Below are positions 1 to 33,022 of a DNA stretch of 33,022 nucleotides, piece after piece. A program made the position numbers and the translations under genes. The stretch lies in the IMG/VR virus record IMGVR_UViG_3300048834_000360, positions 1 through 33,022 of that record, one strand, 5' to 3'. The DNA comes from a virus. Each line of letters opens with the position of its first letter. Positions within the stretch are counted from its first letter, which is position 1. The notes under the pieces were generated by a model, which had not been told where the DNA came from, made no database searches, and saw only the letters and a list, made by a program, of their open reading frames with translations.

Positions 1-31
1 ACGGAGTGACACTTGGGCGGGGCACGTGCAG

Positions 32-64
32 GCGGAAACCCCTTGATTCCTAGGGGGTTTCCGC
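32..64 (-). terminator. Perfect 11-bp inverted repeat beyond the tRNA 3' end
   Basis: GCGGAAACCCC (32-42) and GGGGTTTCCGC (54-64) are exact reverse complements around an 11-nt loop. The hairpin lies 3 bases beyond the 3' end of the tRNA-Met fragment, on the chromosomal side of the junction, so it probably is the host tRNA terminator. No T-run follows on the minus strand, so it would be a hairpin-only actinobacterial type. Being a protein-binding site is the alternative. Confidence 0.5.
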
Positions 65-66
65 AG

Positions 67-108
67 TGGGGCGGGTCGGGCTCGAACCGACGACGACCAG
101 ATTATGAG
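67..108 (-). other. Attachment site: 3' half of a tRNA-Met gene
   Basis: Read on the minus strand this stretch holds an anticodon loop CTCATAA (anticodon CAT), the 3' anticodon stem TCTGG, a short variable region, a TpsiC arm (GTCGG, TTCGAGC, CCGAC), the 3' acceptor strand CCGCCCC and discriminator A at 67, with no encoded CCA. Bases to the right (109 onward) do not pair with TCTGG and no 5' acceptor strand GGGGCGG or D-arm follows, so it is not an intact tRNA. A tRNA 3' half beside a tyrosine integrase is the usual attL/attR signature. Crossover near the anticodon loop is inferred; the partner att end is outside the window. Confidence 0.8.
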
Positions 109-169
109 TTTGCCAACAATCGGCGTAACCTGTTGCAGCGTATGGCTCTTCGGCGGCCCTGCTGTACGG

Positions 170-204
170 TGGGCCATGTATGGGCCAGTAGCAGAGGGTA
201 GCAG
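170..204. repeat. Two pairs of short direct repeats between att and integrase
   Basis: TGGGCCA occurs at 170-176 and 181-187 (period 11), and GTAGCAG at 188-194 and 198-204 (period 10). One-helical-turn spacing between an attachment core and the integrase start fits arm-type integrase or excisionase sites, but it may equally be chance or part of the integrase promoter (a TACGGT lies at 165-170). Confidence 0.3.
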
Positions 205-222
205 GAGTAACGGAGGAACAGC

Positions 223-1377
223 GTGCGACGAGGATTCGGCAGCGTCCGACAGCGGTCATCCGGTCGGTGGCAGGCCCGCTACAAAGGCCCGGATGGGGTG
301 TACCACAACGCCCCCATGACGTACCCGACCAAGCGCGATGCCGAGGCCTACCTCCGCGTCGTGGAGGCGGATGTTATTCGTCAAACCTGGCGAGCGCCCG
401 CGCTCACCTCCGAGGCACTCGGCGCCTACGGCACCCGCGTCATCGATCAGCGGCCCCTACGCCCGCAGTCTCGCATTGCCTACCTCGCCGACTGGGACAA
501 CCACGTCGTCCCCTACCTCGGGAGCAAGCGTGTTGGCGCACTCACCCCAGCCGATGTCCGCACCTGGCACGCGGACCTGACGGCAGCCCTGGCTGCGCGC
601 ATGGCCGGCGTGAACTGGGTCAGCTCCGGCGGCCGCCGTGATGGTGCGGCCACGGTCGCGCGCGCCTACCGCATCCTGCGCATGGTGATGAACCAGGCCG
701 TGCTCGACGGCCTGGTGGCCGCGAACCCCTGCCAGATTAAGGGTGCCGGGACGTACAAGAAGCCGACCCGACCGACCCTCTCCCCTGCCGAAGTCGAGGC
801 ACTCGCCGCTGCGGTCCCAAAGAGATACCGGGTGCTAGTCCTCCTGCTCGCCTGGACCGGACTGAGGCTCGGTGAGGCGACCGAGCTCCGCTGGCGTGAC
901 GTCGACCTTGAGGCCTGCACGATTACCGTCGAGCGTGCCGTCTATCCAGTGAACGGCGAGTATGTCGTGGGAGAGCCCAAGTCGGACGCTGGCCGACGGC
1001 GCGTGAGCATCCCCTCCTCCCTGGCCGCCGAGATGGGTGCTGAGGGACCGGACATCCGCCACCCCGACGCTCTGGTCGTCGCTACCCGATCAGGGCGGTG
1101 CGCCTACGGTGCCGCGCAGACGGCGATCACCCGCACCCTGCGCTCCCTCGGCCGCACCGACGTGCGCGTCCACGATCTTCGCCACACCGGCCACACCCTT
1201 GCGGCCGCATCCGGCGCCACCCTCGCCGACCTCATGGAACGCCTCGGCCACTCCACTGTGAACGCATCCATGATCTACGCGCACGCGGCCGGCGACCACG
1301 GCAGGGCCCTCGCAGAGCGGCTTGACGAACGCCGAGCTGCGGTCGTCGACATTGCCGAGCGCCGGAGCGCCCGGTAA
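223..1377 (+). CDS. int: Tyrosine recombinase / phage integrase
   Basis: A 384-aa site-specific recombinase that would integrate the phage at the tRNA-Met site. The N-terminal about 60 residues resemble an arm-binding (AP2-like) domain (GSVRQRSSGRWQARYKG). Residues about 65-175 form the core-binding SAM-like domain. The catalytic domain shows the full set: R215 (TGLRLGE), K253 (EPKSDAGRR), H317 and R320 (HDLRH), H343 (LGHS) and nucleophile Y352 (MIYAH). The GTG start is chosen because CGGAGGA sits just upstream at about 211-217. Length is normal for the family and nothing is truncated. It is the first gene next to the tRNA fragment and is transcribed away from it. Confidence 0.97.
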   Translation: MRRGFGSVRQRSSGRWQARYKGPDGVYHNAPMTYPTKRDAEAYLRVVEADVIRQTWRAPALTSEALGAYGTRVIDQRPLRPQSRIAYLADWDNHVVPYLGSKRVGALTPADVRTWHADLTAALAARMAGVNWVSSGGRRDGAATVARAYRILRMVMNQAVLDGLVAANPCQIKGAGTYKKPTRPTLSPAEVEALAAAVPKRYRVLVLLLAWTGLRLGEATELRWRDVDLEACTITVERAVYPVNGEYVVGEPKSDAGRRRVSIPSSLAAEMGAEGPDIRHPDALVVATRSGRCAYGAAQTAITRTLRSLGRTDVRVHDLRHTGHTLAAASGATLADLMERLGHSTVNASMIYAHAAGDHGRALAERLDERRAAVVDIAERRSAR

Positions 1378-1442
1378 CTGCACGACGATCGCGGGTCGTC
1401 ACGCCTGTTGAACCGCTACGGTCGAGTCTGGACGGAGCAGAC

Positions 1443-1460
1443 CGGCGGGCCAACCCGCCG
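1443..1460 (+). other. Hairpin in the leader of the lipoprotein gene
   Basis: CGGCGGG (1443-1449) and CCCGCCG (1454-1460) form a perfect 7-bp stem with a CCAA loop. It lies between the integrase stop and the ribosome binding site of the next gene (AGGGGAGA, about 1468-1475). It could end integrase transcription or fold the lipoprotein leader; no U-tract follows, so the role is open. Confidence 0.35.
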
Positions 1461-1480
1461 ACCGACGAGGGGAGACACTC

Positions 1481-2137
1481 ATGATCCGAGCACGATTCGT
1501 GGCGGCAGCCGCGGCGAGCGTCCTGGCACTCGCCGGGTGTGGCGGAGGGCTTCAGGCCACCACCCAGGATGCGACCGAGGCGCAGTCAGCGCCGGCTGAG
1601 GCTTCCGCTCCGGCCAGCACCCCCGGAGCCTCGTCGGCTGCCCCTGAACCGGCACCGGAAGAGTCCGACCCCGTCGTCGACGAGCCGGTAGAGAGCCCCT
1701 CCCCGGCCGACGGATTCACCGAGCTGCAGTACGGCCAGCCCCTGTCCGTCTCGTCCGACGACGGCACCATGTCGAGCACGGTGACCGTGGGGAAGCCGCG
1801 GATCGCCAAGTGCCAGTACCAGTCCCTGGGGTGCGAGAAGCCCGAGATCGGCGACCGAGTCGTGACCGTGCCGCTGCTCATCGAGAACTCCGGGACCGAG
1901 ACCGCTGAGTGGAGCCCGTCCTACTTCGTGCTCGAGTTCGCCGACGGAACCCAGGTCGAGGCTGGAGACGGGAATGCCTTGGACTACCAGCCCGACAACT
2001 CCTTGGGGTACGGGCAGAAGGTCCGCGTGAACGGCAAGCTCAAGACGTCACTGACGTTCGAGGCGCCGAAGGGTCCCTTCTCCGTGCTGATCCTGGACAG
2101 CCCGTTCGACGGGGAGCCGTTCGCGGCGTGGTCCTAG
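1481..2137 (+). CDS. Secreted lipoprotein, DUF4352-like, candidate lysogeny-expressed surface protein
   Basis: A 218-aa predicted lipoprotein. Residues 1-19 are a signal peptide (MIRAR then an Ala-rich hydrophobic core) ending in the lipobox LAGC, with Cys20 as lipidation site. Residues about 25-75 are a Pro/Ala/Ser/Glu-rich linker. Residues about 80-218 form a compact domain whose pattern (VPLLIENSGTETAEW, then FVLEFADGTQVEAG) resembles the DUF4352 immunoglobulin-like fold. Two Cys (CQYQSLGC) may form a disulphide. A good Shine-Dalgarno (GGGGAGA) precedes the ATG. It is on the integrase strand, outside the late operon. Phage lipoproteins in this position can block superinfection; that role is inferred. 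Confidence 0.85.
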   Translation: MIRARFVAAAAASVLALAGCGGGLQATTQDATEAQSAPAEASAPASTPGASSAAPEPAPEESDPVVDEPVESPSPADGFTELQYGQPLSVSSDDGTMSSTVTVGKPRIAKCQYQSLGCEKPEIGDRVVTVPLLIENSGTETAEWSPSYFVLEFADGTQVEAGDGNALDYQPDNSLGYGQKVRVNGKLKTSLTFEAPKGPFSVLILDSPFDGEPFAAWS

Positions 2138-2160
2138 GCGATCCCCTCGGGCTGCTGCAT

Positions 2161-2406
2161 CTACCCTGCCAGGCGTCGCACGGACCGGGCGGCGAGCCGT
2201 GCGGCCCGCAGGCGCCGGAGCCGCTTGACGGTTGTGGGTGCGTAGGCGAGCGCGTCGGGCTGGTCGATGAGGGCATTGACCCTCTGCCAGTACGTCGTGG
2301 CTGAGATCCCGAGCTCGTCGCGCATGGCCTGTTCCTGGGCGCCGGGGTACCGGTACCAGCGTCCAGCAAAGTCGAGGAGCGCGCGCTCGGCATCGGTCAG
2401 GGCCAT
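2161..2406 (-). CDS. DUF3263-family small protein
   Basis: An 81-aa protein matching the actinobacterial DUF3263 pattern along its whole length: LLDFAGRWYRYPGAQEQAMR, then GISATTYWQRVNALIDQPDAL and VKRLRRLR. The first ATG of the conserved region is used; an open frame continues upstream but overlaps the next gene and is not family-like. No clear Shine-Dalgarno is visible. It is the last gene of the minus-strand accessory unit, 29 bases after the membrane protein gene, and converges with the lipoprotein gene across a 23-base gap. The basic C-terminus and helix pattern suggest nucleic-acid binding, but the family function is unknown. Confidence 0.85.
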   Translation of the reverse strand: MALTDAERALLDFAGRWYRYPGAQEQAMRDELGISATTYWQRVNALIDQPDALAYAPTTVKRLRRLRAARLAARSVRRLAG

Positions 2407-2435
2407 GGGGCAAGTGTCGCCCGCAGGTGTGACAG

Positions 2436-2957
2436 TCAGGCAGTCGCCATCGAGTACGCCCGATGGAGACGCTTGGCGCACATCGCCATCGTGGCCACGT
2501 AGTGCAGGGTCAGGAACAGCAGCAATGCCGTCTGAAGGCCGCTCGCCCACCCTGATGGCAGCGGACTCATGGGCCACTCGACGGACACCACGATCACGGC
2601 GGCCAACACGCTCGCGAAGGCAACCAGCAGGGCGTAGGCGATATTGACGAAAAGCTGGTCGATGAGTTCTCTGAGCCCGTTGTCGTCCGGGACGCGGGGG
2701 TCGCTTGCCACCTGAAGCCTGAGCTGAAACACGAAGATCAGCAATCCGAACGTGAATCCAGTGAAGACGGCGAGTCCAGCGATCAGCTGTCCAACCTCTA
2801 CCAACCGGAAACCGATGCTTGGGGCCACAACAGCGACTAGCAACGGAAGGCCGAACTGCGCCAAGTAGTCCCAGACCAAAGGCCTGGAGGTCCGCGCATC
2901 ACGGAGAGTGTCGAAGTGCTCAGTGACGATTGCCGTAACCGAGGTCTTGGCGCTCAC
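2436..2957 (-). CDS. Four-helix membrane protein, RexB-like partner of the upstream gene
   Basis: A 173-aa integral membrane protein with four predicted transmembrane segments at about 32-49, 55-78, 102-126 and 138-160. It has a polar N-terminus, a polar loop at 80-100 (VASDPRVPDDNGLRELID) and a short basic C-terminus. The GTG start has a strong ribosome binding site (GAGGGGAG) about 6 bases upstream. It lies 33 bases downstream of the 304-aa soluble protein gene on the same strand, so the two are probably co-transcribed. No specific family is recognised by eye. Size, four-helix topology and pairing with a soluble partner are those of lambda RexB and of the four-pass partner in mycobacteriophage prophage exclusion pairs; function is inferred from this context. 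Confidence 0.75.
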   Translation of the reverse strand: MSAKTSVTAIVTEHFDTLRDARTSRPLVWDYLAQFGLPLLVAVVAPSIGFRLVEVGQLIAGLAVFTGFTFGLLIFVFQLRLQVASDPRVPDDNGLRELIDQLFVNIAYALLVAFASVLAAVIVVSVEWPMSPLPSGWASGLQTALLLFLTLHYVATMAMCAKRLHRAYSMATA

Positions 2958-2990
2958 TGTGGCTCCCCTCGTGGCTCGTGAGAGGGTGCG

Positions 2991-3905
2991 TCATTCATGG
3001 GGATGCTGATCGTTCAGCCCATCAATCAGTTGACGCGCCTCTCGCAACGAGTATCGCACGAACTGATCGTCGGGCAGCGGCTCTTCATTCGGCTCGGACA
3101 GAACGACTCTGATCACGGGCGTGCGCTCCCGCCCCAGGATCACCGTCTTTCGCGTACCGTCATCACTGAGGGTCATGGTCACCTCTTCGATGTCCAGATC
3201 CTCGGATAGGCCCAGCACTCGAGCCCTGGAGATGTCTCGGTTCATCAGCCTTCGCTTGAGACTTTGAGGCAGGTACCGGGCTCCTTCTTCGGGGACCAGC
3301 TGGTACCTCATGTTGCCGACCTTGGTTGGCCTTCCTTGGTCGGCTAGATCGGCCCGGTGCCCGTATGCCACCGCGGTGACGGCTTCCAGTTGCGCCAGTT
3401 CAAGCCAGTCCTGGGATCGGACTACCGTCTCGATCTGCAGCGTCAGCCCGGTCTGCAGGCTGACCCACGCGGAATGGGTCTCCTTCAGGAGGCCCTGGTC
3501 CGCAGATCGATGACTCCCATGCTCAATGCAGGCGATGGCCGAGCGTGATCCAAGAGGGGCCACAATGGCGATGCGGAGCGTGACTGCAGGAGCATCCGAT
3601 GACGTGAGTTTGTATGAAGTCTGCCCGGTGTTGACGTCGCGTACGAGCGGGATGTCGCCGATGGTTCCCGTTTCGACCGTTGCGAGAACAACCCGGTCAC
3701 TTCGAGTCACTGAAGTCACATTCCGGAACGTGCGTTTCACATGGTCGACCTGGGCACCGCGCTTGCTCATGTCCGCCAGAACTGAATGACACAGGTCTAG
3801 GAAGTCGACTTCCCCCGGGAGGCGGGAAAGGATTTGGCGCTCGCTGTCCCTCTTACGCGCCTTGTGCGCGAAGAGGTGCTTGAACGTCATCGTTCGGTGA
3901 GCCAC
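2991..3905 (-). CDS. Soluble protein of a putative two-gene exclusion system (RexA-like layout)
   Basis: A 304-aa protein without signal peptide or membrane segment. The N-terminus is basic (HLFAHKARKRDSERQILSR). A beta-rich middle runs about 70-165 and contains AIACIEHGSHRSADQGLLKE (124-143). The rest, about 165-304, is mixed alpha/beta and ends in an acidic helix. The GTG start at 3905 is preceded by AGGGGAT. That Shine-Dalgarno region partly overlaps the 3' arm of a small hairpin (CCCCC 3915-3919, GGGGG 3927-3931), so translation may be tuned. I cannot assign a named family. Position between integrase and lysis genes, its own transcription unit and the membrane partner suggest a lysogen-expressed defence or exclusion sensor. 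Confidence 0.75.
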   Translation of the reverse strand: MAHRTMTFKHLFAHKARKRDSERQILSRLPGEVDFLDLCHSVLADMSKRGAQVDHVKRTFRNVTSVTRSDRVVLATVETGTIGDIPLVRDVNTGQTSYKLTSSDAPAVTLRIAIVAPLGSRSAIACIEHGSHRSADQGLLKETHSAWVSLQTGLTLQIETVVRSQDWLELAQLEAVTAVAYGHRADLADQGRPTKVGNMRYQLVPEEGARYLPQSLKRRLMNRDISRARVLGLSEDLDIEEVTMTLSDDGTRKTVILGRERTPVIRVVLSEPNEEPLPDDQFVRYSLREARQLIDGLNDQHPHE

Positions 3906-3967
3906 TGATCCCCTCCCCCTGACTTTGGGGGCAGACTGCCAGACGCCTGTCCGGTTTGTCCCCGGAT

Positions 3968-4019
3968 CGCCTCAAATGAGGCGAGGGCCGCACAACGGGG
4001 GAGGAGTACGGCCCTCGCC
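3968..4019 (-). terminator. Two overlapping inverted repeats, probable end of the late operon
   Basis: GGCGAGGGCCG (3980-3990) pairs perfectly with CGGCCCTCGCC (4009-4019) around an 18-nt loop. CGCCTC (3968-3973) pairs with GAGGCG (3978-3983) around AAAT. The two stems share bases 3980-3983, so they are mutually exclusive. They lie downstream of the endolysin gene, where a terminator is expected. No U-run follows, so this would be a hairpin-only terminator, or an alternative-fold switch in the leader of the next operon. Confidence 0.45.
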
Positions 4020-4087
4020 CGTCCACCCTACGGTGCGGCGGACGGGACGCACCAAGGCCCCGGCTCGCGCCCGCGGGTCCGGGTTCG

Positions 4088-4111
4088 TTTTGTTTCACCC
4101 CTTTTGTTTCA
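4088..4111. repeat. Tandem 10-bp T-rich direct repeat
   Basis: TTTTGTTTCA occurs at 4088-4097 and again at 4102-4111 (period 14), separated by CCCC. The block is strikingly AT-rich for this sequence. It is upstream of the accessory operon and downstream of the endolysin, so an operator for a regulator outside the window is possible. Confidence 0.45.
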
Positions 4112-4229
4112 CGGATGTGGCGATGGTTGGCCGCGACGCAGGTACGTCTCGCGCACAGCCGAGCGGTCATGGACGCCCTTGGCCAGGAGAGGAGACGACT
4201 GGCACGACGCCGCGGCCAACCTCAGCGGG

Positions 4230-4931
4230 CTAGAACAGGCCGCTGCGCCACCCCAGCACGTCGATCCGCGTCTGCACGGACTCGTGGGGGCGCTTGCTCT
4301 GCCACGCCGTCCAGGCCTCGGACAGGCGCGGCGTCCAGGTCCCGTTGTAGGCCGGTCGCCGCGGGTACAGGCCGACCTTGGCCAGGGCCCGCTTCAGCAG
4401 CTTGACCCGGACGGCCGGCGCTCCCGCCCTCAGGTCGTTGGGGTGCAGCTGGCGACCGTCGGGGTGCAGGCCCATGCGCGCGATCGCGGACCTGACGGAG
4501 ACCTTGTTCGTCCCCGGCGCGAGCTCGAAGTGCATCTCGTCCGTATAGGGCATACGGAAGTCCCCACCCCACCGGAACTGCCGGAACGTGGAGCCGAGGA
4601 TCTGCTTGACCTTGGCCCTCTGGATCCTGGTCATGTTCGCCCGGCCCATGGGGAACTGTGTCGCGTCCAGGTCGACAGCGGTAGCCGACGCATGGCAGGA
4701 AAGGGCGCTGCCCGTCCTGATCGGCCGGTAGTTGTACGACCACTCGTCGAACACGCCGCCGGTCAGCGGGTCGACCTCGTAGTGGAACCTGCGGATCAGG
4801 TACTTGAACAGCGGTGCGGCGACCTCGACGGTGGTGAAGCGCCGGTTGGGGACGCCGGGGACGTCGTACGTGACCGCGCCGAGCGCCTGGGGCACCTTGC
4901 TGGCGGGCCACCCGTTGGTCGACACAGGCAT
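4230..4931 (-). CDS. Endolysin, M15-type L-Ala-D-Glu / D-Ala-D-Ala peptidase
   Basis: A 233-aa cell-wall peptidase that would cut peptidoglycan peptides at lysis. The zinc-binding M15 signature is present: H80 and D87 in SCHASATAVDLD, and H134 in DEMHFEL. SCH...A.DL followed by MHFE is typical of M15C endolysins. Residues about 165-233 look like a peptidoglycan-binding helical domain (VKLLKRALAKVGLY, YNGTWTPRLSEAW). The ATG start overlaps the holin stop as TGATG and is better spaced from GGGGA than a GTG three bases upstream. There is no signal peptide, consistent with release through the holin. It is the last gene of the late operon. Confidence 0.9.
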   Translation of the reverse strand: MPVSTNGWPASKVPQALGAVTYDVPGVPNRRFTTVEVAAPLFKYLIRRFHYEVDPLTGGVFDEWSYNYRPIRTGSALSCHASATAVDLDATQFPMGRANMTRIQRAKVKQILGSTFRQFRWGGDFRMPYTDEMHFELAPGTNKVSVRSAIARMGLHPDGRQLHPNDLRAGAPAVRVKLLKRALAKVGLYPRRPAYNGTWTPRLSEAWTAWQSKRPHESVQTRIDVLGWRSGLF

Positions 4932-5170
4932 CACAGGTCCCCGTCCCGGAGCAGGGACGCCGACTGGCGGTCACCGACGACGCTCGAGCCGAGCGACGTC
5001 AGGATCGACAGTCCCGCCCCGAACAGCATCGCCAGACCGGTGGCCTCGGCGACAGGTACGACGTCGCCGACGGTCGTGAACATGGTCACGCCCCAGGCGC
5101 CCATCCCGAACTGAGCCGCGGTCTTGACGGCCCGCTCAGCGGCGTCCTTCCAGAACTTCTTCGTCCACAT
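4931..5170 (-). CDS. Holin, r1t-like
   Basis: A 79-aa membrane protein with two hydrophobic segments, about 18-40 and 42-65, a basic amphipathic N-terminus (MWTKKFWKDAAERAVKT) and a short charged C-terminus. The start MWTKKFWKDAAERA is typical of r1t-type holins of Gram-positive phages. It would form membrane lesions that let the endolysin reach the wall. A GAGAGG ribosome binding site lies before the ATG. Its stop overlaps the endolysin start, giving the usual holin-endolysin cassette. Confidence 0.9.
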   Translation of the reverse strand: MWTKKFWKDAAERAVKTAAQFGMGAWGVTMFTTVGDVVPVAEATGLAMLFGAGLSILTSLGSSVVGDRQSASLLRDGDL

Positions 5171-5215
5171 GCTTCCGGCCTCTCACTCGTCGGTGAGTCC
5201 ACGGTGAGCCGGGTG

Positions 5216-5653
5216 TCACCCGCGGCCGAAGGTCTTGGCCTCGTGGCAGGAGCCGGGACCGGAGCACAGCATCCGCAGGTTCGCCGGGTCGTTCAGGACG
5301 TCGGCCTCGTCCTGGGTTCGGGCGGTCGACAGGCGGATGATGTGGTCGCACTGGAGGGGAAGGTCGCTGCGCCCGCACTGCTCGCATCGCCCCCCGGCCC
5401 GCTTCCTCGCGACTGTGCGGCCGCGGTGGTAGGACCGAAGCCGGTACCAGGCGCGCCATGGCTGCCGGGCGAGGCGCTGTTCCTCGGTCTGCTCCTGGGT
5501 GATGAACGCGTGCTCGGGGCAGTAGGCGCCGCGGCAGCGGCGGCCGCACACTGAGCAGGACTGCCGGCGCCCGCCGTCGGTCGAGCACCGGTCACAGCGC
5601 GGCGATCCGTCGGTGATGCGCCGCCCGCAGTTGCACGTCCGCGCGATGGCCAC
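5216..5653 (-). CDS. HNH endonuclease with N-terminal zinc motifs
   Basis: A 145-aa predicted nuclease. The N-terminal 50 residues carry Cys pairs C7/C9, C20/C23, C33/C36, C40/C45 and H48 (zinc-binding knuckles). The C-terminal half is an HNH domain: C90xxC93, D103-H104 (QCDHIIRLS), N125 (PANLRMLC), C130 and C136-H137 with K140. The GTG start lies 3 bases after the stop of the upstream gene and starts at the first zinc motif; the longer open frame upstream is a shadow of that gene. It sits at the head of the lysis cassette. A role in DNA processing or homing is possible. Confidence 0.85.
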   Translation of the reverse strand: MAIARTCNCGRRITDGSPRCDRCSTDGGRRQSCSVCGRRCRGAYCPEHAFITQEQTEEQRLARQPWRAWYRLRSYHRGRTVARKRAGGRCEQCGRSDLPLQCDHIIRLSTARTQDEADVLNDPANLRMLCSGPGSCHEAKTFGRG

Positions 5654-5655
5654 GT

Positions 5656-6159
5656 CTACTCGTCCGGGGGTTCGTCCGCCGTGATCTCGCGATGCCGGCG
5701 TTGGCGTTGCTTCCACAGTTCTCGCTGGGCGTCGGCCTTCGCCTTGGAGTGGCGGTGCGCTTCGGCGAGCACGTGGAGGTGGCACACCGTGCACATCCCC
5801 GTCTTCGCCTGCTCCACGGGACGGGCGGCGCATCGGGGGCACAGCTGCTGCTGTTCGCCCCGTCGCGCTGCGGCGGTCACGGTGACGTCCGAGTCGAAGC
5901 TGCTGGCGTTGACGGTGCCGTCGAGGATGTCGTCTCGGACATGGCCCAGTCCGGCCCTGCGCAGCGAGACTCGGGGCGCCTCGTTCAGGACCTTGCCGCG
6001 GCGCTCGGCGGATCGGCGAAGGCTGATGCGGTGCCGGTGGGCGGCGAGCCGCACAGCGCGAGGAGACCGCCCGGTGAGCGTGGCGATCACCTCTGCGCCT
6101 TTGCTGGCGTGCTCGCGGAGCATGGCGAGTTCGCTCATGGTCCACGGCGACGCTGTCAT
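5656..6159 (-). CDS. DNA-binding protein with N-terminal HTH and C-terminal zinc ribbon
   Basis: A 167-aa protein. Residues 5-50 (SPWTMSELAMLREHASKGAE, then LTGRSPRAVRLAAHRHRI) are a Myb/SANT- or GcrA-like helix-turn-helix. Residues about 107-128 hold a zinc ribbon (CPRCAARP...GMCTVCH). The C-terminus is a charged helix rich in Arg, Lys and Glu. The ATG overlaps the stop of the upstream gene (ATGA). It is located between tail-fibre genes and the lysis cassette, so a transcription regulator is likely. No named family is certain. Confidence 0.8.
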   Translation of the reverse strand: MTASPWTMSELAMLREHASKGAEVIATLTGRSPRAVRLAAHRHRISLRRSAERRGKVLNEAPRVSLRRAGLGHVRDDILDGTVNASSFDSDVTVTAAARRGEQQQLCPRCAARPVEQAKTGMCTVCHLHVLAEAHRHSKAKADAQRELWKQRQRRHREITADEPPDE

Positions 6160-6419
6160 GGGCGCCCCGGGCAGGTGTCCAGGTGCGGGCGGTACTGCCC
6201 GGGGCCGGGGGCGGCTTCCTGAGCGGTGCTGGTCGGGATGTCGGTGAGGCGGATCGTGCCGTGCAGTGACGGTGTGGGGTCGATGGCGATGGTGGTGTCC
6301 TCGTCGAGGGTGACGGTGCGGACGGTGGTGTGGCAGAGCGGGCAGATCGTCAAGGGGTCACCTCCTGTGAGGAGTGTGAGTTCTGCATCCTGCGAGGGGC
6401 TTGACCACCGTACCGTCAT
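6156..6419 (-). CDS. Small zinc-motif protein, unknown function
   Basis: An 87-aa protein without a recognised family. It contains C26-P-L-C29-H30 and a second group near the end (H79, C83) that might bind zinc. The middle is beta-like (TVRTVTLDEDTTIAI). The ATG at 6419 is chosen because the longer frame to 6461 would run into the divergent promoter; no clear Shine-Dalgarno precedes it. Its 3' end overlaps the next gene by 4 bases, so it belongs to the lysis-side operon. It diverges from the plus-strand moron. Confidence 0.65.
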   Translation of the reverse strand: MTVRWSSPSQDAELTLLTGGDPLTICPLCHTTVRTVTLDEDTTIAIDPTPSLHGTIRLTDIPTSTAQEAAPGPGQYRPHLDTCPGRP

Positions 6420-6440
6420 GACGTGGCCGGGAACGGCGAC

Positions 6441-6486
6441 ACCGTAAACCCCTTGACGCATTGCGGGGACGGCATTACCGTAAACC
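6441..6486 (+). promoter_or_regulatory. Sigma70-like promoter flanked by two ACCGTAAACC repeats
   Basis: TTGACG (6453-6458), a 17-bp spacer and TACCGT (6476-6481) form a good housekeeping-type promoter reading rightward. ACCGTAAACC occurs at 6441-6450, just upstream of the -35, and at 6477-6486 over the -10, 36 bp apart. Such placement suggests operators. The downstream unit encodes a small HTH protein that could bind them. The minus-strand gene starting at 6419 diverges from here. Confidence 0.6.
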
Positions 6487-6511
6487 TATTACCGGCTACC
6501 TGGAGGGCCCC

Positions 6512-6844
6512 ATGGCAACCCCCATCGACGTGATCACCCGCCTCAACGCCCCGCTCCTGCGCCACGCCCCCACACCGGTCGTCATCCGCCGATGGCGCAA
6601 GCACTGCGCCCTGGAACAGGAGCTTGGAGCGCGCCTGCGGGCCTGGTCCGGCCCCCGCGATGAGGCCTACGTGCGACTCGTCGACGAGTACGACGACAAG
6701 TCCGACAAGGCCGCTGCCGCCTACTTCGTGCTCATGGAGCGCGGCCTCGAACCGTGCGGCTACTGCTGCACGCTTCCACCCGAACCGCATCACTCGGCCA
6801 CGTGCCCCGCGCTGCTCACCAACCGCCTGCAGGGAACCGCCTGA
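6512..6844 (+). CDS. Moron gene of unknown function with Cys/His motif
   Basis: A 110-aa protein not assignable to a family. The first 75 residues are helical and basic (VVIRRWRKHCALEQELGARL), with an acidic helix YVRLVDEYDDKSDKAAAAYF. The C-terminal part has C82-GY-C85-C86, H93-H94 and C98, a likely zinc site. A clear GGAGG precedes the ATG (6502-6506), which fixes the start. It is on the opposite strand to the late operon around it, has its own promoter, and its stop overlaps the next start by one base (TGATG). Confidence 0.75.
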   Translation: MATPIDVITRLNAPLLRHAPTPVVIRRWRKHCALEQELGARLRAWSGPRDEAYVRLVDEYDDKSDKAAAAYFVLMERGLEPCGYCCTLPPEPHHSATCPALLTNRLQGTA

Positions 6845-7062
6845 TGAGCCCCAGGCCGGCCTACGCAGGCCCGTACCGGCTCGACCGACTCCGGGCCAAG
6901 GGCCAGGACCTGATTGCCGCACAAGCCGCCCGAGACGCTTCCATGTCGGCCCTCGCCGTCGAGGTCTGCAAGGCGGCGGCCGCGGGCGTGCCGAAGGAAG
7001 TCATCGCCCGCGAAGCGGGTATCTCCAAGCCGACGGTCTACCGGATCCTCGAAGCCGACTAG
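6844..7062 (+). CDS. Small HTH DNA-binding protein
   Basis: A 72-aa protein. Residues 50-69 (VPKEVIAREAGISKPTVYRI) form a textbook helix-turn-helix like those of Hin-type resolvases, preceded by a helix (SALAVEVCKAAAAG). It starts within the stop of the 110-aa gene (TGATG), so the two are translationally coupled. Its TAG interlocks with the TAG of the convergent gene in the palindrome CTAG (7059-7062). It probably regulates its own promoter through the ACCGTAAACC repeats; that is inferred. Confidence 0.75.
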   Translation: MSPRPAYAGPYRLDRLRAKGQDLIAAQAARDASMSALAVEVCKAAAAGVPKEVIAREAGISKPTVYRILEAD

Positions 7063-7421
7063 CCGGAGGGCGATCGCCCGTCTCGGTTCTCGACGTGCCA
7101 GTCGATGTGGTCGTCCAGGCGGCGTCGCAGGTAGCGGACGTCGTCGCCGATCCCGTCGAGCGTTCGGACCACGTCGGCCAGGGCGAACCCGCCGTTCGCG
7201 TCCGGCTGGATGGGCTTGGTCGCCTCACGGATCTGCTCGGCGAGGCGGCGCTCCATCTCGGCGCGCTCCCGGTCGCGGACCTTCGACACGCGGCGGGAGT
7301 TCCAGCGAACCACAGCCGCGACGACGCCACCGATGGCGAGGACGATACCGACCAGGACAGATAGGTCGGCGATGTCGAACCCGTTCTCGCCTGGGTCGAG
7401 CAGGGCCGCGAGGATCTCCAC
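7059..7421 (-). CDS. DUF2746-like membrane protein
   Basis: A 120-aa protein. Residues about 17-38 (LSVLVGIVLAIGGVVAAVV) are one transmembrane helix. Residues 40-75 form a charged coiled coil (VSKVRDRERAEMERRLAEQI), followed by a second helical part (LDGIGDDVRYLRRRLDDHID). This resembles DUF2746 proteins found after the minor tail genes of actinophages. The GTG start has AGGAAGGAAA upstream. It follows the tail-fibre genes; a role in lysis or in membrane passage of DNA is possible but not shown. Confidence 0.75.
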   Translation of the reverse strand: MEILAALLDPGENGFDIADLSVLVGIVLAIGGVVAAVVRWNSRRVSKVRDRERAEMERRLAEQIREATKPIQPDANGGFALADVVRTLDGIGDDVRYLRRRLDDHIDWHVENRDGRSPSG

Positions 7422-7500
7422 CCGGTTTCCTTCCTCGTCGATCGGTCGGTTGTGGCGGTCAGGCCTTGAAGTCGGGTTGCGGTCCGCTGCGGGGCGTGCC

Positions 7501-7734
7501 TCACATCACCCGCTTGACGCCGCCCGGCCCATCCACGGCGTCGAGCGTGACCCGTCCGTGCTCGTCGACCACCCCGTCGGGCACCCGGGAGTCGTCCCAC
7601 GCGAACACCAGGTCCGCGATGTTGTCGCCCTCCTGAAACGGGGTCCCGTCTTCCCGGGTGATGATCGGCTCTCCGAGCTCGACGTCGTTGACCTTCGTCG
7701 GCCGGTGGTTGATCTTCGCGCGCAGACGTCCCAT
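7501..7734 (-). CDS. Small protein following the tail fibre genes
   Basis: A 77-aa acidic protein (LGEPIITREDGTPFQEGDNI, then WDDSRVPDGVVDEHGRVTLD). No family is recognised. The ATG is preceded by a strong AAGGAGAGG. The gene begins 14 bases after the glycine-rich protein gene, so it is probably a tail-tip accessory or a structural small protein. About 80 bases without a gene separate its stop from the next start at 7421. Confidence 0.7.
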   Translation of the reverse strand: MGRLRAKINHRPTKVNDVELGEPIITREDGTPFQEGDNIADLVFAWDDSRVPDGVVDEHGRVTLDAVDGPGGVKRVM

Positions 7735-7748
7735 GGCTGAACCTCTCC

Positions 7749-8438
7749 TTAAGCCGCGACTTCGTACCGGACAACGACCACTCCGGTGCCGCCCGCACCG
7801 CCCGCGCCGGGGGAGGTTGAGCCAGTCAGCGAACCGCCGCCGCCACCGCCGCCACCACCACCACGGTTGGCGGTGCCTGCGATGCCGTTCTGTCCAGGGG
7901 TTCCGGAGTTGGTTGAGCCACCCTGCCCCCCGCCGCCGGCGCCAGAACCGCCTGCGCCGCCCGCTGACCCGGTGCTCATCTGGCCGGCACCGCCTGCGCC
8001 GCCTCCGGACCCGTACACGGTGGACGTGCCGTTGATGTCGCTGGTCGTGCCCGCGCTGCCCGGGTTCCCCGCGTTCGCATTCACTGGCTGACCACCGTCC
8101 GCACCGTCGCCTGTTACCGCGGTGACCGCGCCGAGGGCACTGTTCTGGCCGGACCCGCCGACGGTGACCGCCACCGCTCCCGCCGACAGGGAACCGGACG
8201 CATCCACTACCTGCCCACCGTCGCCGCCCGGCGCTCCCGGATGCGACGATGGTGTGCCGCCCGGCTGTCCACCGGCAACGACAAGCCACCGGAACGGCAG
8301 CAGTGCGCGCGACACCGACAAGGTGCCCGATCCGGTGAAGGTGTGCACCCGGTACGTCTTGCCGCCCGACGTGATGGTCGTGACAGTCCCGCCGGTAGCG
8401 ACGTTGTTGATGTCCTGCCCGATGACCCCGGCCAGCAT
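7749..8438 (-). CDS. Glycine-rich tail fibre / adhesin-like protein
   Basis: A 229-aa protein. Residues 1-70 form a beta domain (TVTTITSGGKTYRVHTFTGS). From about 55 to 215 the sequence is very Gly-rich with many GG and GAGG runs, including an uninterrupted run of ten Gly near residue 197. It ends in GVVVVRYEVAA. Such composition fits a polyglycine-II bundle as in phage adhesins such as S16 gp38, so receptor binding is likely. The ATG overlaps the upstream stop (TGATG). A longer in-frame extension inside the upstream gene is not supported. Confidence 0.8.
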   Translation of the reverse strand: MLAGVIGQDINNVATGGTVTTITSGGKTYRVHTFTGSGTLSVSRALLPFRWLVVAGGQPGGTPSSHPGAPGGDGGQVVDASGSLSAGAVAVTVGGSGQNSALGAVTAVTGDGADGGQPVNANAGNPGSAGTTSDINGTSTVYGSGGGAGGAGQMSTGSAGGAGGSGAGGGGQGGSTNSGTPGQNGIAGTANRGGGGGGGGGGSLTGSTSPGAGGAGGTGVVVVRYEVAA

Positions 8439-8887
8439 CACGCCACCAGCGCGCCGACAGCGACCCACGTGTCGGCAGCCCGCTTGATCAGGGTCACCGC
8501 GGACCATTGCGCCGCGATCTTCAAGTAGCCGCCCGCCGAGTTGACCGTCACTCCGCCCGTCCCTGCGATCGTGACCTGCGATGCGCCCGTCTGCAGGACC
8601 GTGATCTCCGTCCCGACTGGGAATGCGACGGATGCGTTCGTCGGAATCGTCAATGTCCCGCCGCCGGACATCTCCACAACCTTCCCCGCATCCCCGATCA
8701 CCAGGGTGTAGGAACCGGCTCGTGCGTTCGTCGCCAGCGACTTCAGCGCGTACGTCGCGGCCGCGGCCGCGGTGGTGAGGTAGTCGTCGAGCTCGGCGTC
8801 GACGGACTCGGCCAGGGCCTGAATGTCGGCGGGCACGTCGACCGGGTCCGTGTCAGACGGGTACGGGAACCCCTTAGCGGTGGGCAT
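8438..8887 (-). CDS. Tail fibre-like structural protein
   Basis: A 149-aa protein. The N-terminus (KGFPYPSDTDPVDVPADIQA) is a common start of actinophage tail-fibre-like proteins. Residues about 35-50 are Ala-rich helix (DYLTTAAAAATYALK). Residues 55-149 are repeated short beta strands (YTLVIGDAGKVVEMSGGGTL, then FPVGTEITVLQTGASQVTI), a beta-prism or pyocin-knob type fold. The ATG carries the start-associated repeat in its leader and lacks a good Shine-Dalgarno. It is followed directly by the Gly-rich adhesin. Confidence 0.75.
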   Translation of the reverse strand: MPTAKGFPYPSDTDPVDVPADIQALAESVDAELDDYLTTAAAAATYALKSLATNARAGSYTLVIGDAGKVVEMSGGGTLTIPTNASVAFPVGTEITVLQTGASQVTIAGTGGVTVNSAGGYLKIAAQWSAVTLIKRAADTWVAVGALVA

Positions 8888-8914
8888 GAGTGCATGGTCG
8901 GTGGTGTGTCACGG
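8888..8914 (-). repeat. Start-associated repeat, copy 1 (variant)
   Basis: On the minus strand CCGTGAC stands 20 bases before the ATG at 8887, with GACC 8 bases after it. Position and spacing match the four perfect GGGTGAC copies; two bases of the first motif differ. Confidence 0.55.
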
Positions 8915-8918
8915 ATAC

Positions 8919-9584
8919 CTATGGCCCGAGATGGGCAAGGGACAGGGTCGGCGTCAGGACGCCATCCCGGTTGACGGTCAGGTCGTTGCCGGCGGAGTGC
9001 CGCACGACGAGCTGCACGTAGTCGCCCTTGGCCAGGTCGAACGCGGGCGTCGTCACGGTGAGGTTGGTCGAGCTGCCTGACCCGGCTGTCGGGGTCCTGA
9101 CGTGGCCGAGGATTTCGGCGCCATTGCGGCGGATCCATGCCTGCCTAATGCCGTCCGCGTCGGCGGAGAACTCGACATAGGCGGTCGCGAGGTAGCGGCC
9201 GGTGACGGGGGCTGTCAGGCGGGTCGGGGATCCCGCGCTCCAGCAGCCCCACGCATCACTGTTCGCGCCCGCCCATTCCACGACGGTGTCGGTCGTGTTG
9301 GCGACGGTCAGGTTCGAGGAGCGGTAGGCGCGGGGGGCGAGGGTCAGGTCGTCGGCGGCGATGTGGTCGACGGCGAACAGGTCCTGCCCGTCGGTCAGGA
9401 GGATCACCGGGTAGCCGGGGCACGGCACGCACCGGGCGGCGTACTTGACGCCGGTGACGGTGCCGCCGCCGACCGAGACGGTGCAGGTCCGGTCCGACTC
9501 GACCGACACGACGGTCCCGAAGCGGACCCGGACTCGGGTCGGGTCCGGCTTGAACGCTTCCGCGGTGCGGAACAGGTCAGCCAC
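8919..9584 (-). CDS. Minor tail / tail tip protein with C1q-like C-terminal domain
   Basis: A 221-aa protein. Residues about 15-80 form an OB-like beta barrel (VRVRFGTVVSVESDRTCTVS, then VILLTDGQDLFAVDHIA). Residues about 90-221 resemble a C1q/TNF-like jelly roll (LTAPVTGRYLATAYVEFSAD, then GDYVQLVVRHSAGNDLTV). The GTG start has GAGGGAGA about 7 bases upstream and overlaps the preceding gene by 8 bases. It lies in the tail tip region, so host contact or tip assembly is likely; the domain calls are by pattern only. Confidence 0.7.
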   Translation of the reverse strand: MADLFRTAEAFKPDPTRVRVRFGTVVSVESDRTCTVSVGGGTVTGVKYAARCVPCPGYPVILLTDGQDLFAVDHIAADDLTLAPRAYRSSNLTVANTTDTVVEWAGANSDAWGCWSAGSPTRLTAPVTGRYLATAYVEFSADADGIRQAWIRRNGAEILGHVRTPTAGSGSSTNLTVTTPAFDLAKGDYVQLVVRHSAGNDLTVNRDGVLTPTLSLAHLGP

Positions 9585-10977
9585 CGGTGTCTCCCTCGTC
9601 GAACCCGGTCGCGCCGAGTGACCGGACTGTCCGGGCGACCGCCCGCATCGGTTCCCCCGCGCCCAGCGGAATCGTGACCCGGTCGAGGACCAGGACCTTG
9701 TTCACCTTGGCGCCGGAGTTGTACACGCCGATCACGTCGCCGACGTCGAGGGACGGGTCCACGATCTGCGCCCACTCGACCGCTTCCTGCAGGCCCCGCT
9801 TCTTCGCGAGGATCGTCAGCGCGGCCTGGTTGCACATGGCGTCCGACGTCATCAGAGGGGAGGCGTAGAACACGGGGACCTGCCCGAACGGCCCATACCG
9901 GTAGGTGGGGCTGGCCGGGTCGTCGTCCCACGCCTCACCCCGGAACACGCCCGTCGCTTCCGACCCCTCCCCCGCGACGATCGCCCCGTTGTAGGTGCGC
10001 TCCGCCGACAGGGACCGGGACACGTCCAGCACCATCGCCTCCTCGTCCTCGAGGTAGGTAGCGTCCGCCGTCGCCGTGTCGTAGTCCCGAACCGGCTCCA
10101 GGCGGGCGACCCCGTCACCGTCGAAGAACAGGTCCAGGCCGGCGGCCTCCGCGATCTTCACCGCGTCCGCCCACGGGTCGTTCGCTGTCTCCAGCCCGAG
10201 GACGGCCCGGTTCACCGTCGCGTCGGTCGCCGCGAACGAGCACACCACGTCATCCCACCGGTCCTCGAGCAGCGTCTGAATCGCGGTCGCGACGTTCCCC
10301 GCCTCGACCGTGTACGGCTGGGTCCACCGGTTCCGGGATATCCGCAGCGACCGGTCCGACCCGGACACGCTGACCTGCGTCCCGCCCGACCCGGACACGA
10401 TCGCGACCTTCGTGATCATGAACACCCCGAGCGGCACCAGCTCCGTCACCTCGGCCGCGTCCAGCGTCGCGGTCGACAGGGTCGCGTACACGCCCTCCGC
10501 GACGAGCACCGCGTACGTGGCGTGCTCGATCGCGAGCTGCCGGTACGTCGTCGTCGACTCCAGCATCGTGCTGTAGGTGATGCCGCGCCACAGCCGCAGC
10601 TCGTTCCCGAACGGCGCGAGCGGCGACCACTCGCTGTCGGGGACGATGCCCGCGTCGATGTACTCGACCGCCTCGCCCTCCGACACGACGAGCCCCGAAT
10701 ACGACGACACGGCGGCTGCCATCGCTGTGTAGGTGGCGTGGTCCCGGGCGAGCGCCAAGTACGTCTGCGTGACCTGCACGATGACCTGATCCGGTTCCGG
10801 CGCGGGGACCGTCAGCTGGCAGGTACGCCGCACCCCGCGACGGGCGTCGACCTCGACCTGACCACCGGTCGCCTCGAGGGTCAGGACCTGGGCGTCAGCC
10901 CGCCACACCTCCGCCCGCACGACCGCCGTGTGCGACGCCCGGACCGCGGCCTTGAAGCCGGCAGACACCGGGTACAC
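9577..10977 (-). CDS. Minor tail protein (DUF5047-like)
   Basis: A 466-aa protein. The N-terminal domain (VVRAEVWRADAQVLTLEATG, VRRTCQLTVPAP) resembles DUF5047 domains of actinophage tail proteins. A central region (WTQPYTVEAGNVATAIQTLL, DRSLRISRN) and a C-terminal part with VGDVIGVYNS are like phage tail-associated baseplate hubs. The GTG at 10977 is chosen because it begins one base after the TGA of the upstream gene; the open frame upstream of it overlaps that gene and is Cys/Arg-rich shadow. It probably connects tail tube and tip. Confidence 0.8.
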   Translation of the reverse strand: MYPVSAGFKAAVRASHTAVVRAEVWRADAQVLTLEATGGQVEVDARRGVRRTCQLTVPAPEPDQVIVQVTQTYLALARDHATYTAMAAAVSSYSGLVVSEGEAVEYIDAGIVPDSEWSPLAPFGNELRLWRGITYSTMLESTTTYRQLAIEHATYAVLVAEGVYATLSTATLDAAEVTELVPLGVFMITKVAIVSGSGGTQVSVSGSDRSLRISRNRWTQPYTVEAGNVATAIQTLLEDRWDDVVCSFAATDATVNRAVLGLETANDPWADAVKIAEAAGLDLFFDGDGVARLEPVRDYDTATADATYLEDEEAMVLDVSRSLSAERTYNGAIVAGEGSEATGVFRGEAWDDDPASPTYRYGPFGQVPVFYASPLMTSDAMCNQAALTILAKKRGLQEAVEWAQIVDPSLDVGDVIGVYNSGAKVNKVLVLDRVTIPLGAGEPMRAVARTVRSLGATGFDEGDTGG

Positions 10978-10978
10978 G

Positions 10979-13852
10979 TCAGCCGTCCACTTCCACGTAC
11001 ACCAGCTCCGCCTCCCGGCGCAGCGCACCGACCGCGCCGGTCGTCTTGATGCGCCGGCCGGTGACCCGGATGTACTTCTGCCCGCCGGCGGGGTCCTGCA
11101 CCAGCAGCACACCCTGATGCCGGATCAGCGCGTACACCGCGTTCCACTCGTCCTCGCCGAGGGTGGCGATGCGGTAGGTGCCGTCCCGCCCGTAGATCGA
11201 CCCAGCGACGACGAGAGCGGTGGACCGGCCCTTGGGCCGGAACACGCCGGTGTCCTCCGCGACCTCCTCGTCCAGACCCGCGAGGACGCGGACGGCCGCC
11301 CGGTTTAGCGACGGGGCGGTGATCGACTTCACCCACCAGGTGCCGTCGTTCGGGACTGCGAGCTGCGCCGGCTCGTTCGCCCACGCCTGGTAGCCGCTGC
11401 TGATGACGGTGACCTCGTCGGCCGTGAGCGCGCGTCGGAACACCGCAGCAGCGGTGAACTCCATGTCAGGCGGCGCGGAGGTGCTACCAATTCTGACGGC
11501 CGATGAGTTTTCCAGCGTTCCTGTTGTCGTGTCGGTGCTGCCGCTGAGTGCCTGGCCAGCCGAGTAGCCGACGACCGTGTCCGCGGCCACATTCCTAACT
11601 AGCCCGCCGACGCTCAGCGTGCCGGCAGGAATGGCTGTGGGGTATCCGCCGATAGGCGAGTTGGTCCCGTCGGTGATGTACGAGTAGATGCCGCCGCTGT
11701 AGTTGAGGACGCGCCAGCCACCCCCGACGCCGCTGAACTTCTGGATGATCTCCCGGAAGTTCGTCACCGTGGCGAACTGCCGTGTCACGGCGAGCACGGT
11801 GAACGAGTCCGACGCACCGAAGTCGATCAGGTCGTTGTCGGGGACCCCCATGTAGTCATCCGTCCCGAACAGCCAGCAGGGCTGCGTCACCGCGACCGTC
11901 TTCCGGCCCGAGGTGGAGCGGTTGATCGTCACCGTCTGCCCCGTCAACGCCGTGAACGACGTAGCCGCACCGCTGGTGATCTGCGAGCAGTCCACATCCA
12001 GCACAGTCGGGCCGTCGATGCCGTTAAGCACTTGAGCGCGGTGAATCTTGCCCGTAGTTCCATCTCCGCCGCCATTGATTGCGCCGATGTAGCACGGCGC
12101 TGTGCCCGCGAAGATCGACGTTGTCGCTGAACCGTTTCGGGTAACGCCCAACTGCGTCCAATCCACGCCGTCGGTCGAGGTCCAGAACTTCAGGTCGAAA
12201 TTGCCTCCACCGTTGTTCACATCCAACGTGACCCGTACCCAGCCAGTCGATCCGTCAGCGAAGGGCACGGCAACGCTGGATTCCTTGTCAAGGCTGCCGC
12301 CGACATATGCGCCCGTGTTCGACCACGTGAACCTCAGGAAGCCATTCGTGTTGAGCGCAAAGCCGTATGAGTCGTTAGCCGAGTCGAGCCACTTCCCGAC
12401 GAGCCAGTTGGTGGCAGCGGGTGTCCAATCGTCTGCGGCGTACTTCACCCGAATGTCGATGTCACCCGTGATGTCGAGTGCAGCCTCGTCCGGCACCGAC
12501 AGGTAGTTGGAGGCGACGCCCGGGAGGTAGACGTACGCCCCCTCAGCCGGGTCGTAGGTGAGGAGCTTTGGGTCGTTGGTGTCTGCGCCGGTGCCTGACC
12601 CGAGGCGGGCGTCGAGGGCGCTGCCGCCGGTGCCCTGGTTGACGACGGTCTGACCGCCGGGGGCGACGTTCGCGTCGATGTACCATACGGCCTGCCGCAT
12701 GAGGGCTTCCCACGGCCGTTCCCCGCCCCATTCGGACGCGATCTGCTCCGACCCGGTCACCCCGATGGCACGGGCCCGGTACTGGACCGTGACCCCGCGG
12801 GGGGCCTCGTAGTCCTTGACCACCGCCACGTAGGTGGAGTCTGGGGCGAGGACCCCGTTCCGGATCCCCGCCCACGTGACACCGCCGTCGTCGGATCGCT
12901 GGACCTCGAACGTCTGCGACGAGAACCCCGTCGGCACGCCACCGGTCACCGTGCACGTCACTGACGCTTCCTCCGGCGTCCAGGTGACCGCGATCGTCGG
13001 CATCGGCGGCGGGGTCAGGCTGATCGTGAACTCCGACGACGCCCACGGCGACCAGAACGCGGACCCGTTCACCGTCTTCGCGACCCGCACATACGCGTGG
13101 AACGTGCCGTTCGTCAGGTAGTCGCCGACCGTCGCGGACTGATCCGTGGCGGCCTGCTCCCCCGACGTCCAGAACGAGTCCGACGTGGACGGGTCGAACC
13201 CGGGATCGGCGACCTGCGCGGCGGTGAACAGCTTCAGCTCGTAGAACGACTGAGCGTCGCCGTCGGTGTCGGTGAACTCCCACGCGACCGTCGGCAGGGA
13301 CGTGTTCGTGATCGTGCCCGTCGGGGAGGTGACCGTCGCGGTCGGCTGCGCCGCCAGGTCCACGTCGACGTACACCTCATACAGGGAGCCGCGTGCCGCC
13401 GCCCCCCGGTAGTCGGTGACCTGGACGCGGAGCGCGTCGATGCTGTCCTGGTCCCACGCGCCACCGTCCGGGGCGGTCGCATAGTAGGGACCGGAATACT
13501 CGGCCAGGGTGTTCACGCCGCGGAGGGAGAACGCCGGCCCCCAGTACGACACCAGGCGGGGGATGTGGTCGCCGGGTGCACGTTCGAAGCTCGTCATGCC
13601 GAGCTGCAGGTTCAGCTTCGAGTCGGACTCGTCGGTCTTGGCCCGGCATCGCACCCGCACCTGCTTGACCCGCTGGCTCGAGGAGATCGCGAACGTGCCC
13701 ATCCCGAGGATGATCGACGCGGTCGACGACCCGACCTTGCGGATGTAGGAGGCGTCGGAGTCGTCGGACAGGCAGGCGTGCGCCGTCGCGCCGCCGGTGA
13801 GGTTGTAGGACGCGCCACCGGCGACCGTGTCGTTCGGGCGGATCGTGGTCAC
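10979..13852 (-). CDS. Large minor tail protein with Fn3-like and LamG-like domains
   Basis: A 957-aa tail tip protein. By pattern: a carbohydrate-binding-like jelly roll at about 1-180; Fn3-like domains at about 185-285 (PTVAWEFTDTDGDAQSFYEL) and 290-395 (YRARAIGV); two concanavalin/LamG-like domains at about 400-630 and 640-850 (RVTLDVNNGGGNFDLKFW; SFTVLAVTRQF); and a C-terminal domain at about 860-957 (KYIRVTGRRIKTTGAVGALR). The GTG overlaps the tape measure stop by 4 bases. The LamG part is somewhat lower in GC than neighbours, suggesting a swapped receptor-binding cassette. Confidence 0.85.
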   Translation of the reverse strand: MTTIRPNDTVAGGASYNLTGGATAHACLSDDSDASYIRKVGSSTASIILGMGTFAISSSQRVKQVRVRCRAKTDESDSKLNLQLGMTSFERAPGDHIPRLVSYWGPAFSLRGVNTLAEYSGPYYATAPDGGAWDQDSIDALRVQVTDYRGAAARGSLYEVYVDVDLAAQPTATVTSPTGTITNTSLPTVAWEFTDTDGDAQSFYELKLFTAAQVADPGFDPSTSDSFWTSGEQAATDQSATVGDYLTNGTFHAYVRVAKTVNGSAFWSPWASSEFTISLTPPPMPTIAVTWTPEEASVTCTVTGGVPTGFSSQTFEVQRSDDGGVTWAGIRNGVLAPDSTYVAVVKDYEAPRGVTVQYRARAIGVTGSEQIASEWGGERPWEALMRQAVWYIDANVAPGGQTVVNQGTGGSALDARLGSGTGADTNDPKLLTYDPAEGAYVYLPGVASNYLSVPDEAALDITGDIDIRVKYAADDWTPAATNWLVGKWLDSANDSYGFALNTNGFLRFTWSNTGAYVGGSLDKESSVAVPFADGSTGWVRVTLDVNNGGGNFDLKFWTSTDGVDWTQLGVTRNGSATTSIFAGTAPCYIGAINGGGDGTTGKIHRAQVLNGIDGPTVLDVDCSQITSGAATSFTALTGQTVTINRSTSGRKTVAVTQPCWLFGTDDYMGVPDNDLIDFGASDSFTVLAVTRQFATVTNFREIIQKFSGVGGGWRVLNYSGGIYSYITDGTNSPIGGYPTAIPAGTLSVGGLVRNVAADTVVGYSAGQALSGSTDTTTGTLENSSAVRIGSTSAPPDMEFTAAAVFRRALTADEVTVISSGYQAWANEPAQLAVPNDGTWWVKSITAPSLNRAAVRVLAGLDEEVAEDTGVFRPKGRSTALVVAGSIYGRDGTYRIATLGEDEWNAVYALIRHQGVLLVQDPAGGQKYIRVTGRRIKTTGAVGALRREAELVYVEVDG

Positions 13853-16725
13853 ATCGCCTCCATCTCGCGTACCAGGCGGGCGAACGCCTCATCCACCGCG
13901 GCCTGCACGTCGGTGGGGTTGCCGCCCTGGACGGTGATCTGCACGGCGCCGGGGGCGACGGTCACGGATCCGCGGCCACCACCGGTGAGGGCCTGGTTCG
14001 GGATGATCGTCCCGGAGGTGCGGGGCACGAACAGCTCGATGCCCGCCTCCCCGACGAAGTAGGGGGTGCCGGCCTGCACGGGTCCGCCGCTGGCTCGGCC
14101 CTGCACGCTCTGCGTGATGCGGGTGACGACCTCGTTGATGTTGCGGGTGACCTCGACGTTGACGCGGACCTGCCGGGCGGCGTCCTCGGCGAGGTAGTCC
14201 ATGATCCGCATCAGCTTCTCCCGGCCCGGGCCGCCCTTGCCGAACTCCTTCTTGAACCCGTCGAGGGTGTCCTGGGCGTTCTTTACGCCGGCGCCGTAGA
14301 ACGATGCGGCGGCGTCGACGCCGACGCGGGTGGCGGCGGCCTGCGTGGTGGTGACCAGGTCGTTGGTCTGGGCGATCGCGGTGGCGCCGCCGGCGATGAG
14401 CTCGTTCGCGATGCTGGTGCCGGCCTGCACGCCGGCGGACAGCACCATCTGGATCGCCTCCGCGGACAGGCCCATGACGACGAGCTGCTTGATCCGGTCG
14501 GCGAACGCGGTCGCCTGGTTGGCCTGCGCGGTGAGGGCCTCGAGGAACGTCATGCCGGCGTTCTGCGCGGCCTGGTAGGCGTCGCCGAAGGAGAACGCCT
14601 GCGTGATGGAGGACACGACGGTGTCCTTGAACGACGTGAACTCGGCCTTGGCGGCGTCGAGGCGGGCCCGCAGCGTGTCGAGGGCCTCGTTGACCTTCGC
14701 GTTCAGGGTCTCCGCGAACGACTCTCGGGCGGACGCTTCGATGTCGGCCTTGCCGGAGTTGACGCCGTCGACGAAGCCCTTCACGACGTTGGAGCCGATC
14801 TCGAAGAACACCTTCGACGGTGACGCGATCCCGAGGACCTTCTTCACCGCTTCGGGTAGGGCGTTGATCTTCTCCTCGATCCACCCGGTGAACGAGTCCC
14901 ACGCGCCTCTGATGCCGTCCCACAGGCCGTCGACGATCGCCTTGCCGGCGTTCACGAGCCACGTGCCTGCATCAGCGAACCACGCCTTGACCTTGTCTGG
15001 CAGTTCGCCGATCCACTTCAGGGCGGCCTGGACCGCGTCCTTGACCTTGACGCCGAAGTTCCACACCTTCTTGCCGACATCGACAGCGGCGACACCGACG
15101 TCCCACAGGAACGAGTACCAGTCGATGAGCCGCTCGACGACCCAGCCGATGACCTTGATCAGGTTCGTCAGGTACACCTCGTAGAACTTCGCGATCGCGG
15201 GGATCACGTACGTCTGGATGAACTCCCAGACCTTCGCCAGGCCCTCCTTGAACGCATCGATCTTGTCCTTGTTCTCGTCGAGCTTCCGCTTGATCCCATC
15301 GATCGCGGACTGGACGGCGGACTTGACCGCGTTCCACACGTTGATGACGGCGGTGCGGAATGCCTCGGACTTGTTCCACAGCAGCACGACGGCGGCGACG
15401 ATGAGGCCGATCACCGCGACGACAGCGAGGACGGGAGCGGACACGGCGGCGAGCGCGGTCATGATGCTGCCGATCGCGCCGACCACGAGGCCCATGACGA
15501 TGAGGACGGGCCCGATGGCGGCGGCGAGGAGGCCGACGATGACGATGACCTTCTGGGTGGCCGGGTCAAGCTGCTGGAACCGGTCGACCCACTCGCGGAC
15601 GAAGTCCGACACCTGGGTGATGATCGGGGCGAGGGCCTCACCGATCGCCAGGAGCGCGGTCTCGATGGTGCCCTTCACCTTCTCCATCGCGCCGGCAGTG
15701 CCCTCCATGCGGGCGGCCGCCATCTCGTTCGCGGCCCCGGACTTGGAGGTGGCGTCGATGTAGGTCTGGAGGCCGGAGGCGCCTTCCTTCATCAGGACGG
15801 TGGCGGCGCGGGTGGCGTCGGAGCCGAAGATGGTCTGGAGCGCGGCGATACGCTGCGCCTCGCTCATCCCGCCCAGCTTGTCCTGCAACTGCTTGGCGAC
15901 GTTCGTGATGGGGACGATGTTGCCCTTGGCGTCGACGAAGTCCAGGCCCAGGCGTTCCATCTCCGCCGCGGCTTCCTTGGTCGACGGCACCAGGCGGGCC
16001 AGCATCGTCTTCAGCGACGTGCCGGCGTCGGAGCCCTTGATCCCGTTGTCGGCGAACGCGGCCAACACACCCACGGTTTGCCGCATGTTCAGGCCCGCGT
16101 TCGACGCGCCGGGCCCGACCTGCGAGAGGGCCTGCGCGAGCCCCTCGACAGACGCGGACGACGCGATCGACCCGCCCGCGAGCGCGTCAGCGATCCGGGC
16201 AGCGTTCTTCGCCTTGATCCCGAACGTGTTCATCGCGTTCGACGTGATCGTCGCAGCGTCGGCGAGGGCCATGCCCTCGGTCGCGGCGAGCGCCATCGTG
16301 GCCTGCACGCCGCCGCCGGCGATCTGCGCCGGCGTGAACCCGCCCTTGGCGAGCTCGAGCATCGCCTCGGCGGCGTCGTTGGCGGAGAACACCGTCTCGG
16401 CGCCGAGTTGCTTGGCGAGGTCCTTCAGCCGGGTCATCGCCTCGACGGGGGCGTCGGTCGCGACAGCGAGCTGGTTCATCGTCGTCTCGTACTGCGCCTG
16501 CGTGCTGACCGCGGCGATCCCGATACCAACCAGCGGCAGAGTCACTCCCAGGGTGAGCTTCTCGCCCGTGTTCTTGATCTTCGCGCCCGCGGTCTTGAAC
16601 TTCTCCCCGAACACAGCGAACGCGCTGTTGTTGGCGGCGTCGCCGAGCTTCTGCAGGTCGCGGGTGGCGCGGCCGATGTCCCGGGCGTCGTAGTCGCCGG
16701 CGATGTTGATGATGATCGCGGTCAC
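13849..16725 (-). CDS. Tail tape measure protein
   Basis: A 958-aa protein that would set tail length and sit inside the tail tube. Residues about 60-390 match the TP901-type tape measure core (QAQYETTMNQLAVATDAPVE, SANDAAEAMLELAKGGFTPA, GSDAGTSLKTMLARL). Residues 393-450 form a long hydrophobic stretch (GLLAAAIGPVLIVMGLVVGA), then aromatic-rich helical repeats (WNAVKSAVQ, WEFIQTYVIPAIAKF). The C-terminus is Ala-rich helix and a Gly-rich tail. No peptidase motif is obvious. The GTG overlaps the upstream stop by 4 bases. At roughly 1.5 Angstrom per residue, a tail near 140 nm is expected. Confidence 0.95.
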   Translation of the reverse strand: MTAIIINIAGDYDARDIGRATRDLQKLGDAANNSAFAVFGEKFKTAGAKIKNTGEKLTLGVTLPLVGIGIAAVSTQAQYETTMNQLAVATDAPVEAMTRLKDLAKQLGAETVFSANDAAEAMLELAKGGFTPAQIAGGGVQATMALAATEGMALADAATITSNAMNTFGIKAKNAARIADALAGGSIASSASVEGLAQALSQVGPGASNAGLNMRQTVGVLAAFADNGIKGSDAGTSLKTMLARLVPSTKEAAAEMERLGLDFVDAKGNIVPITNVAKQLQDKLGGMSEAQRIAALQTIFGSDATRAATVLMKEGASGLQTYIDATSKSGAANEMAAARMEGTAGAMEKVKGTIETALLAIGEALAPIITQVSDFVREWVDRFQQLDPATQKVIVIVGLLAAAIGPVLIVMGLVVGAIGSIMTALAAVSAPVLAVVAVIGLIVAAVVLLWNKSEAFRTAVINVWNAVKSAVQSAIDGIKRKLDENKDKIDAFKEGLAKVWEFIQTYVIPAIAKFYEVYLTNLIKVIGWVVERLIDWYSFLWDVGVAAVDVGKKVWNFGVKVKDAVQAALKWIGELPDKVKAWFADAGTWLVNAGKAIVDGLWDGIRGAWDSFTGWIEEKINALPEAVKKVLGIASPSKVFFEIGSNVVKGFVDGVNSGKADIEASARESFAETLNAKVNEALDTLRARLDAAKAEFTSFKDTVVSSITQAFSFGDAYQAAQNAGMTFLEALTAQANQATAFADRIKQLVVMGLSAEAIQMVLSAGVQAGTSIANELIAGGATAIAQTNDLVTTTQAAATRVGVDAAASFYGAGVKNAQDTLDGFKKEFGKGGPGREKLMRIMDYLAEDAARQVRVNVEVTRNINEVVTRITQSVQGRASGGPVQAGTPYFVGEAGIELFVPRTSGTIIPNQALTGGGRGSVTVAPGAVQITVQGGNPTDVQAAVDEAFARLVREMEAM

Positions 16726-17243
16726 GATGCGACTCGCTTCGTGGCAGCGGCGTCGATCCGCGCGTTCAGCTCGGCGACGTACTTCGCGATGATCTGCTGC
16801 GACTCCCGGTACAGGTCCTGCCCGCTGCCGGAACCCGGCAGCAGCTGCTTACCCAGGAACCGGGGGGCGGGCCCGTAGCGGGCGTTCAGCGTCGCCACGA
16901 GGGTCTCGCCCTGCGGGGAATGCCCCTGCGCGGCGAGGTCAAGGATCGACGCGTGCGGGGCAGCGGAGATCGCCTTGAACCCGAACAGGCCCTGCTTCCG
17001 TCCTCCGGAGATGTCCCGCTTCGCGCCGGACTTCGTCAGGTACGTCAGGGTCCGCAGATGCCCGGCCGGGGCGCCGCGCTTCTTCCGCTTGAACGGGGAC
17101 GAGGCCTTCGCCGCGGTGACGCGGGCCTTGATCGTGGACCCCAGGTCCCGGTAGAACTCGCGGCGCAGGTCAGGGGCGACGTCGCGGAGGGCCTTGTTCA
17201 CCTGCTGCAGGCCACGGACGTCGATGAGCTTGCCCTGCCTCAC
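16722..17243 (-). CDS. HK97 gp10-like tail component
   Basis: A 173-aa basic protein. The start (DVRGLQQVNKALRDVAPDLR) and the following FYRDLGSTIKARVTAAK and SGGRKQGLFGF parts resemble HK97 gp10-like proteins (head-tail or tail completion). It is unusual in lying between the tail assembly chaperones and the tape measure gene rather than before the major tail gene. The GTG start lies 3 bases after the end of the chaperone frameshift product. Confidence 0.7.
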   Translation of the reverse strand: MRQGKLIDVRGLQQVNKALRDVAPDLRREFYRDLGSTIKARVTAAKASSPFKRKKRGAPAGHLRTLTYLTKSGAKRDISGGRKQGLFGFKAISAAPHASILDLAAQGHSPQGETLVATLNARYGPAPRFLGKQLLPGSGSGQDLYRESQQIIAKYVAELNARIDAAATKRVAS

Positions 17244-17246
17244 CGG

Positions 17247-17677
17247 TCACCCCTTCCTGCTCCTGAGCCGGTCCTTCATCGCCTGCGTCCGCGCCTTGCG
17301 GCTCTCCTTCTGCACTCGCTCGACGACCGCGTCGTACACGTGGTCCGGGACGTTGAGCAGGTCCCACAGTCCGAACCCGCTGGCGGCGGCGACGGCGACG
17401 AGCTCACGGGCAGCGGGGGTTACTCGGCTTTTCCCGCGTCGTCCTGCGGCTCGAGGTCGGCGATCTGCTTCTTCCACTCCGCGAACGGGGTGGTGACCTG
17501 CCCGGTGCGCTTGAGTGCGTGCCAGGCCAGGAACGCCATCCACCCGGCGCGCTGGCGCACCGAGAGGGTGGACACGTCGACGTCGAACTCCTCCTCCAGG
17601 GCGATGAGGTCGGCGAACGCCGTGGACACCCGGGTGGTGGTGCCGTCCGTCAGGGTGACGTCGAACGTGATCTTCAT
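17247..17677 (-). CDS. Tail assembly chaperone G-T fusion made by -1 frameshift
   Basis: The upstream frame (17677 to 17420) and the frame ending at 17247 are joined by a -1 slip at GGGAAAA (17429-17435). The slip changes reading from GGA-AAA-GCC to GGG-AAA-AGC and makes a 143-aa protein. Its last 60 residues are SRVTPAAREL... to RLRSRKG (GLWDLLNVPDHVYDAVVERV within). The downstream frame has no good start of its own. This matches lambda gpG/gpGT: the short form and the fusion guide tail tube assembly on the tape measure protein encoded just downstream. Confidence 0.85.
17420..17677 (-). CDS. Tail assembly chaperone, short (G-like) form
   Basis: An 85-aa acidic protein made when no frameshift happens. 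It begins MKITFDVTLTDGTTTRVSTA and ends EPQDDAGKAE just after the slippery site. The ATG has GAGAGGA upstream. It lies directly after the major tail gene and before the tape measure, the fixed position of G/GT proteins in siphoviruses. It would coat the tape measure during assembly and not be in the virion. Confidence 0.85.
   Translation of the reverse strand: MKITFDVTLTDGTTTRVSTAFADLIALEEEFDVDVSTLSVRQRAGWMAFLAWHALKRTGQVTTPFAEWKKQIADLEPQDDAGKAE
17429..17435 (-). promoter_or_regulatory. -1 ribosomal frameshift slippery heptamer GGGAAAA
   Basis: On the minus strand the heptamer reads G-GGA-AAA in the zero frame, an X-XXY-YYZ slip site. It lies three codons before the zero-frame TAA (AAA, GCC, GAG, TAA) and leads straight into the T frame. 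Confidence 0.85.
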
Positions 17678-17692
17678 GCGTGGTCCTCTCGA

Positions 17693-18667
17693 TCAGTAGG
17701 TGGCCTGGGCGTTGACGACGGTGGCCGTGATGGGGGTGGTGCCGCCGGTGGGCGTGACGACGAGGCCGGCCGCGGTGATCGTCAGCGCGCCGCCGGCGGG
17801 GTCGGCGTCGGGGAAGTCGATGAGGAACGGCACCCGGGTGCAGGCGATGGTGAGGGTGTTCGTGCCGTTGACGAACATGACGGAGAACGACCCGTACACC
17901 GGCGTACCCTGCACGTTCGCGCCAGCGGTCGACCCGGTCACCACCGTGCGCCAGTCGTTGAGGTTCGGGGGCGTCATCTCCAGCGACACGTCGATCGTCT
18001 GCGCACCCACGGCGATGTCGTCCGGGGTGATGAGCCCGGACAGCAGGATCGGCTGGGCGTTGTTGGCGATCTGGATCTCACCGCCCGTGACCGGGGCGGC
18101 CGCGAGGGTGACGCCGTCGATGTCGAGCTGGAACGTGCCGCCGACCGGGGTCCAGTAGTCCGAGATCGCGTCGTCCGTGGTCGGCGTCCACGTCGCCTGC
18201 ACGTCGAGCTCGCAGCCCAGCGCCTGGACGGCGACCTCGAGGGGCTCGTTCCCCGACCACGACAGGGACAGCTGGTCGACCTTGCAGTCCGGGATGCGGA
18301 ACATGTCGCTGTTCTGCTTCCCGAACAGCGACAGGTACGGCAGGTCCGCGCCGAGGGTGATGACGTGGGTGTAGGTGGGGCCGGCGCCGCTCGTGGCGAT
18401 CGCCCCGAGCGCCGCGTACAGGTACAGGCCCAGGGTCTTCGGGTGGGCACGCATCGTGAACTCGGCGCCGGGGACCGCCTCGGTGCGGTTGACACCCGGG
18501 GAGAACCGGCTGCCGGAGGTGTGCTCCTCACGGTCCTGGGTGATGTCGACCTTCAGCACGGACCCGTCCGTGATGCCGTGGGCGAAGGTGGGCTGCGCGG
18601 CGGGGGTCCCCTTCGCGGTCTGCTTGGCGACGCCGACGAGCGCGATCGCGGACTGCATCGTGGGCAT
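17693..18667 (-). CDS. Major tail (tube) protein
   Basis: A 324-aa protein with the N-terminal motif of actinophage tail tube proteins (MQSAIALVGVAKQTAKGTPA, where an adaptor is built from a target such as QTAKGTPAAQPTF). The middle is beta-rich and the C-terminal 80 residues (GGALTITAAGLVVTPTGGTT) look like an Ig-like decoration domain. A very strong AAGGAGTAA stands 4 bases before the ATG, in agreement with high expression. It is followed by the chaperone genes and preceded by connector genes. Confidence 0.9.
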   Translation of the reverse strand: MPTMQSAIALVGVAKQTAKGTPAAQPTFAHGITDGSVLKVDITQDREEHTSGSRFSPGVNRTEAVPGAEFTMRAHPKTLGLYLYAALGAIATSGAGPTYTHVITLGADLPYLSLFGKQNSDMFRIPDCKVDQLSLSWSGNEPLEVAVQALGCELDVQATWTPTTDDAISDYWTPVGGTFQLDIDGVTLAAAPVTGGEIQIANNAQPILLSGLITPDDIAVGAQTIDVSLEMTPPNLNDWRTVVTGSTAGANVQGTPVYGSFSVMFVNGTNTLTIACTRVPFLIDFPDADPAGGALTITAAGLVVTPTGGTTPITATVVNAQATY

Positions 18668-18670
18668 GGG

Positions 18671-18898
18671 TTACTCCTTCTTCCCGCGGCCGCGGGTCGT
18701 GGCGGGGGTGTCGTCGACTGCCGGGCCGTTCTCCGGCTCGGGGGTGGCGCTGACCGGGGGAACCGGAAGGGCGGCGAGCGCCGACCTGACATGCGCCTGG
18801 TGCTCGGCGGGGACCGCGGTCAGGTCGTCGTCCGTGATCGTGTAGCGGGCGAGACCGTCCGAGGTCGCGAACTCGACGGTGACGGGCAAGGTGGCCAT
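18671..18898 (-). CDS. Small protein before the major tail gene
   Basis: A 75-aa protein. Residues 1-45 form a small alpha/beta unit (PVTVEFATSDGLARYTITDD); the rest is Pro/Glu/Thr-rich and ends in RGRGKKE, likely disordered. No family is recognised. The ATG lacks a Shine-Dalgarno but carries a perfect start-associated repeat. The stop is 3 bases before the major tail ATG, so the two may be coupled. A minor structural or tail completion role is plausible. Confidence 0.7.
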   Translation of the reverse strand: MATLPVTVEFATSDGLARYTITDDDLTAVPAEHQAHVRSALAALPVPPVSATPEPENGPAVDDTPATTRGRGKKE

Positions 18899-18925
18899 GG
18901 CAGCAGGGTGGGGTGACTGTCACCC
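18899..18925 (-). repeat. Start-associated repeat, copy 2
   Basis: GGGTGAC, then 20 bases, then the ATG at 18898. GGGTGACAGTCACCC is itself a palindrome and ACCC recurs 12 bases after GGGT. The last 11 bases before the ATG match copy 3 except for one base. Confidence 0.7.
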
Positions 18926-18929
18926 GCGC

Positions 18930-19355
18930 TCAGGTGACGTGAACGTCGCAGCGCACCGTGAGGGTCGTCATCATCTGCCGGGTGGACTCGTCCTTGAACG
19001 TCTCCTCGACCTGGGCACGGGCGACGACCACGAGCTTCGCCAGGCCCCCGAGGGTCGGATCCGTGGCCAACGCGTCGCATACCGCGTCCGTGAGCGCCTG
19101 CATCCGGTCGCGGACCACCAGGTAGTCGGGGTCCGCGCGCTCGGTCAGCAGGTGCACGAGGAGCTCGTACTGCTCGTCCGTGGCAACCACACCGGACTGT
19201 CGGTAGTTGCGGCGCAGCTCGGTGACCTCACCGTTGATCCACACGTGCTCGGGCTGGATGTTCGCCGGACTGATCCCCACTTCGACGCCCGGCAGGGCGG
19301 TCTCGATCAGCGCCAGCAGTGCGTCCTGGACGGGTGCGACGGACAGGTGCATCAC
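18930..19355 (-). CDS. Tail terminator-like protein
   Basis: A 141-aa protein (VQDALLALIETALPGVEVGI, EQYELLVHLLTERADPDYLV, RDRMQALTDAVCDALATDPT, LTVRCDVHVT) with the alpha/beta pattern of phage tail terminators that cap the tube and join it to the connector. It lies between the connector and the major tail gene, where such genes belong. The GTG overlaps the connector stop by 4 bases; an ATG three bases later is an alternative. Confidence 0.75.
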   Translation of the reverse strand: MMHLSVAPVQDALLALIETALPGVEVGISPANIQPEHVWINGEVTELRRNYRQSGVVATDEQYELLVHLLTERADPDYLVVRDRMQALTDAVCDALATDPTLGGLAKLVVVARAQVEETFKDESTRQMMTTLTVRCDVHVT

Positions 19356-20200
19356 ACGGCCGGCCTTCGGTAGCCGTACGTGCGGATCACCTGGTCAACC
19401 TCGGGGATCCCGGTCGGGGTGCCCGGCGTGGGGATCGACAGCCGGAACGCGCCCAAGTCGGTGTTCTGCACCGTCGCGCGGGGGTTGAGGGCGGACGGCA
19501 GGGTCGCGTCGACGGCGACGTCGAGGGCCGCGTCCTTCACCTTCGCCGGGACGGACGGGTAGCCGTGGTCGTACACCAGGACGATGGGGGCGTCCTTGGT
19601 CCACACGGATCCGGGCGGCGCGACGACCTCCCCGATGTCGAGGTCGCCCGCGAGGTCAGCAACGTCCCAGGCGTCACCGTCGACGGTGACGGACACGACG
19701 CCAGAGATCAGGGGGTCGCCGGTCAGGATCCGGTCGGTGCCGTCGCCACGGGTGGCCAGACGGCGGCGGCGCGGGACGAGAGCGACCTGCATGAGCGCCT
19801 CGAGCCACTCGGTGACCTCCAGCCGCTTGTCGACCAGCAGCCCGGGCGGGTACTTCGTGGTGTCGGAGAACTCCGCACGCCGGGCCCGCAGTTCGTCGAC
19901 TCCGAACAGGTGACCTCCGACGACCTCGACCTCGGTGACCGGGGCGATGCCGACACCGCCGACGGTCGCCGTCCAGGTCGCGGTGTAGGAGCCGAGGTCG
20001 GCGAGTTGCGCTGCCGTGCACGCGAAGGTGTACGTGCCGGTCGTGGCCGGCGTCTTCGTCGCCGTCCCGGATGCGACGGTCGCGCCGGCCGCATCCCTCA
20101 CCACGACGGTAACCGCCCCCGTGGCGTCGGCGAGGTCGCCCTCACCGTCCCGCACGTACAGGGTCAGGACGCCGCCCCAGCCCTTGGCGAGGCGCTCCAC
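19352..20200 (-). CDS. Head-tail connector with N-terminal Ig-like domain
   Basis: A 282-aa protein with two parts. Residues about 1-95 look like an Ig-like beta sandwich (VTVVVRDAAGATVASGTATK, then GTYTFACTAAQLADLGSYTA). Residues about 96-282 resemble gp6-like head-tail adaptors (FGVDELRARRAEFSDTTKYP, LEVTEWLEALMQVALVPRRR, IPEVDQVIRTYGYRRPAV). The GTG starts 6 bases after the upstream stop. The fused Ig domain would be exposed near the neck. Confidence 0.75.
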   Translation of the reverse strand: MERLAKGWGGVLTLYVRDGEGDLADATGAVTVVVRDAAGATVASGTATKTPATTGTYTFACTAAQLADLGSYTATWTATVGGVGIAPVTEVEVVGGHLFGVDELRARRAEFSDTTKYPPGLLVDKRLEVTEWLEALMQVALVPRRRRLATRGDGTDRILTGDPLISGVVSVTVDGDAWDVADLAGDLDIGEVVAPPGSVWTKDAPIVLVYDHGYPSVPAKVKDAALDVAVDATLPSALNPRATVQNTDLGAFRLSIPTPGTPTGIPEVDQVIRTYGYRRPAV

Positions 20201-20206
20201 GACGGC

Positions 20207-20476
20207 CTACTTCGTGCTGGCGCGCGGGCCGCGCCCCCTGGACCGCTTCACCGGCATCGACGCGCCGGGGCGAACGGCCTTGTCCTCGACGTCGTCCTGC
20301 TGCACGGCGGCCGTCTCCACGTCGACGTCCTCCTCGTGCACAGCGGCTCCCGTCCCGAGCTGCCGCTGGCGCCGGGCCTCGTCTTCGGGGATGGGGGAAC
20401 CGACCGCGTACTTCAGGAAGGTCACCCCGTTCGGTCCGGTCGCGTACACGCGTTCCTTGGAGCGGTACTTGCTCAT
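20207..20476 (-). CDS. Small head-tail region protein
   Basis: An 89-aa protein beginning MSKYRSKERVYATGPNGVTF and ending in a basic tail (KRSRGRGPRASTK). The conserved-looking front part (FLKYAVGSPIPEDEARRQRQ) is followed by an acidic disordered stretch. The ATG has ACGGAGGCG upstream. The frame is open up to a GTG at 20563 and that extension encodes CAVCGQSTADCH; a longer start there would close the 90-base gap, but it has no ribosome binding site. Role unknown; probably a head or connector component. Confidence 0.65.
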   Translation of the reverse strand: MSKYRSKERVYATGPNGVTFLKYAVGSPIPEDEARRQRQLGTGAAVHEEDVDVETAAVQQDDVEDKAVRPGASMPVKRSRGRGPRASTK

Positions 20477-20566
20477 CGTCGCCTCCGTCTCTGCGATCGT
20501 GATCGTGTCCAGGTGGCAGTCCGCGGTCGACTGACCGCACACCGCGCACCGTTGGCCGCGCACCGG

Positions 20567-20722
20567 CTAGTCGGTGGCGAGGATTCCGGCGGTCCGCAGC
20601 GCGGCGAGGATCGCGTTGATCTTGTTCGCGCAGTCCGCTGCCGTGGCGCTGCCCGGGACGGCGATGTCCGCGATGGCGGCCGCGGCCGCCCAGGCGCCCT
20701 TATCTTCGTCGAACGTCGGCAT
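20567..20722 (-). CDS. 51-aa protein, head fibre/decoration-like
   Basis: A short gene found by direct reading: MPTFDEDKGAWAAAAAIADI to LRTAGILATD. The C-terminal pattern, TAADCANKINAILAALRTAG, resembles the helical end of phage head fibre or decoration proteins (ADxxxKxNxxLAALRxAGI). AAAGGGG lies about 7 bases before the ATG. It sits right after the endonuclease gene and before the head-tail genes. I am fairly sure it is a gene; the function is a suggestion. Confidence 0.65.
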   Translation of the reverse strand: MPTFDEDKGAWAAAAAIADIAVPGSATAADCANKINAILAALRTAGILATD

Positions 20723-20734
20723 CTCGTGCCCCTT

Positions 20735-21241
20735 TCAGGTGCGGATCGGGCCGAGCACGTCGCGCGTCTGCATGACGTACGTGGCGGCTGAGAGCATCGT
20801 GTCCGGGTCGTCACCGAACTGCCCGAGACCGGAGTTGCAGGGGATGCACAGCAGGCCGCGCACTGCCCCCGTCTCGTGGTCGTGGTCGACGGCGAACAGC
20901 TCGCCGCCCTTCCGGCCCCGCGGATCGGTGCCGCCGCAGATCGCGCACCGGCCGCCCTGGTCCGCGAGGCGCTGGTCATACTCGTCATGGGTGATGCCGT
21001 ACTTCCAGCGAAACTGCCGGTCACGGTCCTTCCTGCGGCGATCCGGGTCAGCCCAGTCGGCCTTGCGCCTTGCCTGCTTGCGCTCGCGGACCTTGTCCAC
21101 GTTGGCCGCCTGGTAGGCGTCGACCCGACTGCGGGAGCAGGGCCTGCAGTACGAGTCCAGACCGTCACGCGTGGCGCGGTTCCGGTACCAGAACTCGAAT
21201 GTCGCAGGCTTCAGCTCGCCGCAGTCGGGGCAACGCTTCAC
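20735..21241 (-). CDS. Recombination endonuclease VII-like nuclease
   Basis: A 168-aa nuclease. The N-terminus has a zinc module (C4, C7, C32, C35). Residues about 82-160 match T4 endonuclease VII family proteins: C99-AI-C102, VDHDH (118-122), LLCIPCNSGLG with C132, C135 and N136. Such enzymes cleave Holliday junctions and branched DNA before packaging. The GTG starts 3 bases after the capsid stop. A nuclease between capsid and connector genes is unusual and suggests insertion of a homing-type gene or a packaging role. Confidence 0.9.
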   Translation of the reverse strand: MKRCPDCGELKPATFEFWYRNRATRDGLDSYCRPCSRSRVDAYQAANVDKVRERKQARRKADWADPDRRRKDRDRQFRWKYGITHDEYDQRLADQGGRCAICGGTDPRGRKGGELFAVDHDHETGAVRGLLCIPCNSGLGQFGDDPDTMLSAATYVMQTRDVLGPIRT

Positions 21242-21244
21242 GCT

Positions 21245-22519
21245 CTAGAACCCAGACAGTTCGCAGAAGGCCTTCGGCTGCACGACGCCGAACGCCGCGC
21301 GGATGACCGCGAGCATCGCGACCTTCCGCTTGACGAAGTAGTCGCTGTGCGAGTCGCTCATCGAGATCGACAGGCCCTCGCGCAGCCACAGCAGCGCCTG
21401 GGAGAAGTCGCCGACCACGGGGTTGCCCTCGGGGAACGCGACGTGGACGATCGGGTTGAGGCCCCACACGGTCCGCGACGGGTTGCCACCCGGACCGCCG
21501 AACATGTAGACGCCGTTGACGTCCTTCTCCAGGAACAGCTGCTCGGCGTCGTTCGGGTGGATGCCCAGGACGCTCGGCTCGAACACGCCTTCCGCGGCCA
21601 CGCGGATCTTGGTGATGCCCTTGTGGACGCAGTCGGCGCGGGAGTCGGCGCCGAGTGCCTGCGCGGAGATCCCGATGGTGTTGACGAGGCCGGTGAGGTT
21701 CTCGCCGAGGCCGTCGCCGGCGATGATCTGCGACTGCAGGCGGGACCGCACCATGTAGCCGAGTCGCTGGTTGACGAGGGTCTCGAGCTGGCCGGCGTCG
21801 GCGAGGATCCGCTTGGTGGCCGGGATGAAGGTGGTGATGTCCTTCACCAGGCTGGTGACGTCCTCGTAGACGAGCGCCGACTCGGGGGCCGCGGTGTCCT
21901 CGGCGGTCTCGGCGGCCGCGTTGGTGTAAGTGGTCTCCTGGATCCACTCGACGGTGTCGGAGTCGGTGGAGCCGACCGTGACGACGTCGAGGACGGACAG
22001 GTTCGCCTTCGGGGTGAGGGTGATGATGTCCTTGCGGTCGTTGACGACGAGGTCACCGGCGCTGCCGGCCGCCGACGTGATGAGCGTCTTCAGCTCGGCG
22101 CGGGAAAGGGCCTTGATGGCGCCGGTCGAGCCGAACATGACGTCGCGGTTGTCGAGGGCGCCGGACGCCTTCAGGGCCGCGTACTGCTCGGAGTCGAGGA
22201 CCTTCCGCGCGACGGACAGGACCTGCTCCTTGCGCTCCTCCATGTCGCGCTTGGACACGGGGGCGGGACCATCCGAGGACCAGCCGCGGGCCTTGGCGAG
22301 CCGCTGCTCGAGGTCGGTGATCTCGTCACGGACCGCGTCGTATGCCTTCGACAGGGTGTCGACCTTCTCGAACGCCTCCGTGTTGGTGGCGAAGTCGACG
22401 CCCTCCTCGCGAGCGGACTTGCGGGCCTGGTCGAACGCTGCCCACTTCGTGGCCGCATCCGCCTTCTTGGCGTCGATCGCATCGGCGAGCGCGCGGACCT
22501 CACTGCGGTTGTCACTCAT
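21245..22519 (-). CDS. Major capsid protein, HK97 fold
   Basis: A 424-aa capsid protein. Residues 1-80 are a charged coiled coil (ALADAIDAKKADAATKWAAF), the delta/scaffold part removed by the protease. Then follow the N-arm, E-loop and P-domain (FIPATKRILADAG, VNQRLGYMVRSRLQSQIIAG) and the A-domain (GLSISMSDSHSDYFVKRKVA). The ATG of MSDNRSE has AAGGGA upstream and overlaps the protease stop by 8 bases; the longer frame from 22534 is not needed. It follows portal and protease genes as in HK97. Confidence 0.95.
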   Translation of the reverse strand: MSDNRSEVRALADAIDAKKADAATKWAAFDQARKSAREEGVDFATNTEAFEKVDTLSKAYDAVRDEITDLEQRLAKARGWSSDGPAPVSKRDMEERKEQVLSVARKVLDSEQYAALKASGALDNRDVMFGSTGAIKALSRAELKTLITSAAGSAGDLVVNDRKDIITLTPKANLSVLDVVTVGSTDSDTVEWIQETTYTNAAAETAEDTAAPESALVYEDVTSLVKDITTFIPATKRILADAGQLETLVNQRLGYMVRSRLQSQIIAGDGLGENLTGLVNTIGISAQALGADSRADCVHKGITKIRVAAEGVFEPSVLGIHPNDAEQLFLEKDVNGVYMFGGPGGNPSRTVWGLNPIVHVAFPEGNPVVGDFSQALLWLREGLSISMSDSHSDYFVKRKVAMLAVIRAAFGVVQPKAFCELSGF

Positions 22520-23165
22520 TGCTGATCCCTTCATGCATGGGTCTCACGAGCAGCGCCTGTGCGCGCTCGACGTCTACGGTGGGGTGGCTGTCACCCGTGG
22601 CCCCCGAATCGGACTTCTCGTCGGGGATCGGGGCGGGGGATGCGGGGCCCGGCTGGGTGGCGGACGCCGCGGAGATCAGGTCGGTGTCGGGGTTCATGCC
22701 CAGGAGCGTGGGGCCGACTTCGAACACGGTGACCCGGTGCAGTTCGCGGGACATGCGCCCGGTGTCGGGGTCCTCGACCCACTTGACCTCGTCGGCGAAG
22801 TAGCCGAACGAGAACTGGGTGACGCGGCGGCCCTTGAGGAGTCGGTGGACCTGCACCGCGAACGGGGAGTCCAGGTCGACCTGGGCCTTGACCCACAGGC
22901 CCTTCTCCGTCTCGCGGGCCTCGACGACGTACCCGATGTGGGCGAACGGGTCGTCCCAGTCGTGGGACCAGATGACGGGGATCGGGTCGCCCTTGGCGGC
23001 CCACAGGGCGAGGGTGTCGGCGAACGCGCCGGGCATGACGACGTCGCCGCCCAGGTCCTTGTTCCCGAACACCGACACGATCGCCTCGAACGTGCCGGCG
23101 TCGGAGTCGACGGCCTTGAACTCGGCGTCGAATGACTTCGTCTCGCGCAGGGACAGCGTGGCCAT
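22512..23165 (-). CDS. Prohead protease, HK97 (U35) family
   Basis: A 217-aa serine protease. Family blocks are clear: FEAIVSVFGNKDLGGDVVMP, IWSHDWDDPFAHIG with catalytic His68, VTQFSFGYF with catalytic Ser119, and the acidic residue of the triad probably Glu149 (VTVFEVG). The C-terminal 50 residues are low-complexity. It would process the capsid delta domain. The ATG carries a perfect start-associated repeat instead of a Shine-Dalgarno. Confidence 0.92.
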   Translation of the reverse strand: MATLSLRETKSFDAEFKAVDSDAGTFEAIVSVFGNKDLGGDVVMPGAFADTLALWAAKGDPIPVIWSHDWDDPFAHIGYVVEARETEKGLWVKAQVDLDSPFAVQVHRLLKGRRVTQFSFGYFADEVKWVEDPDTGRMSRELHRVTVFEVGPTLLGMNPDTDLISAASATQPGPASPAPIPDEKSDSGATGDSHPTVDVERAQALLVRPMHEGISNE

Positions 23166-23192
23166 GGCAGCAGGGTCAGACCCGTGTCACCC
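23166..23192 (-). repeat. Start-associated repeat, copy 3
   Basis: GGGTGAC, then 20 bases, then the ATG at 23165. GGGT and ACCC arms are 12 bases apart. The 11 bases before the ATG read ACCCTGCTGCC, as in copy 2. The portal stop (TAG, 23196-23198) lies outside it, so the repeat is not a by-product of coding sequence. Confidence 0.75.
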
Positions 23193-23195
23193 GGA

Positions 23196-24470
23196 CTACT
23201 CGACGAGCGTGTCGGACACGATCCGGTCGGCGATCCCCTGGGCTGGGGTGCCGGCCGTGGATTCGCCCGCGACGCCGACGGGAGCCATGTTCTGCGGGAT
23301 GAACACGGTGTCCGCGATCGGGTCAGCGATGGGCGGCAGCTTCTCCGCCCGACGGCGCTCGTTGATGGTGTTCACGCTCGACTGCTGGTTGAGCATGTGC
23401 ATCTTGGCGCGGGTCTCGGGGTCGGGAAGGAGCCAGGAGTCGGTATTGATCTCGGCGATGAGACCGTCCCATGCGGGCTCGTCGTCGATGAGCTGCACTT
23501 GGATGTCCTGCTCGACCATGATCAGCTTGCCCTTGACCGCGTCGTGCATGGCCTTGCGGTACTCCAGGACGTTCGCCAGGGTCGCGTTCTCCATCAGCCC
23601 GACCAGCGGCGGGGGCACGTCCAGCGCGGACAGCACCTCCTGCCGGGAGAACTCCCGCATGGGCAGCAGCCCGAGGTCGGCGGGCGTGGTCCCGATCGCC
23701 TTGACGTTCAGGTCGGAGTTGGCGACGACGAAGTTGCCGGCGTTCTCCGGTCCTGCGTACAGCTTGCGGAGCTCGGCGCGGAGCATGTCGACTGCGCGGG
23801 GGTTCATGCCGGAGGCAGAGAACACTGCCCTCGGGGAGACCCCGTTGCGCAGGCTGTAGGACTGGTACACCTGCGCGGCGTCCTCCATGGCGATGGAGGC
23901 GCGGAGGACTTCCAGCGGGGATCGGCCGCCCAGCAGTTGGAAGTGCAGGACCTCCTGGGGCAGCAGCTGGTAGGTGGTGCCGTTGATGGTGATGTCGTAG
24001 ACGACCGGCCCCAGGTCGTCCTGCGTCACCCGGACGTGTGTCCAGGGGATCGGCCACAGCCGCTGCACGCTCGAGCCCGGGCCGCTGACCCGGTCCTTCC
24101 ACACCAGGTGGTGGCCGTGCACGTACATCGACCGGAACAGTTCGCCGAGCCACCGGAACTGCGACATGCGGGGTGCGGGCTTGCGCATGAGCCGGACCGC
24201 GTCGTGGTGGCGGACCCGCTCCAGGGTCTCCGAGTCGGGGTCCTCCAGGTAGAACCACAGGGGATTCCGGGCCGCGGAGTAGGCGAGCTTGTTGATCGTC
24301 GCGAACACGAACGGCTGGGAGCGGTACACGTACTCGTAGGTGACCGAGTAGTCGGCGTCCGAGCGCAGGAGGTCGATGCTGCCGCCCCCGCCGACGGCCA
24401 GCGACGGGTTCGTCAGGTGGTCGGCGCGCCGGATCGCGACGGAGCGGCCGTTCGACAGGACGACGGGCAT
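23196..24470 (-). CDS. Portal protein, HK97 family
   Basis: A 424-aa portal that would form the ring through which DNA enters. Typical blocks are YRSQPFVFATINKLAYSAAR, MYVHGHHLVWKDR, LLPQEVLHFQLLGGRSPLEV, LNVKAIGTTPADLGLLPMRE and VPPPLVGLMENATLANVLEY. Length is normal. The ATG overlaps the upstream stop by one base (TGATG). It sits after terminase and before protease. Confidence 0.95.
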   Translation of the reverse strand: MPVVLSNGRSVAIRRADHLTNPSLAVGGGGSIDLLRSDADYSVTYEYVYRSQPFVFATINKLAYSAARNPLWFYLEDPDSETLERVRHHDAVRLMRKPAPRMSQFRWLGELFRSMYVHGHHLVWKDRVSGPGSSVQRLWPIPWTHVRVTQDDLGPVVYDITINGTTYQLLPQEVLHFQLLGGRSPLEVLRASIAMEDAAQVYQSYSLRNGVSPRAVFSASGMNPRAVDMLRAELRKLYAGPENAGNFVVANSDLNVKAIGTTPADLGLLPMREFSRQEVLSALDVPPPLVGLMENATLANVLEYRKAMHDAVKGKLIMVEQDIQVQLIDDEPAWDGLIAEINTDSWLLPDPETRAKMHMLNQQSSVNTINERRRAEKLPPIADPIADTVFIPQNMAPVGVAGESTAGTPAQGIADRIVSDTLVE

Positions 24471-24694
24471 CAGCTGGCCTCCTCACCGGACGGCAGGTTC
24501 TGGAGCCACGCGATCCGCTCGCGAGGGATGACGACCTCCCCGTCGACCCGGTCGATCGCCTTCTCGCCCAGGTAGGCGGCGTGCCGCAGGACCAGGCAGT
24601 CGGCGTAGACGCCGGCCACGATCCCGCGGAGCGACTCGTCGTCGGTGAGATGGACCACGACCGTCTTCGCCGTGAGGCGGTTCAGCCAGCGCAT
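24470..24694 (-). CDS. Small Sm-like beta-barrel protein between terminase and portal
   Basis: A 74-aa protein with an SH3/Sm-like pattern: AKTVVVHLTDDESLRGIVAG, then DCLVLRHAAYLGEKA, and VDGEVVIPRERIAWLQNLPS. In bacterial LSm-like proteins the same strand order occurs. It lies between the large terminase and portal genes, as in many actinophages, with unknown function. The ATG carries a start-associated repeat and a weak GAGG. Confidence 0.75.
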   Translation of the reverse strand: MRWLNRLTAKTVVVHLTDDESLRGIVAGVYADCLVLRHAAYLGEKAIDRVDGEVVIPRERIAWLQNLPSGEEAS

Positions 24695-24721
24695 GGCCTC
24701 AGGGTCAGCGACTCGTCACCC
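24695..24721 (-). repeat. Start-associated repeat, copy 4
   Basis: GGGTGAC, then 20 bases, then the ATG at 24694; GACCCTG is placed as in copy 3. Here the TGA of the motif is also the stop of the large terminase gene (24716-24718), so coding function contributes to it. Confidence 0.65.
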
Positions 24722-26143
24722 GGCGGCCGCGTAGAAGCCGGCGTCGTCCTCCGCCTCGGCCAGGAACACCGCCATCGTGACCGCCGTCAGCGCGTCGATC
24801 GGTTTCTCGCTCTTCCGCTTGTGGAACATGAACCCGCCCGGGGTCTCCCGGATCGCCGCGGCCCGCATCGCGGCCGCGAGCTCAGGGTCGTTTCCGTGCG
24901 CCAGCCGGCCGTCGACGATCGCCCGGTAGAGCACGTCCGCGGCCTTCGTCATGCGGGTCACCGACTGGGGGAAGTCCTCGACGGGCAGCCCCTCCGCGTC
25001 GAGCATCATCATCGTCCGGATCATCGTGTGCGGGTCGAACGCGATCCGCTCGAGGTAGAAGTCCTGGTGCAGGTCCCGGATGAGTTCCTCCACGGCCGCG
25101 TAGTCCAGGTAGCCGAGGTCGTCGTCGGCGCGGAACACCCACACGAGGACGTTCAAGATCCCCGCGGTGTCCTTCTGCACGAGCGCGACCGCGGTGGTGT
25201 CCTTCTTCGGCGCGGCGTCGACCGCCAGATACGCCGGCTCGTCCGGGTCGATGTGGGGCTTGGCCCCGTTCGACTCCCACAGGGGCTCCGACATCCATGC
25301 GCCGACGCCCTTCTCGGGCCACCGGTTCAAGTGCAGCTGCTCGAACAGCGCCAACGGCATCCGGCGGTGCTGCCGCTCCAGGTACTCCAGCGCGATCCAC
25401 GGCGCCGGGTTCGCATACCTCCACGTCGCCGGGTCATGCGGGTCCATGCCCGGCTTCGCTCCGAAATGCACCATGAACAGCGCCTTGTCGTCCCCCGCCA
25501 GGGCCCGCTGGTACAGGTCCCACAGAGGGCCCTCCCGCCGGGGTCCGACGGTGGAGATGTTCAACGTGAGCGGCTGCGCCCGAGCGGCATCAGCCGAGGT
25601 GAGGGCGTCGTACACGTCGCTGTTCCGGTGCGCCCACAGCTCGTCGATGATGCTGGCCGACGGGTTCAGGCCGTGGAGCTTGCCACCGCCGTCGAAGTCC
25701 GACGACAGGCACTTCATGATCGCCCCGGTCTCCGGCACCTCGATCACCGACTTGTACGGCTTACACGCCGCGGCCAGCATCGGGTTCATCTCGATCATCC
25801 GGCGAGCGGTGCTGAACACGATTCCGGCCTGCTCCTTCTTCGCCGCCGCCGTGTATACCTCGGCGCCGCCCTCCCCGTCAGCGAGCAGGTGGTACAGGCC
25901 CAGGCCCGCGGTCAAGGTCGACTTTGCTCCCTTCCGGGCGAGCAGGATCAGCGCCTCCCGCGTGACCCGCAGCCCCGACTTGTCCAGGCGGCCGTAGATC
26001 GGCCGGATGATCTCGTCGCGCTGGAAGGGCTCGAGGATGAAGGGCTGCCCCGTCCACCGGCCCTTCGTCTGCTTCAGGTGCCGCTCGAAGAACCTGACCA
26101 CCCGTTGTTCCGCGCGTACCGACGCCGCGCTGCGCCGCGGCAC
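24716..26143 (-). CDS. terL: Terminase large subunit
   Basis: A 475-aa ATPase-nuclease that packages DNA. The ATPase domain has a Walker A-type motif at 69-76 (ARKGAKST) and a Walker B at 165-168 (SIIDELWAHR). The C-terminal RNase H-like nuclease has acidic residues D309 (LAVDAAPKKDTT), D370 (AFDPH) and D450 (EKPIDALTAVTMA). Length is complete for this family. The GTG lies 6 bases after the small-subunit stop. Confidence 0.96.
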   Translation of the reverse strand: MPRRSAASVRAEQRVVRFFERHLKQTKGRWTGQPFILEPFQRDEIIRPIYGRLDKSGLRVTREALILLARKGAKSTLTAGLGLYHLLADGEGGAEVYTAAAKKEQAGIVFSTARRMIEMNPMLAAACKPYKSVIEVPETGAIMKCLSSDFDGGGKLHGLNPSASIIDELWAHRNSDVYDALTSADAARAQPLTLNISTVGPRREGPLWDLYQRALAGDDKALFMVHFGAKPGMDPHDPATWRYANPAPWIALEYLERQHRRMPLALFEQLHLNRWPEKGVGAWMSEPLWESNGAKPHIDPDEPAYLAVDAAPKKDTTAVALVQKDTAGILNVLVWVFRADDDLGYLDYAAVEELIRDLHQDFYLERIAFDPHTMIRTMMMLDAEGLPVEDFPQSVTRMTKAADVLYRAIVDGRLAHGNDPELAAAMRAAAIRETPGGFMFHKRKSEKPIDALTAVTMAVFLAEAEDDAGFYAAAG

Positions 26144-26149
26144 GGCCGC

Positions 26150-26620
26150 CTACCCGACGTCCAGGTCGTCGTTCAGCGACTTCAGGATCGACTGCCCGGC
26201 CAGCTGGATGAGGCCCAGGCGCAGCCGGGACGACAAGGTCAGGCCGAACTGGTCAGCCAGCCGCGCGTACAGGGCGGCGGAGTCCCGTTCGACGCGCAGC
26301 ATCGGGTTCACGATCGGCCCGCGCGGGCCCTGCACCAGGACCCCGAACCGTTCGATCTGCTCGCCGGCCTGCCGGTGCCGCCACGCCGCGAGGCACATCA
26401 TGCGGACGGCCTCGAGGTCGCCGTCCCGCATGCCCTGCACGGTCAGCTCCTGCATCGCGGTCGACCACAGGGGGTGCACTGCCTGTGGAAGGTCGTCCGG
26501 GGGTGCGGGCAGGGTGGGGCCCTTCGGGACGAGGACCGCGACCTTGGTCCGCTTCTTGCCGGCCGCGGGCCGGTTCCCGGTTCCGCGGCGGGCCCTGGTC
26601 GGGTCGGCTTGCCTACCCAC
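26150..26620 (-). CDS. terS: Terminase small subunit, P27 family
   Basis: A 156-aa DNA-recognition subunit. The C-terminal half shows the P27-type pattern: GPIVNPMLRVERDSAALYAR, then QFGLTLSSRLRLGL. The N-terminus is basic and Pro-rich. The GTG at 26620 overlaps the upstream stop by one base (TAGTG) and has an AGAGGTGG ribosome binding site; the frame open beyond it is inside the upstream gene. It is followed by terL. Confidence 0.88.
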   Translation of the reverse strand: MGRQADPTRARRGTGNRPAAGKKRTKVAVLVPKGPTLPAPPDDLPQAVHPLWSTAMQELTVQGMRDGDLEAVRMMCLAAWRHRQAGEQIERFGVLVQGPRGPIVNPMLRVERDSAALYARLADQFGLTLSSRLRLGLIQLAGQSILKSLNDDLDVG

Positions 26621-27033
26621 TACTCCACCTCTCCGAAAGCATCCTTGACACCCCGGTTGATCACCGATTGGAGCTGCACACAGCGCCACGCCAAGTTCTT
26701 CGGCAGGCCCGGCTCACGCGCCAGTCTCGCCAGCGTGCCCGCCACCACCCGCGCCTGGACGATCGCCGCCGCCAACTGCGAAACCGGATCCCCCGGCGCC
26801 GAGTCCTTCAGCCCCGCCACCAGGCCCTCGAGGGTCGCCGCGAATGCTGCATCGTGATCCGGCACGCTTACCACCACAGGAGTCAGTTCCGCACCGCCCT
26901 CCTCCCACAACGACACAACTTGTCGGCGCTCATACTTCGCCGCGTGCCGGCACCGGTCCGAGCAGAACCTGCGACGCCGGCCGGGTCCAGGCTCGCGCGG
27001 CGGGAGCAGCACTCCGCACCACTCGCACTTCAC
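26620..27033 (-). CDS. Zinc-finger protein between HNH and terminase genes
   Basis: A 137-aa protein. The N-terminus is a zinc finger (C3, C6, C24, C28; CEWCGVLLPP...RRFCSDRCRH). The rest is helical (FAATLEGLVAGLKDSA, LAAAIVQARVVAGTLARLAR). The GTG and the HNH stop share GTGA, so translation is coupled. The FCSDRC unit is like those repeated in the HNH gene upstream, so both may bind the cos/terminase region. No family is certain. Confidence 0.75.
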   Translation of the reverse strand: MKCEWCGVLLPPREPGPGRRRRFCSDRCRHAAKYERRQVVSLWEEGGAELTPVVVSVPDHDAAFAATLEGLVAGLKDSAPGDPVSQLAAAIVQARVVAGTLARLAREPGLPKNLAWRCVQLQSVINRGVKDAFGEVE

Positions 27034-27749
27034 GCGACGGAGTTTCCGCGGTAGGCGTTGCATCCGAAGTGAGCGAGGCGCACGTTGTCCCAGACGTGAA
27101 GTCCGCCCTTGCTGATCGGGAGAACATGGTCGATCGAGGCGCTCTCCGGCTGACATCCCCGACGCACGAGCACCGGCGCGCTGCACAACCAGCAGATTCC
27201 GTTGTCGCGCTCTAACAGAGCGGCAATGGTGATGGATCGGTCTCCCTTCTTGAGCACATGCCGTCTCAGCTCGCCGCTGGGACCCGTCTTCTGCCACGAA
27301 CGTCTGCATTGCTTGCGGCAGTAGGTACGACCCCCGGAGACTTCGGATCCGCAAGTCGGGCAGGCGCCGATGGGTTGGTTCATGGCCCGGACCACTTTGA
27401 GTCGCTCGCGGCGGGCCAGTTCACTGGGCCTGACCACCGACATCTGGCATGCCTTCGAGCAGTACTTCCGGTCACCTCTGTTCGGCCACGGGTCGAAGAG
27501 GTGCTCGCAGGCTGCGCATGCCTGCAGTGCTGTCCGGGCACGCCTTGCCCGGCGGGCCTTCTCCAGATACGCCCGCGTCTTGCAGTCATCCGAGCAGAAG
27601 CGCCGTCGAGACTCCTTCGGGCGGTCGAACGCCTTCCCACACCCCTGGCACGGCGCTGGGGGATCGGAGTGTCCACGCCGACACCGGTAGCACAGATCGC
27701 TGCCGCGGTAGGTGCGTCCTCCGCACGCATCACAGTTCGCTGTCGCCAT
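27030..27749 (-). CDS. HNH endonuclease with four zinc modules
   Basis: A 239-aa nuclease at the start of the late operon. Four successive Cys4 modules lie at C6/C9/C20/C23, C34/C37/C52/C56, C78/C81/C97/C101 and C130/C133/C144/C148. The HNH domain follows: C186/C189, DH at 207-208 (ASIDHVLPISKGGLHVWDNV), N222, H227, C230-N231. HNH proteins beside terminase genes are needed for cos cleavage in several phages, so a packaging role is likely. The ATG has the start-associated repeat rather than a Shine-Dalgarno. Confidence 0.9.
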   Translation of the reverse strand: MATANCDACGGRTYRGSDLCYRCRRGHSDPPAPCQGCGKAFDRPKESRRRFCSDDCKTRAYLEKARRARRARTALQACAACEHLFDPWPNRGDRKYCSKACQMSVVRPSELARRERLKVVRAMNQPIGACPTCGSEVSGGRTYCRKQCRRSWQKTGPSGELRRHVLKKGDRSITIAALLERDNGICWLCSAPVLVRRGCQPESASIDHVLPISKGGLHVWDNVRLAHFGCNAYRGNSVA

Positions 27750-27776
27750 GTGGCGAAGGTCGCATCAGCGTCACCC
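27750..27776 (-). repeat. Start-associated repeat, copy 5
   Basis: GGGTGAC, then 20 bases, then the ATG at 27749, with GACC 8 bases after the first motif. It lies in non-coding DNA before the first late gene, so no reading frame explains it. Confidence 0.65.
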
Positions 27777-27950
27777 AAAACGGGGAACCGAGTTTGCTAA
27801 ACCGGGGAAGCGAATAGGGGGTTGCCTGTGCGAGGTGTGGGAGGTACGGGCCGTCGTCGCATCCCCTTACCCCGTGTTCGCGTTTCTCGGGGGGTGTGTG
27901 TGCGTGTGCAGGAGGGTTGAGTCGGTGACGGTGCACCCGGTGTTGCAGGC
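27777..27950. other. Non-coding region, candidate cos and packaging-site DNA
   Basis: No gene is seen between the late operon start and the small genes at right. CGGGGAACCGA (27781-27791) and CGGGGAAGCGA (27803-27813) form a direct repeat 22 bp apart (two helical turns), like terminase binding sites. A G-run and a GT-rich tract (GGGGGGTGTGTGTGCGTGTG, about 27890-27910) follow. In this class of phage cos lies just before the HNH/terminase genes. The exact nick sites cannot be read off. Confidence 0.5.
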
Positions 27951-28037
27951 CTAGTGCCGGTCGTTCTTGTCCTGCCAGGCGGCGCCGAGTACCCAGCCGA
28001 TGATGAGGCCGCAGGCGAACAGCACGGCCGCGGTCAC
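27951..28037 (-). CDS. 28-aa single-pass membrane peptide
   Basis: A very short frame, VTAAVLFACGLIIGWVLGAA then WQDKNDRH: one transmembrane helix and a charged tail. The GTG overlaps the stop of the preceding small gene (GTGA) and AGGA lies upstream. It is the last gene before the cos region. Its regular coupling in the chain supports reality; function is unknown. Confidence 0.5.
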   Translation of the reverse strand: MTAAVLFACGLIIGWVLGAAWQDKNDRH

Positions 28038-28135
28038 GAGGAATCGTCCTCGTCGTCCAGGCCGCAGCACCAGCAGCCGTCGATGTTGCGGCAGTCCTCG
28101 CAGCGGCCTTGCCGGCACTTCGAGCAGGCGCTCAT
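28034..28135 (-). CDS. 33-aa Cys-rich peptide
   Basis: A tiny frame, MSACSKCRQGRCEDCRNIDG then CWCCGLDDEDDSS, with seven Cys in 33 residues, most likely zinc-binding. It overlaps its upstream gene (ATGA) and its downstream gene (GTGA). Too short for usual gene finders. Supported by exact coupling on both sides and the zinc-like pattern. Confidence 0.55.
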   Translation of the reverse strand: MSACSKCRQGRCEDCRNIDGCWCCGLDDEDDSS

Positions 28136-28506
28136 TCGGCAGTGTCCAGCAGGGCGCGCAGGGCGGCGATAGCGTCACGCACAGCGTCGAGGTAGGCATT
28201 GTGCGATGCCACCTGATCGGCACGAGACTCGTCGTAGGGCATGCGAGTCCGTCCAGCGGTCAACTTCCGCAGCGTGGCGATGCAGTTGAGGACGGTCTTC
28301 CTCTCAGTGGCTGCAGCACCGTCGAAGGAGCCCTTCTCCCATCCGTCGTTGTATCCGGCCTGCCGTGCCGCATCCACCGCTTTGCGGATCACTCGCTCAG
28401 CGTCAGCGGCGAGAACGTAGGGCCCGTGTGGGGCCGCCTCGACGGGGTAGTGCGTGATCCCGACGACGAGCTGCCGGTATCGCTGGACGCCGTCCAGGCC
28501 ACTCAT
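28132..28506 (-). CDS. Conserved-looking early protein, unknown
   Basis: A 124-aa helical protein (YVLAADAERVIRKAVDAARQ, then AATERKTVLNCIATLRKLTA). No family recognised. The ATG overlaps the upstream stop (ATGA). Codon structure and charge patterns look like a real soluble protein. Confidence 0.65.
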   Translation of the reverse strand: MSGLDGVQRYRQLVVGITHYPVEAAPHGPYVLAADAERVIRKAVDAARQAGYNDGWEKGSFDGAAATERKTVLNCIATLRKLTAGRTRMPYDESRADQVASHNAYLDAVRDAIAALRALLDTAE

Positions 28507-28799
28507 GACGCGCCGCCGTAGGTCAGGTGGTCCTCGAGGACGACGATGGCGTGGTCGATGCCGGCCAACAGGTGCCTCTTGTTGTCCGCGAGCGGGGGGC
28601 GCGTCAACTGCTCCCGGCTCTCGCGCAGCGCGGCGATGCACTGCTCGACCTCGGTCGTCCTGGCATCGGCGACGGCTTTCTCGTGGTCGACGACGACGAC
28701 GACGACCATCCACTCGCCCAACCCCGGTGGGTCCGACAGCGCCCCACGGACGCCGTAGACCTTGACGCCGTACACCTGGGTGCCGACGACGCTGTTCAC
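28503..28799 (-). CDS. Early protein of unknown function with a poly-Val stretch
   Basis: A 98-aa protein. Residues 31-37 are M and six Val, encoded by six GTC codons (28689-28706). The second half is helical (TEVEQCIAALRESREQL, AGIDHAIVVLEDHLTYGGAS). The GTG overlaps the upstream stop (GTGA). Similar helix patterns to the 124-aa neighbour suggest related function, unknown. Confidence 0.6.
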   Translation of the reverse strand: MNSVVGTQVYGVKVYGVRGALSDPPGLGEWMVVVVVVDHEKAVADARTTEVEQCIAALRESREQLTRPPLADNKRHLLAGIDHAIVVLEDHLTYGGAS

Positions 28800-29347
28800 G
28801 ATGTGCTGGCCAGGAGTCGGCTGGCCTCCCGCTCGCACGCCCGGCAGGTGGGGGCATCCGCGTTGCTCGCCCAGTGCGTCGACCAGTAGCTGCTGGACTT
28901 GCCGCACAAGGAGGTCAGCGGATCGACCGTGTAGGGATGGTTGCCGAGGATGTAGCGGGCGTCGCGGTCCTTCTCCCCGAGGACGAGGTGCGACCGCTTC
29001 GTGTCGCTGGTCCCGGCCCAGGTGTAGCCCTCCGGGCATGGCGGCGGCTGCACTCCCCACTGAGGTTCGTGGGGGCATGTCGCCTTCAGGCGGGCCCGGA
29101 TGGTTTCGACGTCGGCGAGTTGGACGGTGAACCCGGCGGCCTGGTCGCGGGTGCGCTGCTCCGCTGCTCCTGGCTGCCCGTCGTAGAACTCCTTCCATGC
29201 CTGCCTCTCGGTCAGCACGAACTTGGACACTCTCTTGACGACGGTGGCTCCGGCGATGCAGCCGCAGGGCGCGATCAGCATCCATGAGGCCTCGCTGGCG
29301 GGGATGCTCCGCCCGTTCACGGTGATGGTGACGTCGACGTCGCTCAT
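28796..29347 (-). CDS. 183-aa early protein with Cys pairs, unknown
   Basis: The N-terminal 40 residues (VDVTITVNGRSIPASEASWM) are beta-like. Cys residues occur near 28-30 (APCGCIAG), in ATCPHEP, PPPCPEG, SLCGKSSSYW and TCRACERE, so several zinc sites are possible. SLCGKSSSYWSTHW and TCRACEREA near the end resemble a zinc-ribbon. No family recognised. The ATG overlaps the preceding stop (ATGA). Confidence 0.65.
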   Translation of the reverse strand: MSDVDVTITVNGRSIPASEASWMLIAPCGCIAGATVVKRVSKFVLTERQAWKEFYDGQPGAAEQRTRDQAAGFTVQLADVETIRARLKATCPHEPQWGVQPPPCPEGYTWAGTSDTKRSHLVLGEKDRDARYILGNHPYTVDPLTSLCGKSSSYWSTHWASNADAPTCRACEREASRLLASTS

Positions 29348-29535
29348 CCCTGGTTCCTTCCCATGAGTGCCTCCATCTGGGTATTGATTCGGTCGAGTCG
29401 TGCCTTGTCGTGGTCGGGGCACCAGTACGGGCCCCAGAGGGTGCCGGCGGGCTGGTCGCAGCCCGCTTCGATGCAGAGCCGTCCGGACGGCTGTTGGCAG
29501 AGGTGTCCGGCTGTGCAGTTGGGGTGGGCGGTCAT
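29344..29535 (-). CDS. 63-aa Cys-rich zinc-binding-like protein
   Basis: C7, C13, C21, C26 and C39 with H42 (PNCTAGHLC, CIEAGCDQPA, YWCPDHDK) suggest two zinc sites, followed by a helix (ARLDRINTQMEALMGR). The ATG overlaps the upstream stop (ATGA). This kind of protein is common in actinophage early regions; no function is known. Confidence 0.65.
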   Translation of the reverse strand: MTAHPNCTAGHLCQQPSGRLCIEAGCDQPAGTLWGPYWCPDHDKARLDRINTQMEALMGRNQG

Positions 29536-29792
29536 CTCGCGGCCTCTTTGGCGATCTGCTCCGGGCACGGTTGCGCCCCCGGAACCCAGGTCCCGCACGT
29601 GAACGACGGACCTGCCCCGAGCCACGAGCCGAGCGTGCGGGCGAACGTATTGATGACTTCGTCGGCTGCGAGCCCGACCGTGAGCGCGTCAACGCCGGGG
29701 AGCAGGGCGAGGGTGTGGCTTTCAGGGAGGGCAAGGCCGCGGCCGCAGTGGTCGCAGACCACTTCCCAGCGCAGCGACACGTTGACGGTCAC
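29532..29792 (-). CDS. 86-aa early protein with CxxC motif
   Basis: A protein with C13-D-H-C16 near the start and C66, C76 near the end, and a helical centre (ADEVINTFARTLGSWLG). The GTG overlaps the upstream stop (GTGA) and the longer frame upstream overlaps another gene. No family recognised. Confidence 0.6.
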   Translation of the reverse strand: MTVNVSLRWEVVCDHCGRGLALPESHTLALLPGVDALTVGLAADEVINTFARTLGSWLGAGPSFTCGTWVPGAQPCPEQIAKEAAR

Positions 29793-30169
29793 GACGCGGC
29801 CTCCGTCGTGTACTCCCACTCGGGCCACTCCTCGGACCACCTGAACACGATCTCGCCTTCACGCAGCGGGCCTGGCTCTCCGCAGTAGGACTCGTTCAGG
29901 TGGTCCCAGTCGAGGATCAGGCAGCGGTCGGCCGGGACCATCTTGTGCAGCCGGCTGTCGACCTCCTTGCCTGTCGCCTCGTCGAAGCGGTAGCCCACAT
30001 GCCACGGGGTTCCGTCCTCGTCACGCTCGATGGTGACTGACTCGCAGCCGTACTTGTAGGCCTCATCGGGCGGGCACATGAGACGGCAGTCGGCTCCCTC
30101 CGGCTCGGTGCAGGAGAACTCGACACTGATCCAGTCGCCGTCGATCTTCGGGTGGACGTAGTGCGGCAT
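29789..30169 (-). CDS. 126-aa acidic early protein
   Basis: A protein rich in Glu, Asp and Trp (DGDWISVEFSCTEPEGADCR, then VFRWSEEWPEWEYTTEAAS). Four to five Cys lie in the first half. The ATG at 30169 has AAGGAGG upstream and overlaps the preceding stop (TGATG); a GTG three bases earlier is less well spaced. No family recognised. Confidence 0.65.
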   Translation of the reverse strand: MPHYVHPKIDGDWISVEFSCTEPEGADCRLMCPPDEAYKYGCESVTIERDEDGTPWHVGYRFDEATGKEVDSRLHKMVPADRCLILDWDHLNESYCGEPGPLREGEIVFRWSEEWPEWEYTTEAAS

Positions 30170-30570
30170 CACGCCTCCTTGGGCACGACTACGGCGGTCG
30201 GCTCACCGAGCTGGTCGATGCACTGTTTCCAAGTGCCCGCGTCGGAGTCGACCCGCCCGACCCAACGGCAACCGAACCGCTTCATTGGGATGGGATCACC
30301 GTCTGAGTCGATGAACACCGCGACGCTTCCGTCAGGCGGCTCCGGTGGCGGCGCCTTCCGGATGGCCCGGACGTCCTCGAGCGATGGGCCGCCGTTGAGC
30401 ATCGACTCGTGCCAGCTGGCATGCTTCTGGCGGGTGTCGCACTCGCCGCCGCCGGCGTACAGGGCGGGGACGAACACGAGCGCCCCGCACTCGCGGCACG
30501 ACTCGATGTGCTGGTCGAGCACGTCGTCGCCGTAGTGGTCCTTCACCGTGATGCGGCCGTTGATGTTCAT
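30169..30570 (-). CDS. 133-aa early protein with CxxC zinc-ribbon
   Basis: A protein with C25-R-E-C28 (HIESCRECGALVFVPALYAG) and C44, plus a C-terminal Trp/Asp-rich domain (AVFIDSDGDPIPMKRFGCRW). No family recognised. The ATG overlaps the stop of the upstream gene (ATGA). Confidence 0.65.
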   Translation of the reverse strand: MNINGRITVKDHYGDDVLDQHIESCRECGALVFVPALYAGGGECDTRQKHASWHESMLNGGPSLEDVRAIRKAPPPEPPDGSVAVFIDSDGDPIPMKRFGCRWVGRVDSDAGTWKQCIDQLGEPTAVVVPKEA

Positions 30571-30809
30571 GACCGCCTCCGCTGCTGGGCGCGGGCCTTG
30601 CGGGCGACACGGTTCTTCGCGCGACGGCGTTCCTTCTCCGCCCTGGGCACTGTCCCCTCGTACACGCGGGGCTGGACGAGGCCGAGGACGAACGAGAAGC
30701 GGGCGTTGTCACGCTGCCTCGGGGTCATCCTCGGGAAGGGCGTCCTCGGGGGTGTCGGGTCGGCTTTCACGTCTACGGCTGTGCCGGACGCGTGGTCGTG
30801 GTTGTCCAT
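30567..30809 (-). CDS. 80-aa very basic early protein
   Basis: A protein with an acidic front and a basic C-terminal helix (TPRQRDNARFSFVLGLVQPR, then EKERRRAKNRVARKARAQQR) that may bind nucleic acid. Start and stop overlap the neighbours (TGATG, ATGA). No family recognised. Confidence 0.6.
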   Translation of the reverse strand: MDNHDHASGTAVDVKADPTPPRTPFPRMTPRQRDNARFSFVLGLVQPRVYEGTVPRAEKERRRAKNRVARKARAQQRRRS

Positions 30810-31165
30810 CAGTGGGTCCTCGCAGGCTGGGTGGGGGTGGGTTCGTGGCCGCCGTTCTGCACGAGGGCTGCGGGCAGGTCGTAGGCGCGGGCGACGTCGT
30901 CGGCGGTGTAGGAGCGGACGGCGACGGTGGTCTTCCGCTGGGACACCTGGTCGACGATCGCCTGGGCGGCCGGCCACGTGACGAGGTCCACTGCTCCCGC
31001 CGCATCTGCCGAGCGGAGGTCGCGGGCCATCGCCTCGATCAGTCCGGCGAGGCGATCGTTCTCCTGCTCCAGTTCGACGCGCTCCGCGGACAGCAGGGGC
31101 AGGAGCCCGGCGAGCAGCCGCTCGTTGAACTTCGCGCGGCGCTTCCAGGTGCGCTTACTCGGCAT
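30809..31165 (-). CDS. 118-aa coiled-coil protein downstream of parB-like gene
   Basis: The N-terminus is basic (MPSKRTWKRRAKFNERLL), followed by a Glu-rich helix (LLSAERVELEQENDRLAGLI) and a second part (SQRKTTVAVRSYTADDVARA). The ATG overlaps the ParB-like gene by 11 bases and has AAGGGCGA upstream. It may work with the ParB-like protein; no family recognised. Confidence 0.65.
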   Translation of the reverse strand: MPSKRTWKRRAKFNERLLAGLLPLLSAERVELEQENDRLAGLIEAMARDLRSADAAGAVDLVTWPAAQAIVDQVSQRKTTVAVRSYTADDVARAYDLPAALVQNGGHEPTPTQPARTH

Positions 31166-32333
31166 CGTCGTCGCCCTTCATGAGGGCCTTGTCGTCGGCG
31201 GTCAGCGGGTAGCCGAGGCCGGCCATGTTGCGGGCGTGCTCGTCGAACCAGTACAGGCGCCGGTTGTGGATGCTGGTCCACGACAGGGCCAGGGCCATGA
31301 CCTGGTCCTCACGCGGCAGCGCCTTCAGTGAGGTAGCGATCCGCTGATAAGCGTCGTCGACGTCCTCGTCCTCCCCCGGCGGGTCGATGCCGAGCAGCGG
31401 GACAGCATCGGTCAGGTCGGAGTCGGTAACCGCGGCTTCGACCGCCCAGGAGATCAGCCGGTCGAGGAACACCTGGTCGCGCACGGCGATGCGTGCGGAC
31501 GCCCAGTCGTACATCCGCTCGGTCGCCTCGCTGACCTTGGCCTGATGGGCTTCGCGCTCCTGTCGCTGCCGTTCCCACTCGGCTTCCCGGTCGGCGCGGG
31601 TAGCGGCCCCGTCGATCGTGTACTCGTCGTCCACCTCGCCGTCGGTGTCGGCCTGGGGTGGTTTGGTGGCGCGCTTGCGCTCGTCGAGGAGCGCGGAGAT
31701 CCGGGCCTTGACGCCGTAGCCGACGCCGGCGAAGCCGTAGGTGCCGGCGCCGTCGATCAGGGTCAGGATCTCTGTGTCGTCGGCGTACTTCTGCCGCAGC
31801 CGGGCGCACTCGACCGCGCCGTCCAGGGACAGCCTCCCGGCCTCGTACTGCTGCCGACGCTCGGTCGGCAGGGACGCCAGCAGGAGCCGCTCGTGGACCG
31901 TCTTCCGTGACCGGCCGGTCGCCTTCGCGATCGCGGTCTCCTTCACGCCGAGGAGTTCGAGCTGCTGGTAGGCGTCGGCTTCCTCCATCACGGTCAGGTC
32001 GGAGCGCATCACGTTCTCGACGACCATCGCTTCCAGCACCTTGGCGGGGGTGTCGAGGTCGTCGCGGACGATGCACGGCACGGACTCGATGCCGGCCTTG
32101 ATGGCGGCGGCGTGGCGCCGGTGCCCGGCGACAATCACGTACCGATCGACCGGCAGAGTGACGTGCTCCTGCGCCTCGTTCGTGAGCGGGATCGGGGCGA
32201 CGACCAGGGGCTGGAGCAGGCCCTGCGCCTTGATAGACGCGGCGAGCTCGCCGAGGTCGCCAAGGTCGCGGCGGACGTTCCGGTCATGGGACTGGATCCG
32301 GTCGACCTTGATCCGCTCGAACGTCGCGGTCAT
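31155..32333 (-). CDS. ParB-like nuclease/CTPase domain protein
   Basis: A 392-aa protein. Residues 1-115 form the ParB N-terminal domain: the GxRR-type motif (AGHRRHAAA) and ENVMRSDLT are the CTP/NTP-binding and ParB boxes. Residues about 125-160 include an HTH (KETAIAKATGRSRKTVHERL). The rest is a long charged helical region (ADREAEWERQRQEREAHQAK) and a C-terminal domain. The ATG overlaps the upstream stop (ATGA). No ParA is present in the window, so a partition role is unlikely; DNA binding in replication, transcription or host takeover is more probable. Confidence 0.9.
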   Translation of the reverse strand: MTATFERIKVDRIQSHDRNVRRDLGDLGELAASIKAQGLLQPLVVAPIPLTNEAQEHVTLPVDRYVIVAGHRRHAAAIKAGIESVPCIVRDDLDTPAKVLEAMVVENVMRSDLTVMEEADAYQQLELLGVKETAIAKATGRSRKTVHERLLLASLPTERRQQYEAGRLSLDGAVECARLRQKYADDTEILTLIDGAGTYGFAGVGYGVKARISALLDERKRATKPPQADTDGEVDDEYTIDGAATRADREAEWERQRQEREAHQAKVSEATERMYDWASARIAVRDQVFLDRLISWAVEAAVTDSDLTDAVPLLGIDPPGEDEDVDDAYQRIATSLKALPREDQVMALALSWTSIHNRRLYWFDEHARNMAGLGYPLTADDKALMKGDDDAE

Positions 32334-32557
32334 CGGGCACCGTCCGTGCGCGCGACGGCGGCGTTCGACCAGAACATGACTTCCTCGAGCTTGGTGATCG
32401 CGAGTGCTTGCTCACGGCCGGCCGGGATCTCCTCGACCAGCTGGCGGGCGAGGTCCAGGCACAGCTCGCGGATCAGGTCATGCTTCGGGCCGGTCGTTGG
32501 TGTGGCGGGGTGGAACCGGAACCGGTTGTCCAGGTCCGCGCGGGTCAGCGGGTTCAT
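32330..32557 (-). CDS. acb2: Acb2-family cyclic-nucleotide sponge, probable anti-CBASS
   Basis: A 75-aa protein. Residues 45-70 (PAGREQALAITKLEEVMFWS, then NAAVAR) match the helical hairpin signature of Acb2/T4 Vs.4-type proteins (REx-LAxTxLExxxxWxNAxIAR), and the N-terminal F13-R-F15-H-P with K25 fits the ligand-binding part. Acb2 hexamers sequester cyclic di- and trinucleotides made by CBASS and related immune enzymes. Strong AAGGAGA precedes the ATG. The gene is complete and lies with early genes next to WhiB and ParB, as expected for a gene expressed early in infection. Confidence 0.82.
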   Translation of the reverse strand: MNPLTRADLDNRFRFHPATPTTGPKHDLIRELCLDLARQLVEEIPAGREQALAITKLEEVMFWSNAAVARTDGAR

Positions 32558-32702
32558 TCGGGTCTCCTTCGGGGTGGCCGTACCGGCGGCCCGGTGCGGT
32601 GTCGTGGTTGTCTCGGTAGTGGGCGGTGAACATGCGGTTGGCTTCGTCGAGGTTCGGGGCGATGTAGGTGTGCCCGCAGAGCAGGCAGCGTCCGCGGTGC
32701 AT
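32478..32702 (-). CDS. C2H2-like zinc-finger protein
   Basis: A 74-aa protein. C6-x2-C9 and H28-x4-H33 (RCLLCGHTY, TAHYRDNHD) form a C2H2-type finger. The remaining 40 residues are Pro/Gly-rich, likely disordered. The ATG overlaps the WhiB stop (TGATG). It overlaps the Acb2 gene by 80 bases in another frame, longer than the other overlaps here, so its last part may be a relaxed extension. Confidence 0.65.
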   Translation of the reverse strand: MHRGRCLLCGHTYIAPNLDEANRMFTAHYRDNHDTAPGRRYGHPEGDPNEPADPRGPGQPVPVPPRHTNDRPEA

Positions 32703-32935
32703 CAGGTCGGGACCCACCTGATCGGGGTTCCCTCGTTCAGTGGGATGCCGGCGTAGACACCGCTGGCGAGCGGGTTGCCGAGGGCGTAGGCGGCGCAGTC
32801 GGCGTTGACGGGGCAGGCCCGGCAGATGGGGAAGGCCCGTGGCCACAGGTCCGGGTGGTCGGCGTCCCAGCACAATGGGTCGTGTCCCGCGCATGCGGCG
32901 TCGTCGAGCCATGAAGGGATGGCTTGGCGGGTCAT
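32702..32935 (-). CDS. WhiB-family transcription factor
   Basis: A 77-aa Fe-S protein. The four cluster Cys are C15, C38, C41 and C47 (CRACPVNADC) and the conserved turn is SGVYAGIPLNE. The start (PSWLDDAACAG) is typical. It is shorter than most host WhiB proteins, as phage versions often are, and the C-terminus lacks a strongly basic DNA-binding tail. It probably modulates host or phage sigma-A transcription. The ATG overlaps the stop of the partial gene upstream. Confidence 0.93.
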   Translation of the reverse strand: MTRQAIPSWLDDAACAGHDPLCWDADHPDLWPRAFPICRACPVNADCAAYALGNPLASGVYAGIPLNEGTPIRWVPT

Positions 32936-33022
32936 CGGGCGAGGGCTTTCCTGCAGGCTGCGATCGCTGCCGTCACCGTTTCCGGTCGTGCTGGTGGGCC
33001 GCTGGGGGCGGGGTCGGCGTAT
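32932..33022 (-). CDS. Partial gene running off the right edge
   Basis: On the minus strand an open frame enters from beyond the window and ends with ...RPETVTAAIAACRKALAR and TGA (32932-32934), overlapping the WhiB ATG by 3 of 4 bases (ATGA). Only about 29 residues are visible, so the product is unknown. The overlap fits the coupled chain. Confidence 0.5.
   Translation of the reverse strand, partial: YADPAPSGPPARPETVTAAIAACRKALAR

Follow-up and report, generated by a model that had tools for sequence, protein, structure and literature searches.

A two-gene RexAB-like unit in a virus record and its relatives in phages, plasmids and chromosomes

Gene order and flanking features

The window, that is, the whole 33,022-base IMG/VR virus record analysed here, encodes on its minus strand two genes, A and B, separated by only 33 bases (Table 1), and an ORF check confirmed this layout as it had been described in an earlier, sequence-only reading of the same DNA. 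The purine-rich stretches AGGGGGAGGG and GAGGGGAG are found just 5' of the GTG starts of A and B, respectively. The late operon of the window runs leftward, with the terminase at about 26 kb and the tape measure gene at 13.8-16.7 kb, and 324 bases separate the endolysin gene from gene A. The pair had been assigned to a lysogeny-side block beside the integrase; an integrase is indeed nearby, but the pair actually lies between the lysis cassette and a DUF3263 gene, and no repressor gene adjoins it in the window.

Table 1. Coordinates of the gene pair and of the features around it.
Feature	Position in window	Strand	Description and evidence
Gene A	2991-3905	-	304-aa soluble RexA-like protein, GTG start; ORF, tblastn/HMM relatives, hhalign, AF2
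Gene B	2436-2957	-	173-aa four-helix membrane protein, RexB-like, GTG start; ORF, hhalign, AF2
Shine-Dalgarno-like AGGGGGAGGG	3911-3920	-	5 nt 5' of gene A GTG; from sequence
Shine-Dalgarno-like GAGGGGAG	2963-2970	-	5 nt 5' of gene B GTG; from sequence
Strong hairpin	3976-4020	-	Between endolysin and gene A; fold of 3940-4030, -47.3 kcal/mol, z -2.7
Direct repeat GTGAAACAAAA	4088-4112	-	2 exact copies, 14 bp apart, absent from rest of window
r1t-type holin	5170-4931	-	Same strand as A/B
M15 endolysin	4934-4230	-	Same strand as A/B
DUF3263 gene	2161-2406	-	3' of A/B pair; Pfam PF11662, E 2.1e-28; also 3' of the pair in contig L011
Tyrosine integrase	223-1377	+
Putative secreted lipoprotein	1481-2137	+	Beside integrase; weak DUF4352 match, E 4e-5, below cut-off

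The base composition of the pair differs from that of its surroundings. The G+C content of A and B is 60-61%, compared with 68.6% for the whole window, and their third-position G+C (0.70 and 0.79, respectively) is lower than that of eight other measured genes (0.81-0.95), which fits cargo acquired separately.

Two features 5' of the pair might bear on its expression. The late operon may end at the strong hairpin, which would then cut the pair off from lytic transcription. The direct repeat GTGAAACAAAA, for which 0.11 copies would be expected with one mismatch allowed, compared with the two exact copies found, is a candidate operator that could bind a regulator. A simple scan gave no sigma-70-like promoter. 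Expression of the pair in the lysogen from a promoter of its own is conjecture on our part; lysogenic expression from their own promoter has been reported for genes 30 and 31 of Sbash (PMC6426606).

Elsewhere in the window (32330-32557, minus strand), and adjoining a ParB-like gene, a 75-aa protein with an Acb2/Tad1 hairpin domain (PF24729, E 3.8e-17) is encoded. The domain is named after anti-CBASS and anti-Thoeris nucleotide sponges, and the prophage may carry counter-defence besides defence.

Predicted proteins and the distribution of their relatives

The gene order A, B, DUF3263 recurs on another IMG/VR contig (L011), with protein identities of 71% for A and 73% for B. Between the two contigs, mismatches fall on 49-52% of third positions but on 14-22% of first and second positions, and dN/dS is approximately 0.16 for both genes (0.22/1.43 and 0.19/1.22). 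The conserved order, the low dN/dS and the excess of third-position mismatches indicate that A and B are real genes, and both are under purifying selection.

Searches of Pfam, PHROGs, PADLOC and NCBIfam gave no significant match for either protein, in agreement with the earlier reading, which could name no family for them. That reading would have taken an unrelated metabolic family as refuting its proposal, and no relation of A or B to any metabolic family was found. An NCBIfam match to MlaD (E 0.017) was far below the cut-off and was rejected. Matches of a PDB profile search, including T7 Ocr, had E-values above 1 and were rejected as chance.

The division into a soluble and a four-pass membrane protein held up, since A lacks any hydrophobic segment and B has four. 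The AlphaFold model of B (pLDDT 85.8, pTM 0.83), for which aligned relatives were supplied, has a short helix at the N-terminus and four long ones, a predicted four-helix membrane fold, and its lysine and arginine counts favour cytoplasmic termini. Its best match in BFVD is A0A0A7RXT6 from Mycobacterium phage Sbash (TM about 0.6, probability 1.00), a protein of 165 aa, which is the length of Sbash gp31. Two substitutions in the central loop of gp31 abolish defence (PMC6426596), the residues concerned being R70 and D73. By eye, R80 of B occupies the position of R70 at the end of helix 2, whereas the equivalent of D73 is not clear.

The model of A, built with aligned relatives as input, is of the mixed alpha/beta type (pLDDT 78.2), with a predicted order of seven strands with two helices, a strand-rich middle domain and a long C-terminal helix; as a pattern, rather than by superposition, this order resembles the published topology of RexA. 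The structure predictions and fold searches proposed in the earlier reading thus led B to the Sbash protein and gave a divided result for A. Two phage proteins described as "recombination-associated" were among its significant matches in BFVD (E 3.2e-5 and 2.6e-4, TM 0.3-0.4), in agreement with the published finding that the closest structural relative of lambda RexA is the recombination-associated protein RdgC (PMC11077077), and we take the model to suggest a fold similarity of A to RdgC-type proteins. The search of the PDB, by contrast, gave no significant match, and neither RexA nor RdgC was among the 50 best. Two further BFVD entries, A0A8S5S8L2 and A0A8S5S8H0, both from Siphoviridae sp. 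ctylc9, matched A (E 8.4e-11) and, weakly, B (E 0.22, probability 0.99), which suggests that this phage carries a still more distant pair.

Profile comparison with hhalign placed A with CarolAnn gp44, Sbash gp30 and Sejanus gp46 over its full length (320 columns, probability 99.3-99.6, E 1e-20 to 1.4e-24), while the controls, consisting of six unrelated window proteins taken forward and reversed and two reversed reference alignments, gave E-values of 0.09-0.9. Even A of the window and L011 alone matched CarolAnn/Sbash at E 1.1e-6. For B, the comparison with CarolAnn gp43, Sbash gp31 and Sejanus gp45 gave E 1.1e-5 to 1.3e-5 (reversed control 0.13). At the level of sequence profiles, homology of both partners to CarolAnn gp44/gp43 and Sbash gp30/gp31 is thereby demonstrated.

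Single-protein scans of viral contigs gave no relatives, and small alignments were needed as queries to find them. Relatives detected by tblastn and alignment-based scans include the Gordonia phages DumpsterDude and Doggs, plasmids of Microbacterium and Glutamicibacter, Pseudomonas Pf filamentous phages and further viral contigs, and chromosomes or assemblies of Gryllotalpicola, Nonomuraea, Blastococcus and a Mycobacterium MAG. Within the order of Gryllotalpicola, the soluble protein was found by HMM search in 8 of 396 genomes. A match on a Microvirga plasmid (L006) was rejected, as the matching frames contain no long open frame, and a scan with A10 (B of Microbacterium/Glutamicibacter) yielded nothing new. 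Relatives of the pair thus detected have a much wider distribution than had been described. The homologous soluble and membrane proteins of two Pf phages (L008, 412-1883, and L009, 2524-3995) are annotated as hypothetical proteins, and both phages also carry a superinfection exclusion gene.

The co-occurrence of the two genes in other genomes, which had been suggested as a check, was found throughout: at all 27 scored loci, some of them near-identical and the weakest HMM matches included, the next ORF after A, adjoining or overlapping it, encodes three to four hydrophobic segments. One further locus (L020) has an adjacent pair that is interrupted by masked bases. Distances between A proteins correlate with those between B proteins (r 0.91, n=20), with none of 2000 permutations as high, which indicates that partners have not been swapped.

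Several bacterial copies have defence genes as neighbours. On the Microbacterium plasmid NZ_CP072877.1 (L049, 2630-14821), the pair adjoins a complete type I restriction system and a TIR-domain protein. One genome (G107) has type I M, S and R genes adjoining the pair on the same strand, and another (G177) encodes PD-Lambda-1 and DUF4420 (PD-(D/E)XK-like) proteins near it; among the neighbouring genes tested, none beside the remaining chromosomal copies was recognised as a defence gene. The restriction and PD-Lambda-1 neighbours fit a defence role also outside phages. Fragments annotated as ComEC/competence genes also occur on NZ_CP072877.1 near the TIR, type I restriction and A/B genes.

Candidate functions of the pair

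Taken together, we hypothesize that the pair, expressed from the prophage, is probably an abortive-infection system of the RexAB type, in which A switches on the membrane effector B. In this model, A would be an RdgC/RexA-like protein, soluble, associated with DNA and probably dimeric, which is inactive in the lysogen and responds to some DNA or protein feature of a phage that enters the cell. Once switched on, A would act on the cytoplasmic side of B, at its N-terminus and central loop, and B would permeabilise or depolarise the membrane, so that the energy supply drops and the attacking phage is stopped. A is likely DNA-sensing, and the requirement for two genes, the infection trigger, the growth arrest and the membrane effect are inferred from homologues. 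Counted against this explanation are the undetected similarity to lambda RexA and RexB, the absence of RexA and RdgC from the 50 best PDB matches of A, the lack of an adjacent repressor and of a sigma-70-like promoter, and a profile of B that is nearer to Butters gp31 than to its CarolAnn counterpart.

The last of these points belongs to an unlikely alternative, in which the roles are reversed: A would act against phages as the effector, and B would keep A inactive at the membrane and release it upon infection. In Mycobacterium phage Butters, gp30 by itself is sufficient to block phages and gp31 weakens its action (PMC7542560), genes 30 and 31 are likewise placed behind the lysis cassette, and the profile of B is closer to gp31 (E 1.1e-7, nearly whole length, reversed control 0.11) than to CarolAnn gp43 (E 1.3e-5). 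A also gives a partial match to gp30, in its C-terminal half (E 2.5e-4, probability 42.6, 186 columns, reversed control 0.14). However, A matches CarolAnn/Sbash over its full length and much more strongly (E 1.4e-24), and the pairs of CarolAnn, Sbash and P. putida (RexAB) depend on both genes, with the membrane protein acting as effector (PMC12894663). Given the reversed roles in Butters, an effector role of B in the RexAB-type model is likely but not certain.

Considerably less probable is a role of the pair in the phage switch. RexA alone biases the lambda switch (PMC11077077), and the model of A resembles recombination-associated RdgC-type proteins; however, homologous pairs on plasmids and chromosomes adjoin restriction systems rather than phage switches, and A and B are never split at the scored loci. 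The proximity of the r1t-type holin and the M15 endolysin, together with a weak PHROG holin match of B (E 0.11), could point to B as an extra holin or antiholin and to A as an accessory lysis protein, but this is highly improbable and a lysis function for B was rejected, since its profile matches the window's own holin only at background level (E 0.10), relatives occur in non-lytic Pf filamentous phages and on plasmids and chromosomes that have no lysis genes, and the strong hairpin lies between the endolysin gene and the pair.

Comparison with known RexAB-like systems

There is still no agreement on the trigger of RexAB or on the way in which its membrane protein halts the phage. In the family assembled here, tens of sequence pairs are available in which both partners have conserved residues, among them G80, G83 and P117 of A, and the pair is shown in filamentous phages and in defence neighbourhoods; with these homologues, the sensor-effector model and the contradiction between the Sbash and Butters models would become testable by comparison. 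The added value lies in the breadth of the family and in its bridging position.

RexAB was the first abortive-infection system to be tied to anti-phage defence, and only five RexAB-like systems have been described (PMC12894663). By its sequence relationships, the window pair is an additional RexAB-like system, of well supported membership and predicted defence function. The earlier reading had left the choice between a new member and a new type of system, and the homology of both proteins to those of Sbash and CarolAnn decides for the former and against the latter.

The same reading had likened the pair to lambda RexA/RexB or to the Sbash pair. The Sbash and CarolAnn part of this likeness stands, by profiles for both proteins and by structure for B, whereas sequence homology to the lambda proteins is undetectable. 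The Pfam RexA and RexB models (PF15969 and PF15968) matched neither A nor B at E up to 1, and profile comparison gave E 0.13 for A against four RexA sequences and E 0.16 for B against three RexB sequences. CarolAnn gp44 and gp43 did not match the Pfam models either (E up to 10), and the CarolAnn/Sbash profiles were also negative against lambda RexA and RexB relatives (E 0.32 and 0.27). Therefore, the window pair cannot be set apart from accepted RexAB-like systems on the basis of this negative result. The lambda and window pairs both consist of a soluble protein and a four-TM membrane protein encoded in the same order, and the similarity to RdgC-type proteins that is published for lambda RexA is suggested by the model of A as well, but the window pair has no adjacent cI-like gene, unlike the lambda cI-rexA-rexB operon.

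The pairs of Gordonia phage CarolAnn and of Sbash, whose role in defence is established by experiment, share with the window pair the co-directional order with the soluble protein first and the four membrane helices, and the Sbash pair is likewise placed after the lysis cassette. Defence by CarolAnn 43/44 needs both genes, and an early Kita protein was concluded to turn toxic when the CarolAnn pair is present (PMC6426606); non-specific DNA binding and dimerisation have been shown for CarolAnn gp44, Sbash gp30 and Toast gp42 (PMC11077077). The window pair differs in forming a well supported separate branch of the tree, in that A is about 65 aa shorter than the CarolAnn/Sbash soluble proteins, and in that D73 of the Sbash gp31 loop is not evidently conserved in B.

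Gordonia phage DumpsterDude gp44/gp43, which is listed as a Rex homologue (PMC11077077), belongs to the same tree group as the window pair, to which it is homologous (28% identity for A, 34-35% for B; tblastn E 1e-12 for B), and has the same order of the pair with a DUF3263-like gene and an integrase nearby. Its pair is, however, directly 3' of an immunity repressor, whereas the window pair is 3' of a lysis cassette, and its A extends further at the C-terminus. By description, the pair also resembles PP_5643/PP_5644 of P. putida (RexABpp), a soluble DNA-binding sensor and a four-helix membrane effector (PMC12894663), which sits in a gammaproteobacterial prophage.

The Butters pair has the same layout as that of the window, but its soluble protein gp30 is longer (403 aa, compared with 304 aa for A), and its reported roles are the opposite of those in CarolAnn/Sbash. 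The CarolAnn/Sbash profiles alone do not recognise the Butters pair (E 0.036 and 0.45), and it is the window pair that, by profile comparison, links the two systems. We tentatively suggest, with slightly less than even confidence, that all of them might belong to a broad and largely unannotated two-gene defence superfamily, consisting of an RdgC/RexA-type sensor and a four-helix membrane effector, which would occur in tailed and filamentous phages, plasmids and chromosomal defence islands of Actinomycetota and Pseudomonadota, and would connect CarolAnn/Sbash with Butters, with lambda RexAB as a strongly diverged branch.

Follow-up and report, generated by a model that had tools for sequence, protein, structure and literature searches.

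What function could a short repeat have that stands at one fixed distance before the start codons of several phage genes? The question is raised by the window, i.e. the whole stretch of 33,022 nt of viral DNA analysed here (IMGVR_UViG_3300048834_000360). On its minus strand, GGGTGAC occurs exactly 20 nt before the ATG of four genes, and a CCGTGAC variant lies upstream of a fifth (Table 1). An earlier note that pointed out these copies considered an operator, a translation signal or part of a leaderless promoter. As judged from sequence comparison, the repeat is very probably the upstream half of a bipartite phage late promoter, the partner of which is a -10 element of the form nAnnnT located 8 nt downstream.

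Copies of the repeat in the window

All five copies described previously are in place, each with GACC or CACC 8 nt past the motif. The claimed scarcity of Shine-Dalgarno (SD) sequences also holds, as none of the five starts has an SD match of at least 4 letters. At three more copies, absent from the earlier note, +1 is not a start codon (GTGAC at 22594-22590, 5219-5215 and, with some uncertainty, 20814-20810). The window also contains an integrase gene.

Table 1. Putative promoter sites and associated genes in the window. G numbers denote related phage records.
Feature	Position	Strand	Elements	Gene context	Counterparts
Late promoter	27749..27776	-	GGGTGAC 27776-27770, -10 GACCTT 27761-27756	+1 = ATG (27749) of HNH gene 27030-27749	
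Late promoter	24694..24721	-	GGGTGAC 24715-24721, -10 GACCCT	+1 = ATG (24694) of 74-aa gene 24470-24694 (PHROG 6750)	Before homologue in G1; with variants in G405, G406, G407, G408, G410, G468
Late promoter	23165..23192	-	GGGTGAC 23186-23192, -10 GACCCT	+1 = ATG (23165) of head maturation protease gene 22512-23165	G1, G3, G4, G468, G473
Late promoter	18898..18925	-	GGGTGAC 18919-18925, -10 CACCCT	+1 = ATG (18898) of 75-aa gene 18671-18898 preceding next tail gene	G1
Late promoter, variant	8887..8914	-	CCGTGAC 8908-8914, -10 GACCAT	+1 = ATG (8887) of tail-fibre-like gene 8438-8887	Orthologous sites in G3, G4
Late promoter within 3' end of protease gene	22569..22596	-	GGGTGAC 22596-22590, -10 CACCGT 22581-22576	Predicted +1 22569; 50-nt leader with SD, then capsid-gene ATG 22519	
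Major capsid protein gene	21245..22519	-		PHROG 10; leadered, SD-led, downstream of 22569 promoter	
Late promoter for lysis genes	5194..5221	-	GGGTGAC 5221-5215, -10 CACCGT	Predicted +1 5194; 24-nt leader with SD, then holin ATG 5170	
Holin gene	4931..5170	-		Pfam Phage_r1t_holin; downstream of 5194 promoter	
Possible late promoter (uncertain)	20789..20816	-	CGGTGAC / CACGAT	Within ORF 20735-21241; SD-led gene not found up to 100 nt away	
Candidate activator gene	5656..6159	-		167-aa protein with HTH and zinc ribbon	
WhiB-family gene, alternative candidate factor	32702..32935	-			

Window-level statistics depend on the reference set. Four copies at one fixed offset from about 45 gene starts, a figure taken from the earlier note, have a chance probability of 8e-10 (3e-8 over 40 offsets). 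On the other hand, a blind scan of k-mers and offsets against every ATG of the window is not decisive: it gave p 2.6e-5 among 30,443 tests and did not single out the repeat. The bare 7-mer is mildly enriched, with 18 occurrences against 10.8 expected, a number reached in 5 of 100 shuffles. It is the comparative pattern counts, beyond these window statistics, that decisively support the repeat as real.

A bipartite motif shared by related phages

The consensus is GTGAC (-25 to -21)-N8-nAnnnT (-12 to -7), with +1 being the start codon at the sites reported earlier. Searching relatives for GTGAC-N8-NANNNT-N6-RTG returned 33 matches in 12 phage records, on a single strand in each record, compared with one match for the reversed control pattern. 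After removal of two near-duplicate records (G404, G002), 29 start-linked matches in 10 records remained. Without the start codon, the late strand of the 10 related records (273 kb) contains 74 copies of GTGAC-N9-A-N3-T and the other strand three; 15 other spacings average 9.3, so that the real spacing stands out as a single spike. A set of 10 records fetched by the candidate protein discussed below, without using the motif, gave 50 copies on one strand and two on the other, with six reversed-control matches, several of these records being near copies of one another. Chance or coding bias, in favour of which only the modest p value of the window-only scan can be cited, is ruled out by the reversed control, the spacing spike and the 50:2 strand split, and its probability is negligible.

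When the 29 start-linked copies are picked without regard to the -10 region, A-11 is present in 28, T-7 in 28 and C-1 in 26. A T at -12 is found in only 5 of the 74 sites, the position being G or C instead. A sigma-A -10 element does not usually have such a base there. Positions -36 to -31 carry 0.02-0.11 bits, i.e. there is no -35 element. The GGGT-N12-ACCC dyad noted earlier does occur in three of the five window copies, but it is not kept in the relatives, which carry CATCAT, CAGACT, GATGCT or CAACAT at -10. Since only A-11 and T-7 are retained, the dyad or hairpin reading was dropped.

Motif copies occupy orthologous places across divergent phages (Table 1). In a TerL tree, the motif phages fit a single origin with one change (support 73/79). 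Some copies in G3 and G4 sit inside genes and may be due to chance. A pattern scan of genome contigs yielded 53 stretches, each with one match. Four records were set aside: L005 and L007, viral pattern matches with a G+C content of 59% and 53%, were taken as chance, and L012 and L013, each 5 kb long with a protease of 31-35% identity, contain zero copies. No spike at the motif spacing is seen in the named phages phiC31, Elener and NBR1, or in ten prophage regions whose TerL shares 31-36% identity with that of the window; together, these ten regions contain 9 copies in forward and 11 in reverse orientation. None of the titles turned up by our literature searches names the motif.

Leaderless and leadered copies

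If the repeat were a translation-initiation signal, or if a GGGU/ACCC mRNA hairpin replaced the SD sequence, the fixed 20-nt distance to the ATG and the lack of SD at the five window starts of the earlier note would be accounted for. However, at 45 of the 74 late-strand copies +1 does not coincide with a start codon, and an SD-led open reading frame follows within 100 nt in 29 of these 45, as compared with 25% of random positions; for the hairpin, the ACCC half varies. The distribution of starts and SD-led genes argues for a promoter rather than a translation signal; the latter is not supported and is highly improbable. For the other 16 non-start copies, an SD-led gene is lacking over the next 100 nt, and a 4-letter SD-like match is also found at 8 of the 29 leaderless sites. 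The clearest leadered case is the capsid gene, the promoter of which is followed by a 50-59-nt leader with SD and lies in the same slot in all nine records holding the gene.

Proposed late promoter

The start-linked copies bear out the suggestion of a leaderless promoter part, composed of a GTGAC half and an nAnnnT half. The motif is bipartite and rigid, it is biased to one strand, it occupies conserved gene slots, and it is accompanied by conserved -10 and initiator bases and by a consistent pattern of leaders and SD sequences. From this we infer a transcription start at +1, the need for an activator and late expression. According to the proposed mechanism, RNA polymerase with the principal sigma factor of the host would read the weak -10 element (A-11 and T-7 fixed, no T-12, no -35) only when a factor occupies GTGAC at -25 to -21, the 8 bp between the two being rigid. 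One copy would serve each late module: the first late gene, the gene after the large terminase, the protease, capsid and head-tail genes, the tail fibre and lysis. An mRNA whose +1 coincides with the start codon would be leaderless; the others would have a short leader carrying an SD.

The same GTGAC could be bound by a repressor that, in the lysogen, keeps late promoters silent which would otherwise be active. The rigid position within the promoter and the integrase gene of the window fit such an operator, but the copies are alike in orientation and in their spacing to the -10 element. With no -35 element and a weak -10 element, little basal activity would be left to repress, and a repressor would find no -35 to overlap with. 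We therefore consider an operator improbable.

Candidate activator

For a promoter that depends on a factor, the best candidate is, with moderate confidence, the phage HTH/zinc-ribbon protein, which would bind GTGAC. Its model suggests an HTH (about residues 1-45), a low-confidence linker and a zinc ribbon with a long helix (about 105-161). The protein is encoded in all five long motif records, at no fixed position. It is absent from the shorter motif records G1, G404, G407-G410 and G2 (4-25 kb), which are probably fragments. The 13 controls, phages and prophage regions taken together, have neither the motif spike nor the protein. Since the motif phages fit a single origin, this co-occurrence may also reflect shared ancestry. 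Three members match, with the HTH part only, the profile PHROG 323 'transcriptional regulator, D5-like' (E 8e-7, 3e-4 and 2e-6); 'D5-like' is the PHROG label alone, and the accessible text of a T5 paper contains no match for D5. Two forms of the protein have no matching INPHARED record. A fold search gave nothing significant: the best Foldseek E was 1.8, and the VIA match, to a Tc3 transposase HTH, had a Z of 5.5 with an rmsd of 1.6 for 44 residues.

Less probable, yet to be reckoned with, is that the same promoter is served by a host-encoded factor (an alternative sigma factor or a PafBC/WhiB-type activator) or by the phage's own WhiB. Host WYL activators use -26 elements, according to the available parts of PMC11804915 and PMC10693628, and WhiB genes are present in the window, G3 and G4. 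Furthermore, distant HTH/zinc-ribbon homologues exist without the motif: at eight Actinomycetota loci a weak scan found neither the motif nor a substitute pentamer. Against a host factor, the motif is rare among the genomes searched, which may not be those of the host: its S-A..T form occurs in 75 of 296 genomes of the actinobacterial class of Pseudonocardia halophobica, with at most 6 copies per genome, and the TAnnnT form in 23 of 60 genomes of its family. A host regulon of this kind was thus rejected for the 60 family and 296 class genomes sampled around this species. WhiB as universal factor was rejected as well, being found in just three of nine records tested; several of the nine are fragments, but G405, one of the six without WhiB, is terminally redundant (1975-bp terminal repeat).

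Returning to the HTH/zinc-ribbon protein, we tentatively propose that, bound at -26, it might redirect the actinobacterial housekeeping polymerase to about seven late promoters. Several of these would give leaderless mRNAs, the modules would be switched separately, and translation would proceed partly without SD sequences. The layout of such a protein would be GcrA-like, although our searches found no relation to GcrA.

Implications

A rigid two-part promoter at each late module would be common to divergent uncultured phages; the isolates and prophages examined gave no sign of it. It would provide a late regulon open to direct test, together with a named candidate for its activator. The motif would also fix gene starts and predict late transcription units in this phage group from sequence alone. 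The findings suggest that phages, too, have adopted the -26 mode of activation, which host regulators of DNA damage and stress are known to use, and that leaderless starts form part of the virion assembly programme.

Comparison with known systems

Like the start-associated sequences of cluster K mycobacteriophages, the repeat is short and found at the starts of a gene subset. This resemblance, which the earlier note mentions as short of a match, is superficial: the cluster K element, as given in the accessible text of PMC3203893, is the 13-bp GGGATAGGAGCCC located 3-7 bp from starts, whereas the repeat lies 20 nt away in promoter register. With T4 MotA/AsiA sigma appropriation the late promoters would have in common that a phage element, in T4 the MotA box, stands in for the -35 (PMC7403470, in part), but the T4 system serves middle genes. 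P2 has multiple late promoters, one per late operon, and a zinc-finger phage activator, Ogr (PMC3931495, in part). Its sites are, however, TGT-N12-ACA rather than GTGAC-N8-nAnnnT, and Ogr has CX2CX22CX4C; no search here linked it to the candidate. Caulobacter GcrA resembles the candidate in size and layout, with 173 aa, a DNA-binding domain at 1-45, an unstructured linker and a sigma-binding C-terminus (PMC7403470, in part). It differs in that GcrA reads methylated DNA and the candidate has a zinc ribbon, and GcrA was neither among PDB sequence matches to the candidate at E up to 1 nor among the Foldseek and VIA matches listed.

In mycobacteria, leaderless genes show a preference for cytosine at -1, a -10 element at the normal distance and no SD (PMC4633059, as far as its accessible text goes). 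The phage sites agree in C-1, in A-11 and T-7 in register with RTG at +1, and in the lack of SD, and differ by the rarity of T-12 and by the added fixed -26 element. The latter has a parallel in the PafBC and SiwR promoters, for which the available parts of PMC11804915 and PMC10693628 describe a -26 element, the housekeeping sigma factor and sigma adaptation. No WYL-domain protein was detected among 20 window proteins scanned with Pfam. The mycobacterial PafBC promoters (LexA/RecA-independent, P1) have the form tTGTCRgtg - 8 nt - TannnT (PMC5656591, in part). Both systems thus place an upstream element that ends 8 nt before the -10 hexamer, in the phages as a single spike; they differ in the element itself, which is (G)GGTGAC with a GTGAC core in the phages, in the G or C instead of T at -12, and in the genes served, phage late genes here and DNA damage there.

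Conservation of the motif among related phages

The window is a 33,022-base virus record with a G+C content of about 69% and carries an integrase, a WhiB gene, HNH genes, the small and large terminase, portal, protease, capsid, tape measure and tail genes, a holin and a peptidase-type lysin. A megablast comparison of positions 8000-32900 with INPHARED gave no matching record. Eleven related records (G001-G004, G404-G410) came to light when we scanned viral contigs with a sequence pattern and searched for homologues of the protease, the terminase and a 74-aa protein; their terminase identities to the window, where compared, range from 71% down to 36%. G405 (IMGVR_UViG_3300036761_001467) has a 1975-bp direct terminal repeat and is therefore probably a complete genome. 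The near-copies G404 and G002 were excluded from later counts.

GGGTGAC lies 20 nt ahead of the ATG of four late genes, and CCGTGAC at a fifth, exactly as an earlier note had claimed. Within the window, the signal is modest when every ATG is allowed and strong with gene starts alone; comparison with the relatives makes it overwhelming. The pattern GTGAC-N8-NANNNT-N6-RTG (R, A or G) has 33 matches in the window and the eleven relatives, throughout on one strand per record, and a control pattern has one. Irrespective of a start codon, GTGAC-N9-A-N3-T has 74 late-strand occurrences against three on the opposite strand in 10 records (273,154 bases). At 15 alternative spacings (3 to 18) the late-strand mean is 9.3, and the excess is likewise lost when the A-to-T gap is altered.

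The motif also stands at homologous starts, where its absence would have counted against the earlier note. Including the further phage records G468, G473, G476 and G477, leaderless copies are found at the 74-aa gene (window, G001, G405-G408, G410, G468; in G003 and G473 the first RTG falls one base further on), the protease gene (window, G001, G003, G004, G468, G473), the tail-fibre gene (window, G003, G004) and the zinc-finger gene heading the late genes (G003, G004, G405-G409, G468, G476, G477). In the window this first slot is occupied by an HNH/zinc-finger ORF, and the zinc-finger homologue follows just downstream, partly overlapping and devoid of its own copy. This arrangement gives the impression that the promoter was captured by the HNH gene.

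In five Pseudonocardia species (L033, L045, L056, L058, L067), a near-identical GGGTGAC-N8-TACCGT-N6-ATG lies ahead of one 185-aa ORF; two Sciscionella species (L055, L075) show the same layout ahead of an ORF of 853-855 aa. A repeated GTGACCCAGGCGTGACCCA follows the lysin gene in G004 (oriented; 25808 and 26049) and G003 (25068); it has A-11 but not T-7.

Features of the window
Feature	Position	Strand	Evidence	Remark
DUF3263 protein	2161-2577	(-)	Pfam, E 9.9e-28	by integrase end
Holin-gene copy, GTGAC	5219-5215			precedes holin
HTH/zinc-ribbon protein	5656-6159	(-), late strand	BLAST ORF comparison	candidate factor
Capsid-gene copy, GTGAC	22594-22590			leader with SD
Zinc-finger-gene homologue	26620-27054	(-)
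HNH/zinc-finger ORF	27030-27749	(-)
ParB-like protein, 392 aa	31155-32333	(-)	PHROG 6218, E 1.2e-50	close to WhiB gene
WhiB-family gene	32702-32935	(-)	Pfam, 1.1e-10	also in G003 and G004

Anatomy of the putative promoter

In the matrix, favoured C-28, G-27 and G-26 precede GTGAC (-25 to -21). The next eight bases are under little constraint; then come G or C at -12, A-11, T-7 and a favoured C-1. To guard against circularity, a set of 29 copies was selected on two criteria only, GTGAC-N20-RTG and an ORF no shorter than 60 aa. Chosen without the -10 region, this set has A-11 in 28/29, T-7 in 28/29 and C-1 in 26/29 copies; the sole copy lacking A and T belongs to a probably spurious G003 ORF. 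Judged by sequence, these are features of a sigma -10 element plus a -1 initiator cytosine, and a published study (PMC4633059) reports this register for leaderless genes of mycobacteria. A -35 element is absent, since positions -36 to -31 of the start-linked set hold only 0.02-0.11 bits. The -10 hexamers at conserved slots include GACCCT, CACCGT, CATCAT, CAGACT, GATGCT and CAACAT, and this variety rules out the GGGT/ACCC dyad as the constraint.

Nor was a translation signal, another earlier suggestion, borne out, as 45 of the 74 late-strand copies lack RTG at +1 and 29 of these 45 have, no more than 100 nt downstream, a Shine-Dalgarno (SD) sequence and the start of an ORF that is 60 aa or longer (random positions, 25%; with a 5-letter SD, 16/45 versus 9%). 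The clearest case is the capsid gene, preceded by a copy with a 50-59-nt leader and SD in all nine records holding it (window, G001, G003, G004, G405-G408, G410). On the contrary side, 16/45 non-start copies have no SD-led ORF within 100 nt, several in G003 and G004 sit within genes, and 8/29 leaderless sites show a 4-letter SD-like match.

A candidate factor and the proposed mechanism

When ORFs were compared by BLAST, the long records proved to be linked, virion families aside, mainly by the zinc-finger gene, by HNH genes and by a 134-173-aa protein that combines an N-terminal HTH with a zinc ribbon; this protein is present in 5/5 long records (window, G003, G004, G405, G406). Matches to PHROG 323 ('transcriptional regulator, D5-like') were obtained for three members of its family. 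The AlphaFold2 model (mean pLDDT 79.5, pTM 0.41) shows a three-helix HTH, predicted with confidence, and a zinc ribbon that carries a long helix; the linker between the two has low confidence. Structure searches gave no significant match. A new scan by this protein alone fetched 14 loci, ten in new records, several of them closely alike, where GTGAC-N9-A-N3-T occurs 50 times on one strand and twice on the other, with six reversed-control matches. In five long ones among them, the copies occupy the same gene slots. Neither protein nor motif spike was seen in 13 control sequences (ten prophage regions, phiC31, Elener, NBR1).

In a terminase tree of 26 rows, the motif phages all lie to one side of a branch with weak support (73/79), with one change counted, so protein and motif may owe their association simply to shared ancestry. 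At E 1e-10 the protein has no match in 394 genomes of the Pseudonocardia class; at 1e-6 across the phylum 8/396 genomes match, mainly in the HTH. The regions around these eight homologues lack the GTGAC motif; thus, either members of the wider family recognise different sequences, or this protein is not the factor. A blind scan saw no substitute element. Distant homologues at L193-L199 lie in Actinomycetota genomes of 1.8-3.6 Mb without the motif, two of these close to terminase-like genes.

Most likely, late transcription is carried out by the host principal holoenzyme in an activator-dependent manner. A factor bound at -25 to -21 would stand in for the absent -35 element and would also compensate for the absent T-12; the chances that it is the HTH/zinc-ribbon protein are about even. 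The rigid 8-bp gap to the -10 element is as long as that in PafBC promoters, in which an activator at -26 adapts sigma-A.

What the first reader, a model, noticed from the sequence alone, without database searches (positions are those of the whole stretch)
32330..32557. Probable Acb2-type anti-CBASS sponge in an actinobacterial prophage
The C-terminal hairpin signature (REQALAITKLEEVMFWSNAA) matches Acb2/Vs.4 proteins that bind cyclic di- and trinucleotides. Here it is an early gene directly between WhiB/zinc-finger and ParB-like genes. The prophage may thus carry both an attack system (Rex-like) and an immune-evasion system.
Basis: partly seen in the sequence, partly recalled or inferred. Interest (0 to 1): 0.75.

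Follow-up and report, generated by a model that had tools for sequence, protein, structure and literature searches.

The report
Acb2/Tad1-family helical-hairpin prophage gene
A prophage of an actinobacterium-like host carries a small gene of an already catalogued, widespread phage protein family whose studied members soak up the alarm molecules of bacterial antiviral defences; this one very likely folds the same way, but what it binds is untested and one contact residue of the known pocket is missing.

Summary
Window 32330-32557 (-) encodes a 75-aa protein that matches Pfam PF24729 (Acb2/Tad1 hairpin) at E=3.8e-17, well above the curated cut-off. It is modelled with high confidence (pLDDT 92) as a short helix plus two long antiparallel helices, the Acb2 protomer layout. 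It is not rare: over 400 phage records and 552 IMG/VR stretches carry relatives, UniProt already names many 'Acb2/Tad1 hairpin domain-containing', and mycobacteriophage relatives are annotated as cyclic-nucleotide-sequestering proteins. The best reading is an Acb2-type cyclic-nucleotide sponge carried as an accessory gene. Three qualifications. It belongs to PHROG 1454, not PHROG 717, which holds T4 Vs.4. The pocket arginine R79, invariant in the seven Acb2 sequences aligned here, is an alanine (A66) that is near-invariant in this family (60 Ala, 2 Gly of 62). Ligand and target defence system are untested. SMODS cyclase genes are not significantly enriched in carrier genomes (5/36 against 22/245; p=0.36). 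No Rex-like system was found among the left-arm ORFs tested. Ordinary: a new member of a known kind.

The parts
32330..32557 (-). Acb2/Tad1 hairpin-family protein, 75 aa (phrog_1454)
   Evidence: PF24729 E=3.8e-17; phrog_1454 E=3.6e-27; model pLDDT 92.3, helices 6-12, 23-43, 48-73
32564..32569 (-). Shine-Dalgarno AAGGAG of the hairpin-protein gene
   Evidence: sequence read directly
31155..32333 (-). ParB-like gene, start codon overlaps the hairpin-protein stop (ATGA)
   Evidence: PF02195 E=4.1e-15 and PF17762; phrog_6218 E=1.2e-50
32478..32702 (-). small Cys/His ORF (CLLCG...H...H) overlapping the 5' end of the hairpin-protein gene; coding status uncertain
   Evidence: translation; the longer ORF in that frame gave no Pfam match
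32702..32935 (-). WhiB-like regulator
   Evidence: PF02467 E=1.1e-10
223..1377 (+). tyrosine integrase (temperate phage context)
   Evidence: PF00589 E=2.2e-17; phrog_1 E=1.4e-61

Best explanation
An accessory phage gene for a small Acb2-type sponge. The 75-aa protein folds as a short N-terminal helix plus a two-helix hairpin (predicted). By analogy with T4 Vs.4 and Pseudomonas-phage Acb2 it would assemble into a hexamer and hold cyclic oligonucleotides made by CBASS-type (or type III CRISPR) enzymes without cutting them, so that the suicide effector is not switched on during infection or induction. Shown here: family membership, predicted protomer fold, phage location, accessory distribution. 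Inferred: hexamer, ligand binding, ligand identity, anti-defence function.
For: PF24729 match, of the same order as that of T4 Vs.4 itself (E=7.1e-20). Profile-profile comparison with Vs.4/Acb2 proteins: E=8.7e-6 over the C-terminal helix. The family profile finds the solved 'Acb2 homolog 43' (9ptq, E=2.6e-10) and Tad1 (E about 4e-5). The model matches the Acb2 protomer layout described in PMC12043709; Vs.4 is the top Foldseek PDB match, though not significant. The basic pocket residue K23 of Vs.4 corresponds to R30 (61 of 62 relatives), and the hexamer-contact positions L29, A66, A73, A77 of Vs.4 correspond to L36, A53, V60, S64, mostly small or hydrophobic in the family. Neighbours of relatives vary widely, and the record holding the closest ParB relative found has no PF24729 gene, as expected for an accessory anti-defence gene. 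The family is phage-borne: 0 of 245 sampled genomes of one carrier's phylum have it besides the seed.
Against: R79 of Vs.4, a cGAMP contact (PMC10097602) invariant in the seven Acb2 sequences aligned, is A66 here (60 Ala, 2 Gly of 62 relatives); the stacking residue F82 is A69, though Pseudomonas Acb2 also has Ala there. The N-terminal register (Y8 to F13, F15 or H16) differs between methods. Carriers are not significantly enriched for SMODS cyclases (5/36 against 22/245, p=0.36). The core motif is unusually conserved for an arms-race protein. Fold matching of a helical hairpin is weak evidence.
Confidence: 0.62

Rival explanations
1. A hairpin-family sponge for a different signal: the same fold and hexamer, but a pocket rebuilt around N65/R70 instead of R79/F82, binding for example a cyclic-ADPR-type Thoeris signal or another cyclic nucleotide that known Acb2 proteins do not prefer.
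For: A66, A69, N65 and R70 are invariant or nearly so across 62 relatives while R79 is invariant in known Acb2. The C-terminal motif RExxxAxTxxEExxxWxN is shared with Tad1, which binds gcADPR as well as cyclic nucleotides.
Against: It lacks the N-terminal beta-sheet domain that Tad1 uses (layout). No ligand data; shared motifs may be structural.
Confidence: 0.22
2. A hairpin-family protein that no longer acts as a sponge, for example a small oligomeric regulator or assembly factor in phage DNA metabolism.
For: Very strong conservation of the core; relatives often sit next to thyX, ribonucleotide reductase, ClpP-like protease or tRNA genes rather than known anti-defence genes.
Against: The solved relatives with a known function (Vs.4, Acb2, Tad1) are sponges. 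Neighbourhoods vary too much for a fixed partner.
Confidence: 0.14
3. Spurious ORF in GC-rich DNA.
For: Many overlapping ORFs in this 68.6% GC window.
Against: Pfam and PHROG matches far beyond chance, good ribosome site, 87% GC3, relatives in hundreds of phages.
Confidence: 0.01

Closest known systems
PHROG 1454 relatives in actinophages, e.g. Mycobacterium phage StellaBean gp101; the same kind of protein reported in Xandras gp101 and BigBubba gp102 (PMC11953737)
   Same: StellaBean gp101: same PHROG and motif, 41% identical to the window protein, annotated as a cyclic nucleotide sequestering protein; Xandras and BigBubba carry the same annotation.
   Different: Different gene neighbourhood (after a ClpP-like protease in StellaBean). 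Their role in mycobacteriophage infection is stated to be unknown.
T4 Vs.4 / Pseudomonas phage Acb2 (PHROG 717; PDB 7UQ2, 8H2J)
   Same: Same Pfam family; collinear TKLxExxxxW motif in Vs.4; basic K23/R30; predicted helix layout.
   Different: Different PHROG; shorter loop between the two long helices; R79 and F82 of Vs.4 replaced by Ala; the mapping of the stacking Tyr is uncertain.
'Acb2 homolog 43' (PDB 9ptq)
   Same: Closest solved relative by sequence, E=2.6e-10 with the family profile; shares FxxH, [LI]K and P.GREK...TKLEEAMF.
   Different: Has Lys at the R79 position where this family has Ala; no paper describing it was found in the library.
Tad1 (anti-Thoeris/anti-CBASS sponge)
   Same: Shares the C-terminal hairpin motif.
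   Different: The window protein has no N-terminal beta-sheet domain and lacks the Arg pair after the conserved Asn.

Membership tests
Acb2/Tad1 hairpin family (PF24729) | Profile match above the curated cut-off | tested here: met
   62.7 bits against 27, E=3.8e-17
[quoted passage not shown]
   AlphaFold2 model pLDDT 92.3: helices 6-12, 23-43, 48-73. Prediction only; helical-hairpin fold matches are not specific.
Acb2 as a cyclic-nucleotide sponge | cGAMP pocket residues of Vs.4 (Y8, H11, K23, R79, F82) | tested here: inconclusive
   K23 corresponds to R30. R79 corresponds to A66 and F82 to A69, but F82 is also Ala in Pseudomonas Acb2. The Y8/H11 register is ambiguous: F13, F15 or H16.
Acb2 as a cyclic-nucleotide sponge | Hexamer interface (L29, A66, A73, A77 of Vs.4) | tested here: inconclusive
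   Corresponding residues L36, A53, V60, S64 are small or hydrophobic; no oligomer was modelled
Acb2 as a cyclic-nucleotide sponge | Binds and releases intact cyclic oligonucleotides; inhibits CBASS | not testable with these tools
   needs binding and phage assays
PHROG 717, the group used to list Vs.4 homologues (PMC10097602) | Match to the PHROG 717 profile | tested here: not met
   The best PHROG is 1454 at E=3.6e-27; 717 is not listed at E<=1, while Vs.4 hits 717 at 2.3e-32 and 1454 only weakly
Tad1 | N-terminal beta-sheet domain before the hairpin | tested here: not met
   75 aa, all-helical model

The most novel reading that the evidence does not exclude
PHROG 1454 is a large separate branch of the hairpin sponges, common in actinophages, whose pocket has been rebuilt (near-invariant N65, A66, A69, R70 instead of R79) to capture an immune signal other than those taken by known Acb2 proteins.
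Probability: 0.2. Interest if true: 0.5.

Novelty: new member of a known kind. Interest (0 to 1): 0.22.

Why it matters
If it is a sponge, it adds to the evidence that temperate actinophages carry protection against nucleotide-signalled abortive infection, in a group of hosts where such counter-defence is barely tested. The pocket difference makes the branch a useful test of how the hairpin fold changes ligand. The single gene itself is ordinary.

Tried and rejected
Rex-like partner: no PADLOC hit that matters in the nine other ORFs tested; only some of the left-arm ORFs were scanned. Conserved neighbour: no ParB relative is found beside any other copy, and WhiB only once, 3.5 kb away. CBASS co-occurrence: no significant enrichment; the comparison is crude, because carriers have larger genomes and only the SMODS domain was counted. 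Foldseek and VIA matches: Vs.4 and Tad1 are listed, but unrelated helical hairpins score as well or better, so this is not used as proof. NCBIfam and PADLOC gave no match for the protein. Primary papers on Pseudomonas Acb2 and on Tad1/cA3 binding are not in the library, so the trinucleotide site could not be mapped. tRNA and Rfam scans found nothing.

Full report
What is there. The window is a whole 33,022-base IMG/VR virus record at 68.6% GC. It has a tyrosine integrase at the left and, on the - strand, tail, capsid and terminase genes preceded by HNH, ParB-like, hairpin-protein and WhiB-like genes. The reported ORF at 32330-32557 (-) encodes 75 aa, has an AAGGAG ribosome site and 87% GC3, and its stop codon overlaps the ParB-like start codon.

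Identity. Pfam assigns it to PF24729, Acb2/Tad1 hairpin, E=3.8e-17; PHROGs assigns it to phrog_1454, unknown function, E=3.6e-27. T4 Vs.4 also hits PF24729, but its PHROG is 717. Relatives were found in 401 phage records at E<=0.1, mostly Mycobacterium, Paenibacillus, Gordonia and Streptomyces phages, in 552 IMG/VR stretches by one core pattern, and at 80 loci in bacterial or archaeal genome contigs. Most phage copies listed are 'hypothetical protein'; UniProt names many 'Acb2/Tad1 hairpin domain-containing protein'; StellaBean gp101 is 'cyclic nucleotide sequestering protein', and a genome paper says the same of Xandras and BigBubba, adding that the role in mycobacteriophage infection is unknown (PMC11953737). 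So the family is catalogued and its function in actinophages is untested as far as this library shows.

Structure. From 62 window and locus sequences AlphaFold2 gives pLDDT 92.3 with helices 6-12, 23-43 and 48-73. This is the Acb2 protomer as described (one short N-terminal helix, two long antiparallel helices; PMC12043709). Vs.4 (7UQ2) is Foldseek's top PDB hit, but at E=3.7, and unrelated hairpins rank above it with VIA-align. Sequence profiles are stronger evidence: 'Acb2 homolog 43' (9ptq) E=2.6e-10 and Tad1 about 4e-5; profile-profile with Vs.4/Acb2 E=8.7e-6.

Pocket. In Vs.4 cGAMP is held by Y8 and F82 (stacking) and Y8, H11, K23, R79 (hydrogen bonds, salt bridges), and hexamers depend on L29, A66, A73, A77 (PMC10097602). 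The C-terminal register is fixed by hhalign (window 43-72 on Vs.4 56-85) and agrees with the Pfam coordinates: R79 maps to A66, F82 to A69, T68 to T55, Q83 to R70. In 62 relatives A66 is Ala in 60 and Gly in 2, A69 and N65 are invariant, and R70 is Arg in 61, whereas R79 is invariant in the seven Acb2 sequences aligned. F82 is not a fixed feature, since Pseudomonas Acb2 has Ala there. K23 maps to R30. The N-terminal aromatic cannot be mapped with confidence: motif spacing suggests F13/H16, Pfam F15, MAFFT H16. The fold and part of the pocket are kept; ligand preference may differ.

Context. Neighbours of relatives differ from phage to phage: thyX and ribonucleotide reductase, ClpP-like protease, endolysin-holin, RelBE, HicAB, tRNAs, terminase. 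No other copy lies beside a ParB relative. The closest ParB relative found (58%, L186) is preceded by an unrelated gene, and its record has no PF24729 gene; that record may be a fragment. This is the pattern of an accessory gene. Of 36 actinobacterial carrier genomes 5 have a SMODS cyclase against 22 of 245 sampled from one carrier's phylum, not significant. One carrier, Nonomuraea thailandensis, has a cyclase and a Cap15 effector gene next to integrase genes, about 15 kb from its hairpin-protein gene; a single case, not a trend.

Verdict. The Rex-like pairing is not supported by what was scanned. Novelty is low; the one point worth a specialist's attention is the substituted pocket arginine of PHROG 1454.

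Noticed in passing
L188:1266-2885 and 4172-5608 (Nonomuraea thailandensis, G008:C2, about 9.954 Mb): A CD-NTase gene (PF18144, PADLOC cyclase) followed by a Cap15 effector gene (PF18153 E=4.1e-24) lies next to integrase genes, about 15 kb from a PHROG 1454-type hairpin-protein gene at 9970129-9970299; CBASS and putative sponge may share one integrated element or neighbouring ones.
   Followed up: partly
L081:3758-4498: A hairpin domain embedded in a 247-aa ORF with long charged flanks, so some relatives may be fusions or longer proteins (PF24729 at residues 95-151).
   Followed up: no
window 1481-2137 (+): A 218-aa ORF just after the integrase with a sub-threshold DUF4352 match (E=4e-5, 24.3 bits against a cut-off of 25.9); possibly a surface lipoprotein gene carried by the prophage.
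   Followed up: no
window 60-130: The sequence GCGGGTCGGGCTCGAACCGACGACGACCAG before the integrase resembles the 3' part of a tRNA gene on the - strand, a likely attachment site; ARAGORN finds no complete tRNA.
   Followed up: partly
L015:2498-2701 (Paenibacillus phage PBL1c): The hairpin-family gene is annotated in GenBank as 'putative phosphomannomutase', apparently a wrong name.
   Followed up: no
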